64,000 bases of DNA, from the NCBI RefSeq assembly GCF_036669915.1, contig NC_089320.1:1282245-1346244 (forward strand). Reading direction: 5' to 3'. This stretch comes from Pocillopora verrucosa. Its lineage: Eukaryota > Cnidaria > Anthozoa > Scleractinia > Pocilloporidae. The notes under the pieces are model-generated. The model saw only the letters and a program-made list of their open reading frames with translations, was not told the origin of the DNA and made no database searches. A program made the position numbers and the translations under genes. This document shows, in pieces, positions 1 to 64,000 of the stretch. Position 1 is the first letter of the stretch, and the number at the start of each line of letters is the position of its first letter.

Positions 1-755
1 AACCGGACAGTAACAAATGTTGATATCCTAAATTATGATTTCTTCCACACACCAACCCACCAAAACAGACTAGCGGTTCTGGGCTATATGTCCAAACAAA
101 CAATCCTTAAGCCATTCATGGACCTGATTTAAAGTTGACCATACCGTTGGACGAATCATCCTGGTGAGAAATAACGTCAGAGAATGGGAGACCTAATATA
201 ATTGTTGGTTGTTTTTTCCGCCATCCTACTTGTAATTTACCTTCTTTTACTTTTGAATTTGAAACTTTGCTTTAAGAGGCAATTCAGTATAAGATATATA
301 TTCTTGGGGATCTTAATATGGATCTCCGGGAATACAGTGAACATTTATTATCTGAAGAGTACCTAAATATGCTCTATTCTAACAATCTACTACCTTTAAT
401 AACAAAACCAACCGGGCTCGCTCATCATACTTCTACTCTGACTGACCACATTTATGCAAATTCTAATTTGAGTGTGAATTCCGGCATTGCGCTGGTTGAT
501 GTCTCAGATCATTCTATTACCAGTGCTTGATCGACAAATATCAAGGCATAAGAGAGCATTCTATTTTCGTGATTATGACAACTTTGACGTGGACCAGTAT
601 GTTAGAGATGTTGATAGGGTTGATTTGATCAATGTATACAATGAATCCATTGATATTCACGAGGAAGCTGTTAACTGTATGAGTATACTGAAGCAAAATG
701 GAAACAAGAATGCACATATAAAGAAAAAGGAGACAATTGGCCTGACAGATAACAA
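1..755 (+). mobile_element. Truncated non-LTR retrotransposon (LINE), endonuclease part
   Basis: This is the internal part of the same LINE family found complete at about 29.8, 46.3 and 59.5 kb; base 1 corresponds to about 30083. It covers the end of the N-terminal endonuclease segment, the endonuclease block with GDLN-[MI]-D and the HxSTLxDHIY-N motif (residues near 300-470), and the start of the linker to reverse transcriptase. Frames are broken by several indels, so it is dead. Similarity stops near 755, before the reverse transcriptase, and unrelated sequence follows. The left end runs off the window. It may be a relic of a further array unit to the left, or an independent insertion. Confidence 0.8.
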
Positions 756-1408
756 CGGTATGCGGAACATCTTAGCTCATTCATGAATGATGCTGTATTT
801 TTCATATTATTGTTGAAAGTGACAACATCCTCACCATTTAACTCCTTTTTTATTATTTTCGAGGAAAAGGCAAAGTAGGATGTAGGAGGTGTCGAGGAAA
901 ATCATCTGGAAAAGCTCGTTGAAGTAATGATAACCATAATGTTAATGACAACAATAATTATAACGACAATGATAATGAAAATAGCGATGATAATGACAAA
1001 ACAATATTCAAATCAAATGGGAGTTAATCCTAGTGATAGAAAATTGATACCATGACAAAATACCTTATTTTGCCAATATTTGCGTAAATATCCTTTATAT
1101 TTGTACTAACCATGTTTACCACTGAAGTTCTCTGTGTCCGGAATCTTTCTCGAATAGTTAGGTCAATGAATCCCTCCACACCCTCCCTCTCAACAATGAA
1201 ACCAAGCGATAGTTGGAGATTCGACTGTGATGATGAGGTAATACGGCCAATTTTAATGGGTGTGACAATCATGGCATGGATATAAGAAAGACCTTAGGGC
1301 GTTGACTTGGTGACTAAAGGACTTAATTAAACCTTTTAATACGAGTGAGCTAGAGGTCATATAAAAAATTTCGCAAGCATCAAGCAAATCAGAGAGGAAC
1401 CAGGAGGT
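756..1408. other. Intergenic, low-complexity stretch
   Basis: No supported gene. Bases about 900-1010 are an imperfect run of AAT/GAT/AAC triplets. An 80-codon minus-strand frame (1030-1272) has no recognisable motif and no copy elsewhere, and I treat it as chance. Confidence 0.5.
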
Positions 1409-2082
1409 TCATTCTAAATTTTGTATCATTTCCTTTTTCTTGCACCAACAGATCAACGTAACCGACGGACAAGGGATCCGGTCGTTTTCTTTGATATCAG
1501 GAAAATGCTTGCGCATGACTTTATCAAACCAAACCTTGAATCCATCTTTGACCTCATCAGGGCTGCTTTGCAAAATACCTTTAGAAGCCAGGGTATTGTA
1601 ACATTCATCGTAAGTAAGCTGCCAGTGTTTCCTCGTTGTCGAATCCTTTTGGACAGTGAACAGTTTTCCGACCACTTGAAATATCTTATTCATGGTTTCT
1701 TCTGAGGTTGTGTGCTCGAAACCATTTTCCAACGGGCGAAAAAATGTCAACAACTCTGCAAATATCTCTCACAGCCTCTTCGTTTGTGAACCAGTGAAAA
1801 CAATGCGCTGCTACAATTGCATCAACACTCGAGTCTGGGAGAGCTATATCGACAAAAGAGATATAATGGAATTTCAAAATGCGAAAAATTCAAGCACAAA
1901 ATAGCATCTTGAAATACCATTCCAAAGTTATCCCGACGCTGGAGAATGAGAAAGGAAACTTAATTTTAGTGCCAGACTAACTCGTCGCGATCGGAGCTGC
2001 ATTTTATTTAGTTTTCCCTTAAGCTTCTCTTTAAAACATGTTTTTATGACAGCGTTTCAATAAAAAAATAATGGATTTATCA

Positions 2083-2113
<31 letters not shown>

Positions 2114-2673
2114 AATAGCCTCTTTACTCACGCCCAATTCATGGCCATTTGTCATTCATTAATTTCTCACTTTTCTATTTTCTTTCATTTTTTTTCCACT
2201 CTGCTAACTTTGTCGTAATATTATTAGAGATTACTTCTGATGCATTATTACAAGGCAATAAATTACAGATAGTCTGAACTATTTCACAGGGTGACGCAAA
2301 AGTGAATTAAACCTGACTTACCAATATTCTCAGCACGACACTGCAGAATTTCAATGCGGGGTAAAACTCTTTGGAACTGCTGTATCATTGTACCTGTGGG
2401 ATCACTCGCGATTATTTGAGTCCCGGTGCCTCTTAAGATTTCAAACATAACTCGAGTGAACTTGCCTGAGCCGGATCCTAATTCAAGAACAGTAAGCGGA
2501 AGATTTCTGGTAAAGGTATAATTTTCAATCTTGTCGTGTTCTAGAATTCCGAGTTTTTTCAACAGGAACCTTACAGTTTCCAATGGGTAGGTGGGTCTAA
2601 TTTGTTCATAGCTCGCCGAAGCTTCAAACGCCACAGCCGCCAAGGTTGTTCCACTTATTCCTTGTCCCTCCAT
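1409..2673 (-). pseudogene. Class I SAM-dependent methyltransferase, damaged copy
   Basis: Likely a small-molecule methyltransferase of the large class I (Rossmann) family. Reading on the minus strand, ATG at 2673 opens an exon 2673-2322 with motif I LELGSGSGKF and the motif II-like IIASDP. A good donor (GTAAGT at 2321) follows. The next exon begins after an AG at 1844-1845 and continues in phase with ALPDSSVDAIVAAHCFHWF, the usual post-II motif of this family. Near 1740-1770 the reading frame switches. The segment that normally carries the Lys-Pro-Gly-Gly turn and Ile-Trp-Asn is missing. A typical C-terminus (FFRPLENGFEH, ending with SVTLICWC) continues in another frame down to 1409. I read this as an internal deletion plus frameshift, hence a pseudogene. 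An unrecognised exon structure or assembly error is possible. A 5' exon upstream of 2700 is possible because an acceptor lies just before the ATG. Confidence 0.65.
2082..2112. repeat. (AAT)n microsatellite
   Basis: About ten imperfect AAT/GAT triplets in a row, seen directly. Confidence 0.85.
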
Positions 2674-4146
2674 GTGGGGGATTAGGTCACTGTCCTGAAC
2701 AGTTAATAAAAATATAAGTATATATATATAGCATCGTACTTTACCGCCACGCTTACTATGCAAATTTGTAAAATATAGAAACGATAGTACGAATATTCTT
2801 AACAATAAAATCCCCTGATGAGTGAGTAATCACGAAACAGGCTTGTAGGGATGAAAGTATAGTCTCTCTGTTTTTTCCCCTATCACAACATATATCGCGC
2901 TCTGCTCCTACTCCTACGTATCTAGCATTATAAAACAGAAAAATCATTACACAGACTCCCTATATATATAAAATAAAAAAAATAAGATGGATAAAAGTCG
3001 GCGTTACTGAATCGTAAATTTATGGTGGACATCTATGATAAGATGTGAAAGTTTTCAAAGCCATAGCGCAATTAAAACCTCCCGCAGCTCCCATCAGACG
3101 ATGTTTGAAAAATTGAATATGTAGCACACGTTTGCCGATGTATGAGGGATACCCAAAAAACATGTTTTACCTGTTTTGGTATCATTTCATTTCCCTTTAT
3201 CTTATACGTGTATGAACGGTAGCACATAAACATCTACCAGGCCGACCGCGATTTTGTCAAGACTCACGCTTTTTGTGCGATTTCATTAAAAATTTCCTTT
3301 CCTTTGAACGCATTAACACCTTGACACTTAGAACATCTCTTTAGTTACTCTTAATCACGCGAAGTTCGTGTGCAGGACATTTAACATCCTTGTTCATAAA
3401 ACAAAATAGGAGACAGACACAAACACACAATCGTGTTTCGAGTAATGTTGACTGGTTCTAATGGTTACAATCAACTTACCAATATTATCTGTTAGATGCA
3501 GTAGAATCCAGAGCTAAGGAAAATTTTGTGGATCTATCCTGTATCCATGGCATTTCTCGGTTTAAAAGAACACTGCAATTCAATTTCAATTTGTATTTTG
3601 TGTTTAAAAGGATATAATTGCTTTATTGTGCGGGTTAATTGCTTTTAGCCTGTGTTTAGTTTTAATAACGACCGCCTCGCTATGATTTAAAATCAGTGGG
3701 ATTTGCATATCACTCAAAGATAACTCGTAGGCCTCTGTTGCGTCATGACAAGCCATGAAAGGTCGTTTCTGGTCAGGGTACAGCTTCGTGTTTCACCTTG
3801 CTTTTTTCCTCTTCCCTTCATGTCACATTAAAATATTTTATGCTCAAACATAACAAAACACTTACAAGAAAACATAATATTGTTATTCTAAAGTTTTTTT
3901 TGCTATCCCCCTTTTTTCCTAACACCATGAGGCATCTTCGTTTTTTTTAAGGATACCAACTGATTTCGTTGAATTGATGCTAATCAAGGGGTACTAGTAC
4001 TTTCTTTTGGTGCAAAACCGATTTTATAACCTCTACAGAAACTGTTAATAAAAATCGACATTTAGCAGCCTGACAAAGCTTGCACAAAAAGCAAATAATT
4101 ATAAAATTTTGCCCAGTAAGCTATGTTAAACGATCATCAGTCATTT
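2674..4146. other. Gene-poor intergenic region
   Basis: No coding frame with recognisable motifs. A TA-dinucleotide run lies at about 2720-2732. The segment might contain an upstream exon or promoter of the methyltransferase relic, but nothing in it shows this. Confidence 0.4.
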
Positions 4147-4336
4147 AACAATTGGTTCATACGTCAGCGTGCGTTCATCAAGATATGAAGCACGCGGGAA
4201 GTTTCGAGAGCACGAAAGATGCATAACAGTTGCTCGAGGCGTAGCCGAGAGCAACTCTAGCTTGTTGAGTGCTCTCCAAACCTCCCAAGTGCTTCATATC
4301 TCGATGAACGCATAGATGACGTATGAACCAATTGTT
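4147..4336. repeat. Palindromic MITE-like element, left copy
   Basis: The first 20 bases (4147-4166) are the exact reverse complement of the last 20 (4317-4336). The arms continue imperfectly inwards through the shared block around GATATGAAGCAC, with a short spacer near 4230-4250. There is no coding capacity. This is a non-autonomous foldback/MITE-type element and a sister of the copy at 5036-5225. Confidence 0.85.
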
Positions 4337-4363
4337 TTATAACATTTTCAACCCGATGGAAAT

Positions 4364-4590
4364 TTTTTTCTCGAGGGATTTGTTTGCTGAGCGCGCACAA
4401 TAGGAATATGAAGCACGCTCGCGCAATTGAATTTGAGTGGACAAATTTACAAGCTATGTTATAAATTGCATTGTGACATAGCTAGTAAATTTGTCTAATG
4501 AAATTAAATTGCGTAAGCGTGCTTCATATTCCTATTGTGCACGCTCATGACATCAGCAAAAAAATCCCTTGAGCAAAAAAATATTTTCTT
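4364..4590. repeat. Nested palindrome inside the foldback element
   Basis: The left arm from about 4364 (TCGAGGGATT, then CACAATAGGAATATGAAGCA) is mirrored by the right arm ending near 4582 (TGCTTCATATTCCTATTGTG, then AATCCCTTGA). The central spacer is about 90 bases. The arm contains the same TATGAAGCACG core as the outer palindromes, so the families are related. Confidence 0.8.
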
Positions 4591-5035
4591 AGCAATTTTT
4601 TACTTTGGGATTTTACTATTAAAAAACTGGTTAAGATTTCGGCGGCAATTTAAGCTAAACATGGAAAGTTGCGAGCCAGCTTTTATACCATAAAAGTATA
4701 TTTGAAATATTCTTTGGTGGAACCTTGCGATGCTTTCCTAGATTTGTGTCCAACTTTCTGTCACACGAAGCTAGGATGTGGCCTGTTGTAAAGTAGCCAA
4801 TGAAACAGCATCTTTGTGTTTCTTTTGGATAAGAGAATTTTGTATTCAATCAGAAAATAAAGTTCATTTACACGTATGAATTCACCTGTCAGTTTTTTGA
4901 CCAATCTAAGACAAGATCGTTTACAACGTAGCGAAATGTTTTCCTGAAACAAAATTATCAACGCGCTGAAGTGTAGCAGAGAGAGAAAATTAGCCCTTTT
5001 ATAACATTTAAACCATCGGGTTGCAAATGTTATAA

Positions 5036-5225
5036 AACAATTGGTTCATACGTCAATTGTGCGTTCATCGAGATATGAAGCACTCGGGAAGTTTGGAGAA
5101 CACTCAAGAAGCTAGAGTTGCTCTTGGCTACGCCTCGAGCAACTCCTACGCATTTTTCGTGCTCTCCAAACTTCCCAAGCGCTTCACATCTCGATCAACG
5201 CACGCCGCCGTATGAACCATTTGTT
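5036..5225. repeat. Palindromic MITE-like element, right copy
   Basis: Same family as 4147-4336: the AACAATTGGTTCATACG terminus at 5036 and its imperfect complement ending near 5225. The flank 5013-5035 (CCATCGGG, then GTTATAA) is the inverse of 4336-4358. The two palindromes are therefore the arms of one larger inverted repeat covering 4147-5225. Confidence 0.8.
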
Positions 5226-8189
5226 TAGTAGCCAGGTAATATTCCCAAGTTACAGCACAGTACCCGTCTCATCCTTTCATAAGGTAGATATTGCTAAAAG
5301 TGTTATCGCTGTAGTATTATGATTGAGTTCTTGCTTGTAAATTTTCTTTCTCTAACTTTAGAAATCAGTGGATACCCTGAAGATTTAAGAGGGTAATCTG
5401 ATGAGTCATTAAGGTAAAAGCAGAGCTATAAACCATAAATAAATGGCAACTAAACTCCACATCACCAAATAGCTACTCCTATTTCGACTGCTCTTCTTGC
5501 CGCTGATATGATTAGTTCCTTACATTTTATCACATTTTAGCTAATAACTTATATAGTGGGAATTCGGGAACACTTGTTTGTTCACGCTTGACCTTAGACG
5601 TTTTAAAAACATGTTATTAACATCATGGCTAAGTTGTGGAGCCTAAAAGTGTCAAATCACAAAGAACATAACTCAAAGAAAACAGTTTTATATTGCAAAT
5701 TTGAGGAGATTAAAGCCAAGGTTGGCAAATATTATTTTTACTTCTAACAATTTTAACATTATTAGCTTTGAGATCAATCAAAGAAAGACATTTTCTTTGT
5801 CGGATAAAACACACTTTTTCAGTCTCCTTTACGAGGAAAAACTTGTGATATCTACGTCGCAAACGAAATGCTCTCAATGGAAAACGTGTCGAGAACCATT
5901 TTTTTCTTTTTATGCCGGTAGCGTAAACATTGTTCAAAATGAGAATAACAGCTTTGAAATGTAGAGTAAATACGAGTAGTTATAAAGCATCTGGTTGTCG
6001 CTTAAAGAAATCCAACTTTATTCTAAATAAATGACACAAATCGAGCAATTTCAATTCACATTCTGGATTTCAAAAGATATTTATCTCCACACATTCAGTG
6101 CCATCACCATTATGACTATTTTGGGGTTTAATATAATATTTCGGTTGCTTCGTTACAATCTGCCACCGATGGCATCTCATTTCAATTTTAAAATAGCGTA
6201 TGGTGCTCTGTGGTAACTGTTTCATTTACAAAATGATAAACAGAAGAAGAAAGAAACTATGATGCTGAAAAAGGAAACCTCTCTTTCATAGTAGAGTGGT
6301 GAATGTAAGGAAGAAGTTGTCATTCCTCGTTTACCCTTTTTTGAAGCTATCTGGCTTAGATGACATTAGGGCTGCTTACTAAAGGCTTAGATCACATTGA
6401 GGCTGCTCACCTAAGGCTTAAATGACATTGGGCTGCTACTAAAACACACCTCCCGGGTAAATATTTTTCCAAATGTGAGTAGGTGTAAGGGACACTATAC
6501 TGTTATGAAGTAAAGGGAGCCTTTCTTTTTCGTACAACATGCTTTTATCAAGGACTGTTAATCTATTTCAAGAAATTTTACTCGAAATATTTCCCATCGT
6601 ATTGGACATAGACTCTATTTTAATGACAGGCCCGTTGCTTCTTTTATTTATTTTATTTTTAATTTATTTTTTTAAGCTGATATGACAATGTGAATCTAGC
6701 GATATCGTTTACAGGTAACCTCACTCATAGTGTTTTTCATGATCATCATGCCTTTTTTTTCCTCTTTAAAATTATAAGAACACCGGCAAGGTTGTTTGGC
6801 AAATTCAAACAATTCATTATTTTATTCTTCACCTCCATATTAACAGATAAGCCTTAACTTCGCCAATCATATATTTTTTTACTGACTTTTGCCTTAAAAC
6901 TGAAATTTTATTGTATAAACAATATTTTATGTCTCATTTTTATTCATAAAATCATAATTAATTTCTGCTTGTGGGTAAATAGACGTGTTTGAATATGAAA
7001 TGATTAAGTTAGCAGAGTCAAAACAAGCAAATTCGATTTAACTTTTTAATTTTTTTTGTGAAGCATTGTGCCATCCAATACTGAAACATTGAATAAAAAT
7101 AATACAGATTTAATCCTTATTTGCCTTAAATCTAATTGCTTTGTTATGCATGTCATTTGTTTTCTATGTGTTTGGTGTTATTAACGATTGCATCATAGAA
7201 ATTTACTATCAATGGCACAATATCGATTTATTTTCGGATGACCCACAGACCTCTGTGGAGGCATGGCAGACCTAGAGAGGTCTTCCACGACCATAACATT
7301 GTTTTTAACCTGCATTACTTGCTAAAATCTTCATAGCATGTCATTGTTATTGTTCCCAGAACCTTAGGGCTGAGTTCAAACTCTTTTCTTTTTAATTAAG
7401 ACTCATGGTTATAAGGAAAGAATTTGACCGCTAGAAGGGTAATCTTTTTTTTTTTTTTTTTTGGAGAGAATGATTCCATCCCATCTGTTCGAATAGCTGT
7501 TCACCAGTTTCATGACCTTCACTAAAGCTGTTGCTAGGAAGCGAAATTTAACCTGAAAATTTTTTTTCAACAGTTAAATATTAATTGCATGAAGTGTTTA
7601 AGCTATGTGATATAATTATCCCAGAGCGCAACACTCTCGCTCTGTGAGAGCAAATCGATATTCCGAAGACAGCACAAATAGGTAAATATTGCTTAAAGTT
7701 TCGTAAAGAAATAATAAAAAAACTCGCTTAGCTTGACATTTTAAGGGTGAGGTCTCGGAGATCTACCAAAGTTTAAAGCCGGAAATTTCTAAGACCATCG
7801 GGAGGGAGCTAAGTAATAGAACATATCTGCAAGAAAGGTCTATTCTGCAAAATATTTCTATTACAGAGGTTCACTTTCGTGCAGCAACAATTGTCAAACT
7901 TAGAAGAAAAACAGTTAAGGAGAGGCGAATCTATTATTAAAATGTTCGGGAGGGTATCAGCCAGGATAGGCAAATTTATCAAGCACATCTATCGATGCTT
8001 TCCGTTTTGTTTTCGTTTTCAGATCCATTCGAAGTAAAAAAGGAAATCGGTAGCGTTACCTCATAATTCATTTAAGTAGCAACCTTGTTATTAAACTAGT
8101 AATCGATGTATCAGGCTGTGTCTTCTTGCTACTCTATACCTCATGTATTTAATGCTTCTCGTTGTCTTATTTAGCTATTAAAATTCAGG
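5226..8189. other. Gene-poor region upstream of the ABC transporter
   Basis: No supported coding gene; the short frames at 5701-5964 and 6031-6216 carry no motif. It contains a 31-base tandem repeat (6353-6443) and a poly-T run near 7446-7462. The promoter and any 5' non-coding exon of the transporter should lie in the last kilobase. A possible acceptor (TTCAG) lies directly before the ATG at 8190, so a 5' UTR exon further left is plausible. Confidence 0.4.
6353..6443. repeat. Three-copy tandem repeat, unit about 31 bp
   Basis: GGCTTAGATGACATT, then GGCTGCTTACTAAA, recurs three times with point changes and small indels, seen directly at about 6353, 6384 and 6415. Confidence 0.8.
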
Positions 8190-11100
8190 ATGTTGGAAAA
8201 AGCTAGCTACAAAAGACTGTCAAGTGATGTGGATACCACAAGCTCTGTCCATCCTGCAACATCTGCAAGTTGGTTATCATTATTATCCTTTTGGTGGATG
8301 AACGGCATATTTAGAATGGGGAACGAGAGACCCTTGGCACACTCTGACATACTGCCTCTTCACGAAGAAGACAAGGCCAGAGATCTGACAGAGAGCCTTC
8401 AGAAGGAATGGAACAAACACGTAAATGAACTCAACAAGAATAAAGAATGTAAAGTACAACCCAGCCTCTGGAAGTGCATCGTCAGGACCACGTCTTTAAG
8501 GAAGATTTCCTTCCTGACATGTTTTGTGCTCTTGGAGTCAGTATGTCGTGTTTTACAGCCATTATTCCTCGGTTTGCTCCTTCATTTGCTCCGTTCCTCT
8601 GAGAGAGACTACTCTTTAGCCTATGGATGCTCTTTCCTGCTAGCATTAAGCGGCTTAGCTAACGCCTGTATTCACTATACTGGGTACCAGTTAGATCTTC
8701 TAGGAATGCGACTCAGCAGTGCTATTAAGGGTCTTATATACCTTAAGGTTAGTCATTTAGACAGCAAACGAAGCTTGTAATTAATCGGTAAGACATTAAC
8801 CCATCTATTTATGCATTTCTTTGGTTATTGAGTCAGTCAATCAGTCGGTTAGTCGATTAGTCAATCGGTCAATCAGTTAAGCGGCAGATGTTTGTCCGTT
8901 TGTCTTTCTGTCTTTATCTCGATCCATCTCAACTTCTAACAAGAAGTGATCATCCTTTTCAGATACCGTTGGTCAGTAAACAGACGCTTCGAAAAGTGAC
9001 AAGTGGAAACGTTATCGACTTAGTTTCAACTGACGTTGAAAGAATTGAATTGGCACCCAGATGGATATTCCTTTCAACCTTCACAATACTCGAAATCACA
9101 GCTGTGATTTCCTTATTGTTTTACCTCATCAGTTGGGAAGCAATAATGGGAGTTTTCTACCTTGTGGCGGTGATTCCATTTGTCATGATTATCTCATCCC
9201 TGTGTGCTCAGCTGCGGCAGGAAACAGCCACTGTGTCCGATCATCGCATATCAATGATGATTGAACTGATATCAGGCATTCGCGCACTTAAGGCTAACGC
9301 CTTGGAGAACAGCCATAAGGATAAGATTCAAGAAGTAAGAAGGTAGGTGAGGACATTCCGCGAAATTGCATTAAGATGCAAAAAGAATATAATGTAAAAT
9401 AATAGCACTGTGAAAATTACAAATAAGTAATGATTGGTTTGGTATATTCCTCAAAGAAGGGAAGTTGTCCTTCCTTCTAAAAGAACAAGAATAAAGTTCG
9501 CTTATCATTAAAATACATGTACATCTGATCGACCTTCTGCCTTACTAATCGTCAGACTGACCAGTCATTCAACTGAGTAATGGAATTACCAAACCAAAAA
9601 ACCACCAGATTTCATTTTCATGACTTTGAATTTATTGTCATGAAAATAAGATTGATGCTCTAGTTTAGCTACCATGGTTTAGTAATGCGTTCACTTTCGA
9701 TAACTGATTTACACTATGAGGTGCCAGTAGAAGAGAATTCCTGTTTATGTCCTTCAGGAAGGAGATCTGGATCATCCTAAAGAAGGGAGCTCTGTTATCA
9801 ATTGTGGAATGTCTGCCGTTTACTGCAGGGGCTATAGCTACGTTTCTATCTGTCTTAGCTCTCAGCCTCGATGGCCATTTAATTTCACCTACCACGGCGT
9901 TTATGCTTCTGGCTTTCATTAACACACTTCGAATTACCATCACACGATTCTCTTATGCTATTACCTCAGTGTTTGAGTTGTGGATATCTTTAAAAAGAAT
10001 CAGAAACTTTCTTTTGCTGAAAAATATCCCTTCAATGGGCTTGGAATCCACTGAGAAGCCTCCTGGCCACCAAGATCGTGTTCAAGGACCTAAAAACAAC
10101 TTCCCAGAGCTTTATGTTCGAGGCCCCTTAAAAGCAGAAGATAAGAGTGAAGAAATAAAATCCGAAAATCAAGACTTTGATAAATACTTTTCTGTTGAAA
10201 ACGATACCATTCGTAACTATAGAACTGAATCTACTCAAACCTCTTCAGGAAAGTTATTAATTGAAGGTCTTTGGTGTAAAGTTGATGAACTGGATGGGCC
10301 ATATATCCTCCACGATGTCAATTTTGAGATCCCGGAGAAGAGTCTAACAGTCGTTACTGGTGAGGTGGGGAGCGGAAAATCTACACTCCTAGCTGCCATT
10401 GCAAGAGAAGTCGTTGCATCCAGTGGGAACATAACCTACTCCGGAAATGTGGCTTATGTCTCTCAAACTGCCTGGGTGTTCTCTGGAACACTCCGAGAAA
10501 ATGTTTTGTTTGGGAAGCCTTTCGATGAAACAAAATACAACAGGGTGATTCAAGCTTGCACGCTAACTAACGACATAGGAAGATTTCCAAATGGTGACCT
10601 CGTATTTGTTGGAGAACACGGTGTCGTGCTGAGTGGCGGCCAGAAGGCTCGCGTTAATTTGGCTCGTGCAGTATACGCCAATGCTGACTTATATTTACTC
10701 GATGATCCTTTGAGCGCGGTTGATTCTAAAGTTGGTGATCACATATTTTTTGAGTGCATTTGCAACTTGTTAAAGAATAAAACAAGAGTACTAGTGACAT
10801 ATACAGAAAGGTACCTTAGGATGGTTGACCAGGTTGTGGTTCTCAACAACGGATCCGTCTCAGGAAAAGGCACTTACAGCGAATTGAAAGAAAGGGGAGT
10901 AATTATTGATTCTATAATAGATGCTAGTAGTGCCATGGAAAAAAAGACCACCACTCCTAATAAAGAATCTAACTTACGTCATAACGCAAACCGAGGCCAA
11001 TTCGATAAGCCTTTGCCTGTATCCCATGAAGATACAGCAACTGGGGATATCTCCTCTTCCTTATATTGGAATTATTTTAGAGCCGGGATGCATCCATTTT

Positions 11101-13916
11101 TCATGATTCTTTTACTTCTTCTTTTTCTTATGACGCAAGGTAAGAGAAATATACCAGGTAACTTCCCATGATAATTTTAACCTAGAACAAGAAAAATGAT
11201 CACGTAGAAAAGAACACTGAACGATATTAGAAAAAGAAAAACAGCTATCATTAACGATAAGTGGATTTTGGTGATGATCTTGTTTATGATGATGATAATA
11301 AATCCTTTTTTGATTAGCAACTTTACGAGAATTTAAACTAGCAAGCAAATCAAGTGGTTCTGCGCACTACTTATGCCATCTTTGATGTCTCCATCACGCG
11401 TGAAGCTTAGTAATACATATTCTTTGAGTGATTTGAAACTTTTCCAGATCACCTGGAGTATACATGCATACTTAAACGCTCATAGCTTTCACGTAAATAA
11501 CGCCATTTGTCCACAACTCTGAATAAATGACATTTCTATAATAAGTCGTCATCATTTTTGTTCTGGAAGGCGAATAATTTTTTTTATTCATTTATTAGCT
11601 CTTCTTGTTTTACCCGACGTCTGGCTTTCTTGGTTCACTACTATTCAACCTGCATCGGAACAACAGTCATTCTCAGCACTGAGTACTTACGCTGCTCTAG
11701 TGTTCGGTGCTTTCGCTATGGCCATGATCCGTGCCGTCATATTCTTCAGTGTCTCCCTCAGATCATCTCAAAACTTGCACAGCCGGCTCGTTACCTGTTT
11801 GCTGAAAGCCCCAGTGTTATTTTTCGACACTAATCCTGCGGGACGTATATTAAACAGATGTTCCAAAGACATTGGTTGCATGGACGAGTTACTTCCCAGG
11901 ACGTTTCTATCAGCCATCCAGTATTTTTTGTTTATATCCACAGCCATGCTGCTACCCTTGTTTACGAATATTTGGCTCTCCATTGTTTCGTTTTCAGCCG
12001 TGGTCATTTTTCTGTGCTTAACGTGGTATTACTTGAAGACTTCCCGTGAGCTCAAGAGGCTCGAGGCTATTTGTCGAAGTCCCGTATTATCGCACTTTTC
12101 AGAAACCATGATCGGCTTAGATACAATCCGCAGTCGAAAAAGAGAAAACGATTTCATTGGAGAGTTTTATAGGTGAGTATGATTGCATGAAGCAATTAAA
12201 TTTGATGCTTTATAGCTACAGCTGATGACGGAAACTGAGTCCTTAAGCTGGAAAATAAGTATCATCGATCGCCTGCGAAAAGGAATATCCAAAACAAGAA
12301 CCGGTTAATACGGTTCCCAGGAACCAAGAAGACTTTCCAAACTTATGAAAAGTTCTCATTCGCTTACAGAGTGTTCAATGTTTATTTAATTCTGACTCTG
12401 GAGAGTTTTACAGAATAAAAAATCTCTGAAAGCTGTCACTTCTCACGATTTTCTTTCACGCATCGTCGGTGGCGTTTTCTCGTAACTTTTAGCACCACTC
12501 GGAGATTTTCTACCTGAAACCGTGAATAAAGGAATATCGCTCATATTATCATAGCTTCATCGTACTACGGATTTAAATTTTCCTTTGTACATAACTGAGC
12601 CCTGAACCGTATCATGATAGCAAATGCGAAAATGCAGGGAGCTAACGGTGAAGCTTTATAAACGTCCATAAATGTCATAGAGTAACAATATTTACTCATA
12701 ATTTAACATAATTACTCTTGTCTCATTTTGTTGTTTTTCTAGTTTGCTTATCTGTTTGCTTCTATAACTTACAGGCATCAAGATTTACACAATCGCGCGT
12801 TTTCCATGGTGGTAGCCGGTAATCGGTGGCTTGGTTTCCGTGCTGACGTACTTTGTGCAGTATTAACAACTGCAGTGGCTTTTGCTTCTGTTTTAGCTTC
12901 TCAAAACCCAGGTATCAATCACGAAAATTCTACAGAACTGATAATACTGACAAAGTTTATCTATTAATTTAGCTATCTATAAACATGATCATTATTATTA
13001 TTATTGTTTTGATCCATTAATCTTTCTATTTATCTCAGCTTTGGCTGGTCTGGCGCTTGCCTATGTTATTGACACGGCAAAAATCTCCCAAATGGCTGTT
13101 AGACGATATGCTGATGCTGAGAACCTTATGACGTCTGTGGAGCGAGTCCTGGAGTACACGCGCCTCGACTCAGAACCTGGATACACCATCAAAACACTTC
13201 CTCCAAAACACTGGCCATATGATGGTCATGTCAGTTTTAAAAATGTTTACATGAGGTACTATCCAGGTGGACCGGTAGTACTAAAAAATTTAACTTTTGA
13301 AATCCAGCCTAGGAACAAGTTGGGAATCGTAGGTCGGACGGGAGACGGGAAGTCGTCCATTATATCAGCTCTCCTACGCATGCCTGAGGCCGAAGGGGAG
13401 ATATTCATCGATGGTGTATGCATAACAGGTGTTCAACTTCAGGAATCGCGGAAATGTATCTCTGTCCTCGGCCAATCCCCTGTTCTCTTCAGTGGATCGT
13501 TCAGGAAAAACTTGGATCCCTTAGAGGAGTACTCAGATGATGAACTTTGGAGTGCTATCAAAGAGGTGAAACTCACCAGTTTGGTCGAAAATCTAGACGG
13601 TCAACTTGATCACCAACTTTTTGAGGGAGGCGAAAACTTGAGTACTGGTGAGCGACAATTAATATGCTTGGCTCGCACTTTGCTTAAGCGAAGTAAGATC
13701 GTTATTTTGGATGAGCCAACGGCGCACGTGGATCCAAATACAGAGAAAACCATCTGGTCAACTGTGCACGAGAAATTGAAAAACTCAACGGTTATTATTA
13801 TTGCTCATCGTTTAGGCACTGTTAGTAACTGTGACGGTATCTTATTGTTAAGAGAAGGCCAGATTGCTGCTCAGGGCACCTTTGATGAACTCATTGGATC
13901 TCAGAAAGGGTTATGA
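8190..13916 (+). CDS. ABC transporter, subfamily C (MRP4/ABCC4-like), six coding exons
   Basis: An ATP-driven exporter of organic anions or conjugates in a cell membrane, if it acts like its family. Exons: 8190-8747, 8963-9342, 9758-11139, 11599-12172, 12775-12911, 13039-13916. All introns are GT-AG with agreeing phases, giving 1302 codons; human ABCC4 is about 1325. There is no TMD0, as in MRP4. Order: TMD1 (exons 1-3); NBD1 with Walker [10 protein letters not shown], signature LSGGQ and Walker B LYLLDDP; TMD2 (exons 3-6); NBD2 with Walker [10 protein letters not shown], signature LSTGE, Walker B VILDEP and switch IIAHR. The NBD1 Asp in place of the catalytic Glu is normal for ABCC proteins. 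The NBD1 switch histidine position reads VTYTER rather than VTHQ, a possible loss. The gene has few introns for this family. A candidate AATAAA lies at 14216. Pieces of this gene recur inverted at 14.3 kb and throughout the array on the right. Confidence 0.93.
8830..8880. repeat. AGTC/AATC tetranucleotide repeat in ABC intron 1
   Basis: About a dozen degenerate copies of GTCAATCAGTCG-type words lie in the first intron, seen directly. Confidence 0.8.
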
Positions 13917-14215
13917 ATACAATCTTTATTTTCAATCGCAGTTATAATCCAACAAGGCCTTCAAAAGCCTTAAGTAACCTGACTGACCAACGCCAAAGTA
14001 TTTAATGGAGAACAAAAATGGATTTAATGTTGATTTTTTTAAATTTATGTACCGTAATATGTATTCATATATTGTTGATTAACCTTTGGAAATCTATTAC
14101 ATTCTTCTTCCAATCATAGTTATATTGTTGTAGACTGAGAAATGAAAGGAACGTTAGGTTGAAATCGAGGGAAAGTCTTTCATAGAACATGTAGGTAAAA
14201 TTATCAAATGATGAA

Positions 14216-14221
14216 AATAAA
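14216..14221 (+). other. Candidate poly(A) signal of the ABC gene
   Basis: AATAAA, 300 bases after the stop codon at 13914-13916. It is the last such signal before the rearranged junction. Use is inferred. Confidence 0.4.
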
Positions 14222-14289
14222 AAGGGTCATGATATATTAACTATCTAGTCACTTCCGATATGTGGATCGAGCACTTGCAAGATAGAGGG

Positions 14290-14571
14290 ACCATGGCACT
14301 ACTAGCATCTATTATAGAATCAATAATTACTCCCCTTTCTTTCAATTCGCTGTAAGTGCCTTTTCCTGAGACGGATCCGTTGTTGAGAACCACAACCTGG
14401 TCAACCATCCTAAGGTACCTTTCTGTGTATGTCACTAGGACTCTTGTTTTATTCTTTAACAAGTTGCAAATGCACTCAAAAAATATTTGATCACCAACTT
14501 TAGAATCAACCGCGCTCTAAGGATCATCGAGTAAATATAAGTCAGCATTGGCGTATACTGCACGAGCCAAA
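14290..14571 (-). pseudogene. Inverted fragment of ABC NBD1 exon
   Basis: On the minus strand this matches ABC exon 3 at about 10657-10936 almost base for base, covering Walker B, the D-loop and the VTYTERYLR segment. A change after the LDDP codons turns the TTG of LSAVD into TAG, so the copy cannot encode a domain. It is a rearrangement relic lying 370 bases after the real gene's stop, in inverted orientation. Confidence 0.9.
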
Positions 14572-14925
14572 TTTATTATTCGACCGGTTTCGTCTGATCA
14601 CACAGACCTCATCAGGAATTTAACAAGATGAACAAAATTGAACTGCTAATATACGGAGGTTTATAGTACAAATCATGTTCAAATTAGGTGTAAACAGCTA
14701 AAAACACCCAAAAACAGCAAATGTTACGCAAACAAATTAAGAAATGTTTTTTTTATTATTATTATTTTTATTTTGGGGGTTCACGTTAAATCGTGAGCCC
14801 CAAATGCCAAATTTTGAAACGGTTATCAGTTTACATCATCAACTTAGTTGACAAAACCAAATGATCTCGTTATACTCCTCACAGACGCAGCACCACAATT
14901 TTTCTAGAAACTCAGCACCTTTATT
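14572..14925 (-). repeat. Hammerhead-bearing repeat, inverted copy
   Basis: The reverse complement of the repeat at 29400-29770, 45895-46270 and 59020-59400: a GTGCTGC, GAGGAGTATAAC, TTGATAATGTAAACTGATAACC stretch, then GGGGCTCACGATTTAACG, then a CTGATGA/GAAAC block. No protein is encoded. Such repeats resemble the pseudo-LTR regions of Penelope-like elements, which are known to carry hammerhead ribozymes; the family assignment is inferred. Confidence 0.6.
14578..14619 (-). ncRNA. Hammerhead-ribozyme-like motif, best copy
   Basis: Minus-strand order: AUUC, CUGAUGA (14609-14615), one extra G, GUCUG-UGUGAU-CAGAC hairpin, GAAAC (14587-14591), CG, GUC (14582-14584), GAAU. AUUC and GAAU pair as stem I, GUCUG and CAGAC as stem II, and ACCGGU is self-complementary, as in dimeric hammerheads with minimal stem III. 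All core words are present, but one unpaired nucleotide sits between CUGAUGA and stem II, which the textbook core lacks. Activity is therefore uncertain. Confidence 0.45.
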
Positions 14926-14930
14926 CACCT

Positions 14931-15010
14931 GTTATCATTATCGCTCACCGTTTAAACACTGTCAAAAACTGCGACGGTATTTTATTGTTAAACGAGTGCC
15001 AGAGTAGTGC
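14931..15010 (+). pseudogene. Relic of ABC NBD2 switch-histidine region
   Basis: It reads VIIIAHRL, then [11 protein letters not shown], matching ABC exon 6 near 13787-13865 with many substitutions, then breaks down. Sequence beyond it (15060-15130) still resembles the ABC 3' flank at 13915-13960. The inverse of this relic lies after every gene A. Confidence 0.75.
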
Positions 15011-15419
15011 TACATAAACCTTTGAGTGATGCTCCATAAACCGATGAGTGATGCACTTACACAAAAAGATGCCGATTAATACGATCTTTATATTCAGGCG
15101 CCGCTTTATCCTACCTTATTCCTTGGAGTGAAGAACTTGTATAACATATCAGGGCTTAAATTTAACCATGATGAAAATCACTATCGTATCGATACACGTA
15201 TCGACTGAGGATTTCTTATCTTATTTTGCGATCTGGTATCACAATATTTAGTCATATATGACTTTAGTGGTTTTTGGAAAACTGGTATTATTTTCTTTTA
15301 TTCATGTTGTATTATGCAGTTGTTGTTTGACAGATGAACGCCACTAAAGGTTGAAACCGCAAGAAGGTTGTGATAGAGCATGCTACTAAACGTTTTGGAA
15401 AAGATGAAAAAATTCGAAT

Positions 15420-15676
15420 CATTTAGGTCAGAATTTAGTCAATTGCGATGTGAATTGTATAGCTTGCGGTTTGCAGAAGATGAATACATAGTTAAATAAA
15501 ATAAAATAAAAAAGAGAGAACAAGGATGTCAACTGAACCCCCAAAATTTTATAAAACGCTTTTAAAGCTACAGTTTCAGCTATGACTTTAAAGCAGTTCT
15601 TAATCTTGCGTGATTCTTGGTCCAGTCTAATCATTTTCGCCAAACCTGAAATAGAGAAAAGAAAGCGAGAAAGTGG
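15420..15676 (-). pseudogene. Inverted terminal-exon relic of the small secreted gene family
   Basis: On the minus strand this matches the 3' non-coding exon and flank of genes A and B (20180-20440, 29050-29300): acceptor CAG at 15648-15646, then the GCGAAAATGATTAGACTGG block, then the GCTGCAAACCGCAAGCTA-type flank. The AATAAA position has mutated. No coding exon accompanies it, so it is an orphan fragment. Confidence 0.8.
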
Positions 15677-16350
15677 AGAGTCATCTCAAGTTTTCTATAG
15701 GCTTCTTGATATTCTTAAATTCGATAATATTGTTAAACTGAGTACGTGCCTACTCGCACATAAGATATTGAACAAGTATTCCAGTATTCCTTTCCTGTTT
15801 TATGATTCATTCAGAACAGTTTCTAGCCTGCACAAGTATAACGCCAGATACGCCTCCAAGGGTGTTTTCATCGACCAAAAGTAAGATTCAACACAGTCAA
15901 ATTTACCTTTGTATATATAGCCTCTAAATCATGGGAAACGGTACCAACAAACTGGAAACGGCTCTCTATTAATGATTTTAAAAAGCGTTATAAAAATCAT
16001 GCCCTCAAATATCAGTCACAGTTCTGAATTCCCGACTAAAAGTCACTTTGTATTCATATCTATGTAAGTAATCTTAATGTAATATCGCCATTTCGTTTTC
16101 ATAACACTTCTTGCCTTGTTAAGTAGTTTAATTATTATTCCTGCGTTCCTTTCTTTACTTTTAAATAAACAGCAGCCAACTGGAAAGCTTTGCTACGTTG
16201 GTTGTTGCATACTGATTCAAAAATTGTACATATAGTTATATAATCTCTATCAATTTCGTTTTTCTGTAGTTTCCTTTTTTTTTCTTTTTTTCTCCTTGTA
16301 CCTTAATCGTGTGAATTAAAATATTGTCATTGTTGTCATCGTCATTGGCA
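15677..16350 (+). mobile_element. LINE 3' end fragment
   Basis: Matches the last 650 bases of the LINE copies at 32371-33047 and 62025-62697, starting at GAGAGTCAT and ending in an ATTGTC-type short repeat tail, a usual 3' end for CR1/L2-like LINEs. It carries the C-terminal CxLAHKILNKYSSIPFLFYD frame (15582-15884). It joins the inverted exon relic directly, with no target-site duplication visible. Confidence 0.85.
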
Positions 16351-16353
16351 TTA

Positions 16354-16835
16354 AAAGTTCTGGACGGATATAAAGCTTCACGCTCAGCTACCTGCATTCT
16401 CCCAATTGCTATCATGGTACGGTTCTTGGCTCAGTTTATGTACAAAGGAAACTTTAATTCCGCAGCACAGTGGAGGTGTGATAACATGGGCGATATGCCT
16501 TTATTGACTGTTCTTTGTAGAAAATCTCGGAGTGGTGCTGCGAATTGAAAGTTTCGAGAAAATACTACTACCAATCCAATGACAGAAAATCGTGAGAAAT
16601 GAAAGTTTTCAGTTCTGAGATTTTATAATCAGAAAAATTCCCCAGAGTCAGACTTAAGTAAATATTGAACACTCTCAAAGTGAATGACAACTTAATGGAT
16701 AATTTTGGAAAATCTTGTCGGTTCCTGGAAACCGTACTGACCGGTACTTTATTTGGATATTCCTTTTCGTCGGTGATCGATGATAACTACTCTCCAGCTA
16801 GACCACTTGGTTTCCGTCATTAATTGTAGACCTGG
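16354..16835 (-). pseudogene. Inverted fossil of ABC transporter intron 4, unit 1
   Basis: The reverse complement aligns with ABC intron 4 (12185-12680) nearly end to end. Shared words include GGACGTTTATAAAGCTTCAC versus GGACGGATATAAAGCTTCAC, GTACAAAGGAAA, and TTGGATATTCCTTTTCG. Divergence is moderate, with many substitutions and few indels. The shared intron sequence shows a DNA-level duplication and inversion of the ABC locus. Confidence 0.88.
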
Positions 16836-16844
16836 CTCCTTAAC

Positions 16845-18162
16845 ATCATCTTAGTCAGAAAAGTTAAAACTTCCTTTTGTGTATGTATAAAGAAAGATTT
16901 CCATGCTCGTCTGATAATTTTCATTGTTGATATTCTAACACAGCAGTGTTAAACAGAAATATCGTTACATGCATTCAATATAGACCTACGTACTAATCTA
17001 GTATTAGATATAACTTTACGCACTTGGTTCCCACTAATTTGTTTGCTCCTTACGTTGTTGTCAAGCACTAAAACTCATTCAGTAGCTCTTTTAGACGTTG
17101 CTCTTTAAACGATTCTCTTATTAAAACTGAGTGACAACAGTTTTACTCTTTTTGATTGGGGAGGAGTTCAAATTTTGATGTTATGACTGCAATATCCAAG
17201 CAGCAGGTCATTTTCACCGAAGTACTATTCGGTGAAGCTTTGTAATTAAAACTACTCAGGACATGAAATCAAAAATATTAGACGAGAAAATTGCTGAACT
17301 TTATAACATCAATTTGACAGATTGAATTCTAAATACAATTTTCAGAATTATGAAAGTTCAATTTTGTCTGATATTTTGATAATGGTACCCCAAAAAAGCT
17401 TCCTCTCCGATCAAAACTCTATAATTTATGTGATTATTTTACTTATTAAGACTCCCGTATAATAGTCTTTTTCCGTAGAATCGTTTTTGTTTCTCCTGTT
17501 GACTGTTAGCCATTCGCCCTGACTACATGCTCAACCCTAAGAAAAGAGCTGGGTAATTGCAATATTTAGTAGAAGGTCATTTCATCGAGATCCTAATCAG
17601 TGAGACCCTATTATCATATTTACGCAGGAATAAAATATTAGAAATATCGGACGAGAAAATTGCCCAACCGTATAGCATCAAATCGGCGTATTCGTAACTC
17701 TAAATATAACTGTCCTTTATTTAGAAGTTCGATTTTTGGCTGACATTTCAAAATAGTCAAAACGAAAGCAGGGATATTTTGTATCACAACTTTTTTATTG
17801 CGATCTCCAAGGCTTCTTCTCTTCTAGTGTTGTTCCGTAAAATTGTTCTTGATGCAGTTTAATGTCTACCGTGCGCACTAACTTCAAGGTCAACCTCTCT
17901 ATTTTTAGCCTTAGACTATTAAGAGTGCTTGAAGAAACATATTCTCGAAACCTCCATGCCTTTGTCTTGTCATCTATTGCATCGTAAAATACTACTTTTA
18001 TTTACCTATTTTTGATCCTCTCCTAGTAAATTTCATGCAAAGTATGCAATGTTACGTATTGAGTTTTGGCTCTACAATATTGGCATCTCTGTGAAACCCA
18101 TAAATGGAACGATGAGGGTATCACCAGAGCCATTGTCTGCCCGGAGTTAAACGGCTTCAGCC
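16845..18162 (+). promoter_or_regulatory. Upstream region of gene A1
   Basis: A block of about 1.3 kb found before every A and B gene. It contains two diverged copies of one segment about 355 bp apart (TTCCGTAGAATCG at 17472, TTCCGTAAAATTG at 17827, with matching GGTCATTT...GAGAAAATTGC stretches before each). Nearest the gene there is a TATA-like CATAAATGG (18100-18108), and a GCCCGGAGTTA block lies 14-24 bases before the ATG that even the psi copies retain. Promoter function is inferred. Confidence 0.5.
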
Positions 18163-19961
18163 ATGCAGATTAAACTTTTGTTGATCACCTGTTTCCTTCT
18201 TGGAGCCTGTACAGCCTCTAACCTGGCAGAAAAGCGGGAAGGTATTGGATCAAAATTATGAGAGCATGATTATTTTTCTCAGACCATTCCTTTTTCCACC
18301 CATTCAATGGTGTACCTTTACTAAGAACTCTTTTTTCCTTACCCAGATGCTCCTCTGAGTGAGGATACAGGTCACTTTAAGAAGCTACTTAGTTACTTTT
18401 TGAAGCATGATAAAAAATATTTTTACCAGAAAAGATAAGAATACCTATAAGAATTATCTTCAATACAGTTCTTACGAACGTGGATAAGAAAGCAACTCTG
18501 AGTCCCTTAGTACCGAGATTCTCTCCACTAAATTACCGGTCTGGTTGCATACAAATGAAAACCAGCGTATTCTACTTTGATTTTCACCTTTAATCTTTTG
18601 CCTTCTCTTTTCTTCCTAAATAGCCCAAGAAGTTGAAGATCTGAATGAAGAAGACTTCGAGACTGCCTCTGATAAATTTGACGGAGAGAATGATGAGGAA
18701 CCGGAGAATGAAAATGAAGCATTTGACGAGTTAAGAGATGAAGAAAACGAAAGGGATGCAGAGGAATTAGAAGAAATGAACGATGAAGACGAAGAGACAT
18801 GTAAGAGTTGATCAGTAAATTTAGTTAACAAGAAAACCGAGTTCTGTCTCCGCTTCGGAGATGAGATCCAAGTTATAATGTCAATGGGGAAAGTTTGGAA
18901 TATTTCTAACCATTGCCCTCGTGAAAGAACTGTTTAGGAGTCCTGGTAATATTCCGCATTAACCAAGATTTTTTAAAGCAGGTTTTCGTTGAGAACAATT
19001 GAAAGTTGGTATTAAATTCATCACGGGAAGGAAAAAAAGTTCAACTCTCGCAAGGTTTTTATTTCAATCGCAAACAAGAATCAAGGAAAAGAATACTGCT
19101 TGCTACACTGATTATACTGAAAGGATCCATATAATGTCTGAATTTGCCTTCTAATAGGGATTACCGGGCGATTTACTTCTTTTGGAAACAGAGATCAATT
19201 ACTTTCGAAAAGATGACATAATTATCAATGGAGTAAACCGTACTTTATAAACAGATGTTGTTATTTTTTGTTCCATCAGATGAAGTTTCTGAGGATCCAA
19301 GACCGGTGCCAAGAAAGTCAAGCAAGAAATATGGTAAAGCTATCCACATATCTTGATCTTTTATCTTGATCTTACATCTTGATTTATGAGCCATGAAAAT
19401 ATAGCATTTTATAGCTGTAACAGAAGATGGGAAATATGTGTTTGTTCATAAAATCGTACTAGAGAACGGTCAAAAGAAAACATCCGGCGCGCGCTGCAAA
19501 ATGTTTGAAGGATAATAATTACAAAGCCCCTATTTTACGGGAGAATGTGCTCCTACATTTGTCCTTGAACGTTATCTGTTCTTAGAAGCTCGCAGTTTTC
19601 CTCGAGATTCTCTCTCGGAAAGTGTTCGCATCTTGAAACAGATAAATTATCTTGTTAAATTTGGAGAGAAATTTTCATGAGTGGGCCTTCTGTCTGATTA
19701 TGTGATTTTTATGTTCGATAATCCATCGTTTAATATTAATGGTTCAAAGTATTTAATTTTGTAATTATTTTAGGTTATTTGTATGGGAAAGGAAAAGGCT
19801 ACCGCAAATACCGTAAAGGACTCTACCAAAAAAAACCTAGGAAAAGTTACAGTAAAGGCTACCGTAAATATCGGTTCCGAAAGGGTTACTACCCCAAAAA
19901 AGGAAAGGGATACGGCTACCGCTACGCCTACCGCTACCCATACTACTCCAGAGGTCATTAA
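18163..19961 (+). CDS. Gene A1: secreted precursor with acidic and Tyr/Lys/Arg-rich halves
   Basis: Not a family I recognise by name. Coding exons: 18163-18241, 18347-18370, 18624-18800, 19280-19333, 19774-19961; all introns are phase 1; 173 residues. Residues 1-18 form a signal peptide (MQIKLLLITCFLLGACTA), followed closely by AEKR, a likely dibasic cut. Exon 2 adds 8 residues. Exon 3 encodes 59 residues, 32 of them Asp/Glu. Exon 4 adds a linker EDPRPVPRKSSKKY. Exon 5 encodes 62 residues with 22 Lys/Arg, 17 Tyr, 11 Gly, no acid and no Cys. The precursor is close to charge-balanced. Release of the basic peptide at KK would make it a candidate antimicrobial, matrix or adhesive peptide; that is inference. 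An intron starts four bases after the stop (donor 19966), and the non-coding terminal exon starts at 20189 with AATAAA at 20283. The last base of exon 3 is T here, giving Tyr where the other copies have Asp or Gly. The exon 2 donor (GTCACT) is weak. Confidence 0.85.
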
Positions 19962-20188
19962 AATGGTGAGTCTTTCACAAATATCGATTAAAGATTGCTA
20001 CAAGCTTGCAATCGCGCAGAAAATCGAAAACATTTTTCAATCAAGAAATGCATGTACTAGTCCTTGTTGAGTTGTCTCTCTACTACTTATAACATGCCAT
20101 AGATAAGTATGCTTGTCTCAACTGGCCTCATTATTCGCTAAAGTAACTTTAGGAAGGACACTTCCTCATTTTATTTTTTCTATTTCAG

Positions 20189-20300
20189 GTTAGGCGAAAA
20201 TGATTAGACTGGACCAAGACTCACGCAAGATTAAGAAAGTTGCTTTAGAGTCATAGCTGAAAATGTAGATTTAAAAGCGTTAAATAAATTTTTTTTTTGG
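20189..20300 (+). other. Non-coding terminal exon and poly(A) signal, gene A1
   Basis: The acceptor TTTCAG is followed by GTTAGGCGAAAATGATTAG. AATAAA is at 20283-20288. The same exon occurs after all A and B copies. It has no coding role because the stop lies in exon 5. Confidence 0.65.
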
Positions 20301-20860
20301 CTCAGTTGACATCCTTGGTCTCTTTGTTTTTTACTTTCATTTTATTCATTTATTTATTTGTCTGCTGCAAACCGCAAGCTACACAATCCACATCGCAATT
20401 GACTAAATTCTGACATAAATGATTTGAATTTTTTCATCTTGTCCTAAACGTTTATCAGCACGCTTTATCCCTACTTTCCTGCGGTTTCAACCTTTAGTGG
20501 CATTTGTTTGTCTACAACAACCACGTAAAACAACATGAATGAAAGAAAATAAAACCAGTTTTTCAAAGACCCCTAAGGTCATGTATGATTAAACATTGTG
20601 ATACCTGATCGCAAAATAAGATAAGAAATCTTCAGTCCATACAAGATTGAAACGAAACTGAACAAGACGCTTGAATTTGTTGCGAGGCTGGGGCAATGTA
20701 AATTGATTATAGTGATTTTTATCAGGGTTGAATTTAATCCCCTATATATTATGTAAGTACTTTACCCCAAGGAATAAGCTGGAATAAATCGGCGCCTGAA
20801 AAACTAAGAACGTATTAAACATCGTTTTGTATATTCTATGAGTGCATCAAAGGTGTATGG
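20300..20860 (+). other. 3' flank of gene A1
   Basis: No gene. The GCTGCAAACCGCAAGCTACAC block is shared with gene B flanks and is found inverted at 15.4 kb. The part from 20500 to 20850 is specific to A-type flanks and to the inverted junction at 15.0-15.4 kb. Confidence 0.6.
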
Positions 20861-20943
20861 AGCACTACTCTGGCCCTTATTTAACAATAAAATACCGTAA
20901 CAGCTTTTAACAGTGTTTAAACGATGAGCAATAAAAATAACAA
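20861..20943 (-). pseudogene. Inverted ABC NBD2 relic, unit 1
   Basis: On the minus strand it reads [12 protein letters not shown] sequence, then LLLN and GQSSA, matching ABC exon 6 near 13790-13870 and the direct relic at 14931. Heavily mutated. Confidence 0.72.
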
Positions 20944-20951
20944 TAGAATAA

Positions 20952-21140
20952 AGTGGCAAATTTCCAGAAACATTGTGGTGCTGTGTCTGTGTGGAGTATA
21001 ACGAGATAATTTGGCTTTATCACCTAAGTTGATTATGTGAATTGGTAACCGTAAAGAGTTTCTAAAACTGTTGTTTCGGGCGTTAGCCCTTCGTCAGAGC
21101 GAATAGATGAGTTGTGGGTTCTGTGTGTGTGTGTGTGTTA
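20952..21140 (-). repeat. Second hammerhead-like repeat type with GT microsatellite, unit 1
   Basis: The GTGGTGCTG...GGTAACCGTAAAGAGTTTC flank is shared with the repeat near 29.4 kb. On the minus strand, 21097-21073 reads CUGACGA, A, GGGC-UAAC-GCCC hairpin, GAAAC, the words of a hammerhead core. No stem I partner or clear cleavage triplet is visible, so it is probably decayed. A GT run at 21121-21138 follows. Confidence 0.4.
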
Positions 21141-21366
21141 ATAAGCAGGGAACATGGGAACAGAGTAATGAGAAAAGACAAATTAGTTGAATTAAGAGCG
21201 TTTATGATACCATGGGGATTAGGGGTTTATTTACAGATTATTTTAAGTACACTTCCGCATATACTGGATTTTGATTCTAAAGTATTGGCATCATCCATGA
21301 AACGCATAACTGAAGGGTTGAGGCCGTCAAGGCCATTCTCTGCCCGGAGTTACAACCGTGTAAGCC

Positions 21367-21474
21367 ATGCAGATGAAATTTTATTGGATCCCAGTTTTCT
21401 TCTTGGAGTCTGTACCGCCCCTTACCTGCCGGAAAAGCAGGAAGGACTTTTGTCACAAATATAGGAGCATGAAC

Positions 21475-21505
<31 letters not shown>

Positions 21506-21986
21506 GTTAATGCATCCTTTTCCCATCAGCACATTGGTCATAATTTTGCTAATCCAATAGGCAAAGGTCAGTTTAAGTAACATCTTCATCAATCAAATAC
21601 ATTTAAGGTTTGCTTTCGCTCTTACGTTTAAGACCCAGGAAAAAATCATTTTCAGCTTTATCAGAAAAGAAAATTTATAGGATATATTTTATACAGTTTC
21701 ATCTCCAACGAGGACATAAAGCAATTCTAAAGTCGATTGTCTTTAGTTGATAGATAAGTGTAGTTTTAGTTGACTTGTGCATTTTTTTAATCATTTTTCT
21801 TGTAACACAGACCAAGGCGTTGAAGATGTAAGTGATGGAGAGTTTGAGACTGCTTCTGACGAATTGATGAAGATAATGATGAAAAACGGGAAAATGAAGA
21901 TGGAGAATTTGACGAAATGAGTCATGAAGAAGACGGGAGTGATGCTCAAGAATGAAAGGAAATAATCGATGAAGAAGACGAGACAA
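21367..21986 (+). pseudogene. psi1: broken third paralogue of the A/B family
   Basis: Exon 1-like sequence at 21367-21445 keeps the ATG and leader but has lost one base (frameshift after codon 8), and the donor GT has become GA. Exon 3-like sequence at 21811-21986 (acceptor ACACAG, donor GTGAAAG) encodes a diverged acidic segment starting QGVEDVSDGEFETASDE, with a one-base deletion and an in-frame TGA. Exons 2, 4 and 5 are not found. The upstream GCCCGGAGTTA block survives. A poly-T run lies at about 21477-21500 between the two exon relics. Confidence 0.85.
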
Positions 21987-24900
21987 GTGAAAGTTTATCA
22001 CTAAATTTAGTTGACAAGAAAACTGAGTTCTGTTTCCGTTCCTTGGATAAAAAAAAGATCCAAGTTACCATGCATATTTCTTCTCGTGGGACGGAACTCG
22101 TGAAATAGTTATCAAGGTTAAGAATACAGCTCCCAAAATTACACTCAGTACACTGATGATACTGGTAATAACCATATAACTTTTTGAGTCCTAAGGCTGG
22201 AACAAACTGGGGATACTCGAGCAATTTAGCTCTCCGTCAACAGAGAACAATAAGATGGGATGCGATGACACGATTGTTTGATGAATAAATCTTGACCCTT
22301 TTTTACTTCATTATTTGATAATTTTAACCAAATGTTTTATGAAAAGCTTTCCGGAAAAAAAAATAGCCATGGCCCTTTTTATTTCATTATTTGAGAATTT
22401 TACCCATATTTTCTAGCGTTCCGTTCATTTCTCAAGCAACACCAACCATACAAAATAACACTGATAGGAAGAAGAATATAACATTCGCAGAGGGGAGAAA
22501 AGCCGGTAGGGCAAGCGACAAAAAGACCATCCCCCCCGCCCCCCTTAGCTCAAGATCTGCCATTCATTGCGGTACATAAATGAAAGAAAACATAAGGAAG
22601 GACCTCGCGTAAGTAACCGAAAGCAAAGCGACAACGAGACAACGTTTCAGAAACATTTTCATGTGCCTCAAAGTTAAGAAAAAATACAAATGAAGTTTAA
22701 GCCCTTATTTGACTTTGCTTTATATCATCTCATGGATTTGACATGGGTGTTGAGTAGCACAAAAAATTAAAGTGTCGTAACGTCATGCGTTTAAATTTTG
22801 TGTGTATATTTGAACACCTGCTAGAGTCCGTTTTGAGTTGTCAGATCGACATCTTCGGCATTATCTAATAAAAGCTGAAAAGAGATGCTTTTACGCCTCA
22901 GATACTTTAATAATTTAAATAGTCTTAATTATTCTAAACTATTTATATATTCAGTTCATTCCGCGAGTCATGGCGATAAATCGAATATAGAGATAATTAA
23001 GTTCACAACGATTTCTTTTATCAAATGTTTAATCAACTATTCAAGCCATTAGTTGGTTATTTGACTAATATCTTGTAGCATTTATTTTCTTTTTTCATTC
23101 AGAATTTCATCACAATCAGAAGAATCTTCTAACGCTTCAATATCAGCTCGATATCACATCCAAATGAGAAAGACAAAAGACTAGATAGAGTGAACCATCT
23201 TAATGATTGACCCTAATCCCCCCTTACCCTAGAAGAACACAACCAAACACACTAAGAAATGAGATACAATCAAATAAGATGAAATTAAAGAAAATAGTGC
23301 CCTTGTTGATAAATTAAACATTCAAATGGTTAGACATCTTTTCTGTAACGTTTGAATTTTCCGACTTAGTGTTTAACTTTTATTCGAAGAATTGCAAGCA
23401 AAATTTTGCAAATAGATATGTGCTTTTAACCCTTCTTATCCAGAAATTCCCTTCATGTAAATAGGCTAGCTTGATTTTAACTCCATAATATTTAGGAGAG
23501 AAGGAAGATAAATTTGGTTCTTGCCTTGGGAAAAACCAGTGAACCGTGCTATGAGAAAAAACTAAGCAAACACAGGCTGCTGAGCAGCAGGTCCATCAAT
23601 GAGGAAAGATAATGGTACGTTTTATGGGTGATATTTACCACTATCTTTATTTATCAATTTATCTTTTTGTTCCTCAATCACTTTAATCAACAAAGTGACT
23701 AGAAATGACAGGATTATCGTCAAGAACGTCCGATATTCAATTTTCAGTTTAAGTAATATCGGAACGTTTGTCACTGAACGACCGATGGATGTTGACGTTA
23801 AACTCAATGCTGTACAAATATATTTAAAAAGGATCATTCTATGGTTTCCTTGATACCTTTACAGAACGTGAGAATCTATTTGGCTTTTCACATGTACTTT
23901 GCTATGGATTTTGTAGACAGATTTATTGGATTATTGCCCAATTGGGTAAAGTTTATGGACAGTGCAGCAATAAAACGCTTATCAACAAGAGAGCGATATG
24001 AACTAAGTCCGTTCACAATATGGAAATCCATATAGACACGTATTCTGGTAACAAATGATATGGTGGTCTAACTTAATTTCAATATATGATTGTAGACAGT
24101 TTTAGGAATCTTCCCAATTGTCCACTTCAGGAAGCTCTATGAGGTTTTTGCTCAATGTTGGCGCGCGTGCACCTTATGAAATCTGAAATTTAAAATATTC
24201 GAATTCCTTCATTCTCATTGCTCCTTTTTTCGTAACAAGTTCGACCTGCCCTCTCTTTTTCGTGATGGTTAAGAACGGTCCCTACTTCTAAACATTGGTT
24301 AAGGCTTTTTTTAAGGTTCATGTATCTTGCACGTCTTTGTCGCTCACAGGCTAATATTGCTGTGAGTCTAAATCTTTAAAACAATATACCAATTCTGCAA
24401 AAGACACATACATTCAGGTGAGATGAACAATATACACTGTAGTATGCTATGTCTTCAGTTAAGTATGACACGTCCCAATCGTGATAAAATTGGTTGTTCC
24501 CTGACGTATTAGAATTTGGTTTTGTTACCTTCTGCAGGCCATGTTTTAGTCTTACGAACTGATTATTTCTGTTCTTTTGTGAGCAGCTAATGTTTCTTCT
24601 TAAAAAAAACTGACTTTCAAAGACAGGTAGCCCCGATGATCTATTTAACACTTGGAGTCCATCTCAATTCTTAGGGTAACGTCACTGGAAAGCTCTTAAA
24701 TCATTTGGCAATTGCTAACAGCATTGAGGTTATCCTTTCTGGAAAGCCTGATGTGATTGAATTTCGTTTTGTTATATTTAGTAGGGTATTCTCTAATCTT
24801 GCAGAATACATAAATGAAAAAAAAAATTATTTCTGTGATTTTGTGAGCGACTACTTCCTCTTCAACCAAAACATGATTTTCAGGGACAGTTTTCCCCAAT

Positions 24901-25561
24901 GATTTATTCAGCACCTAGAGCCCATTAATTTGTTTTAGGCATCTATTCTGATAATTCTGACTTACTCACATAGAGAGAATCCTTGCAGCGCTTCCGTCTG
25001 GACTTCTATTACAATCTGATCTAATAAAAAGCAAATTTTCGAACTTCGCCGATGTAACAAGGGAAAAAACAATAGTGCATTCTAGCTCTGAAAAAAGATT
25101 CCTCAAGGTATCAGACCCCCACAAACAAAAACACCGTCATTGCTTGAGTAAAACAGATATCAGTAGAGATATGTTTCTAGTATTTACCATAAACACACCG
25201 AAGAAGACTTTAAAAAAGTCCCAAAGCTTCAAAGACAAAATTGAAGGTAGCGCGCGAAGAAATTTTCTAAATACTTTCAACGCTTTAAAGGTGTAAAAGT
25301 TTCATAAAGTCATCGTCAAGTTGAAAGATTGTCGGAACTTGCCAATATTTTGATTACAATTGAGATGAGCACGGCTGTTTCTGGATATATTTGGAGGAGT
25401 TTAAGAAGGGCAAAAAATGGTGATACTGTAAAGAGTTCGGTCTTTCTTTTTCTCAAGAAAAACAAAAATACAGGAATTAATATTGGCAAAATAGATTTTA
25501 TTTTCCATACCCAACTTTAGTCTTTTGTACTGAATTTAACCTTGATTCATTAAAATTTCTT
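21987..25561. other. Spacer between psi1 and gene B1
   Basis: The first 250 bases are decayed intron sequence of the psi paralogue. The rest holds short frames (for example 23841-24035 with DRFIGLLPNWVKF, 24705-24902, 25075-25296, 25329-25520) that recur in units 2 and 3. They show frame differences between units and no known motif, so I do not call genes. A C-rich run lies at 22528-22542. Confidence 0.5.
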
Positions 25562-26852
25562 CACTCAGAGAAGTAAAAACTTCCTTTGTTTATGTAAAAA
25601 GAAAGATTTACATGCTGTTCTGATCATTTTCATTGTTGATATCCCAACACAGCAGTGATCAACAAGAATATCGTTACATGTATTCAATATTGACCTAAGT
25701 ACTAATCTAGTGATAGATCTAATTTTACGCACTTGTTTTTCTCTAATTTGTTTGCTCCTTACGTTGTTGTCAAGCATTAACAATCGATCATTAGTTCTTT
25801 TAGACGTTGCTCTCTCAACAATTCTTTAATTAAAACTGATCGACAACAGTCTTGCCCTTTTTTTGATAAGGGAAGAGTTCCTATTTTGATGCTATAAGTG
25901 CAGTATCTAAGCAGCAAGACATTTTCATCGAAGTACTTCAGTTTTTGGTGAAGCTTTGCAATTGAAGCTACCCAGGACATAAAATCAAATATTTTAGACG
26001 AGAAAATTGCCGAACAACGTAACACCAATTTGTCATAGAGAATTCTAAATACAACGTTTAAGAATTTTAATACTGTACCCAGAAAAACCTTCCTCTCGTA
26101 TCAAAACTCTATTTCTATTTATTCTACTCGTTGAGGCTTTCGTAAAATAATGTAAAATAATGCTGTTCCGTAGACTTGTTTTAGTTACTCCTGTCGACTC
26201 TTTGCCATTCGCCCTACCTAGATACTTAACCCATAGGAAAGAGGTGAAATTTCGGTTTGGTAGGATAATTGCAATATTTAGCTGAAGGTCATTTCATCGA
26301 GTTGCTAATCAGTGAGACCTTATCAAAAAAATTAGAAATATCAGACGAGTAAATTGTCCAACCATGTAACATGAAATTGACGTATTAGTAAGTCTAAATA
26401 TAACTGTTCTTAATTTAGAAGTTCGATTATCGGCTGAGATTTCAAAATAATTCAAACGAAAAGAGAGACATCTTGTATCACATCAACATTATTCCAAACT
26501 TAAAGGCTTCCGTCTGATAGTGTTGTTCCGTAAAATTGTTTTTGATGCAGTTTATTGTCTCTCGTGCGCACTAACTTTAAGGTTAACCTCTCTATTTTTA
26601 GCCTTAGACTATTAAGAGTGCTTGAAGAGTGCTTCGACACCTCCATGCCTTTGTCTTATCACCTATTGCACCATATAATACTACTTTTATTTTCCTGTTT
26701 TTAATCCTTCCCTAATTAATTTCATGCAAAGCATGCAATGTAATATATTGAGTTTTGGTTCTACAGTATTAGCCTCTCTATGAATCCCATAAATGGGCCG
26801 ATGAGGGTGTCACCAGAGCCATTCTCTGCCCGGAGTTAAAACGGATTCAGCC
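25562..26852 (+). promoter_or_regulatory. Upstream region of gene B1
   Basis: Diverged copy of the A1 upstream region (16845-18162), including the 355-bp internal duplication, a CATAAATGG at 26789-26797 and the GCCCGGAGTTA block before the ATG. Promoter role inferred. Confidence 0.5.
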
Positions 26853-28817
26853 ATGCAGATGAAACTTTTGTTCATCAGCTGTTTCCTTCTTGGAGCCTGC
26901 ACAGCCTCTTACCTGGCGGAAAAGCGGGAAGGTATTGGATCAAAATTATGAGAGCATGATTATTTTTATTAGATCATTCATTCCTTTTCCATCAGTCCAA
27001 TGGTGTTACTTTCACTAAGTACTCTTTTTTCCTTCCCTAGATGCTCCTCTGAGTGAGGATACAGGTCACTTTAAGAAGCTACTTAGTTAGTTTTTGAAGC
27101 CTGATTAAAAAAACGTTTTACCAAAAAAGATAAGAATACTCATAAGAATTATCTTCAATACATTTCTCACGAACGTGGATAAGAAAGCAACTCTAAGTCT
27201 CCTAGGATGTGCCAAGACTCTCTCCACCTAATTACCGGTCTGGTTGTATTCAAATTAAAACCAGCGTACTTTGATTTTCACATTTAATCGATTTTTTTTT
27301 TTGCTTTCTTTTTCCCCATAAAATAGCCCAAGAAGTTGAAGATCTGAATGACGAAGACTTCGGGACTGCCTCTGATAACTTTGACAGAGAGAATGACGAG
27401 GAGCCGGAAAATGAAGATGAAGCCTTGGAAGAATTAAGAGATGAAGAAAACGAGAGGGATACTAAGGAATTAGAAGAAATGAACGATGAAGAAGAAGAGA
27501 CAGGCAAGCGTTGATCATTAAATTTCGTTAACAAGAAAACCGAGTTCTGTCTTCGCTTCGGAGATGAGATCCAAGTTACAATGTCAATGGCGAGAGTTTG
27601 GAATTTTTCTACTCATCGGGAAGAAACTCGTGAAAGAATCGTGTAGGATAAACAGGGGTAACTGTAATTGTCATTTTCTGCATCAACCAGGTTTTTTAAG
27701 CAGGTTTTGGTTGACAACAGTTGAAAGTTGGTATAAAAGGTAGTATGGGAAGGAACAAAAGCTGACTCTTGCGAGATTTATATTTCAATCGCAAAATAAG
27801 AATCAGGGAAAGGATACTGCTCGCTACACTGATTATACCGAAAGGATCCATAAAATGTCTGAATTTGTCTTATCATAGGGATTACGGGGCGATTTACTTC
27901 CTTGGAAACAAAGATCAATTACGTGGGACATGATGACAAAATTATCAATGAAGTAAACTGTGAGAAAAGCACTTTCTAACCAGATGTTATGATTTTTGTT
28001 CCATCAGATGAAGAAGAAGTTTCTGAGGATCCAAGACCGGTGCCAAGAAAGTCAAAAAAGAAATATGGTAAAGTTATTCAACATTTCTTGATCTTACATC
28101 TTGATCTTATATCTTGATTTTTGATCCATGAAACGTTCTTGCTCGCGCACGATTGGTATTCAGTCAAGTGGCCGAATATCCCTCAGCTAAAACTGGGGCA
28201 TAGTCAAGGCTATCACCCAACTGATAGGTTTTAATTCAAGAAGATATAGCAGAAAATGGGAATTATCCGTTTTTTCATAAAATCGTACTGAAGAACGCTC
28301 AAAAGAAAACATCCGGCACGCGCTGCAAAATGTTTGAAGGACAATAATTACAAAGCCTCTATTTTAAACTAAATTGTACTCGTGTATTTGTCCAGATAAT
28401 GGAACAGATAATGTCCGAGGATAAATATCCCTGTATATTTTACGTCAAATAGAGGCTATTGTTTCCACCTTGCCAAGATATAATTAAAGCAACATCATTA
28501 TTACATTACGCAATTATTTTGTTAAATTTGGAAGAAATCTGAATGAATGGGCCTTTTGTCTGATTCTGAGATTTTTGTGTTCGATAATCCATCGTTTGAT
28601 ATTAATGGTCTAAAGTTTTTTTTTTTTTTTCGTAATTATTTTAGGTTATTTGTATGGGAAAGGAAAAGGCTACGGCAAGTACCGTAAAGGACCCTACCGA
28701 AAAAAACCTAGGAAAAGCTACCGCAAAGCCTACCGTAAATATCGTGGCCGAAAGGGTTACTACCCAAAAAAAGGAAAAGGTTACGGCTACCGCTACGGCT
28801 ACCGCCACCCCTACTAG
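26853..28817 (+). CDS. Gene B1: secreted precursor with acidic and Tyr/Lys/Arg-rich halves
   Basis: Paralogue of gene A1 with the same five-exon design: 26853-26931, 27041-27064, 27327-27503, 28008-28067, 28645-28817; 170 residues. Signal peptide MQMKLLFISCFLLGACTA, AEKR site, 59-residue acidic exon 3 (31 Asp/Glu), and exon 4 two codons longer than in A (DEEEVSEDPRPVPRK, then KKY). Exon 5 encodes 57 residues with 22 Lys/Arg, 15 Tyr and 12 Gly. Intron 3 has a GC donor (CAG, then GCAAGC) rather than GT. The stop TAG sits where gene A has TAC, removing the last residues; a second in-frame TAG lies 12 bases on. The terminal non-coding exon starts at 29060, with AATAAA at 29153. Function inferred as for A1. 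Confidence 0.85.
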
Positions 28818-29059
28818 TCCTACAGTCGTTAGAATGGTGAGTCTTTCACAAATATCGATTAAAGATTGCTACAAGCTTGTAATAGCGCTGAAAATTGAAG
28901 GCATTTTTTCAACAAGAAATGCATGTACTGGTCCTTGTTGAGTTGTCTCTCTAATACTTGTAACATGCCATAGATAACTACGCTTGTCCCAACTGGCCTC
29001 ACTACTCACTAAAGTAACTTTAGAAGGGACACTTTCTCATTTTCTTTTCTCTATTTCAG

Positions 29060-29170
29060 GTTAGACGAAAATGATTAGACTGGACCAAGACTCACGCAAG
29101 ATTAACAAAGTTGCTTTAAAGTCATAGCTGAAATTGTAGCTTAAAAGCGTTAAATAAATTTTTTTGGTTC
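29060..29170 (+). other. Non-coding terminal exon and poly(A) signal, gene B1
   Basis: The donor after the stop is at 28837; the acceptor TTTCAG precedes 29060; AATAAA is at 29153-29158. Homologous to the A1 terminal exon. Confidence 0.65.
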
Positions 29171-29399
29171 AATTGACATCCTTGTTCTCTTTTTTATTTC
29201 ATTTTATTTATTTATTTACTTATCTGCTGCAAACCGCAAGCTACACAATCCACATCAGAATTGACCAAATTCTGAAATAAATGATTTGAATTTTTTCACC
29301 TTGTCCTAAACGTTTATCAGCACGCTTTATCACTACTTTCCTGCGGTTTCAACCTTTAGTTGCATTCATTTGTCAAACAACAAGTAAATAAAGGGTGAA

Positions 29400-29790
29400 T
29401 TTCTAGAAAAAATTGTTGTGCTGCATCTGTGAGGAGTATAACTAGATCATTTTGCTTAGTTGATAATGTAAACTGATAACCATAAAAAGTGTCAAATTTG
29501 GCGTTTGGGGCTCACGATTTAACGCAAACCCCAAAAATAAAAAATAAACATTGCTTAATTTGTTACGCTGGATTTGCGTAACATTTCCAAATTGTTGCGC
29601 TAGATTTGCGTAACATTTCCTGTTTGTGGGTGTTTTTTGCAGTTTTCACCTCAATTTGAACGTGAGTTGTACTGTAAATGTCCAGTATATTCGTAGTTCA
29701 ATTTTGTTCATCTTAATCCCTGATGAAGTCTGTGTGATCAGACGAAACTGGTTGGATAATAAACCAAGTTGACAAGATCTGTTGCTGTAT
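29400..29790 (+). repeat. Hammerhead-bearing repeat between B1 and LINE
   Basis: Direct copy of the repeat inverted at 14572-14925. Includes GGGGCTCACGATTTAACG, two TTGCGTAACATTTCC words and the CTGATGA/GAAAC block. Confidence 0.6.
29716..29757 (+). ncRNA. Hammerhead-ribozyme-like motif, unit 1
   Basis: AUCC, CUGAUGA (29720-29726), an extra A, GUCUG-UGUGAU-CAGAC, GAAAC (29744-29748), UG, GUU, GGAU. Stem I AUCC/GGAU differs from AUUC/GAAU of the 14.6-kb copy by a paired change. Same extra-nucleotide caveat. Confidence 0.4.
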
Positions 29791-29829
29791 GCTGCTCGAT
29801 AGTTTTTATTTAAAAAAAAATAATTAAAA

Positions 29830-32800
29830 AAAAAACATTAGCAGTGATTGGTAACTGGTGGTATGACATTGATTCTGATAACATCCTTAATTGTCCACGT
29901 TCCAACTATTATATCCTAACTCAGCTGAATCAACTCTTAGATAATACCACTTCAAAGTGTCTTTCTATGTTTCATTGCAATATCAGAAGTCTTCCAAAGC
30001 ATTTGTCTTTATTGAACGAGGTTTTACATTCTGTCAACCGCAAGCCTGATATCTTAGCTATTACTGAAACGAGACTATCAAACCGGACAGTAACAAATGT
30101 TGATATCCTAAATTATGATTTCTTCCACACCAACCCACTAAAACAGACTAGCGGTTCTGGGCTATGTCTCGAAAAATCCTAATGCCATTCATGGACCTGA
30201 TTTAAAGTTTACCATACCATTGAACGAATCATCCTGGTGAGAAATAACGTCAGGGAATGGGAGACCTAATATAATTGTTGGTTGCTTTTTCCGCCATCCT
30301 CTTGTAATTTACCTGCTTTTACTTTTGAATTTGAAACTTTGCTTAAAGAGGCAAGTCAGTATGAGATATACATTCTTGGGGATCTTAATATAGATCTCCT
30401 GGAATACAGTGAGCATTTATTATCTGAAGAGTACATAAATATGCTCTATTCTAACAATCTACTACCTTTAATAACAAAACCAACCAGGGTCGCTTATCAT
30501 ACTTCTACTCTGTTTGACCACATTTACACAAATTCTGATTTGAGTGTGGATGCCGGCATGCGCTGGTTGATGTCTCAGATCATTCTATTACCAGTGCTTG
30601 ATCGATAAATATCAAGGCATTCTATTTCGTGATTATAACAACTTTTATGTGGACCAGTATTTTAGAGATGTTGATACGGTTGATTTGATCAATGTATATA
30701 ATGAATCCAATGATATTCACGAGGAAGCTGCTAATTGTATAAGTATACTCAAGCAAAATGCAAACAAGCATGCACATATAAAGAAAAAGGAGACAATTGG
30801 CCAAACCGTGGCTTACTAAAGGTGTATTGACTACAGTTAAGCGTAGGCAGAAGTTATACAAATCACACTTCCTCTGTAGAGATCCTGATAACGTAAAAGA
30901 ATATAAGCTTTATGCTAATACACTAAACTTATTCAAACATAAGGCTGAGAATTATTTCTACTATCAGCATTTCAAATTCCATCAAAATGATCTTAAGAAA
31001 GCCTGGAAGCTCATAGGCACATTAGTCAAGAGAAAAAATAAAGGCCCAAATTGTCCTGTTAGAATTAAAGGAAATAGCATAGAGCTCACTAGTGAATTAG
31101 ATATTGCTGAGCAGTTCAATCAGCATTTTATTGATGTCGTTCCTAATTTGGCAAAAACTGTTTCTAATACTGCTGGAGATCCATGTGGACTTATCAATCA
31201 TTCTCCTTTACATAGTTTTTTTTTTCTGTCTCCTGTGACAGAAAAGTGGGTTGATAAGAATGATAAGAAATCTTCACTAGATGTTCCAAATAAATCAGTT
31301 AGATTAGCCTCTAAATCCTCTCTAAGTCATTTGCATTTATTTCTACTGATTCAATTTCTACTGGCATTGTGCCTGATTATTTAAAGTTTCAAAGTAACTC
31401 CTGTTTTTAAAAGTAGAGCTTTGTCTGATCCTAGTAAATCCAGCCAATAGCTTCACTGTCCCCCTTCAGTAAGATCTTGAAGCGAGTCATTTATGATCAG
31501 CTAGTGAAATACTTTGATGAGGACCCTGTAATATTTAAGAACCAACCTGGCTTGAGAAAAAGCCATTCCACTGAGCAAGCGATTATGGGGATCACTGATA
31601 ATCTGAAGGCCTCTATTGACAGAAATGTTATATCTTGTGGCGTTTTCTAAGACTTTTCAAAAGCATTTCATACAATAAATAATCAAATATTGTGAAACAA
31701 ACTCTATAAATATGGTATCCGTGGTAAGCCGCGTGATTGGTTTGCAAGTAATCTCCAAGATCACAGGCAATTTTTTCAAATTGGGAATGAAAAGTCAAGT
31801 TTATTAGAGATGACTTGTGGTGTACCACAAGTATCTACTTCAGGCTCCTGATTATTTTTAATTCATATCAATGACATTGCCAATTCACCTAACAAATTGT
31901 CCTTTCGCCTTTTTGCTGACGATGCTAACATCTTCCATACTTCAGATGACATAAATGATATTGAATCAGTAATGAACTCTGAAACTATTAATTAAACTTT
32001 CGATTAACATGAAAAAAACTAACTTCATGTCAATAATCTCACCAAGTAAAAAAGTTACTCCTATAACTGTTTTTAATTTTCAGCAGAAGACTTGCATTAA
32101 GTACCTTGGTGTTTATATAAACCAAAAATTGAATTGGAAAGATCAAAAAACCCATGTTAAAACCAAAGCCTAGGTAGCTAAAAATATTGGGGTCTTATAT
32201 AAATTAAGACACTACGTGAGTATACATGTTTTCAAACAACTTTATTATACACTGATATATCCTTATTGAAATTATGCGGTTGTAGTGTGGGGAAATACTT
32301 ATTCCTCAAATCCAAACAAGTTGTGTTCTCTTTAAATAAATGCATTCGTTGTATGTTTTTTGCTTATAGTAGAGAGTCATTCCACGTTTTCTATAAGCTT
32401 CTTGATATTCTTAATATTGTTAAACGGAGTACGTGCCTACTCGCACATAAGATATTGAACAAGTATTCCAGTATTCCTTTCCTGTTTTATGATTCTCTCA
32501 GAACAGTTTCTAGCCTGTACAAGTATAACGCCAGATACGCCTCCAAGAGTATTTTCATCGACCAAAAGTAAGATTCAACACAGTCAAATTTACCTTTGCA
32601 TATGTAGCCTCTAAATCATGGGAAACGGTACTAACAAAACTGGAAACGGCTCTCCATTGATGGTTTTAAAAAGTGTTATAAAAATCATCCCCTCAAACAT
32701 CAGTCACAGTTCTGAATTCCCGACTAAAAGTCACTTTGTAATCATATTTATGTAAGTAATCTCCATGTATTATGGCCATTTCGTTTTCATAACACTTATT

Positions 32801-33047
32801 GCCTTGTTAATTAGTTTAATTATTATTCCTTTCCTTCGTTCCTTTCTTTACTTGTAAATAAACAGCAGCCAACTGGAAATCTTTGCTACGTTGGCTGTTG
32901 CATACTGATTCAAAAACTGTACATATAGTTATGTAATCTCTATCAATTTCGTTTTTCTGTAGTTTCCTTTTTTTTTTTTTTTTCTCCTTGTACCTGAATC
33001 GTGTGAATAAAAATATTGTCATTGTTGTCATCGTCATTGTCATTAAA
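29830..33047 (+). mobile_element. Non-LTR retrotransposon (CR1/L2/Jockey-like), defective, unit 1
   Basis: Endonuclease: HCNIRSLPKHLSLLNEV and DILAITETRLS (29844-30182), then GDLNIDLLEYSEHLL and HTSTLFDHIYTN (30282-30608). Linker frame 30797-31384. Reverse transcriptase pieces near 31430-31990: HSTEQAI-type block, DFSKAFHT, GVPQVSTSGS with an adjacent stop, and FADDAN, the catalytic FADD box. C-terminal frame at 32266-32571. Frames are interrupted by stops and shifts, and the conserved Asp of AFD is His. It ends in an ATTGTC-like tail at about 33047. Its distance from the B exon 5 start (about 1.2 kb) is the same in all units, so it was inserted before the array multiplied. Confidence 0.88.
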
Positions 33048-33049
33048 AG

Positions 33050-33518
33050 TTCTGGACGGATATAAAGCTTCACGCTTAGCTACCTGCATTCTCCCAATTG
33101 CTACATGGTACGGTTCTTGGCTCAGTTTATGTACAAAGGAAACTTTAATTCCGCAGCACGGTGGAGGTGTGATAACATGGGCGATATGCCTTTATTGACT
33201 GTCCTTGGTAGAACATCTCGGAGTGATGCTGCGAAGTGAAAGTTTCGAGAAAATACTACTACCAATCCAATAACAGAAAATCGTGAGAAATGAAAGTTTT
33301 CAGTTCTGAGATTTTATAATCAGAAAAATTCCCCAGAGTCAGACCTTAAGTAAATATTGAACACTCTCAAAGTGAATGACAACTTAATGGATAATTTTGG
33401 AAAATCTTATCGGTTCTTTATTTGGATATTCCTTTTCGTCGGTGATCGATGATCACTACTCTCCAGCTAAACCACTTGGTTTCCCTCATCAATTGTAGAC
33501 CTGGCTCCTTAACATTAT
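33050..33518 (-). pseudogene. Inverted fossil of ABC intron 4, unit 2
   Basis: As at 16354-16835, with about 25 bases (GGAAACCGTACTGACCGGTA region) lost near 33416. Confidence 0.87.
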
Positions 33519-33529
33519 CTTAGTCAGAA

Positions 33530-34833
33530 AAGTTAAAACTTCCTTTTGTGTATGTATAAAAGAAAGATTTCCATGCTCGTCTGATAATTTTCATTGTTGA
33601 TATTCTAACACAGCAGTGTTAAACAGAAATATCGTTCCATGCATTCAATATAGACCTAAGTACTAATCTAGTATTAGATCTAACTTTACGCACTTGGTTC
33701 ACACTAATTTGTTTGCTCCTTACGTTGTTGTCAAGCATTAAAACTCATTCAGTAGCTCTTTTAGACGTTGCTCTTTAAACGATTCTCTTATTAAAACTGA
33801 GTGACAACAGTTTTACTCTTTTTGATTGGGGAAGAGTTCAAATTTTGATGTTATGACTGCAATATCCAAGCAGCAGGTCATCTTCAGCGAAGTACTATTC
33901 GGTGAAGCTTTGTAATTAAAACTACTCAGGACATGAAATCAAAAATATTAGACGAGAAAATTGCTGAACTTTATAACATCAATTTGACAGATTGAATTCT
34001 AAATACAATTTTCAGAATTATGAAAGTTCAATTTTGTCTGATATTTTGATAATGGTACCCCAAAAAAGCTTCCTCTCCGATCAAAACTCTATAATTTATG
34101 TGATTATTTTACTCATTAAGACTCCCGTATAATAGTCTTTTTCCGTAGAATCGCTTTTGTTTCTCCTGTTGACTGTTAGCCATTCGCCCTGACTACATGC
34201 TCAACCCTAAGAAAAGAGCTGGGTAATTGCAGTATTTAGTAGAAGGTCATTTCATCGAGGTCCTAATCAGTGAGACCCTATTATCAAATTTACGCAGGAA
34301 TAAAATATTAGAAATATCGGACGAGAAAATTGCCCAACCGTATAGCATCAAATCGGCGTATTCGTAACTCTCAATATAACTGTCCTTTATTTAGAAGTTC
34401 GATTTTTGGCTGACATTTCAAAATAGTCAAAACGAAAGCAAAGATATTTTGTATCACAACTTTTTTTATTCCGATCTCCAAGGCTTCTTCTCTTCTAGTG
34501 TTGTTCCGTAAAATTGTTCTTGATGCAGTTTAAAGTCTACCGTGCGCACTAACTTCAAGTTCAACCTCTCTATTTTTAGCCTTAGACTATTAAGAGTGCT
34601 TGAAGAAATATATTCTCGAAACCTCCATGCCTTTTTCTTGTCACCTATTGCATCATAAAATACTACTTTTATTTACCTATATTTGATCCTCTCCTAGTTA
34701 ATTTCATGCAAAGTATGCAATGTTACGTATTGAGTTTTGGCTCTACACTATTGGCATCTCTGTGAAACCCATAAATGGAACGATGAGGGTATCACCAGAG
34801 CCATTGTCTGCCCGGAGTTAAACGGCTTCAGCC
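33530..34833 (+). promoter_or_regulatory. Upstream region of gene A2
   Basis: Near-identical to the A1 upstream region. CATAAATGG at 34770-34778, and GCCCGGAGTTA before the ATG. Confidence 0.5.
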
Positions 34834-36644
34834 ATGCAGATTAAACTTTTGTTGATCACCTGTTTCCTTTTTGGAGCCTGTACAGCCTCTTACCTGGCAG
34901 AAAAGCGGGAAGGTATTGGATCAAAATTATGAGAGCATGATTATTTTTCTCAGACCATTCCTTTTTCTACCCATTCAATGGTGTACCTTTACTAAGAACT
35001 CTTTTTTCCTTACCCAGATGCTCCTCTGGATGAGGATACAGGTGAGTTTAAGAAGCTACTTAGTTAAGTTTTGAAGCATGATTAAAAATATTTTTACCAG
35101 AAAAGATAAGAATACCCATAAGAATTATCTTCAATACAGTTCTTACGAACGTGGATGAGAAAGCAACTCTGAGTCCCATAGTACCGAGATTCTCTCCACT
35201 AAATTACCGGTCTGGTTGCATACAAATGAAAACCAGCGTATTCTACTTTGATTTTCACCTTTAATCAGTTTTTTTTGCCTTCTCTTTTCTTCCTAAATAG
35301 CCCAAGAAGTTGAAGATCTGAATGAAGAAGACTTCGAGACTGCCTCTGATAAATTTGACGGAGAGAATGATGAGGAACCGGAGAATGAAAATGAAGCATT
35401 TGACGAGTTAAGAGATGAAGAAAACGAAAGGGATGCAGAGGAATTAGAAGAAATGAACGATGAAGACGAAGAGACAGGTAAGAGTTGATCAGTAAATTTA
35501 GTTAACAAGAAAACCGAGTTCTGTCTCCGCTTCGGAGATGAGATCCAAGTTATAATGTCAATGGGGAAAGTTTGGAATATTTCTAACCATTGGGAAGAAA
35601 CTCGTGAAAGAACTGTTTAGGAGTCATGGTAATATTCCGCATTAACCAAGATTTTTTAAAGCAGGTTTTCGTTGAGAACAATTGAAAGTTGGTATTAAAT
35701 TCATCACGGGAAGGAAAAAAAGTTCAACTCTCGCAAGGTTTTTATTTCAATCGCAAACAAGAATCAAGGAAAAGAATACTGCTCGCTACACTGATTATAC
35801 TGAAAGGATCCATATAATGTCTGAATTTGCCTTCTCATAGGGATTACCGGGCGATTTACTTCTTTTGGAAACAGAGATCAATTACTTTCGAAAAGATGAC
35901 ATAATTATCAATGAAGTAAACCCTACTTTATAAACAGATGTTGTTATTTTTTGTTCCATCAGATGAAGTTTCTGAGGATCCAAGACCGGTGCCAAGAAAG
36001 TCAAGCAAGAAATATGGTAAAGCTATCCACATATCTTGATCTTTTATCTTGATCTTACATCTTGATTTATGAGCCATGAAAATATAGCATTTTATAGCTG
36101 TAACAGAAGATGGGAAATATGTGTTTGTTCATAAAATCGTACTAGAGAACGGTCAAAAGAAAACATCCGGCGCGCGCTGCAAAATGTTTGAAGGATAATA
36201 ATTACAAAGCCCCTATTTTACGGGAGAATGTGCTCCTACATTTGTCCTTGAACGTTATCTGTTCTTAGAAGCTCGCAGTTTTCCTCGAGATTCTCTCTCG
36301 GAAAGTGTTCGCATCTTGAAACAGATAAATTATCTTGTTAAATTTGGAGAGAAATTTTCATGAGTGGGCCTTTTGTCTGATTATGTGATTTTTATTTTCG
36401 ATAATCCATCGTTTAATATTAATGGTTTATAGTATTTAATTTTGTAATTATTTTAGGTTATTTGTATGGGAAAGGAAAAGGCTACCGCAAATACCGTAAA
36501 GGACTCTACCAAAAAAAACCTAGGAAAAGTTACAGTAAAGGCTACCGTAAATATCGGTTCCGAAAGGGTTACTACCCCAAAAAAGGAAAGGGATACGGCT
36601 ACCGCTACGCCTACCGCTACCCATACTACTCCAGAGGTCATTAA
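34834..36644 (+). CDS. Gene A2: secreted charge-segregated precursor
   Basis: Near-twin of A1; exons 34834-34912, 35018-35041, 35301-35477, 35963-36016, 36457-36644; 173 residues. The last exon encodes a peptide identical to that of A1. Differences: Phe for Leu in the signal peptide (CFLFGACTA), Tyr for Asn after it, Asp for Ser in the microexon (DAPLDEDT), and the normal Asp rather than Tyr at the exon 3/4 junction. The microexon donor here is GTGAGT, a consensus site, against GTCACT in A1 and all B genes. The terminal exon starts at 36872, with AATAAA at 36966. This is the best-formed gene A in the window. Confidence 0.87.
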
Positions 36645-36871
36645 AATGGTGAGTCTTTCACAAATATCGATTAAAGATTGCTACAAGCTTGCAATCGCGC
36701 AGAAAATCGAAAACATTTTTCAATCAAGAAATGCATGTACTAGTCCTTGTTGAGTTGTCTCTCTACTACTTATAACATGCCATAGATAAGTATGCTTGTC
36801 TCAACTGGCCTCATTATTCGCTAAAGTAACTTTAGGAAGGACACTTCCTCATTTTATTTTTTCTATTTCAG

Positions 36872-36980
36872 GTTAGGCGAAAATGATTAGACTGGACCAA
36901 GACTCACGCAAGATTAAGAAAGTTGCTTTAGAGTCATAGCTGAAAATGTAGATTTAAAAGCGTTAAATAAATTTTTTTTT
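36872..36980 (+). other. Non-coding terminal exon and poly(A) signal, gene A2
   Basis: Acceptor TTTCAG before 36872; AATAAA at 36966-36971. Confidence 0.65.
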
Positions 36981-37551
36981 TGGCTCAGTTGACATCCTTG
37001 GTCTCTTTGTTTTTTACTTTCATTTTATTCATTTATTTATTTGTCTGCTGCAAACCGCAAGCTACACAATCCACATCGCAATTGACTAAATTCTGACATA
37101 AATGATTTGAATTTTTTCATCTTGTCCTAAACGTTTATCAGCACGCTTTATCCCTACTTTCCTGCGGTTTCAACCTTTAGTGGCATTTGTTTGTCTACAA
37201 CAACCACGTAAAACAACATGAATGAAAGAAAATAAAACCAGTTTTTCAAAGACCCCTAAGGTCATGTATGATTAAACATTGTGATACCTGATCGCAAAAT
37301 AAGATAAGAAATCTTCAGTTCATACATGTAGGAAATAAGATTGAAACGAAACTGAACAAGACGCTTGAATTTGTTGCGAGGCTGGGGCAATGTAAATTGA
37401 TTATAGTGATTTTTATCAGGGTTGAATTTAATCCCCTATATATTATGTAAGTACTTTACTCCAAGGAATAAGCTGGAATAAATCGGCGCCTGAAAAACTA
37501 AGATCGTATTAAACATCGTTTTGTATATTCTATGAGTGCATCAAAGGTGTA

Positions 37552-37637
37552 TAGAGCACTACTCTGGCCCTTATTTAACAATAAAATACCGTCACAGCTT
37601 TTAACAGTGTTTAAACGATGAGCAATAATAATAACAA
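37552..37637 (-). pseudogene. Inverted ABC NBD2 relic, unit 2
   Basis: Same relic as 20861-20943. Confidence 0.72.
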
Positions 37638-37644
37638 TAGAATA

Positions 37645-37835
37645 AAGTGGCAAATTTCCAGAAACATTGTGGTGCTGTGTCTGTGTGGAGTATAACGAGA
37701 TAATTTGGCTTTATCACCTAAGTTGATAATGTGAATTGGTAACCGTAAAGAGTTTCTAAAACTGTTGTTTCGGGCGTTAGCCCTTCGTCAGAGCGAATAG
37801 ATGAGTTGTGGGTTGTGTGTGTGTGTTTGTTAATA
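37645..37835 (-). repeat. Second hammerhead-like repeat type, unit 2
   Basis: CUGACGA/GAAAC core words on the minus strand at 37791-37767, as in unit 1, followed by a shorter GT run at 37815-37828. Confidence 0.4.
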
Positions 37836-38058
37836 AGCAGGGAACATGGGAACAGAGTAATGAGAAAAGACAATTTAGTTGAATTAAGAGCTTTTATGAT
37901 ACCATGGGGATTAGGGGTTTATTTACAGATTATTTTAAGTACACTTCCGCATATACTGGATTTTGATTCTAAAGTATTGGCATCATCCATGAAACGCATA
38001 ACTGAAGGGTTGAGGCCGTCAAGGCCATTCTCTGCCCGGAGTTACAACCGTGTAAGCC

Positions 38059-38668
38059 ATGCAGATGAAATTTTATTGGATCCCAGTTTTCTTCTGGGAG
38101 CCTGTACCGCCCCTTACCTGCCGGAAAAGCTGGAAGGACTTTTGTCACAAATATAGGAGCATGACCTTTTTTTTTTTTTTTTTCCTTGTTAATGCATCTT
38201 TTTCCCATCAGCACATTGGTCATAATTTTGCTAATCCAATAGGCAAAGGTCAGTTTAAGTAACATCTTCATCAATCAAATACATTTAAGGTTTGCTTTAG
38301 CTCTTACGTTTAAGACCCAGGAAAAAAACATTTTCAGCTTTATCAGAAAAGAAAATTTATAGGATATATTTTATACAGTTTCATCTCCAACGAGGACATA
38401 AAGCAATTCTAAAGTCGATTGTCTTTAGTTGATAGATAAGTGTAGTTTTAGTTGACTTGTGCATTTTTTTAATCATTTTTCTTGTAACACAGACCAAGGC
38501 GTTGAAGATGTAAGTGATGGAGAGTTTGAGACTGCTTCTGACGAATTGATGAAGATAATGATGAAAAACGGGAAAATGAAGATGGAGAATTTGACGAAAT
38601 GAGTCATGAAGAAGACGGGAGTGATGCTCAAGAATGAAAGGAAATAATCGATGAAGAAGACGAGACAA
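38059..38668 (+). pseudogene. psi2: broken third paralogue
   Basis: Exon 1-like 38059-38137 and exon 3-like 38493-38668 with the same frameshifts, lost donor and in-frame TGA as psi1. The lesions therefore predate the duplication of the unit. Confidence 0.85.
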
Positions 38669-41600
38669 GTGAAAGTTTATCACTAAATTTAGTTGACAAG
38701 AAAACTGAGTTCTGTTTCCGCTCCTTGGTTAAAAAAAAGATCCAAGTTACCATGCATATTTCTTCTCCGTGGGACGGAACTCGTGAAATAGTTATCAGGG
38801 TTAAGAATACAGCTCCCAAAATTACACTCAGTACACTGATGATACTGGTAATAGCCACATAACTTTTTGAGTCCTAAGGCTGGAACAAACTGGGGATACT
38901 CGAGTAATTTAGCTCTCCGTCAACAGAGAACAATAAGATGGGATGCGATGACACGATTGTTTGATGAATAAATCTTGACCCTTTTTTATTTCATTATTTG
39001 ATAATTTTAACCAAATGTTTTATGAAAAACTTTCCGGGAAAAAAAATAGCCATGGCCCTTTTTATTTCATTATTTGAGAATTTTACCCATATTTTCTAGC
39101 GTTCCGTTCATTTCTCAAGCAACACCAACCATACAAAATAACACTGATAGGAAGAAGAATATGACATTCGCAGAGGGAAGAAAAGCCGGTAGGGCAAGCG
39201 ACAAAAAGACCATCCCCCCCGCCCCCCTTAGCTCAAGATCTGCCATTCATTGCGGTACATAAATGAAAGAAAACATAAGGAAGGACCTCGCGTAAGTAAC
39301 CGAAAGCAAAGCGACAACGAGACAAAGTTTCAGAAACATTTTCATGTGCCTCAAAGTTAAGAAAAAATACAAATGAAGTTTAAGTCCTTATTTGACTTTG
39401 CTTTATATCATCTCATGGATTTGACATGGGTGTTGAGTAGCACAAAAAATTAAAGTGTCGTAACGTCTTGCTTTTAAATTTTGTGTGTATATTTGAACAC
39501 CTGCTAGAGTCCGTTTTGAGTTGTCAGATCGACATCTTCGGCATTATCTGATAAAAGCTGAAAAGAGATGCTTTTACGCCTCAGATACTTTAATAATTTA
39601 AATAGTCTTAATTATTCTAAACTATTTATATATTCAGTTCATTCCGCGAGTCATGGCGATAAATCGAATATAGAGATAATTAAGTTCACAACGATTTCTT
39701 TTATCAAATGTTTAATCAACTATTCAAGCCATTAGTTGGTTACTTGACTAATATCTTGTAGCATTTATTTTCTTTTTTCATTCAGAATTTCATCACAATC
39801 AGAAGAATCGTCTAACGCTTCAATATCAGCTCGATATCACATCCAAATGAGAAGGACAAAAGACTAGATAGAGTGAACCATCTTAATGATTGACCCTAAT
39901 CCCCCCTTACCCTAGAAGAACACAACCAAACACACTAAGAAATGAGAAACAATCAAAGAAGATGAAATTAAAGAAAATAGTGCCCTTGTTGATAAGTTAA
40001 ACATTCAAATGGTTAGACATCTTTTCTGTAACGTTTAAATTTTCCGACTTAGTGTTTAACTTTTATTCGAAGAATTGCAAGCAAAATTTTGCAAATAGAT
40101 ATGTGCTTTTAACCCTTCTTATCCAGAAATTCCCTTCATGTAAATAGGCTAGCTTGATTTTAACTCCATAATATTTAGGAGAGAAGTAATATCGAAACGT
40201 TTGTCACTGAACGACCGATGGATGTTGACGTTAAACTCAATGCTGTACAAATATATTTAAAAAGGATCATTCTATGGTTTCCTTGATACCTTTTCAGAAC
40301 GTGAGAATCTATTTGGCTTTTCACATGTACTTTGCTATGGATTTTGTAGACAGATTTATTGGATTATTGCCCAATTGGGTAAAGTTTATGGACAGTGCAG
40401 CAATAAAACGCTTATCAACAAGAGAGCGATATGAACTAAGTCCGTTCACAATATGGAAATCCATATAGACACGTATTCTGGTAACAAATGATATGGTGGT
40501 CTAACTTAATTTCAATATATGATTGTAGACAGTTTTAGGAATCTTCCCAATTGTCCACTTCAGGAAGCTCTATGAGGTTTTGGCTCAATGTTGGCGCGCG
40601 TGCACCTTATGAAATCTGAAATTTTAAATATTCGAATTCCTTCATTCTCATTGCTCCTTTTTTCGTAACAAGTACGACCTGCCCTCTCTTTTTCGAGATG
40701 GTTAAGAACGGTCCCTACTTCTAAACATTGGTTAAGGCTTTTTTTAAGGTTCATGTATCTTGCACGTCTTTGTCGCTCACAGGCTAATATTGCTGTGAGT
40801 CTAAATCTTTAAAACAATATACCAATTCTGCAAAAGACACGCACACATTCAGGTGAGATGAACAATATACACTGTAGTATGCTATGTCTTCAGTTAAGTA
40901 TGACACGTCCCAATCGTGATAAAATTGGTTGTTCCCTGACGTGTTAGAATTTGGTTTTGTTACCTTCTGCAGGCCATGTTTTAGTCTTGCGAACTGATTA
41001 TTTCTGTTCTTTTGTGAGCAGCTAATGTTTCTTCTTAAAAAAACTGACTTTCAAAGACAGGTAGCCCCGATGATCTATTTAACACTTGGAGTCCATCTCA
41101 ATTTTTAGGGTAACGTCACTGAAAAGCTCTTAAATCATTTGGCAATTGCTAACAGCATTGAGGTTCTCCTTCCTGGAAAACCTGATGTGATTGAATTTCG
41201 TTTTGTTATATTTAGTAGGGTATTCTCTAATCTTGCAGAATACATAAATGAAAAAAAAATTATTTCTGTGATTTTGTGAGCGACTACTTCCTCTTCAACC
41301 AAAACATGATTTTCAGGGACAGTTTTCCCCAATGATTTATTCAGCACCTAGAGCCCATTAATTTGTTTTAGGCATCTATTCTGATAACTCTGACTTACTC
41401 ACATGGAGAGAATCCTTGCAGCGCTTCCGTCTGGACTTCTATTACAATCTGATCTAATAAAAAGCAAATTTTCGAACTTCGCCGATGTAACAAGGGAAAA
41501 AACAATAGTGCATTCTAGCTCTGAAAAAAGATTCCTCAAGGTATCAGACCCCCACAAACAAAAACACCGTCATTGCTTGAGTAAAACAGATATCAGTAGA

Positions 41601-41989
41601 GATATGTTTCTAGTATTTACAATAAACACACCGAAGAAGACTTTAAAAAAGTCCCAAAGCTTTAAAGACAAAATTGAAGGTAGCGCGCGAAGAAATTTTC
41701 TAAATACTTTCAACGCTTTAAAGGTGTAAAAGTTTCACAAAGTCATCGTCAAGTTGAAAGATTGTCGGAACTTGCCAATATTTTGATTACAATTGAGATG
41801 GGCACGACTATTTCTGGATATATTTGGAGGAGTTTAAGAAGGGCAAAAAATGGTGATACTGTAAAGAGTTCGGTCTTTCTTTTTCTCAAGAAAAACAAAA
41901 ATACAGGAATTAATATTTGCAAAATAGATTTTATTTTCCATACCCAATTTTAGTCTTTTGTACTGAATTTAACCTTGATTCATTAAAAT
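38669..41989. other. Spacer between psi2 and gene B2
   Basis: Counterpart of 21987-25561 with a 250-bp deletion at 40186. No supported gene. The frame at 41403-41729 is longer than in unit 1 because an ATA became ATG at its start, which argues against a real conserved gene. Confidence 0.5.
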
Positions 41990-43286
41990 TTCTTCAGTCA
42001 GAGAAGTAAAAACTTCCTTTTGTTTATGTATAAAGAAAGATTTACATGCTGTTCTGATCATTTTCATTGTTGATATCCCAACACAGCAGTGATCAACAGG
42101 AATATCGTTACATGTATTCAATATAGACCTAAGTACTAATCTAGTGAAAGATCTAATTTTACGAACTTGTTTTTCTCTAATTTGTTTGCTCCTTACGTTG
42201 TTGTCAAGCATTAACAATCAATCATTAGTTCTTTTAGACGTTGCTCTCTCAACAATTCTTTAATTAAAACTGATCGACAACATTCTTGCCCTTTTTTTGA
42301 TAAGGGAAGAGTTCCTATTTTGATGCTATAAGTGCAGTATCTAAGCAGCAAGACATTTTCATCGAAGTACTTCAGTTTTTGGTGAAGCTTTGCAATTGAA
42401 GCTACCCAGGACATAAAATCAAATATTTTAGACGAGAAAATTGCCGAACAATGTAACACCAATTTGTCATAGAGAATTCTAAATACAACGTTTAAGAATT
42501 TTAATACTGTACCCAGAAAAACCTTCCTCTCGTATCAAAACTCTATTTCTATTTATTCTACTCGTTGAGGCTTCCGTAAAATAATGTAAAATAATGCTGT
42601 TCCGTAGACTTGTTCTAGTTACTCCTGTTGACTCTTTGCCATTCGCCCTACCTAAATGCTGAACCCATAGGAAAGAGGTGAAATTTCGGTTTGGTAGGAT
42701 AATTGCAATATTTAGCTGAAGGTCATTTCATCGAGTTGCTAATCAGTGAGACCTTATCAAAAAAATTAGAAATATCAGACGAGTAAATTGTCCAACCATG
42801 TAACATGAAATTGACGTATTAGTAAGTCTAAATATAACTGTTCTTAATTTAGAAGTTCGATTATCGGCTGAGATTTCAAAATAATTCAAACGAAAAGAGA
42901 GACATCTTGTATCACATCAACATTATTCCAAACTTAAAGGCTTCCGTCTGATAGTGTTGTTCCGTAAAATTGTTCTTGATGCAGTTTATTGTCTCTCGTG
43001 CGCACTAACTTTAAGGTCAACCTCTCTATTTTTAGCCTTAGAATATTAGGAGTGCTTGAAGAGTGCTTCGACACCTCCATGCCTTTGTCTTGTCACCTAT
43101 TGCACCATATAATACTAGTTTTATTTTCCTGTTTTTAATCCTTCCCTAATTAATTTCATGCAAAGCATGCAATGTAATATATTGAGTTTTGGTTCTACAG
43201 TATTAGCCTCTCTATGAATCCCATAAATGGGCCGATGAGGGTGTCGCCAGAGCCATTCTCTGCCCGGAGTTAAAACGGATTCAGCC
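41990..43286 (+). promoter_or_regulatory. Upstream region of gene B2
   Basis: Near-identical to the B1 upstream region. CATAAATGG at 43222-43230. Confidence 0.5.
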
Positions 43287-45315
43287 ATGCAGATGAAACT
43301 TTTGTTGATCAGCTGTTTCCTTCTTGGAGCCTGCACAGCCTCTTACCTGGCGGAAAAGCGGGAAGGTATTAGATCAAAATTATGAGAGCATGATTATTTT
43401 TATTAGATCATTCATTCCTTTTTCCATCAGTCCAATGGTGTTACTTTCACTAAGTACTCTTTTTTCCTTCCCTAGATGCTCCTCTGAGTGAGGATACAGG
43501 TCACTTTAAGAAGCTACTTAGTTACTTTTTGAAGCCTTATTAGAAAAAAGTTTTACCAAAAAAGATAAGAATACTCATAAGAATTATCTTCAATACATTT
43601 CTCACGAACGTGGGTAAGAAAGCAACTCTAAGTCTCCTAGGATGTGCCAAGACTCTCTCCACCTAATTACCGGTCTGGTTGTATTCAAATTAAAACCAGC
43701 GTACTTTGATTTTCACATTTAATCGATTTTTTTTTGCTTTCTTTTTCCCCATAAAATAGCCCAAGAAGTTGAAGATCTGAATGACGAAGACTTCGGGACT
43801 GCCTCTGATAACTTTGACAGAGAGAATGACGAGGAGCCGGAAAATGAAGATGAAGCCTTGGAAGAATTAAGAGATGAAGAAAACGAGAGGGATACTAAGG
43901 AATTAGAAGAAATAAACGATGAAGAAGAAGAGACAGGCAAGCGTTGATCATTAAATTTCGTTAACAAGAAAACCGAGTTCTGTCTTCTCTTCGGAGATGA
44001 GATCCAAGTTACAATGTCAATGGCGAGAGTTTGGAATTTTTCTACTCATCGGGAAGAAACTCGTGAAAGAATCGTGTAGGATAAACAGGGGTAACTTTAA
44101 TTGTCATTTTTTGCATCAACCAGGTTTTTTAAGCAGGTTTTGGTTGACAACAGTTGAAAGTTGGTATGAAAGGTAGTATGGGAAGGAACAAAAGCTGACT
44201 CTTGCGAGATTTATATTTCAATCGCAAAATAAGAATCAGGGAAAGGATACTGCTCGCTAGACTGATTATACCGAAAGGATCCATAAAATGTCTGAATTTG
44301 TCTTATCATAGGGATTACGGGGCGATTTACTTCCTTGGAAACAAAGATCAATTACGTGGGACATGATGACACAATTATCAATGAAGTAAACTGTGAGAAA
44401 AGCACTTTCTAACCAGATGTTATGATTTTTGTTCCATCAGATGAAGAAGAAGAGTCTGAGGATCCAAGACCGGTGCCAAGAAAGTCAAAAAAGAAATATG
44501 GTAAAGTTATTCAACATTTCTTGATCTTACATCTTGATCTTATATCTTGATTTTTGATCCATGAAACGTTCTTGCTCGCGCACGATTGGTATTCAGTCAA
44601 GTGGCCGAATATCCCTCAGCTAAAACTGGGGCATAGTCAAGGCTATCACCCAACTGATAGGTTTTAATTCAAGAAGATATAGCAGAAAATGGGAATTATC
44701 CGTTTGTTCATAAAATCGTACTGAAGAACGCTCAAAAGAAAACATCCGGCACGCGCTGCAAAATGTTTGAAGGACAATAATTACATTTACACGAAAATGT
44801 ACTCGTATATTTGTCCTTTGAAGTTCACAGGTTTCCTTGAGCTTCGCTCTCGGAAACTGTTCGCAGACTCTATTTTAAACTAAATTGTACTCGTGTATTT
44901 GTCCAGATAATGGAACAGATAATGTCCGAGGATAAATATTCCTGTATATTTTTACGTCAAATAGAGGCTATTGTTTCCACCTTGCCAAGATATAATTAAA
45001 GCAACATCATTATTACATTACACAATTATTTTGTTAAATTTGGAAGAAATCTGAATGAATGGGCCTTTTGTCTGATTCTGAGATTTTTATGTTCGATAAT
45101 CCATCGTTTGATATTAATGGTCTAAAGTTTTTTTTTTTTTCGTAATTATTTTAGGTTATTTGTATGGGAAAGGAAAAGGCTACGGCAAGTACCGTAAAGG
45201 ACCCTACCGAAAAAAACCTTGGAAAAGCTACCGTAAATATCGTGGCCGAAAGGGTTACTACCCAAAAAAAGGAAAAGGTTACGGCTACCGCTACGGCTAC
45301 CGCCACCCCTACTAG
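43287..45315 (+). CDS. Gene B2: secreted charge-segregated precursor, shortened basic exon
   Basis: Copy of B1; exons 43287-43365, 43476-43499, 43760-43936, 44441-44500, 45155-45315; 166 residues. Exon 5 has lost 12 bases in frame (a Lys-Ala-Tyr-Arg step, one internal repeat period) and has Trp for Arg in KKPWKSY. Exon 4 has Glu for Val (DEEEESEDP). Intron 3 uses a GC donor, and the stop is at the same TAG as B1. Intron 4 carries a block at about 44785-44875 missing from B1 and B3 but similar to one in A genes. The terminal exon starts at 45558, with AATAAA at 45652. Confidence 0.84.
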
Positions 45316-45557
45316 TCCTACAGTCGTTAGAATGGTGAGTCTTTCACAAATATCGATTAAAGATTGCTACAAGCTTGTAATAGCGCTGAAAATTGAAGGC
45401 ATTTTTTCAACAAGAAATGCATGTACTGGTCCTTGTTGAGTTGTCTCTCTAATACTTGTAACATGCCATAGATAACTACGCTTGTCCCAACTGGCCTCAC
45501 TACTCACTAAAGTAACTTTAGAAGGGACACTTTCTCATTTTCTTTTCTCTATTTCAG

Positions 45558-45665
45558 GTTAGACGAAAATGATTAGACTGGACCAAGACTCACGCAAGAT
45601 TAATAAAGTTGCTTTAAAGTCATAGCTGAAATTGTAGCTTTGAAAACGTTAAATAAATTTTTTTG
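45558..45665 (+). other. Non-coding terminal exon and poly(A) signal, gene B2
   Basis: Acceptor TTTCAG before 45558; AATAAA at 45652-45657. Confidence 0.65.
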
Positions 45666-45894
45666 GTTCAATTGACATCCTTGTTCTCTTTTTTATTTCA
45701 TTTTATTTATTTATTTATCTGCTGCAAACCGCAAGCTACACAATCCACATCACAATTGACCAAATTCTGAAATAAATGATTTGAATTTTTTCATCTTGTT
45801 CTAAACGTTTATCAGCACGCTTTATCACTACTTTCCTGCGGTTTCAACCTTTAGTGGCATTCATTTGTCAAACAACAAGTAAATAAAGGGTGAA

Positions 45895-46290
45895 TTTCTA
45901 GAAAAATTGTGGTGCTGCATCTGTGAGGAGTATAACTAGATCATTTTGGTTTATCAGCTTAGTTGATAATGTAAACTGATAACCATAAAGAGTGTCAAAT
46001 TTGGCGTTTGGGGCTCACGATTTAACGTAAACCCCCAAAATAAAAAATAAACATTGCTTAATTTGTTACGCTGGATTTGCATAACATTTCCAAATTGTTG
46101 CGCTAGATTTGCGAAATATTTCCTGTTTGTGGGTGTTTTTTGCAGTTTTCATCTCAATTTGAACGTGAGTTGTACTGTAAATGTCCAGTATATTCGTAGT
46201 TCAATTTTGTTCATCTTAATCCCTGATGAAGTCTGTGTGATCAGACGAAACTGGTTGGATAATAAACCAAGTTGACAAGATCTGTTGCTG
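45895..46290 (+). repeat. Hammerhead-bearing repeat, unit 2
   Basis: Copy of 29400-29790. The motif words lie at 46219-46260, with the same AUCC/GGAU stem I and GUCUG/CAGAC stem II. Confidence 0.6.
46219..46260 (+). ncRNA. Hammerhead-ribozyme-like motif, unit 2
   Basis: CUGAUGA at 46223-46229, GAAAC, and GGAU at 46257-46260. Same as the unit 1 motif, with one extra A before stem II. Confidence 0.4.
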
Positions 46291-46334
46291 TATGCTGCTC
46301 AATAGTTTTTATTTAAAAAAAATAATAATTCAAA

Positions 46335-49270
46335 AAAAACATTAGCAGTGATTGGTAACTGGTGGTATGACATTGATTCTGATAACATCCTTAATTGTCT
46401 ACGTTCCAATTATTATTTCCTAACTCAGCTGAATCAACTCTTCGATAATACCACTTCAAAGTGTCTTTCTATGTTTCATTGCAATATCAGAAGTCTTCCA
46501 AAGCATTTGTCTTTATTGAACGAGGTTTTTCCTTCTGTCAACCGCAAGCCTGATATCTTAGCTATTACTGAAACGAGACTATCGGACCGGACAGTAACAA
46601 ATATTGATATCCTCAATTATGATTTCTTCCACACCAACCCACTAAAACAGACTAGCGGTACTGGGCTATGTCTCGAAAAATCCTAATGCCATTCATGGAC
46701 CTGATTTAAAGTTTACTATACCATTGACGAATCATCCTAGTGAGAAATAACGTCAGGGAATGGGAGACCTAATATAATTGTTGGTTGCTTTTTCCGCCAT
46801 CCTCTTGTAATTTACCTGCTTTTACTTTTGAATTTGAAACTTTGCTAAAAGAGGCAAGTCAGTATGAGATATACATTCTTGGGGATCTTAATATAGATCT
46901 CCTGGAATTTAGTGAGCATTTATTATCTGAAGAGTACCTAACTATGCGCTATTCTCACAATCTACTACCTTTAATAACAAAACCAACCAGGCTCGCTCAT
47001 CATACTTCTACTCTGATTGACCACATTTACATAAATTCTAATTTGAGTGTGGATGCCGGCATGTGCTGGTTAATGTCTCAGATCCTTCTATTACCAGTGC
47101 TTGGTCGATAAATATCAAGGTATCAGAGAGCATTCTATTTCGTGATTATAAAAACTTTGATGTGGACCAGTATGTTAGAGGTGTCGATACGGTTGATTTG
47201 ATCAATGTATATAATGAATCCAATGATATTCATGAGGAAGCTGCTAATTGTATAAGTATGCTCAACCGAAATGCAAACAAGCATGCACATATAAAGGAAA
47301 AGGAGGCAATTGACCAAACCGTGGCTTACTAAAGGTGTATTGACTACAGTTAAGCATAGCTAGAACTTATACAAATCACACTTCCTCATTAGAGATCCTG
47401 ATAAGGTAAAAGAATATAAGCTTCATGCCAATACTCTAAAGCTAATCAAAACTAAGGCTGAGAATTATTTCTACTATCAGCACTTCAAATTCTATCAAAT
47501 TGATCTTAAGACCGCCTGGAAGCTCATAGGCACATTAGTCAAGAGAAAAAATAAAGGCCCAAATTGTCCTGTTAGAATTAAAAGAAATAGCATAGAGCTC
47601 ACTTATCAATTAGATATTGCTGAGCAGTTCAATCAATATTTTATTGATGTCGTTCCTAACTTGGCAAAAACTGTTTATAATACTCATGGAGATCCATGTG
47701 GACTTATGAATCATTCTCCTTTACATAGGTTTTCTTTGTCTCCTGTGAAAGAGGAGTGGGTTGCCGACTTTTTCCCTTGCTTAAATGATAAGAAATCGTC
47801 ACTAGATGTTCCAAATCAATTGGTTAGATTAGCCTCTAAATCCTCTCCAAACCATTTGCATTTATTTTTAATAATTCAATCTCTACTGGCATTGTGCCTG
47901 ATTATTTAAAGTTTCAAAGTAACTCCCTTTTTTAAAAGTGGAGCTTTGTCTGATCCTAGTAAAAACCAGCCAATAGCTACACTATCCCCCTCAGTAAGTT
48001 CTTGGAGCGAGTCATTTATGATCAGCTAGTGAAATACCTTGATGAGCACGATGTAATTTTTAAGAACCCGTGGCTTGAGAAAAAGCCATTCCACTGAGCA
48101 AGCGATTATGGAGATCACTGATAATCTTAAGGCCTCTATTGACAGAAATTTTATATCTTGTGGCTTTCTCTTAGACTTCTCAAAAGCATTTCATACAGTA
48201 AATAATCAAATATTGTGACAAACTCTATAGATATGGTATCCGAGGTAAGCCGCGTGATTGGTTTGCAAGTTATCTCCAAGATCGCAAGCAATTTTTTCAA
48301 ATTGGGAATGAAAAGTCAAGTTTATTAGAGATGGCTTGTGGTGTACCACAAGTATCTACTTCAGGCTCCTTATTATTTTTAATTCATATCAATGACTTTG
48401 CCAATTCATCTAACAAATTTTCCTTTCGCCTTTTTGCTGACGATGCTAACATCTTCCATACTTCAGATGACATGAATGATATTGAATCAGTTATGAACTG
48501 TGAAACTATTAATTAAACTATCGGTTAGCATGAAAAAAAACTAATTTCATGTTAAGAACCTCACCAAGTAAAAAAGTTACTCCTATAAATGTTTTTAATT
48601 TTCAGCAGATGACTTACATTAAGTACCTTGATGTTTATAGAGATCAAAAATTGAATTGGAAAAATCACATGTTAAAACCAAGGCCTAGGTAGCTAAAAAT
48701 ATTGGGGTCTTATATAAATTTTGTCACTACGTGAGTATACATGTTTTATACACTGATATATCCCTATTGAAATTATGCAATTTTAGTCTGGGGAAATACT
48801 TATCCATCAAATCTAAACAAGTTTTATTCTCTTTAAAATAATTGCATTCGTTGTATGTGTTTTGCTTATAGTAGAGAGTCATCCCAAGTTTTCTATAAGC
48901 TTCTTGATATTCTTAAATTCGATAATATTGTTAAACTGAGTACGTGCGTACTCGCACATAAGATATTGAACAAGTATTCCAGTATTCCTTTCCTGTTTTA
49001 TGATTCTCTCAGGACAGTTTCTAGCCTGCACAAGTATAACGCCAGATACGCCTCCAAGGGTATTTCATCGACCAAAAGTAAGATTTAACACTGTCAAATT
49101 TACCTTTGTATATGTAGCCTCTAAATTTTGGGAAACGGTACCAACAAACTGGAAACGGCTCTCTATTCATGGGTTTAAAAAGCGTTATAAAACTCATCCC
49201 CTCAAATATCAGTCTTTGTTCTGAATTCCCGACTAAAAGTCACTTTGTAATTATATCTATGTAAGTAACA
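46335..49270 (+). mobile_element. Defective LINE, unit 2
   Basis: Same element and position as 29830-33047. Endonuclease frames at 46348-46686 and 46785-47111; reverse transcriptase pieces with FADDAN near 48437. About 300 bp of the 3' tail and the following inverted ABC intron fossil are deleted, so it joins the gene A3 upstream region at about 49275. Confidence 0.87.
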
Positions 49271-49275
49271 TTAAC

Positions 49276-50390
49276 ATTATCTCAGTCAGAAAAGTTAAAA
49301 CTTCCTTTTGTGTATGATATCCCAACACAGCAGTGATAAACAGAAATATCGTTACATGCATTCAATAAAGACCTAAGTAATAATCTAGAATTAGATCTAA
49401 CTTTTGATGTTATGACTGCAATATCCAAGCAGCAGGTCATTTTCACCGAAGTACTATTCGGTGAAGCTTTGTAAATAAAACTACTCAGGACATGAAATCA
49501 AAAATATTAGACGAGAAAATTGCCGAACTTTATAACATCAATTTGACATATTGAATTCTAAATACAACTCTTCAGAATTATGAAAGTTCAATTTTGTTTT
49601 ATATTTTGATAATGGTACCCCAAAAAAGCTTCCTCTCTTATCAAAACTCTATAATTTATGTGATTATTCTACTTATTAAGACTTCCGAATAATAGTCTTT
49701 TTCCGTAGAATCGTTTTTGTTTCTCTTGTTGACTGTTAGCCATTCGCCCTGACTACATACTCAACCCTAAGAAAAGAGCTGGATAATTGCAATATTTAGT
49801 AGAAGGTCATTTCATCGAGATCCTAATCAGTGAGACCCTATTATCAAATTTACGCAGGAATAAAATATTAGAAATATCGGACGAAAAAATTGTCCAACCG
49901 TATAGCATCAAATCGGCGTATTCGTAACTCTAAATATAACTGTCCTTAATTTAAAAGTTCGATTTTTGGCTGAGATTTCAAAATAGTTAAAACGAAAGCA
50001 GGGAAATTTTGTATCACAACTTTATTCCGATCTCAAAGGCTTCTGTTTCATAGTGTTGTTCCGTAAAATTGTTCTTGATGCAGTTTATTGTCTACCGTGC
50101 GCACTAACTTCAAGGTCAACCTCTCTATTTTTAGCTTTAGACTATTAAGAGTGCTTGAAGAAACATATTCTCGACACCTCCATGCCTTTCTCTTGTCACC
50201 CAATTGCATCATAAAATACAACTTTTATTTACCTATTTTTGATCCTCCCCTAGTTAATTTCATGCAAAGTATGCAATGTAATGTATTGAGTTTTGGCTCT
50301 ACACTATTGGCATCTATGTGAAACCCATAAATGGAATGATGAGGGTATCACCAGAGCCATTGTCTGCCCGGAGTTAAAACGACTTCAGCC
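49276..50390 (+). promoter_or_regulatory. Upstream region of A3, partly deleted
   Basis: Counterpart of 16850-18162 with gaps near 49310 and 49400. CATAAATGG at 50326-50334 and GCCCGGAGTTA are kept. Confidence 0.45.
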
Positions 50391-51429
50391 ATGCATATGA
50401 AACTTTTGTTGATCACTTGTTTCCTTCTTGGAGCCTGTACAGCCTCTTACCTGGCAGAAAAGCGGGAAGGTGTTGGATCAAAATTATGAAATTTTTACCA
50501 GAAAAGAAAAGAATACTGATAAGAATTATCTTCAATACAGTTCTTACGAGCGTGGATAAGAAAGCAACTCTGAGTCTCTTAGTGCCGAGACTCTCTGCAC
50601 TTAATTACCGGTCTGGTTGTATTCAAATGAAAACCAGCGTATTCTACTTTGATTTTCACCTTTAATCAGTTTTTGTTGCCTTCTCTTTTCTCCCTAAATA
50701 GCTCAAGAAGTTAAAGATCTGAATGATGAAAACTTCGAGACTGCCTCTGATAAATTTAACGGAGAGAATGATGAGGAACTGGAGAATGAAAATGAAGCAT
50801 TTGATGAGTTAAGAGATGAAGAAAACGAGAGGGATGCTGCGGAACTAGAAGAAATGAACGATGAATAAGAAGAGACAGGCAAGAGTTGATCATTAAATTT
50901 CGTTAACAAGAAAACCGAGTTCTGTCTCCGCTTCGGAGATGGGATCCAAGTTATAATGTCAATGGCGAAAGTTTGGAATTTTTCTACTCATCGGGAAGAA
51001 ACTCGTGAAAGAAATGTTTAGGAGTAATGGTTATTTTCCGCATTAACCAAGATTTTTTAAAGTAGGTTTTGGTTGAGAACAGTTGAAGGTTAGTACTAAA
51101 TTCATCACGGGGAGGAACAAAAGTTCAACTCTTGCGAGGTTTTTATTTCAATCGCAAATAAGAGTCAAGGAAAAGAATACTGCTCGCTGCTCTGATTATA
51201 CTGAAAGGATCCATATAATGTCTGAATTTGCCTTCTCATAGGGATTACCGGGCGATTTACTTCTTTAGGAAACAAAGATCAATTACTTTGGAAATGATGA
51301 CATAATTATCAATGAAGTAAACCGTAAGAAACATACTTTACAAACATATTTTTTTGTTTGTTCCATCAGATGAAGATGAAGTTTCTGAGGATCCAAGACC
51401 GGTGCCAAGAAAGTCAAAAAAGAAATATG
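50391..51429 (+). pseudogene. A3: pseudogene of gene A lacking the basic exon
   Basis: Exon 1 (50391-50469) is intact (MHMKLLLITCFLLGACTA). The microexon is deleted together with most of its two introns. Exon 3 starts at 50702 and has an in-frame TAA at 50866-50868 and a GC donor. Exon 4 (51370-51429) has the sequence DEDEVSEDP. Exon 5, which encodes the basic peptide, is deleted: at about 51635 intron 4 joins directly to the intron before the terminal exon (51706). The AATAAA of that exon is also lost. If transcribed, it could make only a leader plus a shortened acidic segment. Confidence 0.9.
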
Positions 51430-51705
51430 GTAAAGTTATTCAACATATCTTGATCTTTTATCTCGATTTTACATCTTGATTTATGATCCATGAAGATATA
51501 GAATTTTATAGCTGTAACAGAAGATGGGAAATATGTGTTTGTTCATAAAATCGTACTGGAGAACGGTCAAAAGAAAACATCCGGCGCGCGCTACAAAATG
51601 TTTGAAGGATAATAATCACAAAGCCTCTATTTTCTCAACTGGCCTCATTACTCACTAAAGTAACTTTAGGAAGGACACTTCCTCACTTTATTTTTTCTAT
51701 TTCAG

Positions 51706-51800
51706 GTTAGGCGAAAATGATTAGACTGGACCAAGAATCACTCAAGATTAACAAAGTTGCTTTAAAGTCATAACTGAAATTGTAGCTTTAAAAGCGTTAA
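51706..51800 (+). other. Terminal-exon relic of A3
   Basis: Acceptor and body are present, but the AATAAA is reduced to AAATTT near 51798. Confidence 0.6.
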
Positions 51801-52382
51801 ATTTTTTTTGGTTCAGTTGACATCCTTGGTCTCTTTGTTTTTTACTTTCATTTTATTCATTTATTTAGTTGTCTGCTGCAAACCGCAAGCTACACAATCC
51901 ACATCGCAATTGACTAAATTCTTAAATAAATGATTTGAATTTTTTCATCTTGTCCTAAATGTTTATCAGCACGCTTTATCACTACTTTTCTGCGGTTTCA
52001 ACCTTTAGTGGCATTCGTTTGCCTACAACAACCACATAAAACAACATGAATGAAAGAAAATAAAACCAGTTTTTCAAAGACCCCTACAGTCATGTATGAC
52101 TAAACATTGTGATACCTGATCGCAAATTAAGATAAGAAATCTTCAGTCCATACATATACGAAATAGGATTGAAACGAAACTGAACAAGACGCTTAAATTC
52201 GTTGCGAGGCTGGTGCAATGTAAATTGATTATAGTGATTTTTATTGCTGAGGGTTGAATTTAATCCCCTATATATTATGTAAGTACTTTACTCCAAGGAA
52301 TAAGCTGGAATAAAGCGGCGCCTGAAAAATTAAGATCGTATTAAACATCGTTTTGTATATTCTATGAGTGCATCAAAGGTGT

Positions 52383-52469
52383 ATGGAGCAGTACTCTGGC
52401 CCTCATTTAACAATAAAATACCGTCACAGTTTTTAACAGTGTTTAAACGATGAGCTGAATAATAATAAC
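52383..52469 (-). pseudogene. Inverted ABC NBD2 relic, unit 3
   Basis: Same relic as 20861-20943. Confidence 0.7.
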
Positions 52470-52479
52470 AAGAGAATAA

Positions 52480-52670
52480 AGTGGACAAATTTCCAGAAAA
52501 ATTGTGGTGCTGTGTCTGTATGGAGTATAACGAGATAATTTGGCTTTATCACCTAAGTTGATAATGTGAATTGGTAACCGTAAAGAGTTTCTAAAACTGT
52601 TGTTTCGGGCGTTAGCCCTTCGTCAGAGCGAATAGATAAGTTGTGGGTTCTGTGTGTGTCTATGTTAATA
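52480..52670 (-). repeat. Second hammerhead-like repeat type, unit 3
   Basis: Core words on the minus strand at 52626-52602. The GT run is reduced. Confidence 0.38.
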
Positions 52671-52897
52671 AGCAGAGAACATGGGAACATAGTAACGAGA
52701 AAAGACTAGTAAAAGATTAGTTGAATAATTTATGATACCATGGGGATTAGGGGTTTATTTACAGATTATTTTAAGTACACTACCGCATATATTGGATTTT
52801 GATTGTAAAGTATTGGCATTATCCATGAAACACATAACTGAAGCGTTGAGGCCGCCAAAAAGGCCATTCTCTGCCCGGAGTTACAACCGTTTAAGCC

Positions 52898-52976
52898 ATG
52901 CAGATGAAATTTTATTGGATCCCAGTTTTCTTCTTGGAGCCTGTACCGCCCCTTACCTGGCGGAAAAGCAGGAAGG
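52898..52976 (+). pseudogene. psi3: exon 1 relic of the third paralogue
   Basis: Same frameshift and lost donor as psi1 and psi2. A deletion at about 53265 removes exon 3 and joins to sequence equivalent to 23670 in unit 1. Confidence 0.8.
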
Positions 52977-55179
52977 ACTTTTGTCACAAATATAGGAGTA
53001 TGCCCTTTTTTTTTGTCTTTTTTTTTCCTTGTTAATGCATCCTTTTCCCATCAGCACATTGGTCATAATTTTACTAATACAATAGACAAAGGTCAGTTTA
53101 AGTAGCATCTTTATCAATCAAATACATTTAAGGTTTGCTTTAGCTCTTACGTTCAAAACCCAGCAAAAATCATTTTCAGCTCTATCAGAAAAGAAAATTT
53201 ATAGGATATATTTGAAACAGTTTCATCTCCAACGAGGACATACAGCAATTCTAAGGTCAATTGTAAAGTGGAGCCCCTGCTCTCCAATGACTGGTTGTTC
53301 GTCAATCACTTTAATCAACAAAGTAACTGGAAATGACAGGATTATCGTCAAGAACGTCTGATATTCAATTTTCGGATAAAGTTATATCGGATTGTTTGTC
53401 ACTGAACGACCGATGGATGTTGACGTTGAACTCAATGCTGTACAAATATATTTTAAAAGGATCATTCTATGGTTTCCTTCATACCTTTTCAGAACGTGAA
53501 AATCTATTTGGCTTTTCACATGTACTTTGCTATGGATTTGTAGACAGATTTATTGGATTATTGCCCAGTTGGGTAAAGTTTATGCACAGTGCAGCAATAA
53601 AATGCTTATCAACAAGAGAGCGATATGAACCAAGTCCGTTCACAATATGGAAATCCATATAGACACGTATTCTGGTAACAAATGATATGGTGGTCTAGCT
53701 TAATTTCTATATATGATAGTAGACAGTTTTAGGAATCTTCCCAATTGTCCACTTGAGGAGGCTCTATGAGGTTTTTGCTCAATGTTGGCGCGCGCGCACC
53801 TTTTGAAATCTGAAATTTAAAATATTCGAATTCCTTCATTCTGATTGCTCCTTTTTTCGTAACAAGCTCGACCTGCCCTCTCTTTTTCGCGATGGTTAAG
53901 AACGGTCCCTACTTCTAAACATTGGTTAAGGCTTTTTTTAAGGTTCATGTATCTTGCACGTCTTTGTCGCTCACAGGCTAATATTGCTGTGAGTCTTAAT
54001 CTTTAAAACAATATACCAATTCTGCAAAAGACACATACATTCAGGTGAGATGAACAATATACACTGTAGTATGCTATGTCTTCAGTTAAGTATGACACGT
54101 CCCAATCGTGATAAAATTGGTTGTTCCCTGACGTGTTAGAATTTGGTTTTGTAACCTTCTGCAGGCCATGTTTTAGTCTTGCGAAATAGTTATTTCTGTT
54201 CTTTTGTGAGCAGCTAATGTTTCTTCTTAAAAAAACTGACTTTCAAGGACAGGTAGCTCCGATGATCTATTTAACACTTGGAGTCCATCTCAATTTTTTA
54301 GGGTAACGTCACTGGAAAGCTCTTAAATCATTTGGCAATCACTAACAGCATTGAGGTTATCCTTTCTGAAAAGCCTGATGTGATTGAATTTCGTTTTGTT
54401 ATATTTAGTAGGCTATTCCCTAATCTTGCAGAATACATAAATGAAAAAGAAAAATTATTTCTGTGGTTTTGTGAGCGACTACTTACTCTTCAACCAAAAC
54501 ATGATTTTCATGGACAGTTTTCCCCAATGATTTATTCAGCACCTAGAGCCCATTAATTTGTTTAGGCATATATTCTGATAATTCTGACTTACTCACATGG
54601 AGAGAATCCTTGCAGCGCTTCCGTCTGGACTTCTATTACAATTTGATCTAATAAAAAGCAAATTTTCGAACTTCGCCGATGTAGCAAGGGAAAAAACAAT
54701 AGTGCATTCTAGCTCTGTAAAAAGATTCCTCAAAGTATCAGACCCCCACAAACAAAAACACTGTCATTGCTTGAGTAAAACAGATATCAGTAGAGATATG
54801 TTCCTAGTATTTACAATAAACACACCGAAGAAGACTTTAAAAAAAGTCCCAAAGCCTTTAAGACAAAATTGAAGGTAGCGCGCAAAGAAATTTTCTAAAT
54901 ACTTTCAATGCTTTAAAGGTGTAAAAGTTTCACAAAGTCATCGTCAAGTTGAAAGGTTGTCGGAACTTGCCAATATTTTGATTACAATTGAGATGAGCAC
55001 GACTATTTCTGGATGTATTTGGAGGAGTTTAAGAAGGGCAAAAAATGGTGATACTGTAAAGAGTTCGGTCTTTCTTTTTCTCAAGAAAAACAAAAATACA
55101 GGAATTAATACTTGCAAAATAGATTTTATTTTCCATTCCCAATTTTAGTCTTTTGTACTGAATTTAACCTTGATTCATT
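52977..55179. other. Spacer between psi3 and gene B3
   Basis: Shortened counterpart of the unit 1 spacer. A 109-codon frame at 53333-53662 is open here but broken in units 1 and 2. No motif recognised, no gene called. Confidence 0.5.
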
Positions 55180-56533
55180 AAAATTACTTCAGTCAGAGAA
55201 GTAAAAACTTCCTTTTGTTTATGTATAAAGAAAGATTTACATGCTCTTCTGATCATTTTCATTGTTGATATCCCAACACAGCAGTGATCAACAGGAATAT
55301 CGTTACATGTATTCAATATAGACCTAAATACTAATCTAGTAATAGATCCAATTTTACGCACTTGGTTTCCTCTAATTGTTTGCTCCTTACGCTGTTGTCA
55401 AGCATCAACAATCAATCATTAGTTCTTTTAGACGTTGCTCTCTCAACAATTCTTTAATTAAAACTGATCGACAACAGTCTTGCCCTTTTTTGATAAGGGA
55501 AGAGTTCCTATTTTGATGCTATAAGTGCAATATCTAAGCAGCGAGACATTTTCATCGAAGTAGTTCAGTTTTCGGTGAAGCTTTGAAATTGAAGCTACCC
55601 AGGACATAAAATCAAATATTTTAGACGAGAAAATTGTCGAACTATGTAACACCAATTTGTCATAGAGAATTCTAAATACAACGTTTCAGAATTTAAATAA
55701 TGTACCCAGAAAAACCTTCCTCTCGTATCAATACTCTATTTCTATTTATTCTACTCGTTGAGGCTTCCGTAAAATAATGTAAAATAATGCTGTTCCGTAG
55801 ACCTGTTCTAGTTACTCCTTTTGACTGTTTGCCATTCGCCCTACCTAGATGCTTAACCCATAGGAAAGAGGTGAAATTTCGGTTTGGTAGGATAATTGCA
55901 ATATTTAGCCGAAGGTCATTTCATCGAGATGCTAATCAGTGAGACCCTTTCATCAAATTTGCGCAGGAACAAAATATTAGAAATATCGAGACCCTATCAA
56001 AAAATTAGAAATATCAGACGAGTAAATTGTCCAACCATGTAACATGAAATTGACGTATTAGTAAGTCTAAATATAACTGTTTTTAATTTAGAAGTTCGAT
56101 TATCGGCTGAGATTTCAAAATAATTAAAACGAAAAGAGAGACATCTCGTATCACAACATTATTCCAAACTAAAAGGCTTCTGTCTGATAGTGTTGTTCCG
56201 TAAAATTGTTCTTGATGCAGTTTATTGCCTCCCGTGCGCACTAACTTTAAGGTCAACCTCTCTATTCTCTCTATTTTTAGCCTTAGACTATTAAGAGTGC
56301 TTGAAGAGTGCTTCGACACCTCCATGCCTTTGTCTTGTCACCTATTGCACCATATAATACTAGTTTTATTTTCCTGTTTTTAATCCTTCCCTAATTAATT
56401 TCATGCAAAGCATGCAATGTAATGTATTGAGTTTTGGTTCTACATAGTATTGGCCTCTCTATCAATCTCATAAATGGGCCGATGAGGGTGTCACCAGAGC
56501 CATTCTCTGCTCGGAGTTAAAACGGATTCAGCC
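55180..56533 (+). promoter_or_regulatory. Upstream region of gene B3
   Basis: Like the B1 upstream region, with an extra GAGACCC...AGAAATATCG segment near 55945-56000 that repeats part of the block. CATAAATGG at 56469-56477. Confidence 0.5.
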
Positions 56534-58449
56534 ATGCAGATGAAACTTTTGTTGATCAGCTGTTTCCTTCTTGGAGCCTGCACAGCCTCTTACCTAGCGG
56601 AAAAGCGGGAAGGTATTGGATCAAAATTATGAGAGCATGATTATTTTTATTAGATCATTCATTCCTTTTTCCATCAGTCCAATGGTGTTACTTTTACTCA
56701 GTACTCTTTTTTTCCTTACCTAGATGCTCCTCTGAGTGAGGATACAGGTCACTTTAAGAAGCTACTTAGTTACTTTTTGAAGCCTGATTAAAAAAAAGTT
56801 TTACCAAAAAAGATAAGAATACTCATAAGAATTATCTTCAATACATTTCTCACGAACGTGGATAAGAAAGCAACTGTAAGTCTCCTAGGATGTGTCCCGC
56901 GTACTTTGATTTTCACATTTAATCGATTTTTTTTTTTACTTTCTTTTTCCCCATAAAATAGCCCAAGAAGTTGAAGATCTGAATGACGAAGACTTCGGGA
57001 CTGCCTCTGATAAATTTGACAGAGAGAATGATGAGGAGCCGGAAAATGAAGATGAAGCCTTTGAAGAATTAAGAGATGAAGAAAACGAGATGGATACAAA
57101 GGAATTAGAAGAAATGAACGATGAAGACGAAGAGAGAGGCAAGCGTTGATAATTAAATTTCGTTAACAAGAAAACCGACTTCTGTCTTCGCTTCGGAGAC
57201 GAGATCCAAGTTACAATGTCAATGGCGAGAGTTTGGAATTTTTCTACTCATCGGGAAGAAACTCGTGAAAGAATCGTGTAGGATAAACAGGGGTAACTTT
57301 AATTGTTATTTTCTGCATCAACCAGGTTTTTTAAGCAGGTTTTGGTTGACAACAGTTGAAAGTTGGTATGAAAGGTAGTATGGGAAGGAACAAAAGCTGA
57401 CTCTTGCGAGATTTATATTTCAATCGCAAAACAAGAATCAAGGAAAAGAATAATGCTCGCTACACTGATTATACCGAAAGGATCCATATAATGTCTGAAT
57501 TTGTCTTATCATAGGGATTACGGGGCGATTTACTTCCTTGGAAACAAAGATCAATTACGTGGGACATGATGACACAATTATCAATGAAGTAAACTATGAG
57601 AAAAGCACTTTCTAACCAGATGTTATGATTTTTGTTCCATCAGGTGAAGAACAAGTTTCTGAGGATCCAAGACCGGTGCCAAGAAAGTCAAAAAAGAAAT
57701 ATGGTAAAGTTATTCAACATTTCTTGATCTAACATCTTGATCTTATATCTTGATTTTTGATCAATGAAACATTCTTGCTCGCGCACGATTGGTATTCAGT
57801 CAAGTGGCCGAATATCCCTCAGCTAAAACTGGGGCATAGTCAAGGCTATCACCCAACTGATAAGTTTTAATTCAAGAAGATATAGCAGAAAATGGGAATT
57901 ATCCGTTCGTTCATAAAATCGTACAGAAGAACGCTCAAAAGAAAACATCCGGCACGCGCTGCAAAATGTTTGAAGGACAATAATTACAAAGCTTCTATTT
58001 TAAACTAAATTGTACTCGTGTATTTGTCCAGATAATGGAACAGATAATGTCCGAGGATAAATATTCCTGTATATTTTTACGTCAAATAGAGGCTATTGTT
58101 TCCACCTTGCCAAGATATAATTAAAGCAACATCATTATTACATTACACAATTATTTTGTTAAATTTGGAAGAAATCTGAATGAATGGGCCTTTTGTCTGA
58201 CTCTGAGATTTTTATGTTCGATAATCCATCGTTTGATATTAATGGTCTAATGTATTTTTTTTCGTAACTATTTTAGGTTATTTGTATGGGAAAGGAAAAG
58301 GCTACGGCAAGTACCGTAAAGGACCCTACCGAAAAAAACCTAGGAAAAGCTACCGCAAAGCCTACCGTAAATATCGTGGCCGAAAGGGTTACTACCCAAA
58401 AAAAGGAAACGGTTACGGCTACCGCTACGGCTACCGCCACCCCTACTAG
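56534..58449 (+). CDS. Gene B3: secreted charge-segregated precursor
   Basis: Copy of B1; exons 56534-56612, 56724-56747, 56962-57138, 57644-57703, 58277-58449; 170 residues. Signal peptide MQMKLLLISCFLLGACTA. Differences from B1: Arg for Thr at the end of exon 3, Gly for Asp at the exon 3/4 junction (exon 4 starts GEEQVSEDP), and Asn for Lys in the last exon (KKGNGYGYRY). Intron 3 has the GC donor; intron 2 lost about 60 bp. The stop is the same TAG. The terminal exon starts at 58692, with AATAAA at 58786. Confidence 0.85.
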
Positions 58450-58691
58450 CCCTACAGTCGTTAGAATGGTGAGTCTTTCACAAATATCGATTAAAGATTG
58501 CTACAAGCTTGTAATCGCGCTGAAAATTGAAGGCATTTTTTAAACAAGAAATGCATGTACTGGTTCTTGTTGAATTGTCTCTCTAATAATTGGAACATGC
58601 CATAGATAACTACGCTTGTCCCAACTGGTCTCACTACTCACTAAAGAAACTTTAGAAAGGACACTTTCTCATTTTCTTTTCTCTATTTCAG

Positions 58692-58800
58692 GTTAGACGA
58701 AAATGATTAAACTGGACCAAGACTCACGCAAGATTAACAAAGTTGCTTTAAAGTCATAGCTGAAATTGTAGCTTTAAAAGCGTTAAATAAATTTTTTTGG
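58692..58800 (+). other. Non-coding terminal exon and poly(A) signal, gene B3
   Basis: Acceptor TTTCAG before 58692; AATAAA at 58786-58791. Confidence 0.65.
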
Positions 58801-59019
58801 TTCAATTGACATCCTTGTTCTCTTTTTTATTTCATTTTATTTATTTATTTATCTGCTGCAAACCGCAAGCTACACAATCCACATCACAATTGACCAAATT
58901 CTAAAATAAATGATTTGAATTTTTTCATCTTGTCCTAAACGTTTATCAGCACGCTTTATCACTACTTTCCTGCGGTTTCAACCTTTAGTGGCATTCATTT
59001 GTCAAACAACAAGTAAATA

Positions 59020-59420
59020 AAGGGTAAATTTCTAGAAAAAATTGTGGTGCTGCGTCTGTGAGGAGTATAACTAGATCATTTTGGTTTATCAGCTTAGTTG
59101 ATAATGTAAACTGATAACCATAAAGAGTGTCAAATTTGGCGTTTGGGGCTCACGATTTAACGTAAACCCCAAAAATAAAAATTAAACATTGCTTAATTTG
59201 TTACGCTGGATTTGCGTAACATTTCCAAATTGTTGCGCTAGATTTGCGTAACATTTCCTTTTTGTGGGTGTTTTTTGCAGTTTTCACCTCAATTTGAACG
59301 TGAGTTGTACTGTAAATGTCCAGTATATTCGTAGTTCAATTTTGTTCATCTTAATCCCTGATGAAGTCTGTGTGATCAGACGAAACTGGTTGGATAAAAA
59401 ACCAAGTTGACAAGATCTGT
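59020..59420 (+). repeat. Hammerhead-bearing repeat, unit 3
   Basis: Copy of 29400-29790. Confidence 0.6.
59354..59395 (+). ncRNA. Hammerhead-ribozyme-like motif, unit 3
   Basis: CUGAUGA at 59358-59364, with the same stems as units 1 and 2. Confidence 0.4.
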
Positions 59421-59469
59421 TGCTGTATGCTGCTCACTAGTTTTTATTTTAAAAAAAAAAATAATTAAA

Positions 59470-62400
59470 AAAAAAATTAGCAGTGATTGGTAACTGGTGG
59501 TATGACATTTATTCTGATAACATCCTTAATTGTCCACGTTCCAACTGTTATTTCCTAACTCAGCTGAGTCAACTCTTAGATAATACCACTTCAAAGTGTC
59601 TTTCTATGTTTCATTGTAATATCAGAAGTCTTCCAAAGCATTTGTCTCTATTGAACGAGTTTTTACATTCTGTCAACCGCAAGCCTGATATCTTAGCTAT
59701 TTATTACTTAAACGAGACTATCAAACCGGACAGTAACAAATATTGATATCCTCAATTATGATTTCTTCCACACCAACCCACTAAAACAGACTAGCGGTTC
59801 TGGGCTATGTCTCGAAAAATCCTAATGCCATTCATGGACCTGATTTAAAGTTTACCATACCATTGACAAATCATCCTAGTGAGAAATAACGTCAGGGAAT
59901 GGGAGACCTAATATAATTGTTGGTTGCTTTTTCCGCCATCATCTTGTAATTTACCTGCTTTTACTTTTGAATTTGAAACTTTGCTTAAAGAGGCAAGTCA
60001 GTATGAGATATACATTCTTGGGGATCTTAATATAGATCTCCTGGAATACAGTAAGCATTTATTATCTGAAGAGTACCTAAATATGCTCTATTCTAACAAT
60101 CTACTACCTTTAATAACAAAACCAACCAGGCTCGCTCATCATACTTCTACTCTGATTGACCACATTTACACAAATTCTGATTTGAGTGTGGATGCCGGCA
60201 TGCGCTGGTTGATGTCTCAGATCATTCTATTACCAGTGCTTGATCGATAAATATCAAGGTATAAGAGAGCATTCTATTTCGTGATTATAACAACTTTGAT
60301 GTGGACCAGTATGTTAGAGATGTTGATACGGTTGATTTGATCAATGTATATAATGAATCCAATGATATTCACGAGGAAGCTGTTAACTGTATGAGTATAC
60401 TCAAGCAAAATGCAAACAAGCATGCACATATAAAGAAAAAGGAGACAATTGGCCAAACCGTGGCTTACTAAAGGTGTATTGACTACAGTTAAGCATAGGC
60501 AGAAGTTATACAAATCACACTTCCTCTGTAGAGATCCTGATAACGTAAAAGAATATAAGCTTTATGCTAATACAGTAAACTTATTCAAACATAACGCTGA
60601 GAATTATTTCTACTATCAGCACTTCAAATTCCATCAAAATGATCTTAAGAACGCCTGGAAGCTCATAGGCACATTAGTCAAGAGAAAAAATAAAGGCCCA
60701 AATTGTTAGAATTAAAGGAAATAGCATAGAACTCACTAGTCAATTAGATATTGCTGAGCAGTTCAATCAGCATTTTATTGTTGTCGTTCCTAATTTGGCA
60801 AAAACTGTTTCTAATACTGCTGGAGATCCATGTGGACTTATCAATCATTCTCCTTTACATAGTTTTTTTTTTTCTGTCTCCCGTGACAGAAAAGTGGGTT
60901 GATAAGAATGATAAGAAATCTTCACTAGATGTTCCAAATAAATCAGTTAGATTAGCCTCTAAATCCTCTCTAAGTCATTTCCATTTATTTCTACTAATTC
61001 AATTTCTTTTGGCATTGTGCCTGATTATTTAAAGTTTCAAAGTAACTCCTGCTTTTAAAAGTAGAGCTTTGTCTGATCCTAGTAAAAACCAGCCAATAGC
61101 TTCACTGTCCCCCTTCAGTAAGATCTTGAAGCGAGTCATTTATGATCAGCTAGTGAAATACTTTGATGAGGACCCTGTAATATTTAAGAACCAACCTGGC
61201 TTGAGAAAAAGCCATTCCACTGAGCAAGCGATTATGGAGATCACTGATAATCTGAAGGCCTCTATTGACAGAAATGTTATATCTTGTGGCTTTTTCTTAG
61301 ACTTCTCAAAAGCATTTCATACAATAAATAATCAAATATTGTGAAACAAACTCTATAAATATGGTATCCGTGGTAAGCCGCGTGATTGGTTTGCAAGTTA
61401 TCTCCAAGATCGCAAGCAATTTTTTCAAATTGGGAATGAAAAGTCAGGTTTATTAGAGATGACTTGTGGTGTACCACAAGTATCTACTTCAGGCTCCTGA
61501 TTATTTTTAATTCATATCAATGACATTGCCAATTCACCTAACAAATTGTCCTTTCGCCTTTTTGCTGACGATGCTAACATCTTCCATACTTCAGATGACA
61601 TAAATGATATTGAATCAGTTATGAACTGTGAAACTATTAATTAAACTATCGATTAACATGAAAAAAACTAACTTCATGTCAATAACCTCACCAAGTAAAA
61701 AAGTTACTCCTATAACTGTTTTTAATTTTCAGCAGAAGACTTGCATTAAGTACCTTGGTGTTGATATAAACCAAAAATTGAATTGGAAAGATCAAAAAAC
61801 CCATGTTAAAACCAAAGCCTAGGTAGCTAAAAATATTGGGGTCTTATATAAATTAAGACACTACGTGAGTATACATGTTTTCAAACAACTTTATTATACA
61901 CTGATATATCCTTATTGAAATTATGCAGTTGTAGTGTGGGGAAATACTTATTCATCAAATCTAAACAAGTTGAGTTCTCTTTCAATAATTGCATTCGTTG
62001 TATGTTTTTTGCTTATAGTAGAGAGTAATTCCACGTTTTCTATAAGCTTCTTGATATTCTTAAATTTGATAATATTGTTAAACTGAGTACGTGCGTACTC
62101 GCACATAAGATATTGAACAAGTATTCCAGTATTCCTTTCCTGTTTTATGATTCTCTCAGAACAGTTTCTAGCCTGCACAAGTATAACGCCAGATACGCCT
62201 CCAAGAGTATTTTCATCGACCAAAAGTAAGATTCAACACTGTCAAATTTACCTTTGTATATGTAGCCTCTAAATCATGTGAAATGGTACTAACAAACTGG
62301 AAACGGCTCTCCATTGATGGTTTTAAAAAGCGTTACAAAAATCATCCCCTCAAACATCAGTCACAGTTCTGAATTCCCGACTAAAAGTCAATTTGTAATC

Positions 62401-62697
62401 ATATTTATGTAAGTAATCTCCATGTAATATGGCCATTTCGTTTTCATAACACTTCTTGCCTTGTTAATTGGTTTAATTATTATTCCTGCGTTCCTTTCTT
62501 TAGTTGTAAATAAACAGCAGCCAACTCGAAAGCTTTGCTACGTTGGCTGTTGCATACTGATTCAAAAATTGTACATATAGTTATATAATCTCTATCAATT
62601 TCGTTTTTCTGTAGTTTCCCGTTTTTTTTCTTTTTTCTCCTTGTACCTGAATTGTGTGAATAAAAAGATTGTCACTGTTGTCATTATCATTGCCATT
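59470..62697 (+). mobile_element. Defective LINE, unit 3
   Basis: Same element as 29830-33047. It has the best-preserved reverse transcriptase entry: frame 61069-61344 with ASLSPFSKILKRVIYDQLV, GLRKSHSTEQAI and FLDFSKAFHT, ending in a stop. FADDAN lies near 61560. The 3' tail is complete, with an ATTGTC/ATTATC-like end. Confidence 0.88.
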
Positions 62698-64000
62698 GAC
62701 ATTTATGGACGGATATAAAGCTTTACGCTTAGGCACCTGCATTCTCTCAATTGCTATTATGGTACGGTTCTTGGCTCAGTTTATGTACAAAAGAAAAATT
62801 AATTCCGCAGCACGGTGAAGGTATGATAACATGGGCGTTATACCTTTACTGACTGTTCTTGGTAGAAAATCTCGGAGTGGTGCTGCGAAGTGAAAGTTAC
62901 GAGAAAATGCTTCTAACATTGCAATGAAGGAAAATCGTGAGAATTTATAATCTGAAAAATTCCTCAGAGTCAGACTTCAATAAATATTGAACACTCTCAA
63001 GGTGAATGACAACTTAATGGATAATTTTGGCAAATCTTATCAGTTCCTGGAAACCGTATTGTCCGGCTCTTGATTTGGATATTCCTTTTCGTCGGTGATC
63101 GATGATAACTACTCTCCAGCGAAAGCACTTGGTTTCCGTCATCAATTGTAGACAATTGTAGATTAATATTTGCAAAATAGATTTTATTTTCCATACCCAA
63201 TTTTAGTCTTTTGTACTGAATTTAACCTTGATTCATTAAAATTTCTTCAGTCAGAGAAGTAAAAACTTCCTTTTGTTTATGTATAAAGAAAGATTTACAT
63301 GCTCTTCTGATCATTTTCGTTGTTGATATGCCAACACAGAAGTGATCAACGGAAATATTGTTACATGTATTCAATATAGACCTAAGTACTAATCTAGTAA
63401 TAGATCTAATTTTACGCACTTAGCTCTCCGCTAATTTGTTTGCTCCTCACGTTGTTGTCAAGCATTATAAAGCATTCAGTAGCTCTTTCAGACGTTGCTC
63501 TTTAAACTATTCTCTTATTAAAACTGAGTGACAACAGTTTTACTCTTTTTGACTGCAATATTCAAGGAGCAAGTCAATTTTGTCTGATATTTTAATAATG
63601 TTACCCCTTCTCCTGTCCAAACTCTATAATTTATCTTATTATTTTACTTATAGGACTCCCGTATAATAGCCTTTTTCCGTAGAATCGTTTTTGTTTCTCC
63701 TGTTGACTGTTAGCCATTCACCCTGGCTACACGCTCAACCCTAAGAAAAGAGCTGGATAACTACATATTTAGCAGAAGGTCATTTCATCGAGATCCTAAT
63801 CAGTGAGACCCTATTATCAAATTTACGCGGAACAAAATATTAGAAATATCGGACGAGACAATTGTCCAACAATATAGCATCAAATCGGCGTATTCGTAAC
63901 TCTAAATATAACTTTCCTTAATTTAGAAGTTCGATTTTCGGCTGCGCTTTCAAAACAATCAAAACGAAAGCAGGGACATATCGTATCACAACTTTATACC
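62698..64000 (+). repeat. Array unit 4, start only
   Basis: 62700-63145 is the inverted ABC intron fossil. From 63155 the sequence is first B-type upstream (like 25480-25760), then from about 63430 A-type upstream (like 17035 onward), with a deletion near 63560. The window ends inside the upstream region, so a further A- or B-type gene should start about 0.2-0.3 kb beyond it. Confidence 0.85.
62700..63145 (-). pseudogene. Inverted fossil of ABC intron 4, unit 4
   Basis: Same fossil as 16354-16835, more diverged, ending near 63145. Confidence 0.85.

Follow-up and report, generated by a model that had tools for sequence, protein, structure and literature searches.

A tandem cluster in Pocillopora verrucosa encodes small, putatively secreted proteins, each of which joins a very acidic half to a Tyr-rich, very basic half. 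The genes, their exon design, the conserved charge split, the single locus, and the NCBI models are established. The window, which is the whole stretch of DNA analyzed, is 64,000 nt long (NC_089320.1, positions 1,282,245-1,346,244, forward strand), and coordinates below are counted from its first base. Exon 1 is found there at high similarity in six copies, of which five (A, B, C, D, and F) are open and one (E) is dead. The five open copies were already recognized in the initial annotation and are recovered at A 18163-19961, B 26853-28817, C 34834-36644, D 43287-45315, and F 56534-58449. The cluster runs past the window on both sides and has 13 copies across about 127 kb, nine intact and four broken. 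In searches of the 353 Mb genome the acidic and basic exons are found at this cluster only. The window has no Rfam hits and no tRNA.

All copies in the window are on the + strand. In copy A, exon 1 (18163..18241) encodes a signal peptide, judged by eye and not by a predictor, and an AEKR leader. It is followed by a 24-nt microexon (exon 2, 18347..18370; donor GTCACT), the use of which is uncertain, the acidic exon 3 of 59 residues (18624..18800), a linker up to KKY (exon 4, 19280..19333), and exon 5, encoding the Tyr/Lys/Arg/Gly peptide (19774..19961). Exon 6, of which only the beginning is placed (20189..20234), is non-coding and starts with GTTAG; the corresponding starts in the other open copies are 29060, 36872, 45558, and 58692. 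Exons 1 to 5 are at 26853-26931, 27041-27064, 27327-27503, 28008-28067, and 28645-28817 in copy B; at 34834-34912, 35018-35041, 35301-35477, 35963-36016, and 36457-36644 in copy C; at 43287-43365, 43476-43499, 43760-43936, 44441-44500, and 45155-45315 in copy D, the exon 5 of which has four residues fewer than that of B; and at 56534-56612, 56724-56747, 56962-57138, 57644-57703, and 58277-58449 in copy F. Copy E (50391..51740, end approximate) is a pseudogene: exons 2 and 5 are missing, and exon 3 is interrupted by a stop. Decayed relics with exon 1-like and exon 3-like pieces are found at 21363..21995, the remains of an additional copy, and at 38055..38677; an exon-1-like relic lies at 52891..52976.

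Splice phases are consistent across the open copies. All acceptors are AG and donors are GT, except for the GC donor of exon 3 in B, D, and F. NCBI models equal three copies, C, c3, and c4, and copy C is identical in every residue to P0001 (isoform X1). The initial annotation included an 8-residue exon 2 in the common design. The 24-nt DNA is indeed present in all five open copies, but NCBI model support for the exon exists in C only. C alone has the donor GTGAGT, which its NCBI model uses; the other open copies have GTCACT, as do c3 and c4, in which the NCBI models skip exon 2. Scored with a rough weight matrix, GTCACT nearly equals the exon 1 donor (4.73 vs. 4.79), and inclusion of exon 2 outside C is therefore uncertain. 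Skipping of exon 5 would bring a stop just after KKYG in all five open copies in the window. A fourth NCBI model, P0004, is acid-only and equals a splice of C with E, including exon 4 (51370-51429) and exon 6 (from 51706) of copy E. P0004 may be a mapping artefact.

The composition counts made earlier are reproduced: exon 3 has 31-32 Asp/Glu in 59 residues, and exon 5 of copy A has 22 Lys/Arg and 17 Tyr in 62, with no acidic residue. In the nine intact copies, the basic peptide consists of 53-62 residues, including 14-17 Tyr, 19-22 Lys/Arg, and 8-12 Gly, with neither acidic residues nor Cys and a net charge of +19 to +22. Only 2-4 of its residues are hydrophobic (ILVMFWA), and its GRAVY is about -2, values more in keeping with a polycation rich in Tyr than with a helix that forms pores. 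The net charge of the acidic part is -25 to -33, varying with exon 2 inclusion. The precursors were first described as charge-balanced; the two parts in fact sum to between -7 and -13 if exon 2 is included and between -4 and -10 if it is not, so that all nine are net acidic. Acidic and basic charges do not co-vary among the nine copies (r = -0.13, P = 0.74), whose range is narrow. KR occurs once per precursor, in the leader just after the putative signal peptide, and KK or KKK stands immediately before YGYLY at the junction of the two parts; both hold for every intact copy. The basic peptide contains no KR or RR in any of the nine (shuffle P 0.011-0.045 for the five window copies), and it holds 6-8 additional RK/KK steps. 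A chance origin of this composition was ruled out by ranking the 934 ORFs of at least 50 aa in a 164 kb region. Ranked by acidity, the 50-residue stretches are headed by the 13 exon-3 copies (24-30 Asp/Glu), followed by a relic with 15. Of the acid-free stretches richest in K+R+Y, the first 11 (32-36 of 50, against 16 for the one after them) fall on 11 of the 12 exon-5 places.

Coding sequences are more similar than pooled introns between the types of copies (for example, 0.917 vs. 0.813 for A and F), and pooled pN/pS for the nine copies is 0.48. In exon 3, four acid losses are observed where mutation predicts 11.5 (P 0.0016), indicating that the acidic half itself is constrained. Exon 5 has a pN/pS of 0.53, with no sign of positive selection. 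Gains of acid or Cys there number 0 against 5.5 expected (P 0.0014), and gains of acid alone 0 against 2.8 (P 0.049); Tyr losses number 2 against 5.2 (P 0.07). Basic residues of exon 5 are lost as often as mutation predicts (6 vs. 5.7, P 0.67), so there is little constraint on the precise positive charge. Among the segments, the linker has the highest pN/pS (0.70), yet 13 of its 16 columns are invariant. Splice phase rules out an alternative reading frame for exon 5, as do synonymous changes, which are most frequent in the Tyr/Lys frame in a small sample of 17 differences (A vs. B, 8/17 against 4-4.5/17; C vs. F, 7 against 4-4.5).

The initial annotation could not place the proteins in a named family, and this is borne out in Pfam, PDB, and protein databases. 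For precursors A and B, the two searched, Pfam gave nothing above its cut-off, and PDB gave only two weak matches (E 0.82 and 6.7). Word-seeded searches of 5.8 billion proteins returned 10, 20, and 4 hits, none with clear homology to a described family; distant relatives could escape such searches. All matches that bear a species name are from P. verrucosa, and the others comprise exon-piece ORFs labelled 'ena' and a single jgi protein (E 0.59). As far as a protein database with exact-word seeding reaches, the family is lineage-restricted. Three members are named in the database as mitotic apparatus protein p62-like, major centromere autoantigen B-like, and RNA helicase ddx56. The sequences suggest that these names are misleading, since these three start like secreted proteins and the A and B precursors have no above-cut-off Pfam match. 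A literature search on 'mitotic apparatus protein p62' in corals gave a single paper, on a giant clam. The three names are absent from the main text of PMC12960093, and no such family is named in the accessible portions of PMC4178034, PMC11820242, and PMC10236652. In the literature searches made, no earlier description of the family came up.

The explanation that we favor, with somewhat less than even confidence, is that this one tandem locus produces granule-packed, secreted two-block polyampholytes that form a component of mucus, attachment material, or matrix. The function, which we infer, may be a role in glue, mucus, or defence. Secretion, processing, packing, and surface binding would proceed as follows. 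The signal peptide would be removed and the short leader trimmed at the sole KR. The Glu/Asp block and the Tyr-rich polycation would neutralize each other and form a dense coacervate in secretory granules. Upon release into seawater, charge and Tyr contacts would attach the polycation to polyanionic surfaces (mucin, substrate, mineral, or microbes). The polycation may be released by a cut between KK(K) and YGYLY, but this would not be required. The signal-peptide-like start and both charge blocks in all nine intact copies support the polyampholyte explanation, and the lack of KR/RR fits keeping the basic block whole. The acid excess and the acid-only P0004 suggest a role for the acidic half beyond masking. 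In the parts available of the sources, sandcastle-worm adhesive granules pack polyanion with polycation and Mfp-3S is self-coacervating (PMC4275877), and Tyr plus Coulomb forces act in phase separation (PMC13339138). Seawater's high salt, which weakens charge complexes, is counted against the polyampholyte explanation, as are the loosely held positive charge, the high pN/pS of the linker, and the possibility that P0004 is an artefact. A more specific version is rather doubtful: a single-chain form of the sandcastle-worm two-polyelectrolyte glue, evolved in one genus at one locus, in which exon-5 skipping adds acid-only chains and splicing tunes the charge ratio.

A close rival, which has a fair-sized chance of being correct although below that of the polyampholyte, is an antimicrobial precursor. 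Here the acidic half would mask a cationic peptide until a cut at the KK(K)-Y junction released it to kill or bind microbes of the mucus. The dibasic or tribasic step ahead of YGYLY in 9/9 intact copies agrees with this, and four broken copies out of 13 fit birth-and-death evolution. Antimicrobial precursors usually carry anionic propieces (PMC2866484, excerpt), and Hydra families are mostly charge-bipartite and come from clustered paralogues, with periculins and arminins confined to the genus (PMC10945409, in part). However, the basic part is Cys-free and has few hydrophobic residues, the acidic half over-compensates it, and exon 5 evolves without a sign of positive selection. A convertase cutting at KK could also use the internal RK/KK sites, and the charge-balance correlation described for cathelicidins (PMC4571063, seen in part) does not appear in this family.

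Calcification is common to stony corals. A role as a skeletal or basal-plate matrix protein, in which calcium or nascent aragonite would be bound by the acidic block while the Tyr-rich one held it to other matrix, would suit an acidic, putatively secreted stony-coral protein of constrained acid content. Against this general trait, the protein searches gave no species-named relative outside Pocillopora; nor was there a match to a known family. A matrix role is unlikely. Still less probable is a packing protein of cnidocysts or other specialized cells, or a bioactive peptide precursor, with the short leader cut at KR. The lone KR just past the signal peptide in 9/9 intact copies is as expected from it, but the basic part has neither Cys nor a run of repeated amidated peptides, and the searches showed no homology to known families. 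Finally, the locus might derive from repeats, its coding potential being spurious and the gene family of no consequence, as the TACCGC-type short repeat in copy A exon 5 and its one further + and one - open frame might indicate. This is hardly credible given the conservation of coding sequence over introns, the frame richest in synonymous changes, and the NCBI models matching C, c3, c4, and a C/E splice.

A compact family with an extreme, conserved charge split is a testable case for the origin and packing of young secreted proteins. If adhesive, it would open coral settlement or mucus to molecular study; an antimicrobial role would make it a new class of Cys-free coral defence peptide.

In cnidarian neuropeptide precursors, short peptides recur, bordered by basic sites and a Gly for amidation. 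The coral precursors are different, with one KR only and no repeated amidated peptides. The architectural comparison with Hydra antimicrobial peptides made in the initial annotation is fair (PMC10945409, in part). Arminins and periculins (same source) resemble the coral family in having a signal peptide, a charge that is mostly bipartite, paralogues in clusters, and restriction to one genus, which holds for the coral family as far as the searches reach, and the arminin layout of signal peptide, anionic region, and cationic C-terminal region is found in 9/9 intact copies, the signal peptide being judged by eye. No sequence relation to arminins was found in the word-seeded searches. Arminins are described as alpha-helical (excerpt of PMC11767717), while the coral basic part is rich in Tyr and Gly, has hardly any hydrophobic residues, and carries +19 to +22; by composition it is not amphipathic, which weakens the tie. 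Proteins of planula neurosecretory cells in coral and Clytia are also short, secreted, and lineage-restricted, with an antimicrobial or adhesive role suggested, but they share conserved cysteines (PMC12225738, in part), unlike the coral basic part. Damicornin of Pocillopora and AmAMP1 of Acropora are likewise small secreted coral proteins, with six cysteines (PMC11767717, in part). Their six-cysteine domain is absent here, exon 5 having no Cys in 9/9.

Mussel proteins of the fp-3/fp-5 type are characterized by high Tyr with Lys/Arg and Gly and by few or no acids. The coral basic exon has this composition, and no named mollusc protein is among the matches of the word-seeded searches. As in these proteins and in sandcastle-worm cement, the polycation is rich in Tyr and Lys/Arg (PMC4275877 and PMC4220933, excerpts). 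The worm cement packs polyanion and polycation together (same excerpts), whereas the coral protein carries both on one chain, and its anion is Glu/Asp in place of the phosphoserine of the worm.

The genome holding the window (NC_089320.1:1282245-1346244, + strand) comprises 353 Mb in 52 contigs. Whole-genome searches gave at least 13 matches to the acidic exon, with E no higher than 1e-4 among 16 scored candidates, and at least 13 rows in 12 locations for the exon of the basic half, with E no higher than 0.1 among 13 scored candidates. Every match of either exon is on this contig between 1221824 and 1348535. The window and 100 kb of its flank contain 13 copies, A-F inside the window and c1-c6 and c7 outside it, and nine of them (c1, c2, c4, c6, A, B, C, D, and F) are intact, which bears out the tandem gene family proposed in the initial annotation. 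The others are broken: c3 has no detectable exon 4 and a frame shift in exon 5, c5 has a stop in exon 3, c7 lacks exon 2 and shifts frame late in exon 5, and pseudogene E lacks exons 2 and 5 and has a stop in exon 3. Between the copies or next to them are decayed remnants of exons 1 and 3, including one reversed exon-1-like piece.

Tandem units of about 16.5 kb occupy 17000-63153, with A/C and B/D in matching repeats. Units 1 and 2 each carry one A-type and one B-type gene, and the shorter unit 3 carries pseudogene E and gene F. Long aligned pieces of units 1 and 2 are 93-98% alike (90-96% for the third unit). Because intron identity is 98.4% for A/C and 98.8% for B/D, growth of the array must be recent.

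An ABC transporter gene (8175-13916; ABC_tran domain in 9720-11171), ABCC/MRP-like by eye, lies inside the cluster between c6 and A. Short broken pieces from its C-terminal part recur on the - strand in the repeats (20825-20947, 37519-37641, and 52351-52455), and a 97%-identical piece is found reversed at 14292-14576. Related copies of another element, with endonuclease-like ORF pieces 93-100% identical, are found in the repeat units (29838-32571, 46342-49224, and 59480-61645); by eye it looks like a putative non-LTR retrotransposon.

In the open copies, exon 1 (signal peptide by eye, AEKR) is followed by a 24-nt exon 2, exon 3 (59 acidic residues), exon 4 (the linker PRPVPRKS..KKY), exon 5 (the Tyr-rich basic block), and a non-coding exon 6. 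In all five open window copies, joining exon 4 to exon 6 gives a stop directly after KKYG. The NCBI models are known here from their protein sequences alone. Copy C as spliced here is identical to the Pocillopora verrucosa protein P0001. Without exon 2, c4 equals P0003 ("mitotic apparatus protein p62-like") and c3 equals P0005 ("major centromere autoantigen B-like"). P0002 ("RNA helicase ddx56"), though closely related, matches no copy exactly. The names at the loci of c3 and c4 (NC_089320.1:1239795-1248464), centromere autoantigen B-like and p62-like, appear to be low-complexity misnomers. P0004 (isoform X2) joins exons 1-3 of C to exons 4 and 6 of E (51370-51740), about 16 kb downstream, which reflects either splicing that reads through along the array or an artefact of read mapping.

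By alignment, exon 2 is present in all copies except E and c7. Its donor is GTGAGT in C only and GTCACT elsewhere, which a rough weight matrix does not exclude. Since NCBI models include exon 2 in C and leave it out of c3 and c4, model support for the five-exon design initially described extends to C alone.

Coding identity between types is 0.91-0.92 versus 0.81-0.86 for pooled introns, and A versus B gives dN 0.069 and dS 0.170. Pooled over the nine copies, pN/pS is 0.48 (signal peptide and leader 0.39, exon 3 0.34, linker 0.70, exon 5 0.53; exon 2 undefined). In six tests on the kind of change (P taken singly, minimum change count, 2:1 transition bias; gene conversion may make copies share changes), exon 3 loses acids in 4 of 24 changes (11.5 expected, P 0.0016) and loses acids or gains bases in 7 (12.3 expected, P 0.025); exon 5 gains no acid in 18 changes (2.8 expected, P 0.049) and no acid or Cys (5.5 expected, P 0.0014). 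These tests support a first half rich in acid and a second half free of acid and Cys. In exon 5, Tyr is lost in 2 changes (5.2 expected, P 0.07) and a basic residue in 6 (5.7 expected, P 0.67), and the tests do not show its exact basic charge being held.

In all nine intact copies, the acidic part (residue 26 on) carries -28 to -33 with exon 2 or -25 to -30 without it, and the basic part +19 to +22. The precursors were earlier called charge-balanced; this does not hold, as the sums are -7 to -13 with exon 2 and -4 to -10 without, and the two charges, computed with exon 2, do not co-vary among copies. Each precursor has a single KR, at residue 24, and exon 5 has no [KR]R, so a furin-like enzyme should trim only the leader. 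Release of the basic block would require an enzyme that cleaves at KK, and such an enzyme could also act within the block, where RK/KK occurs 6-8 times.

Protein database searches gave 10 matches (E up to 0.01), 20 matches (E up to 10, with only 8000 candidates scored), and 4 matches (E up to 10). As all matches with a species name are Pocillopora verrucosa, the family is genus-restricted as far as searched. The other matches are unnamed "ena" exon-piece ORFs and one jgi protein (E 0.59) that looks unrelated. The gene family is real, conserved, and modelled by NCBI, and it is either unnamed or probably misnamed.

The precursor may be a two-block polyampholyte packed in granules, a reading we favour tentatively. 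An antimicrobial precursor is a close alternative. The architecture of the family recalls Hydra antimicrobial families, described as mostly bipartite in charge, with clustered paralogues, some genus-restricted (PMC10945409), and an anionic propiece is described as general in such precursors (PMC2866484). However, the coral peptides damicornin and AmAMP1 are reported to have six Cys (PMC11767717), whereas the basic half here is Cys-free, and this family does not show the balance of charges that has been reported in defensins and cathelicidins (PMC4571063). With these mismatches and an adhesive-like composition, the polyampholyte is ranked slightly above the antimicrobial precursor. Worm cement is described as packing polyanion and polycation together (PMC4275877; also PMC4220933), and Mfp-3S as self-coacervating (PMC4275877). 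For other, Cys-bearing taxon-restricted secreted proteins, the authors of a planula cell atlas including Pocillopora acuta data leave adhesive or antimicrobial roles open (PMC12225738). In composition, the basic half comes nearer to adhesive polycations of the Tyr/Lys kind. The charge-split secreted precursor is an already known kind; what is new, as read from the sequences, would be a Cys-free Tyr-rich polycation combined with an over-compensating acidic block.
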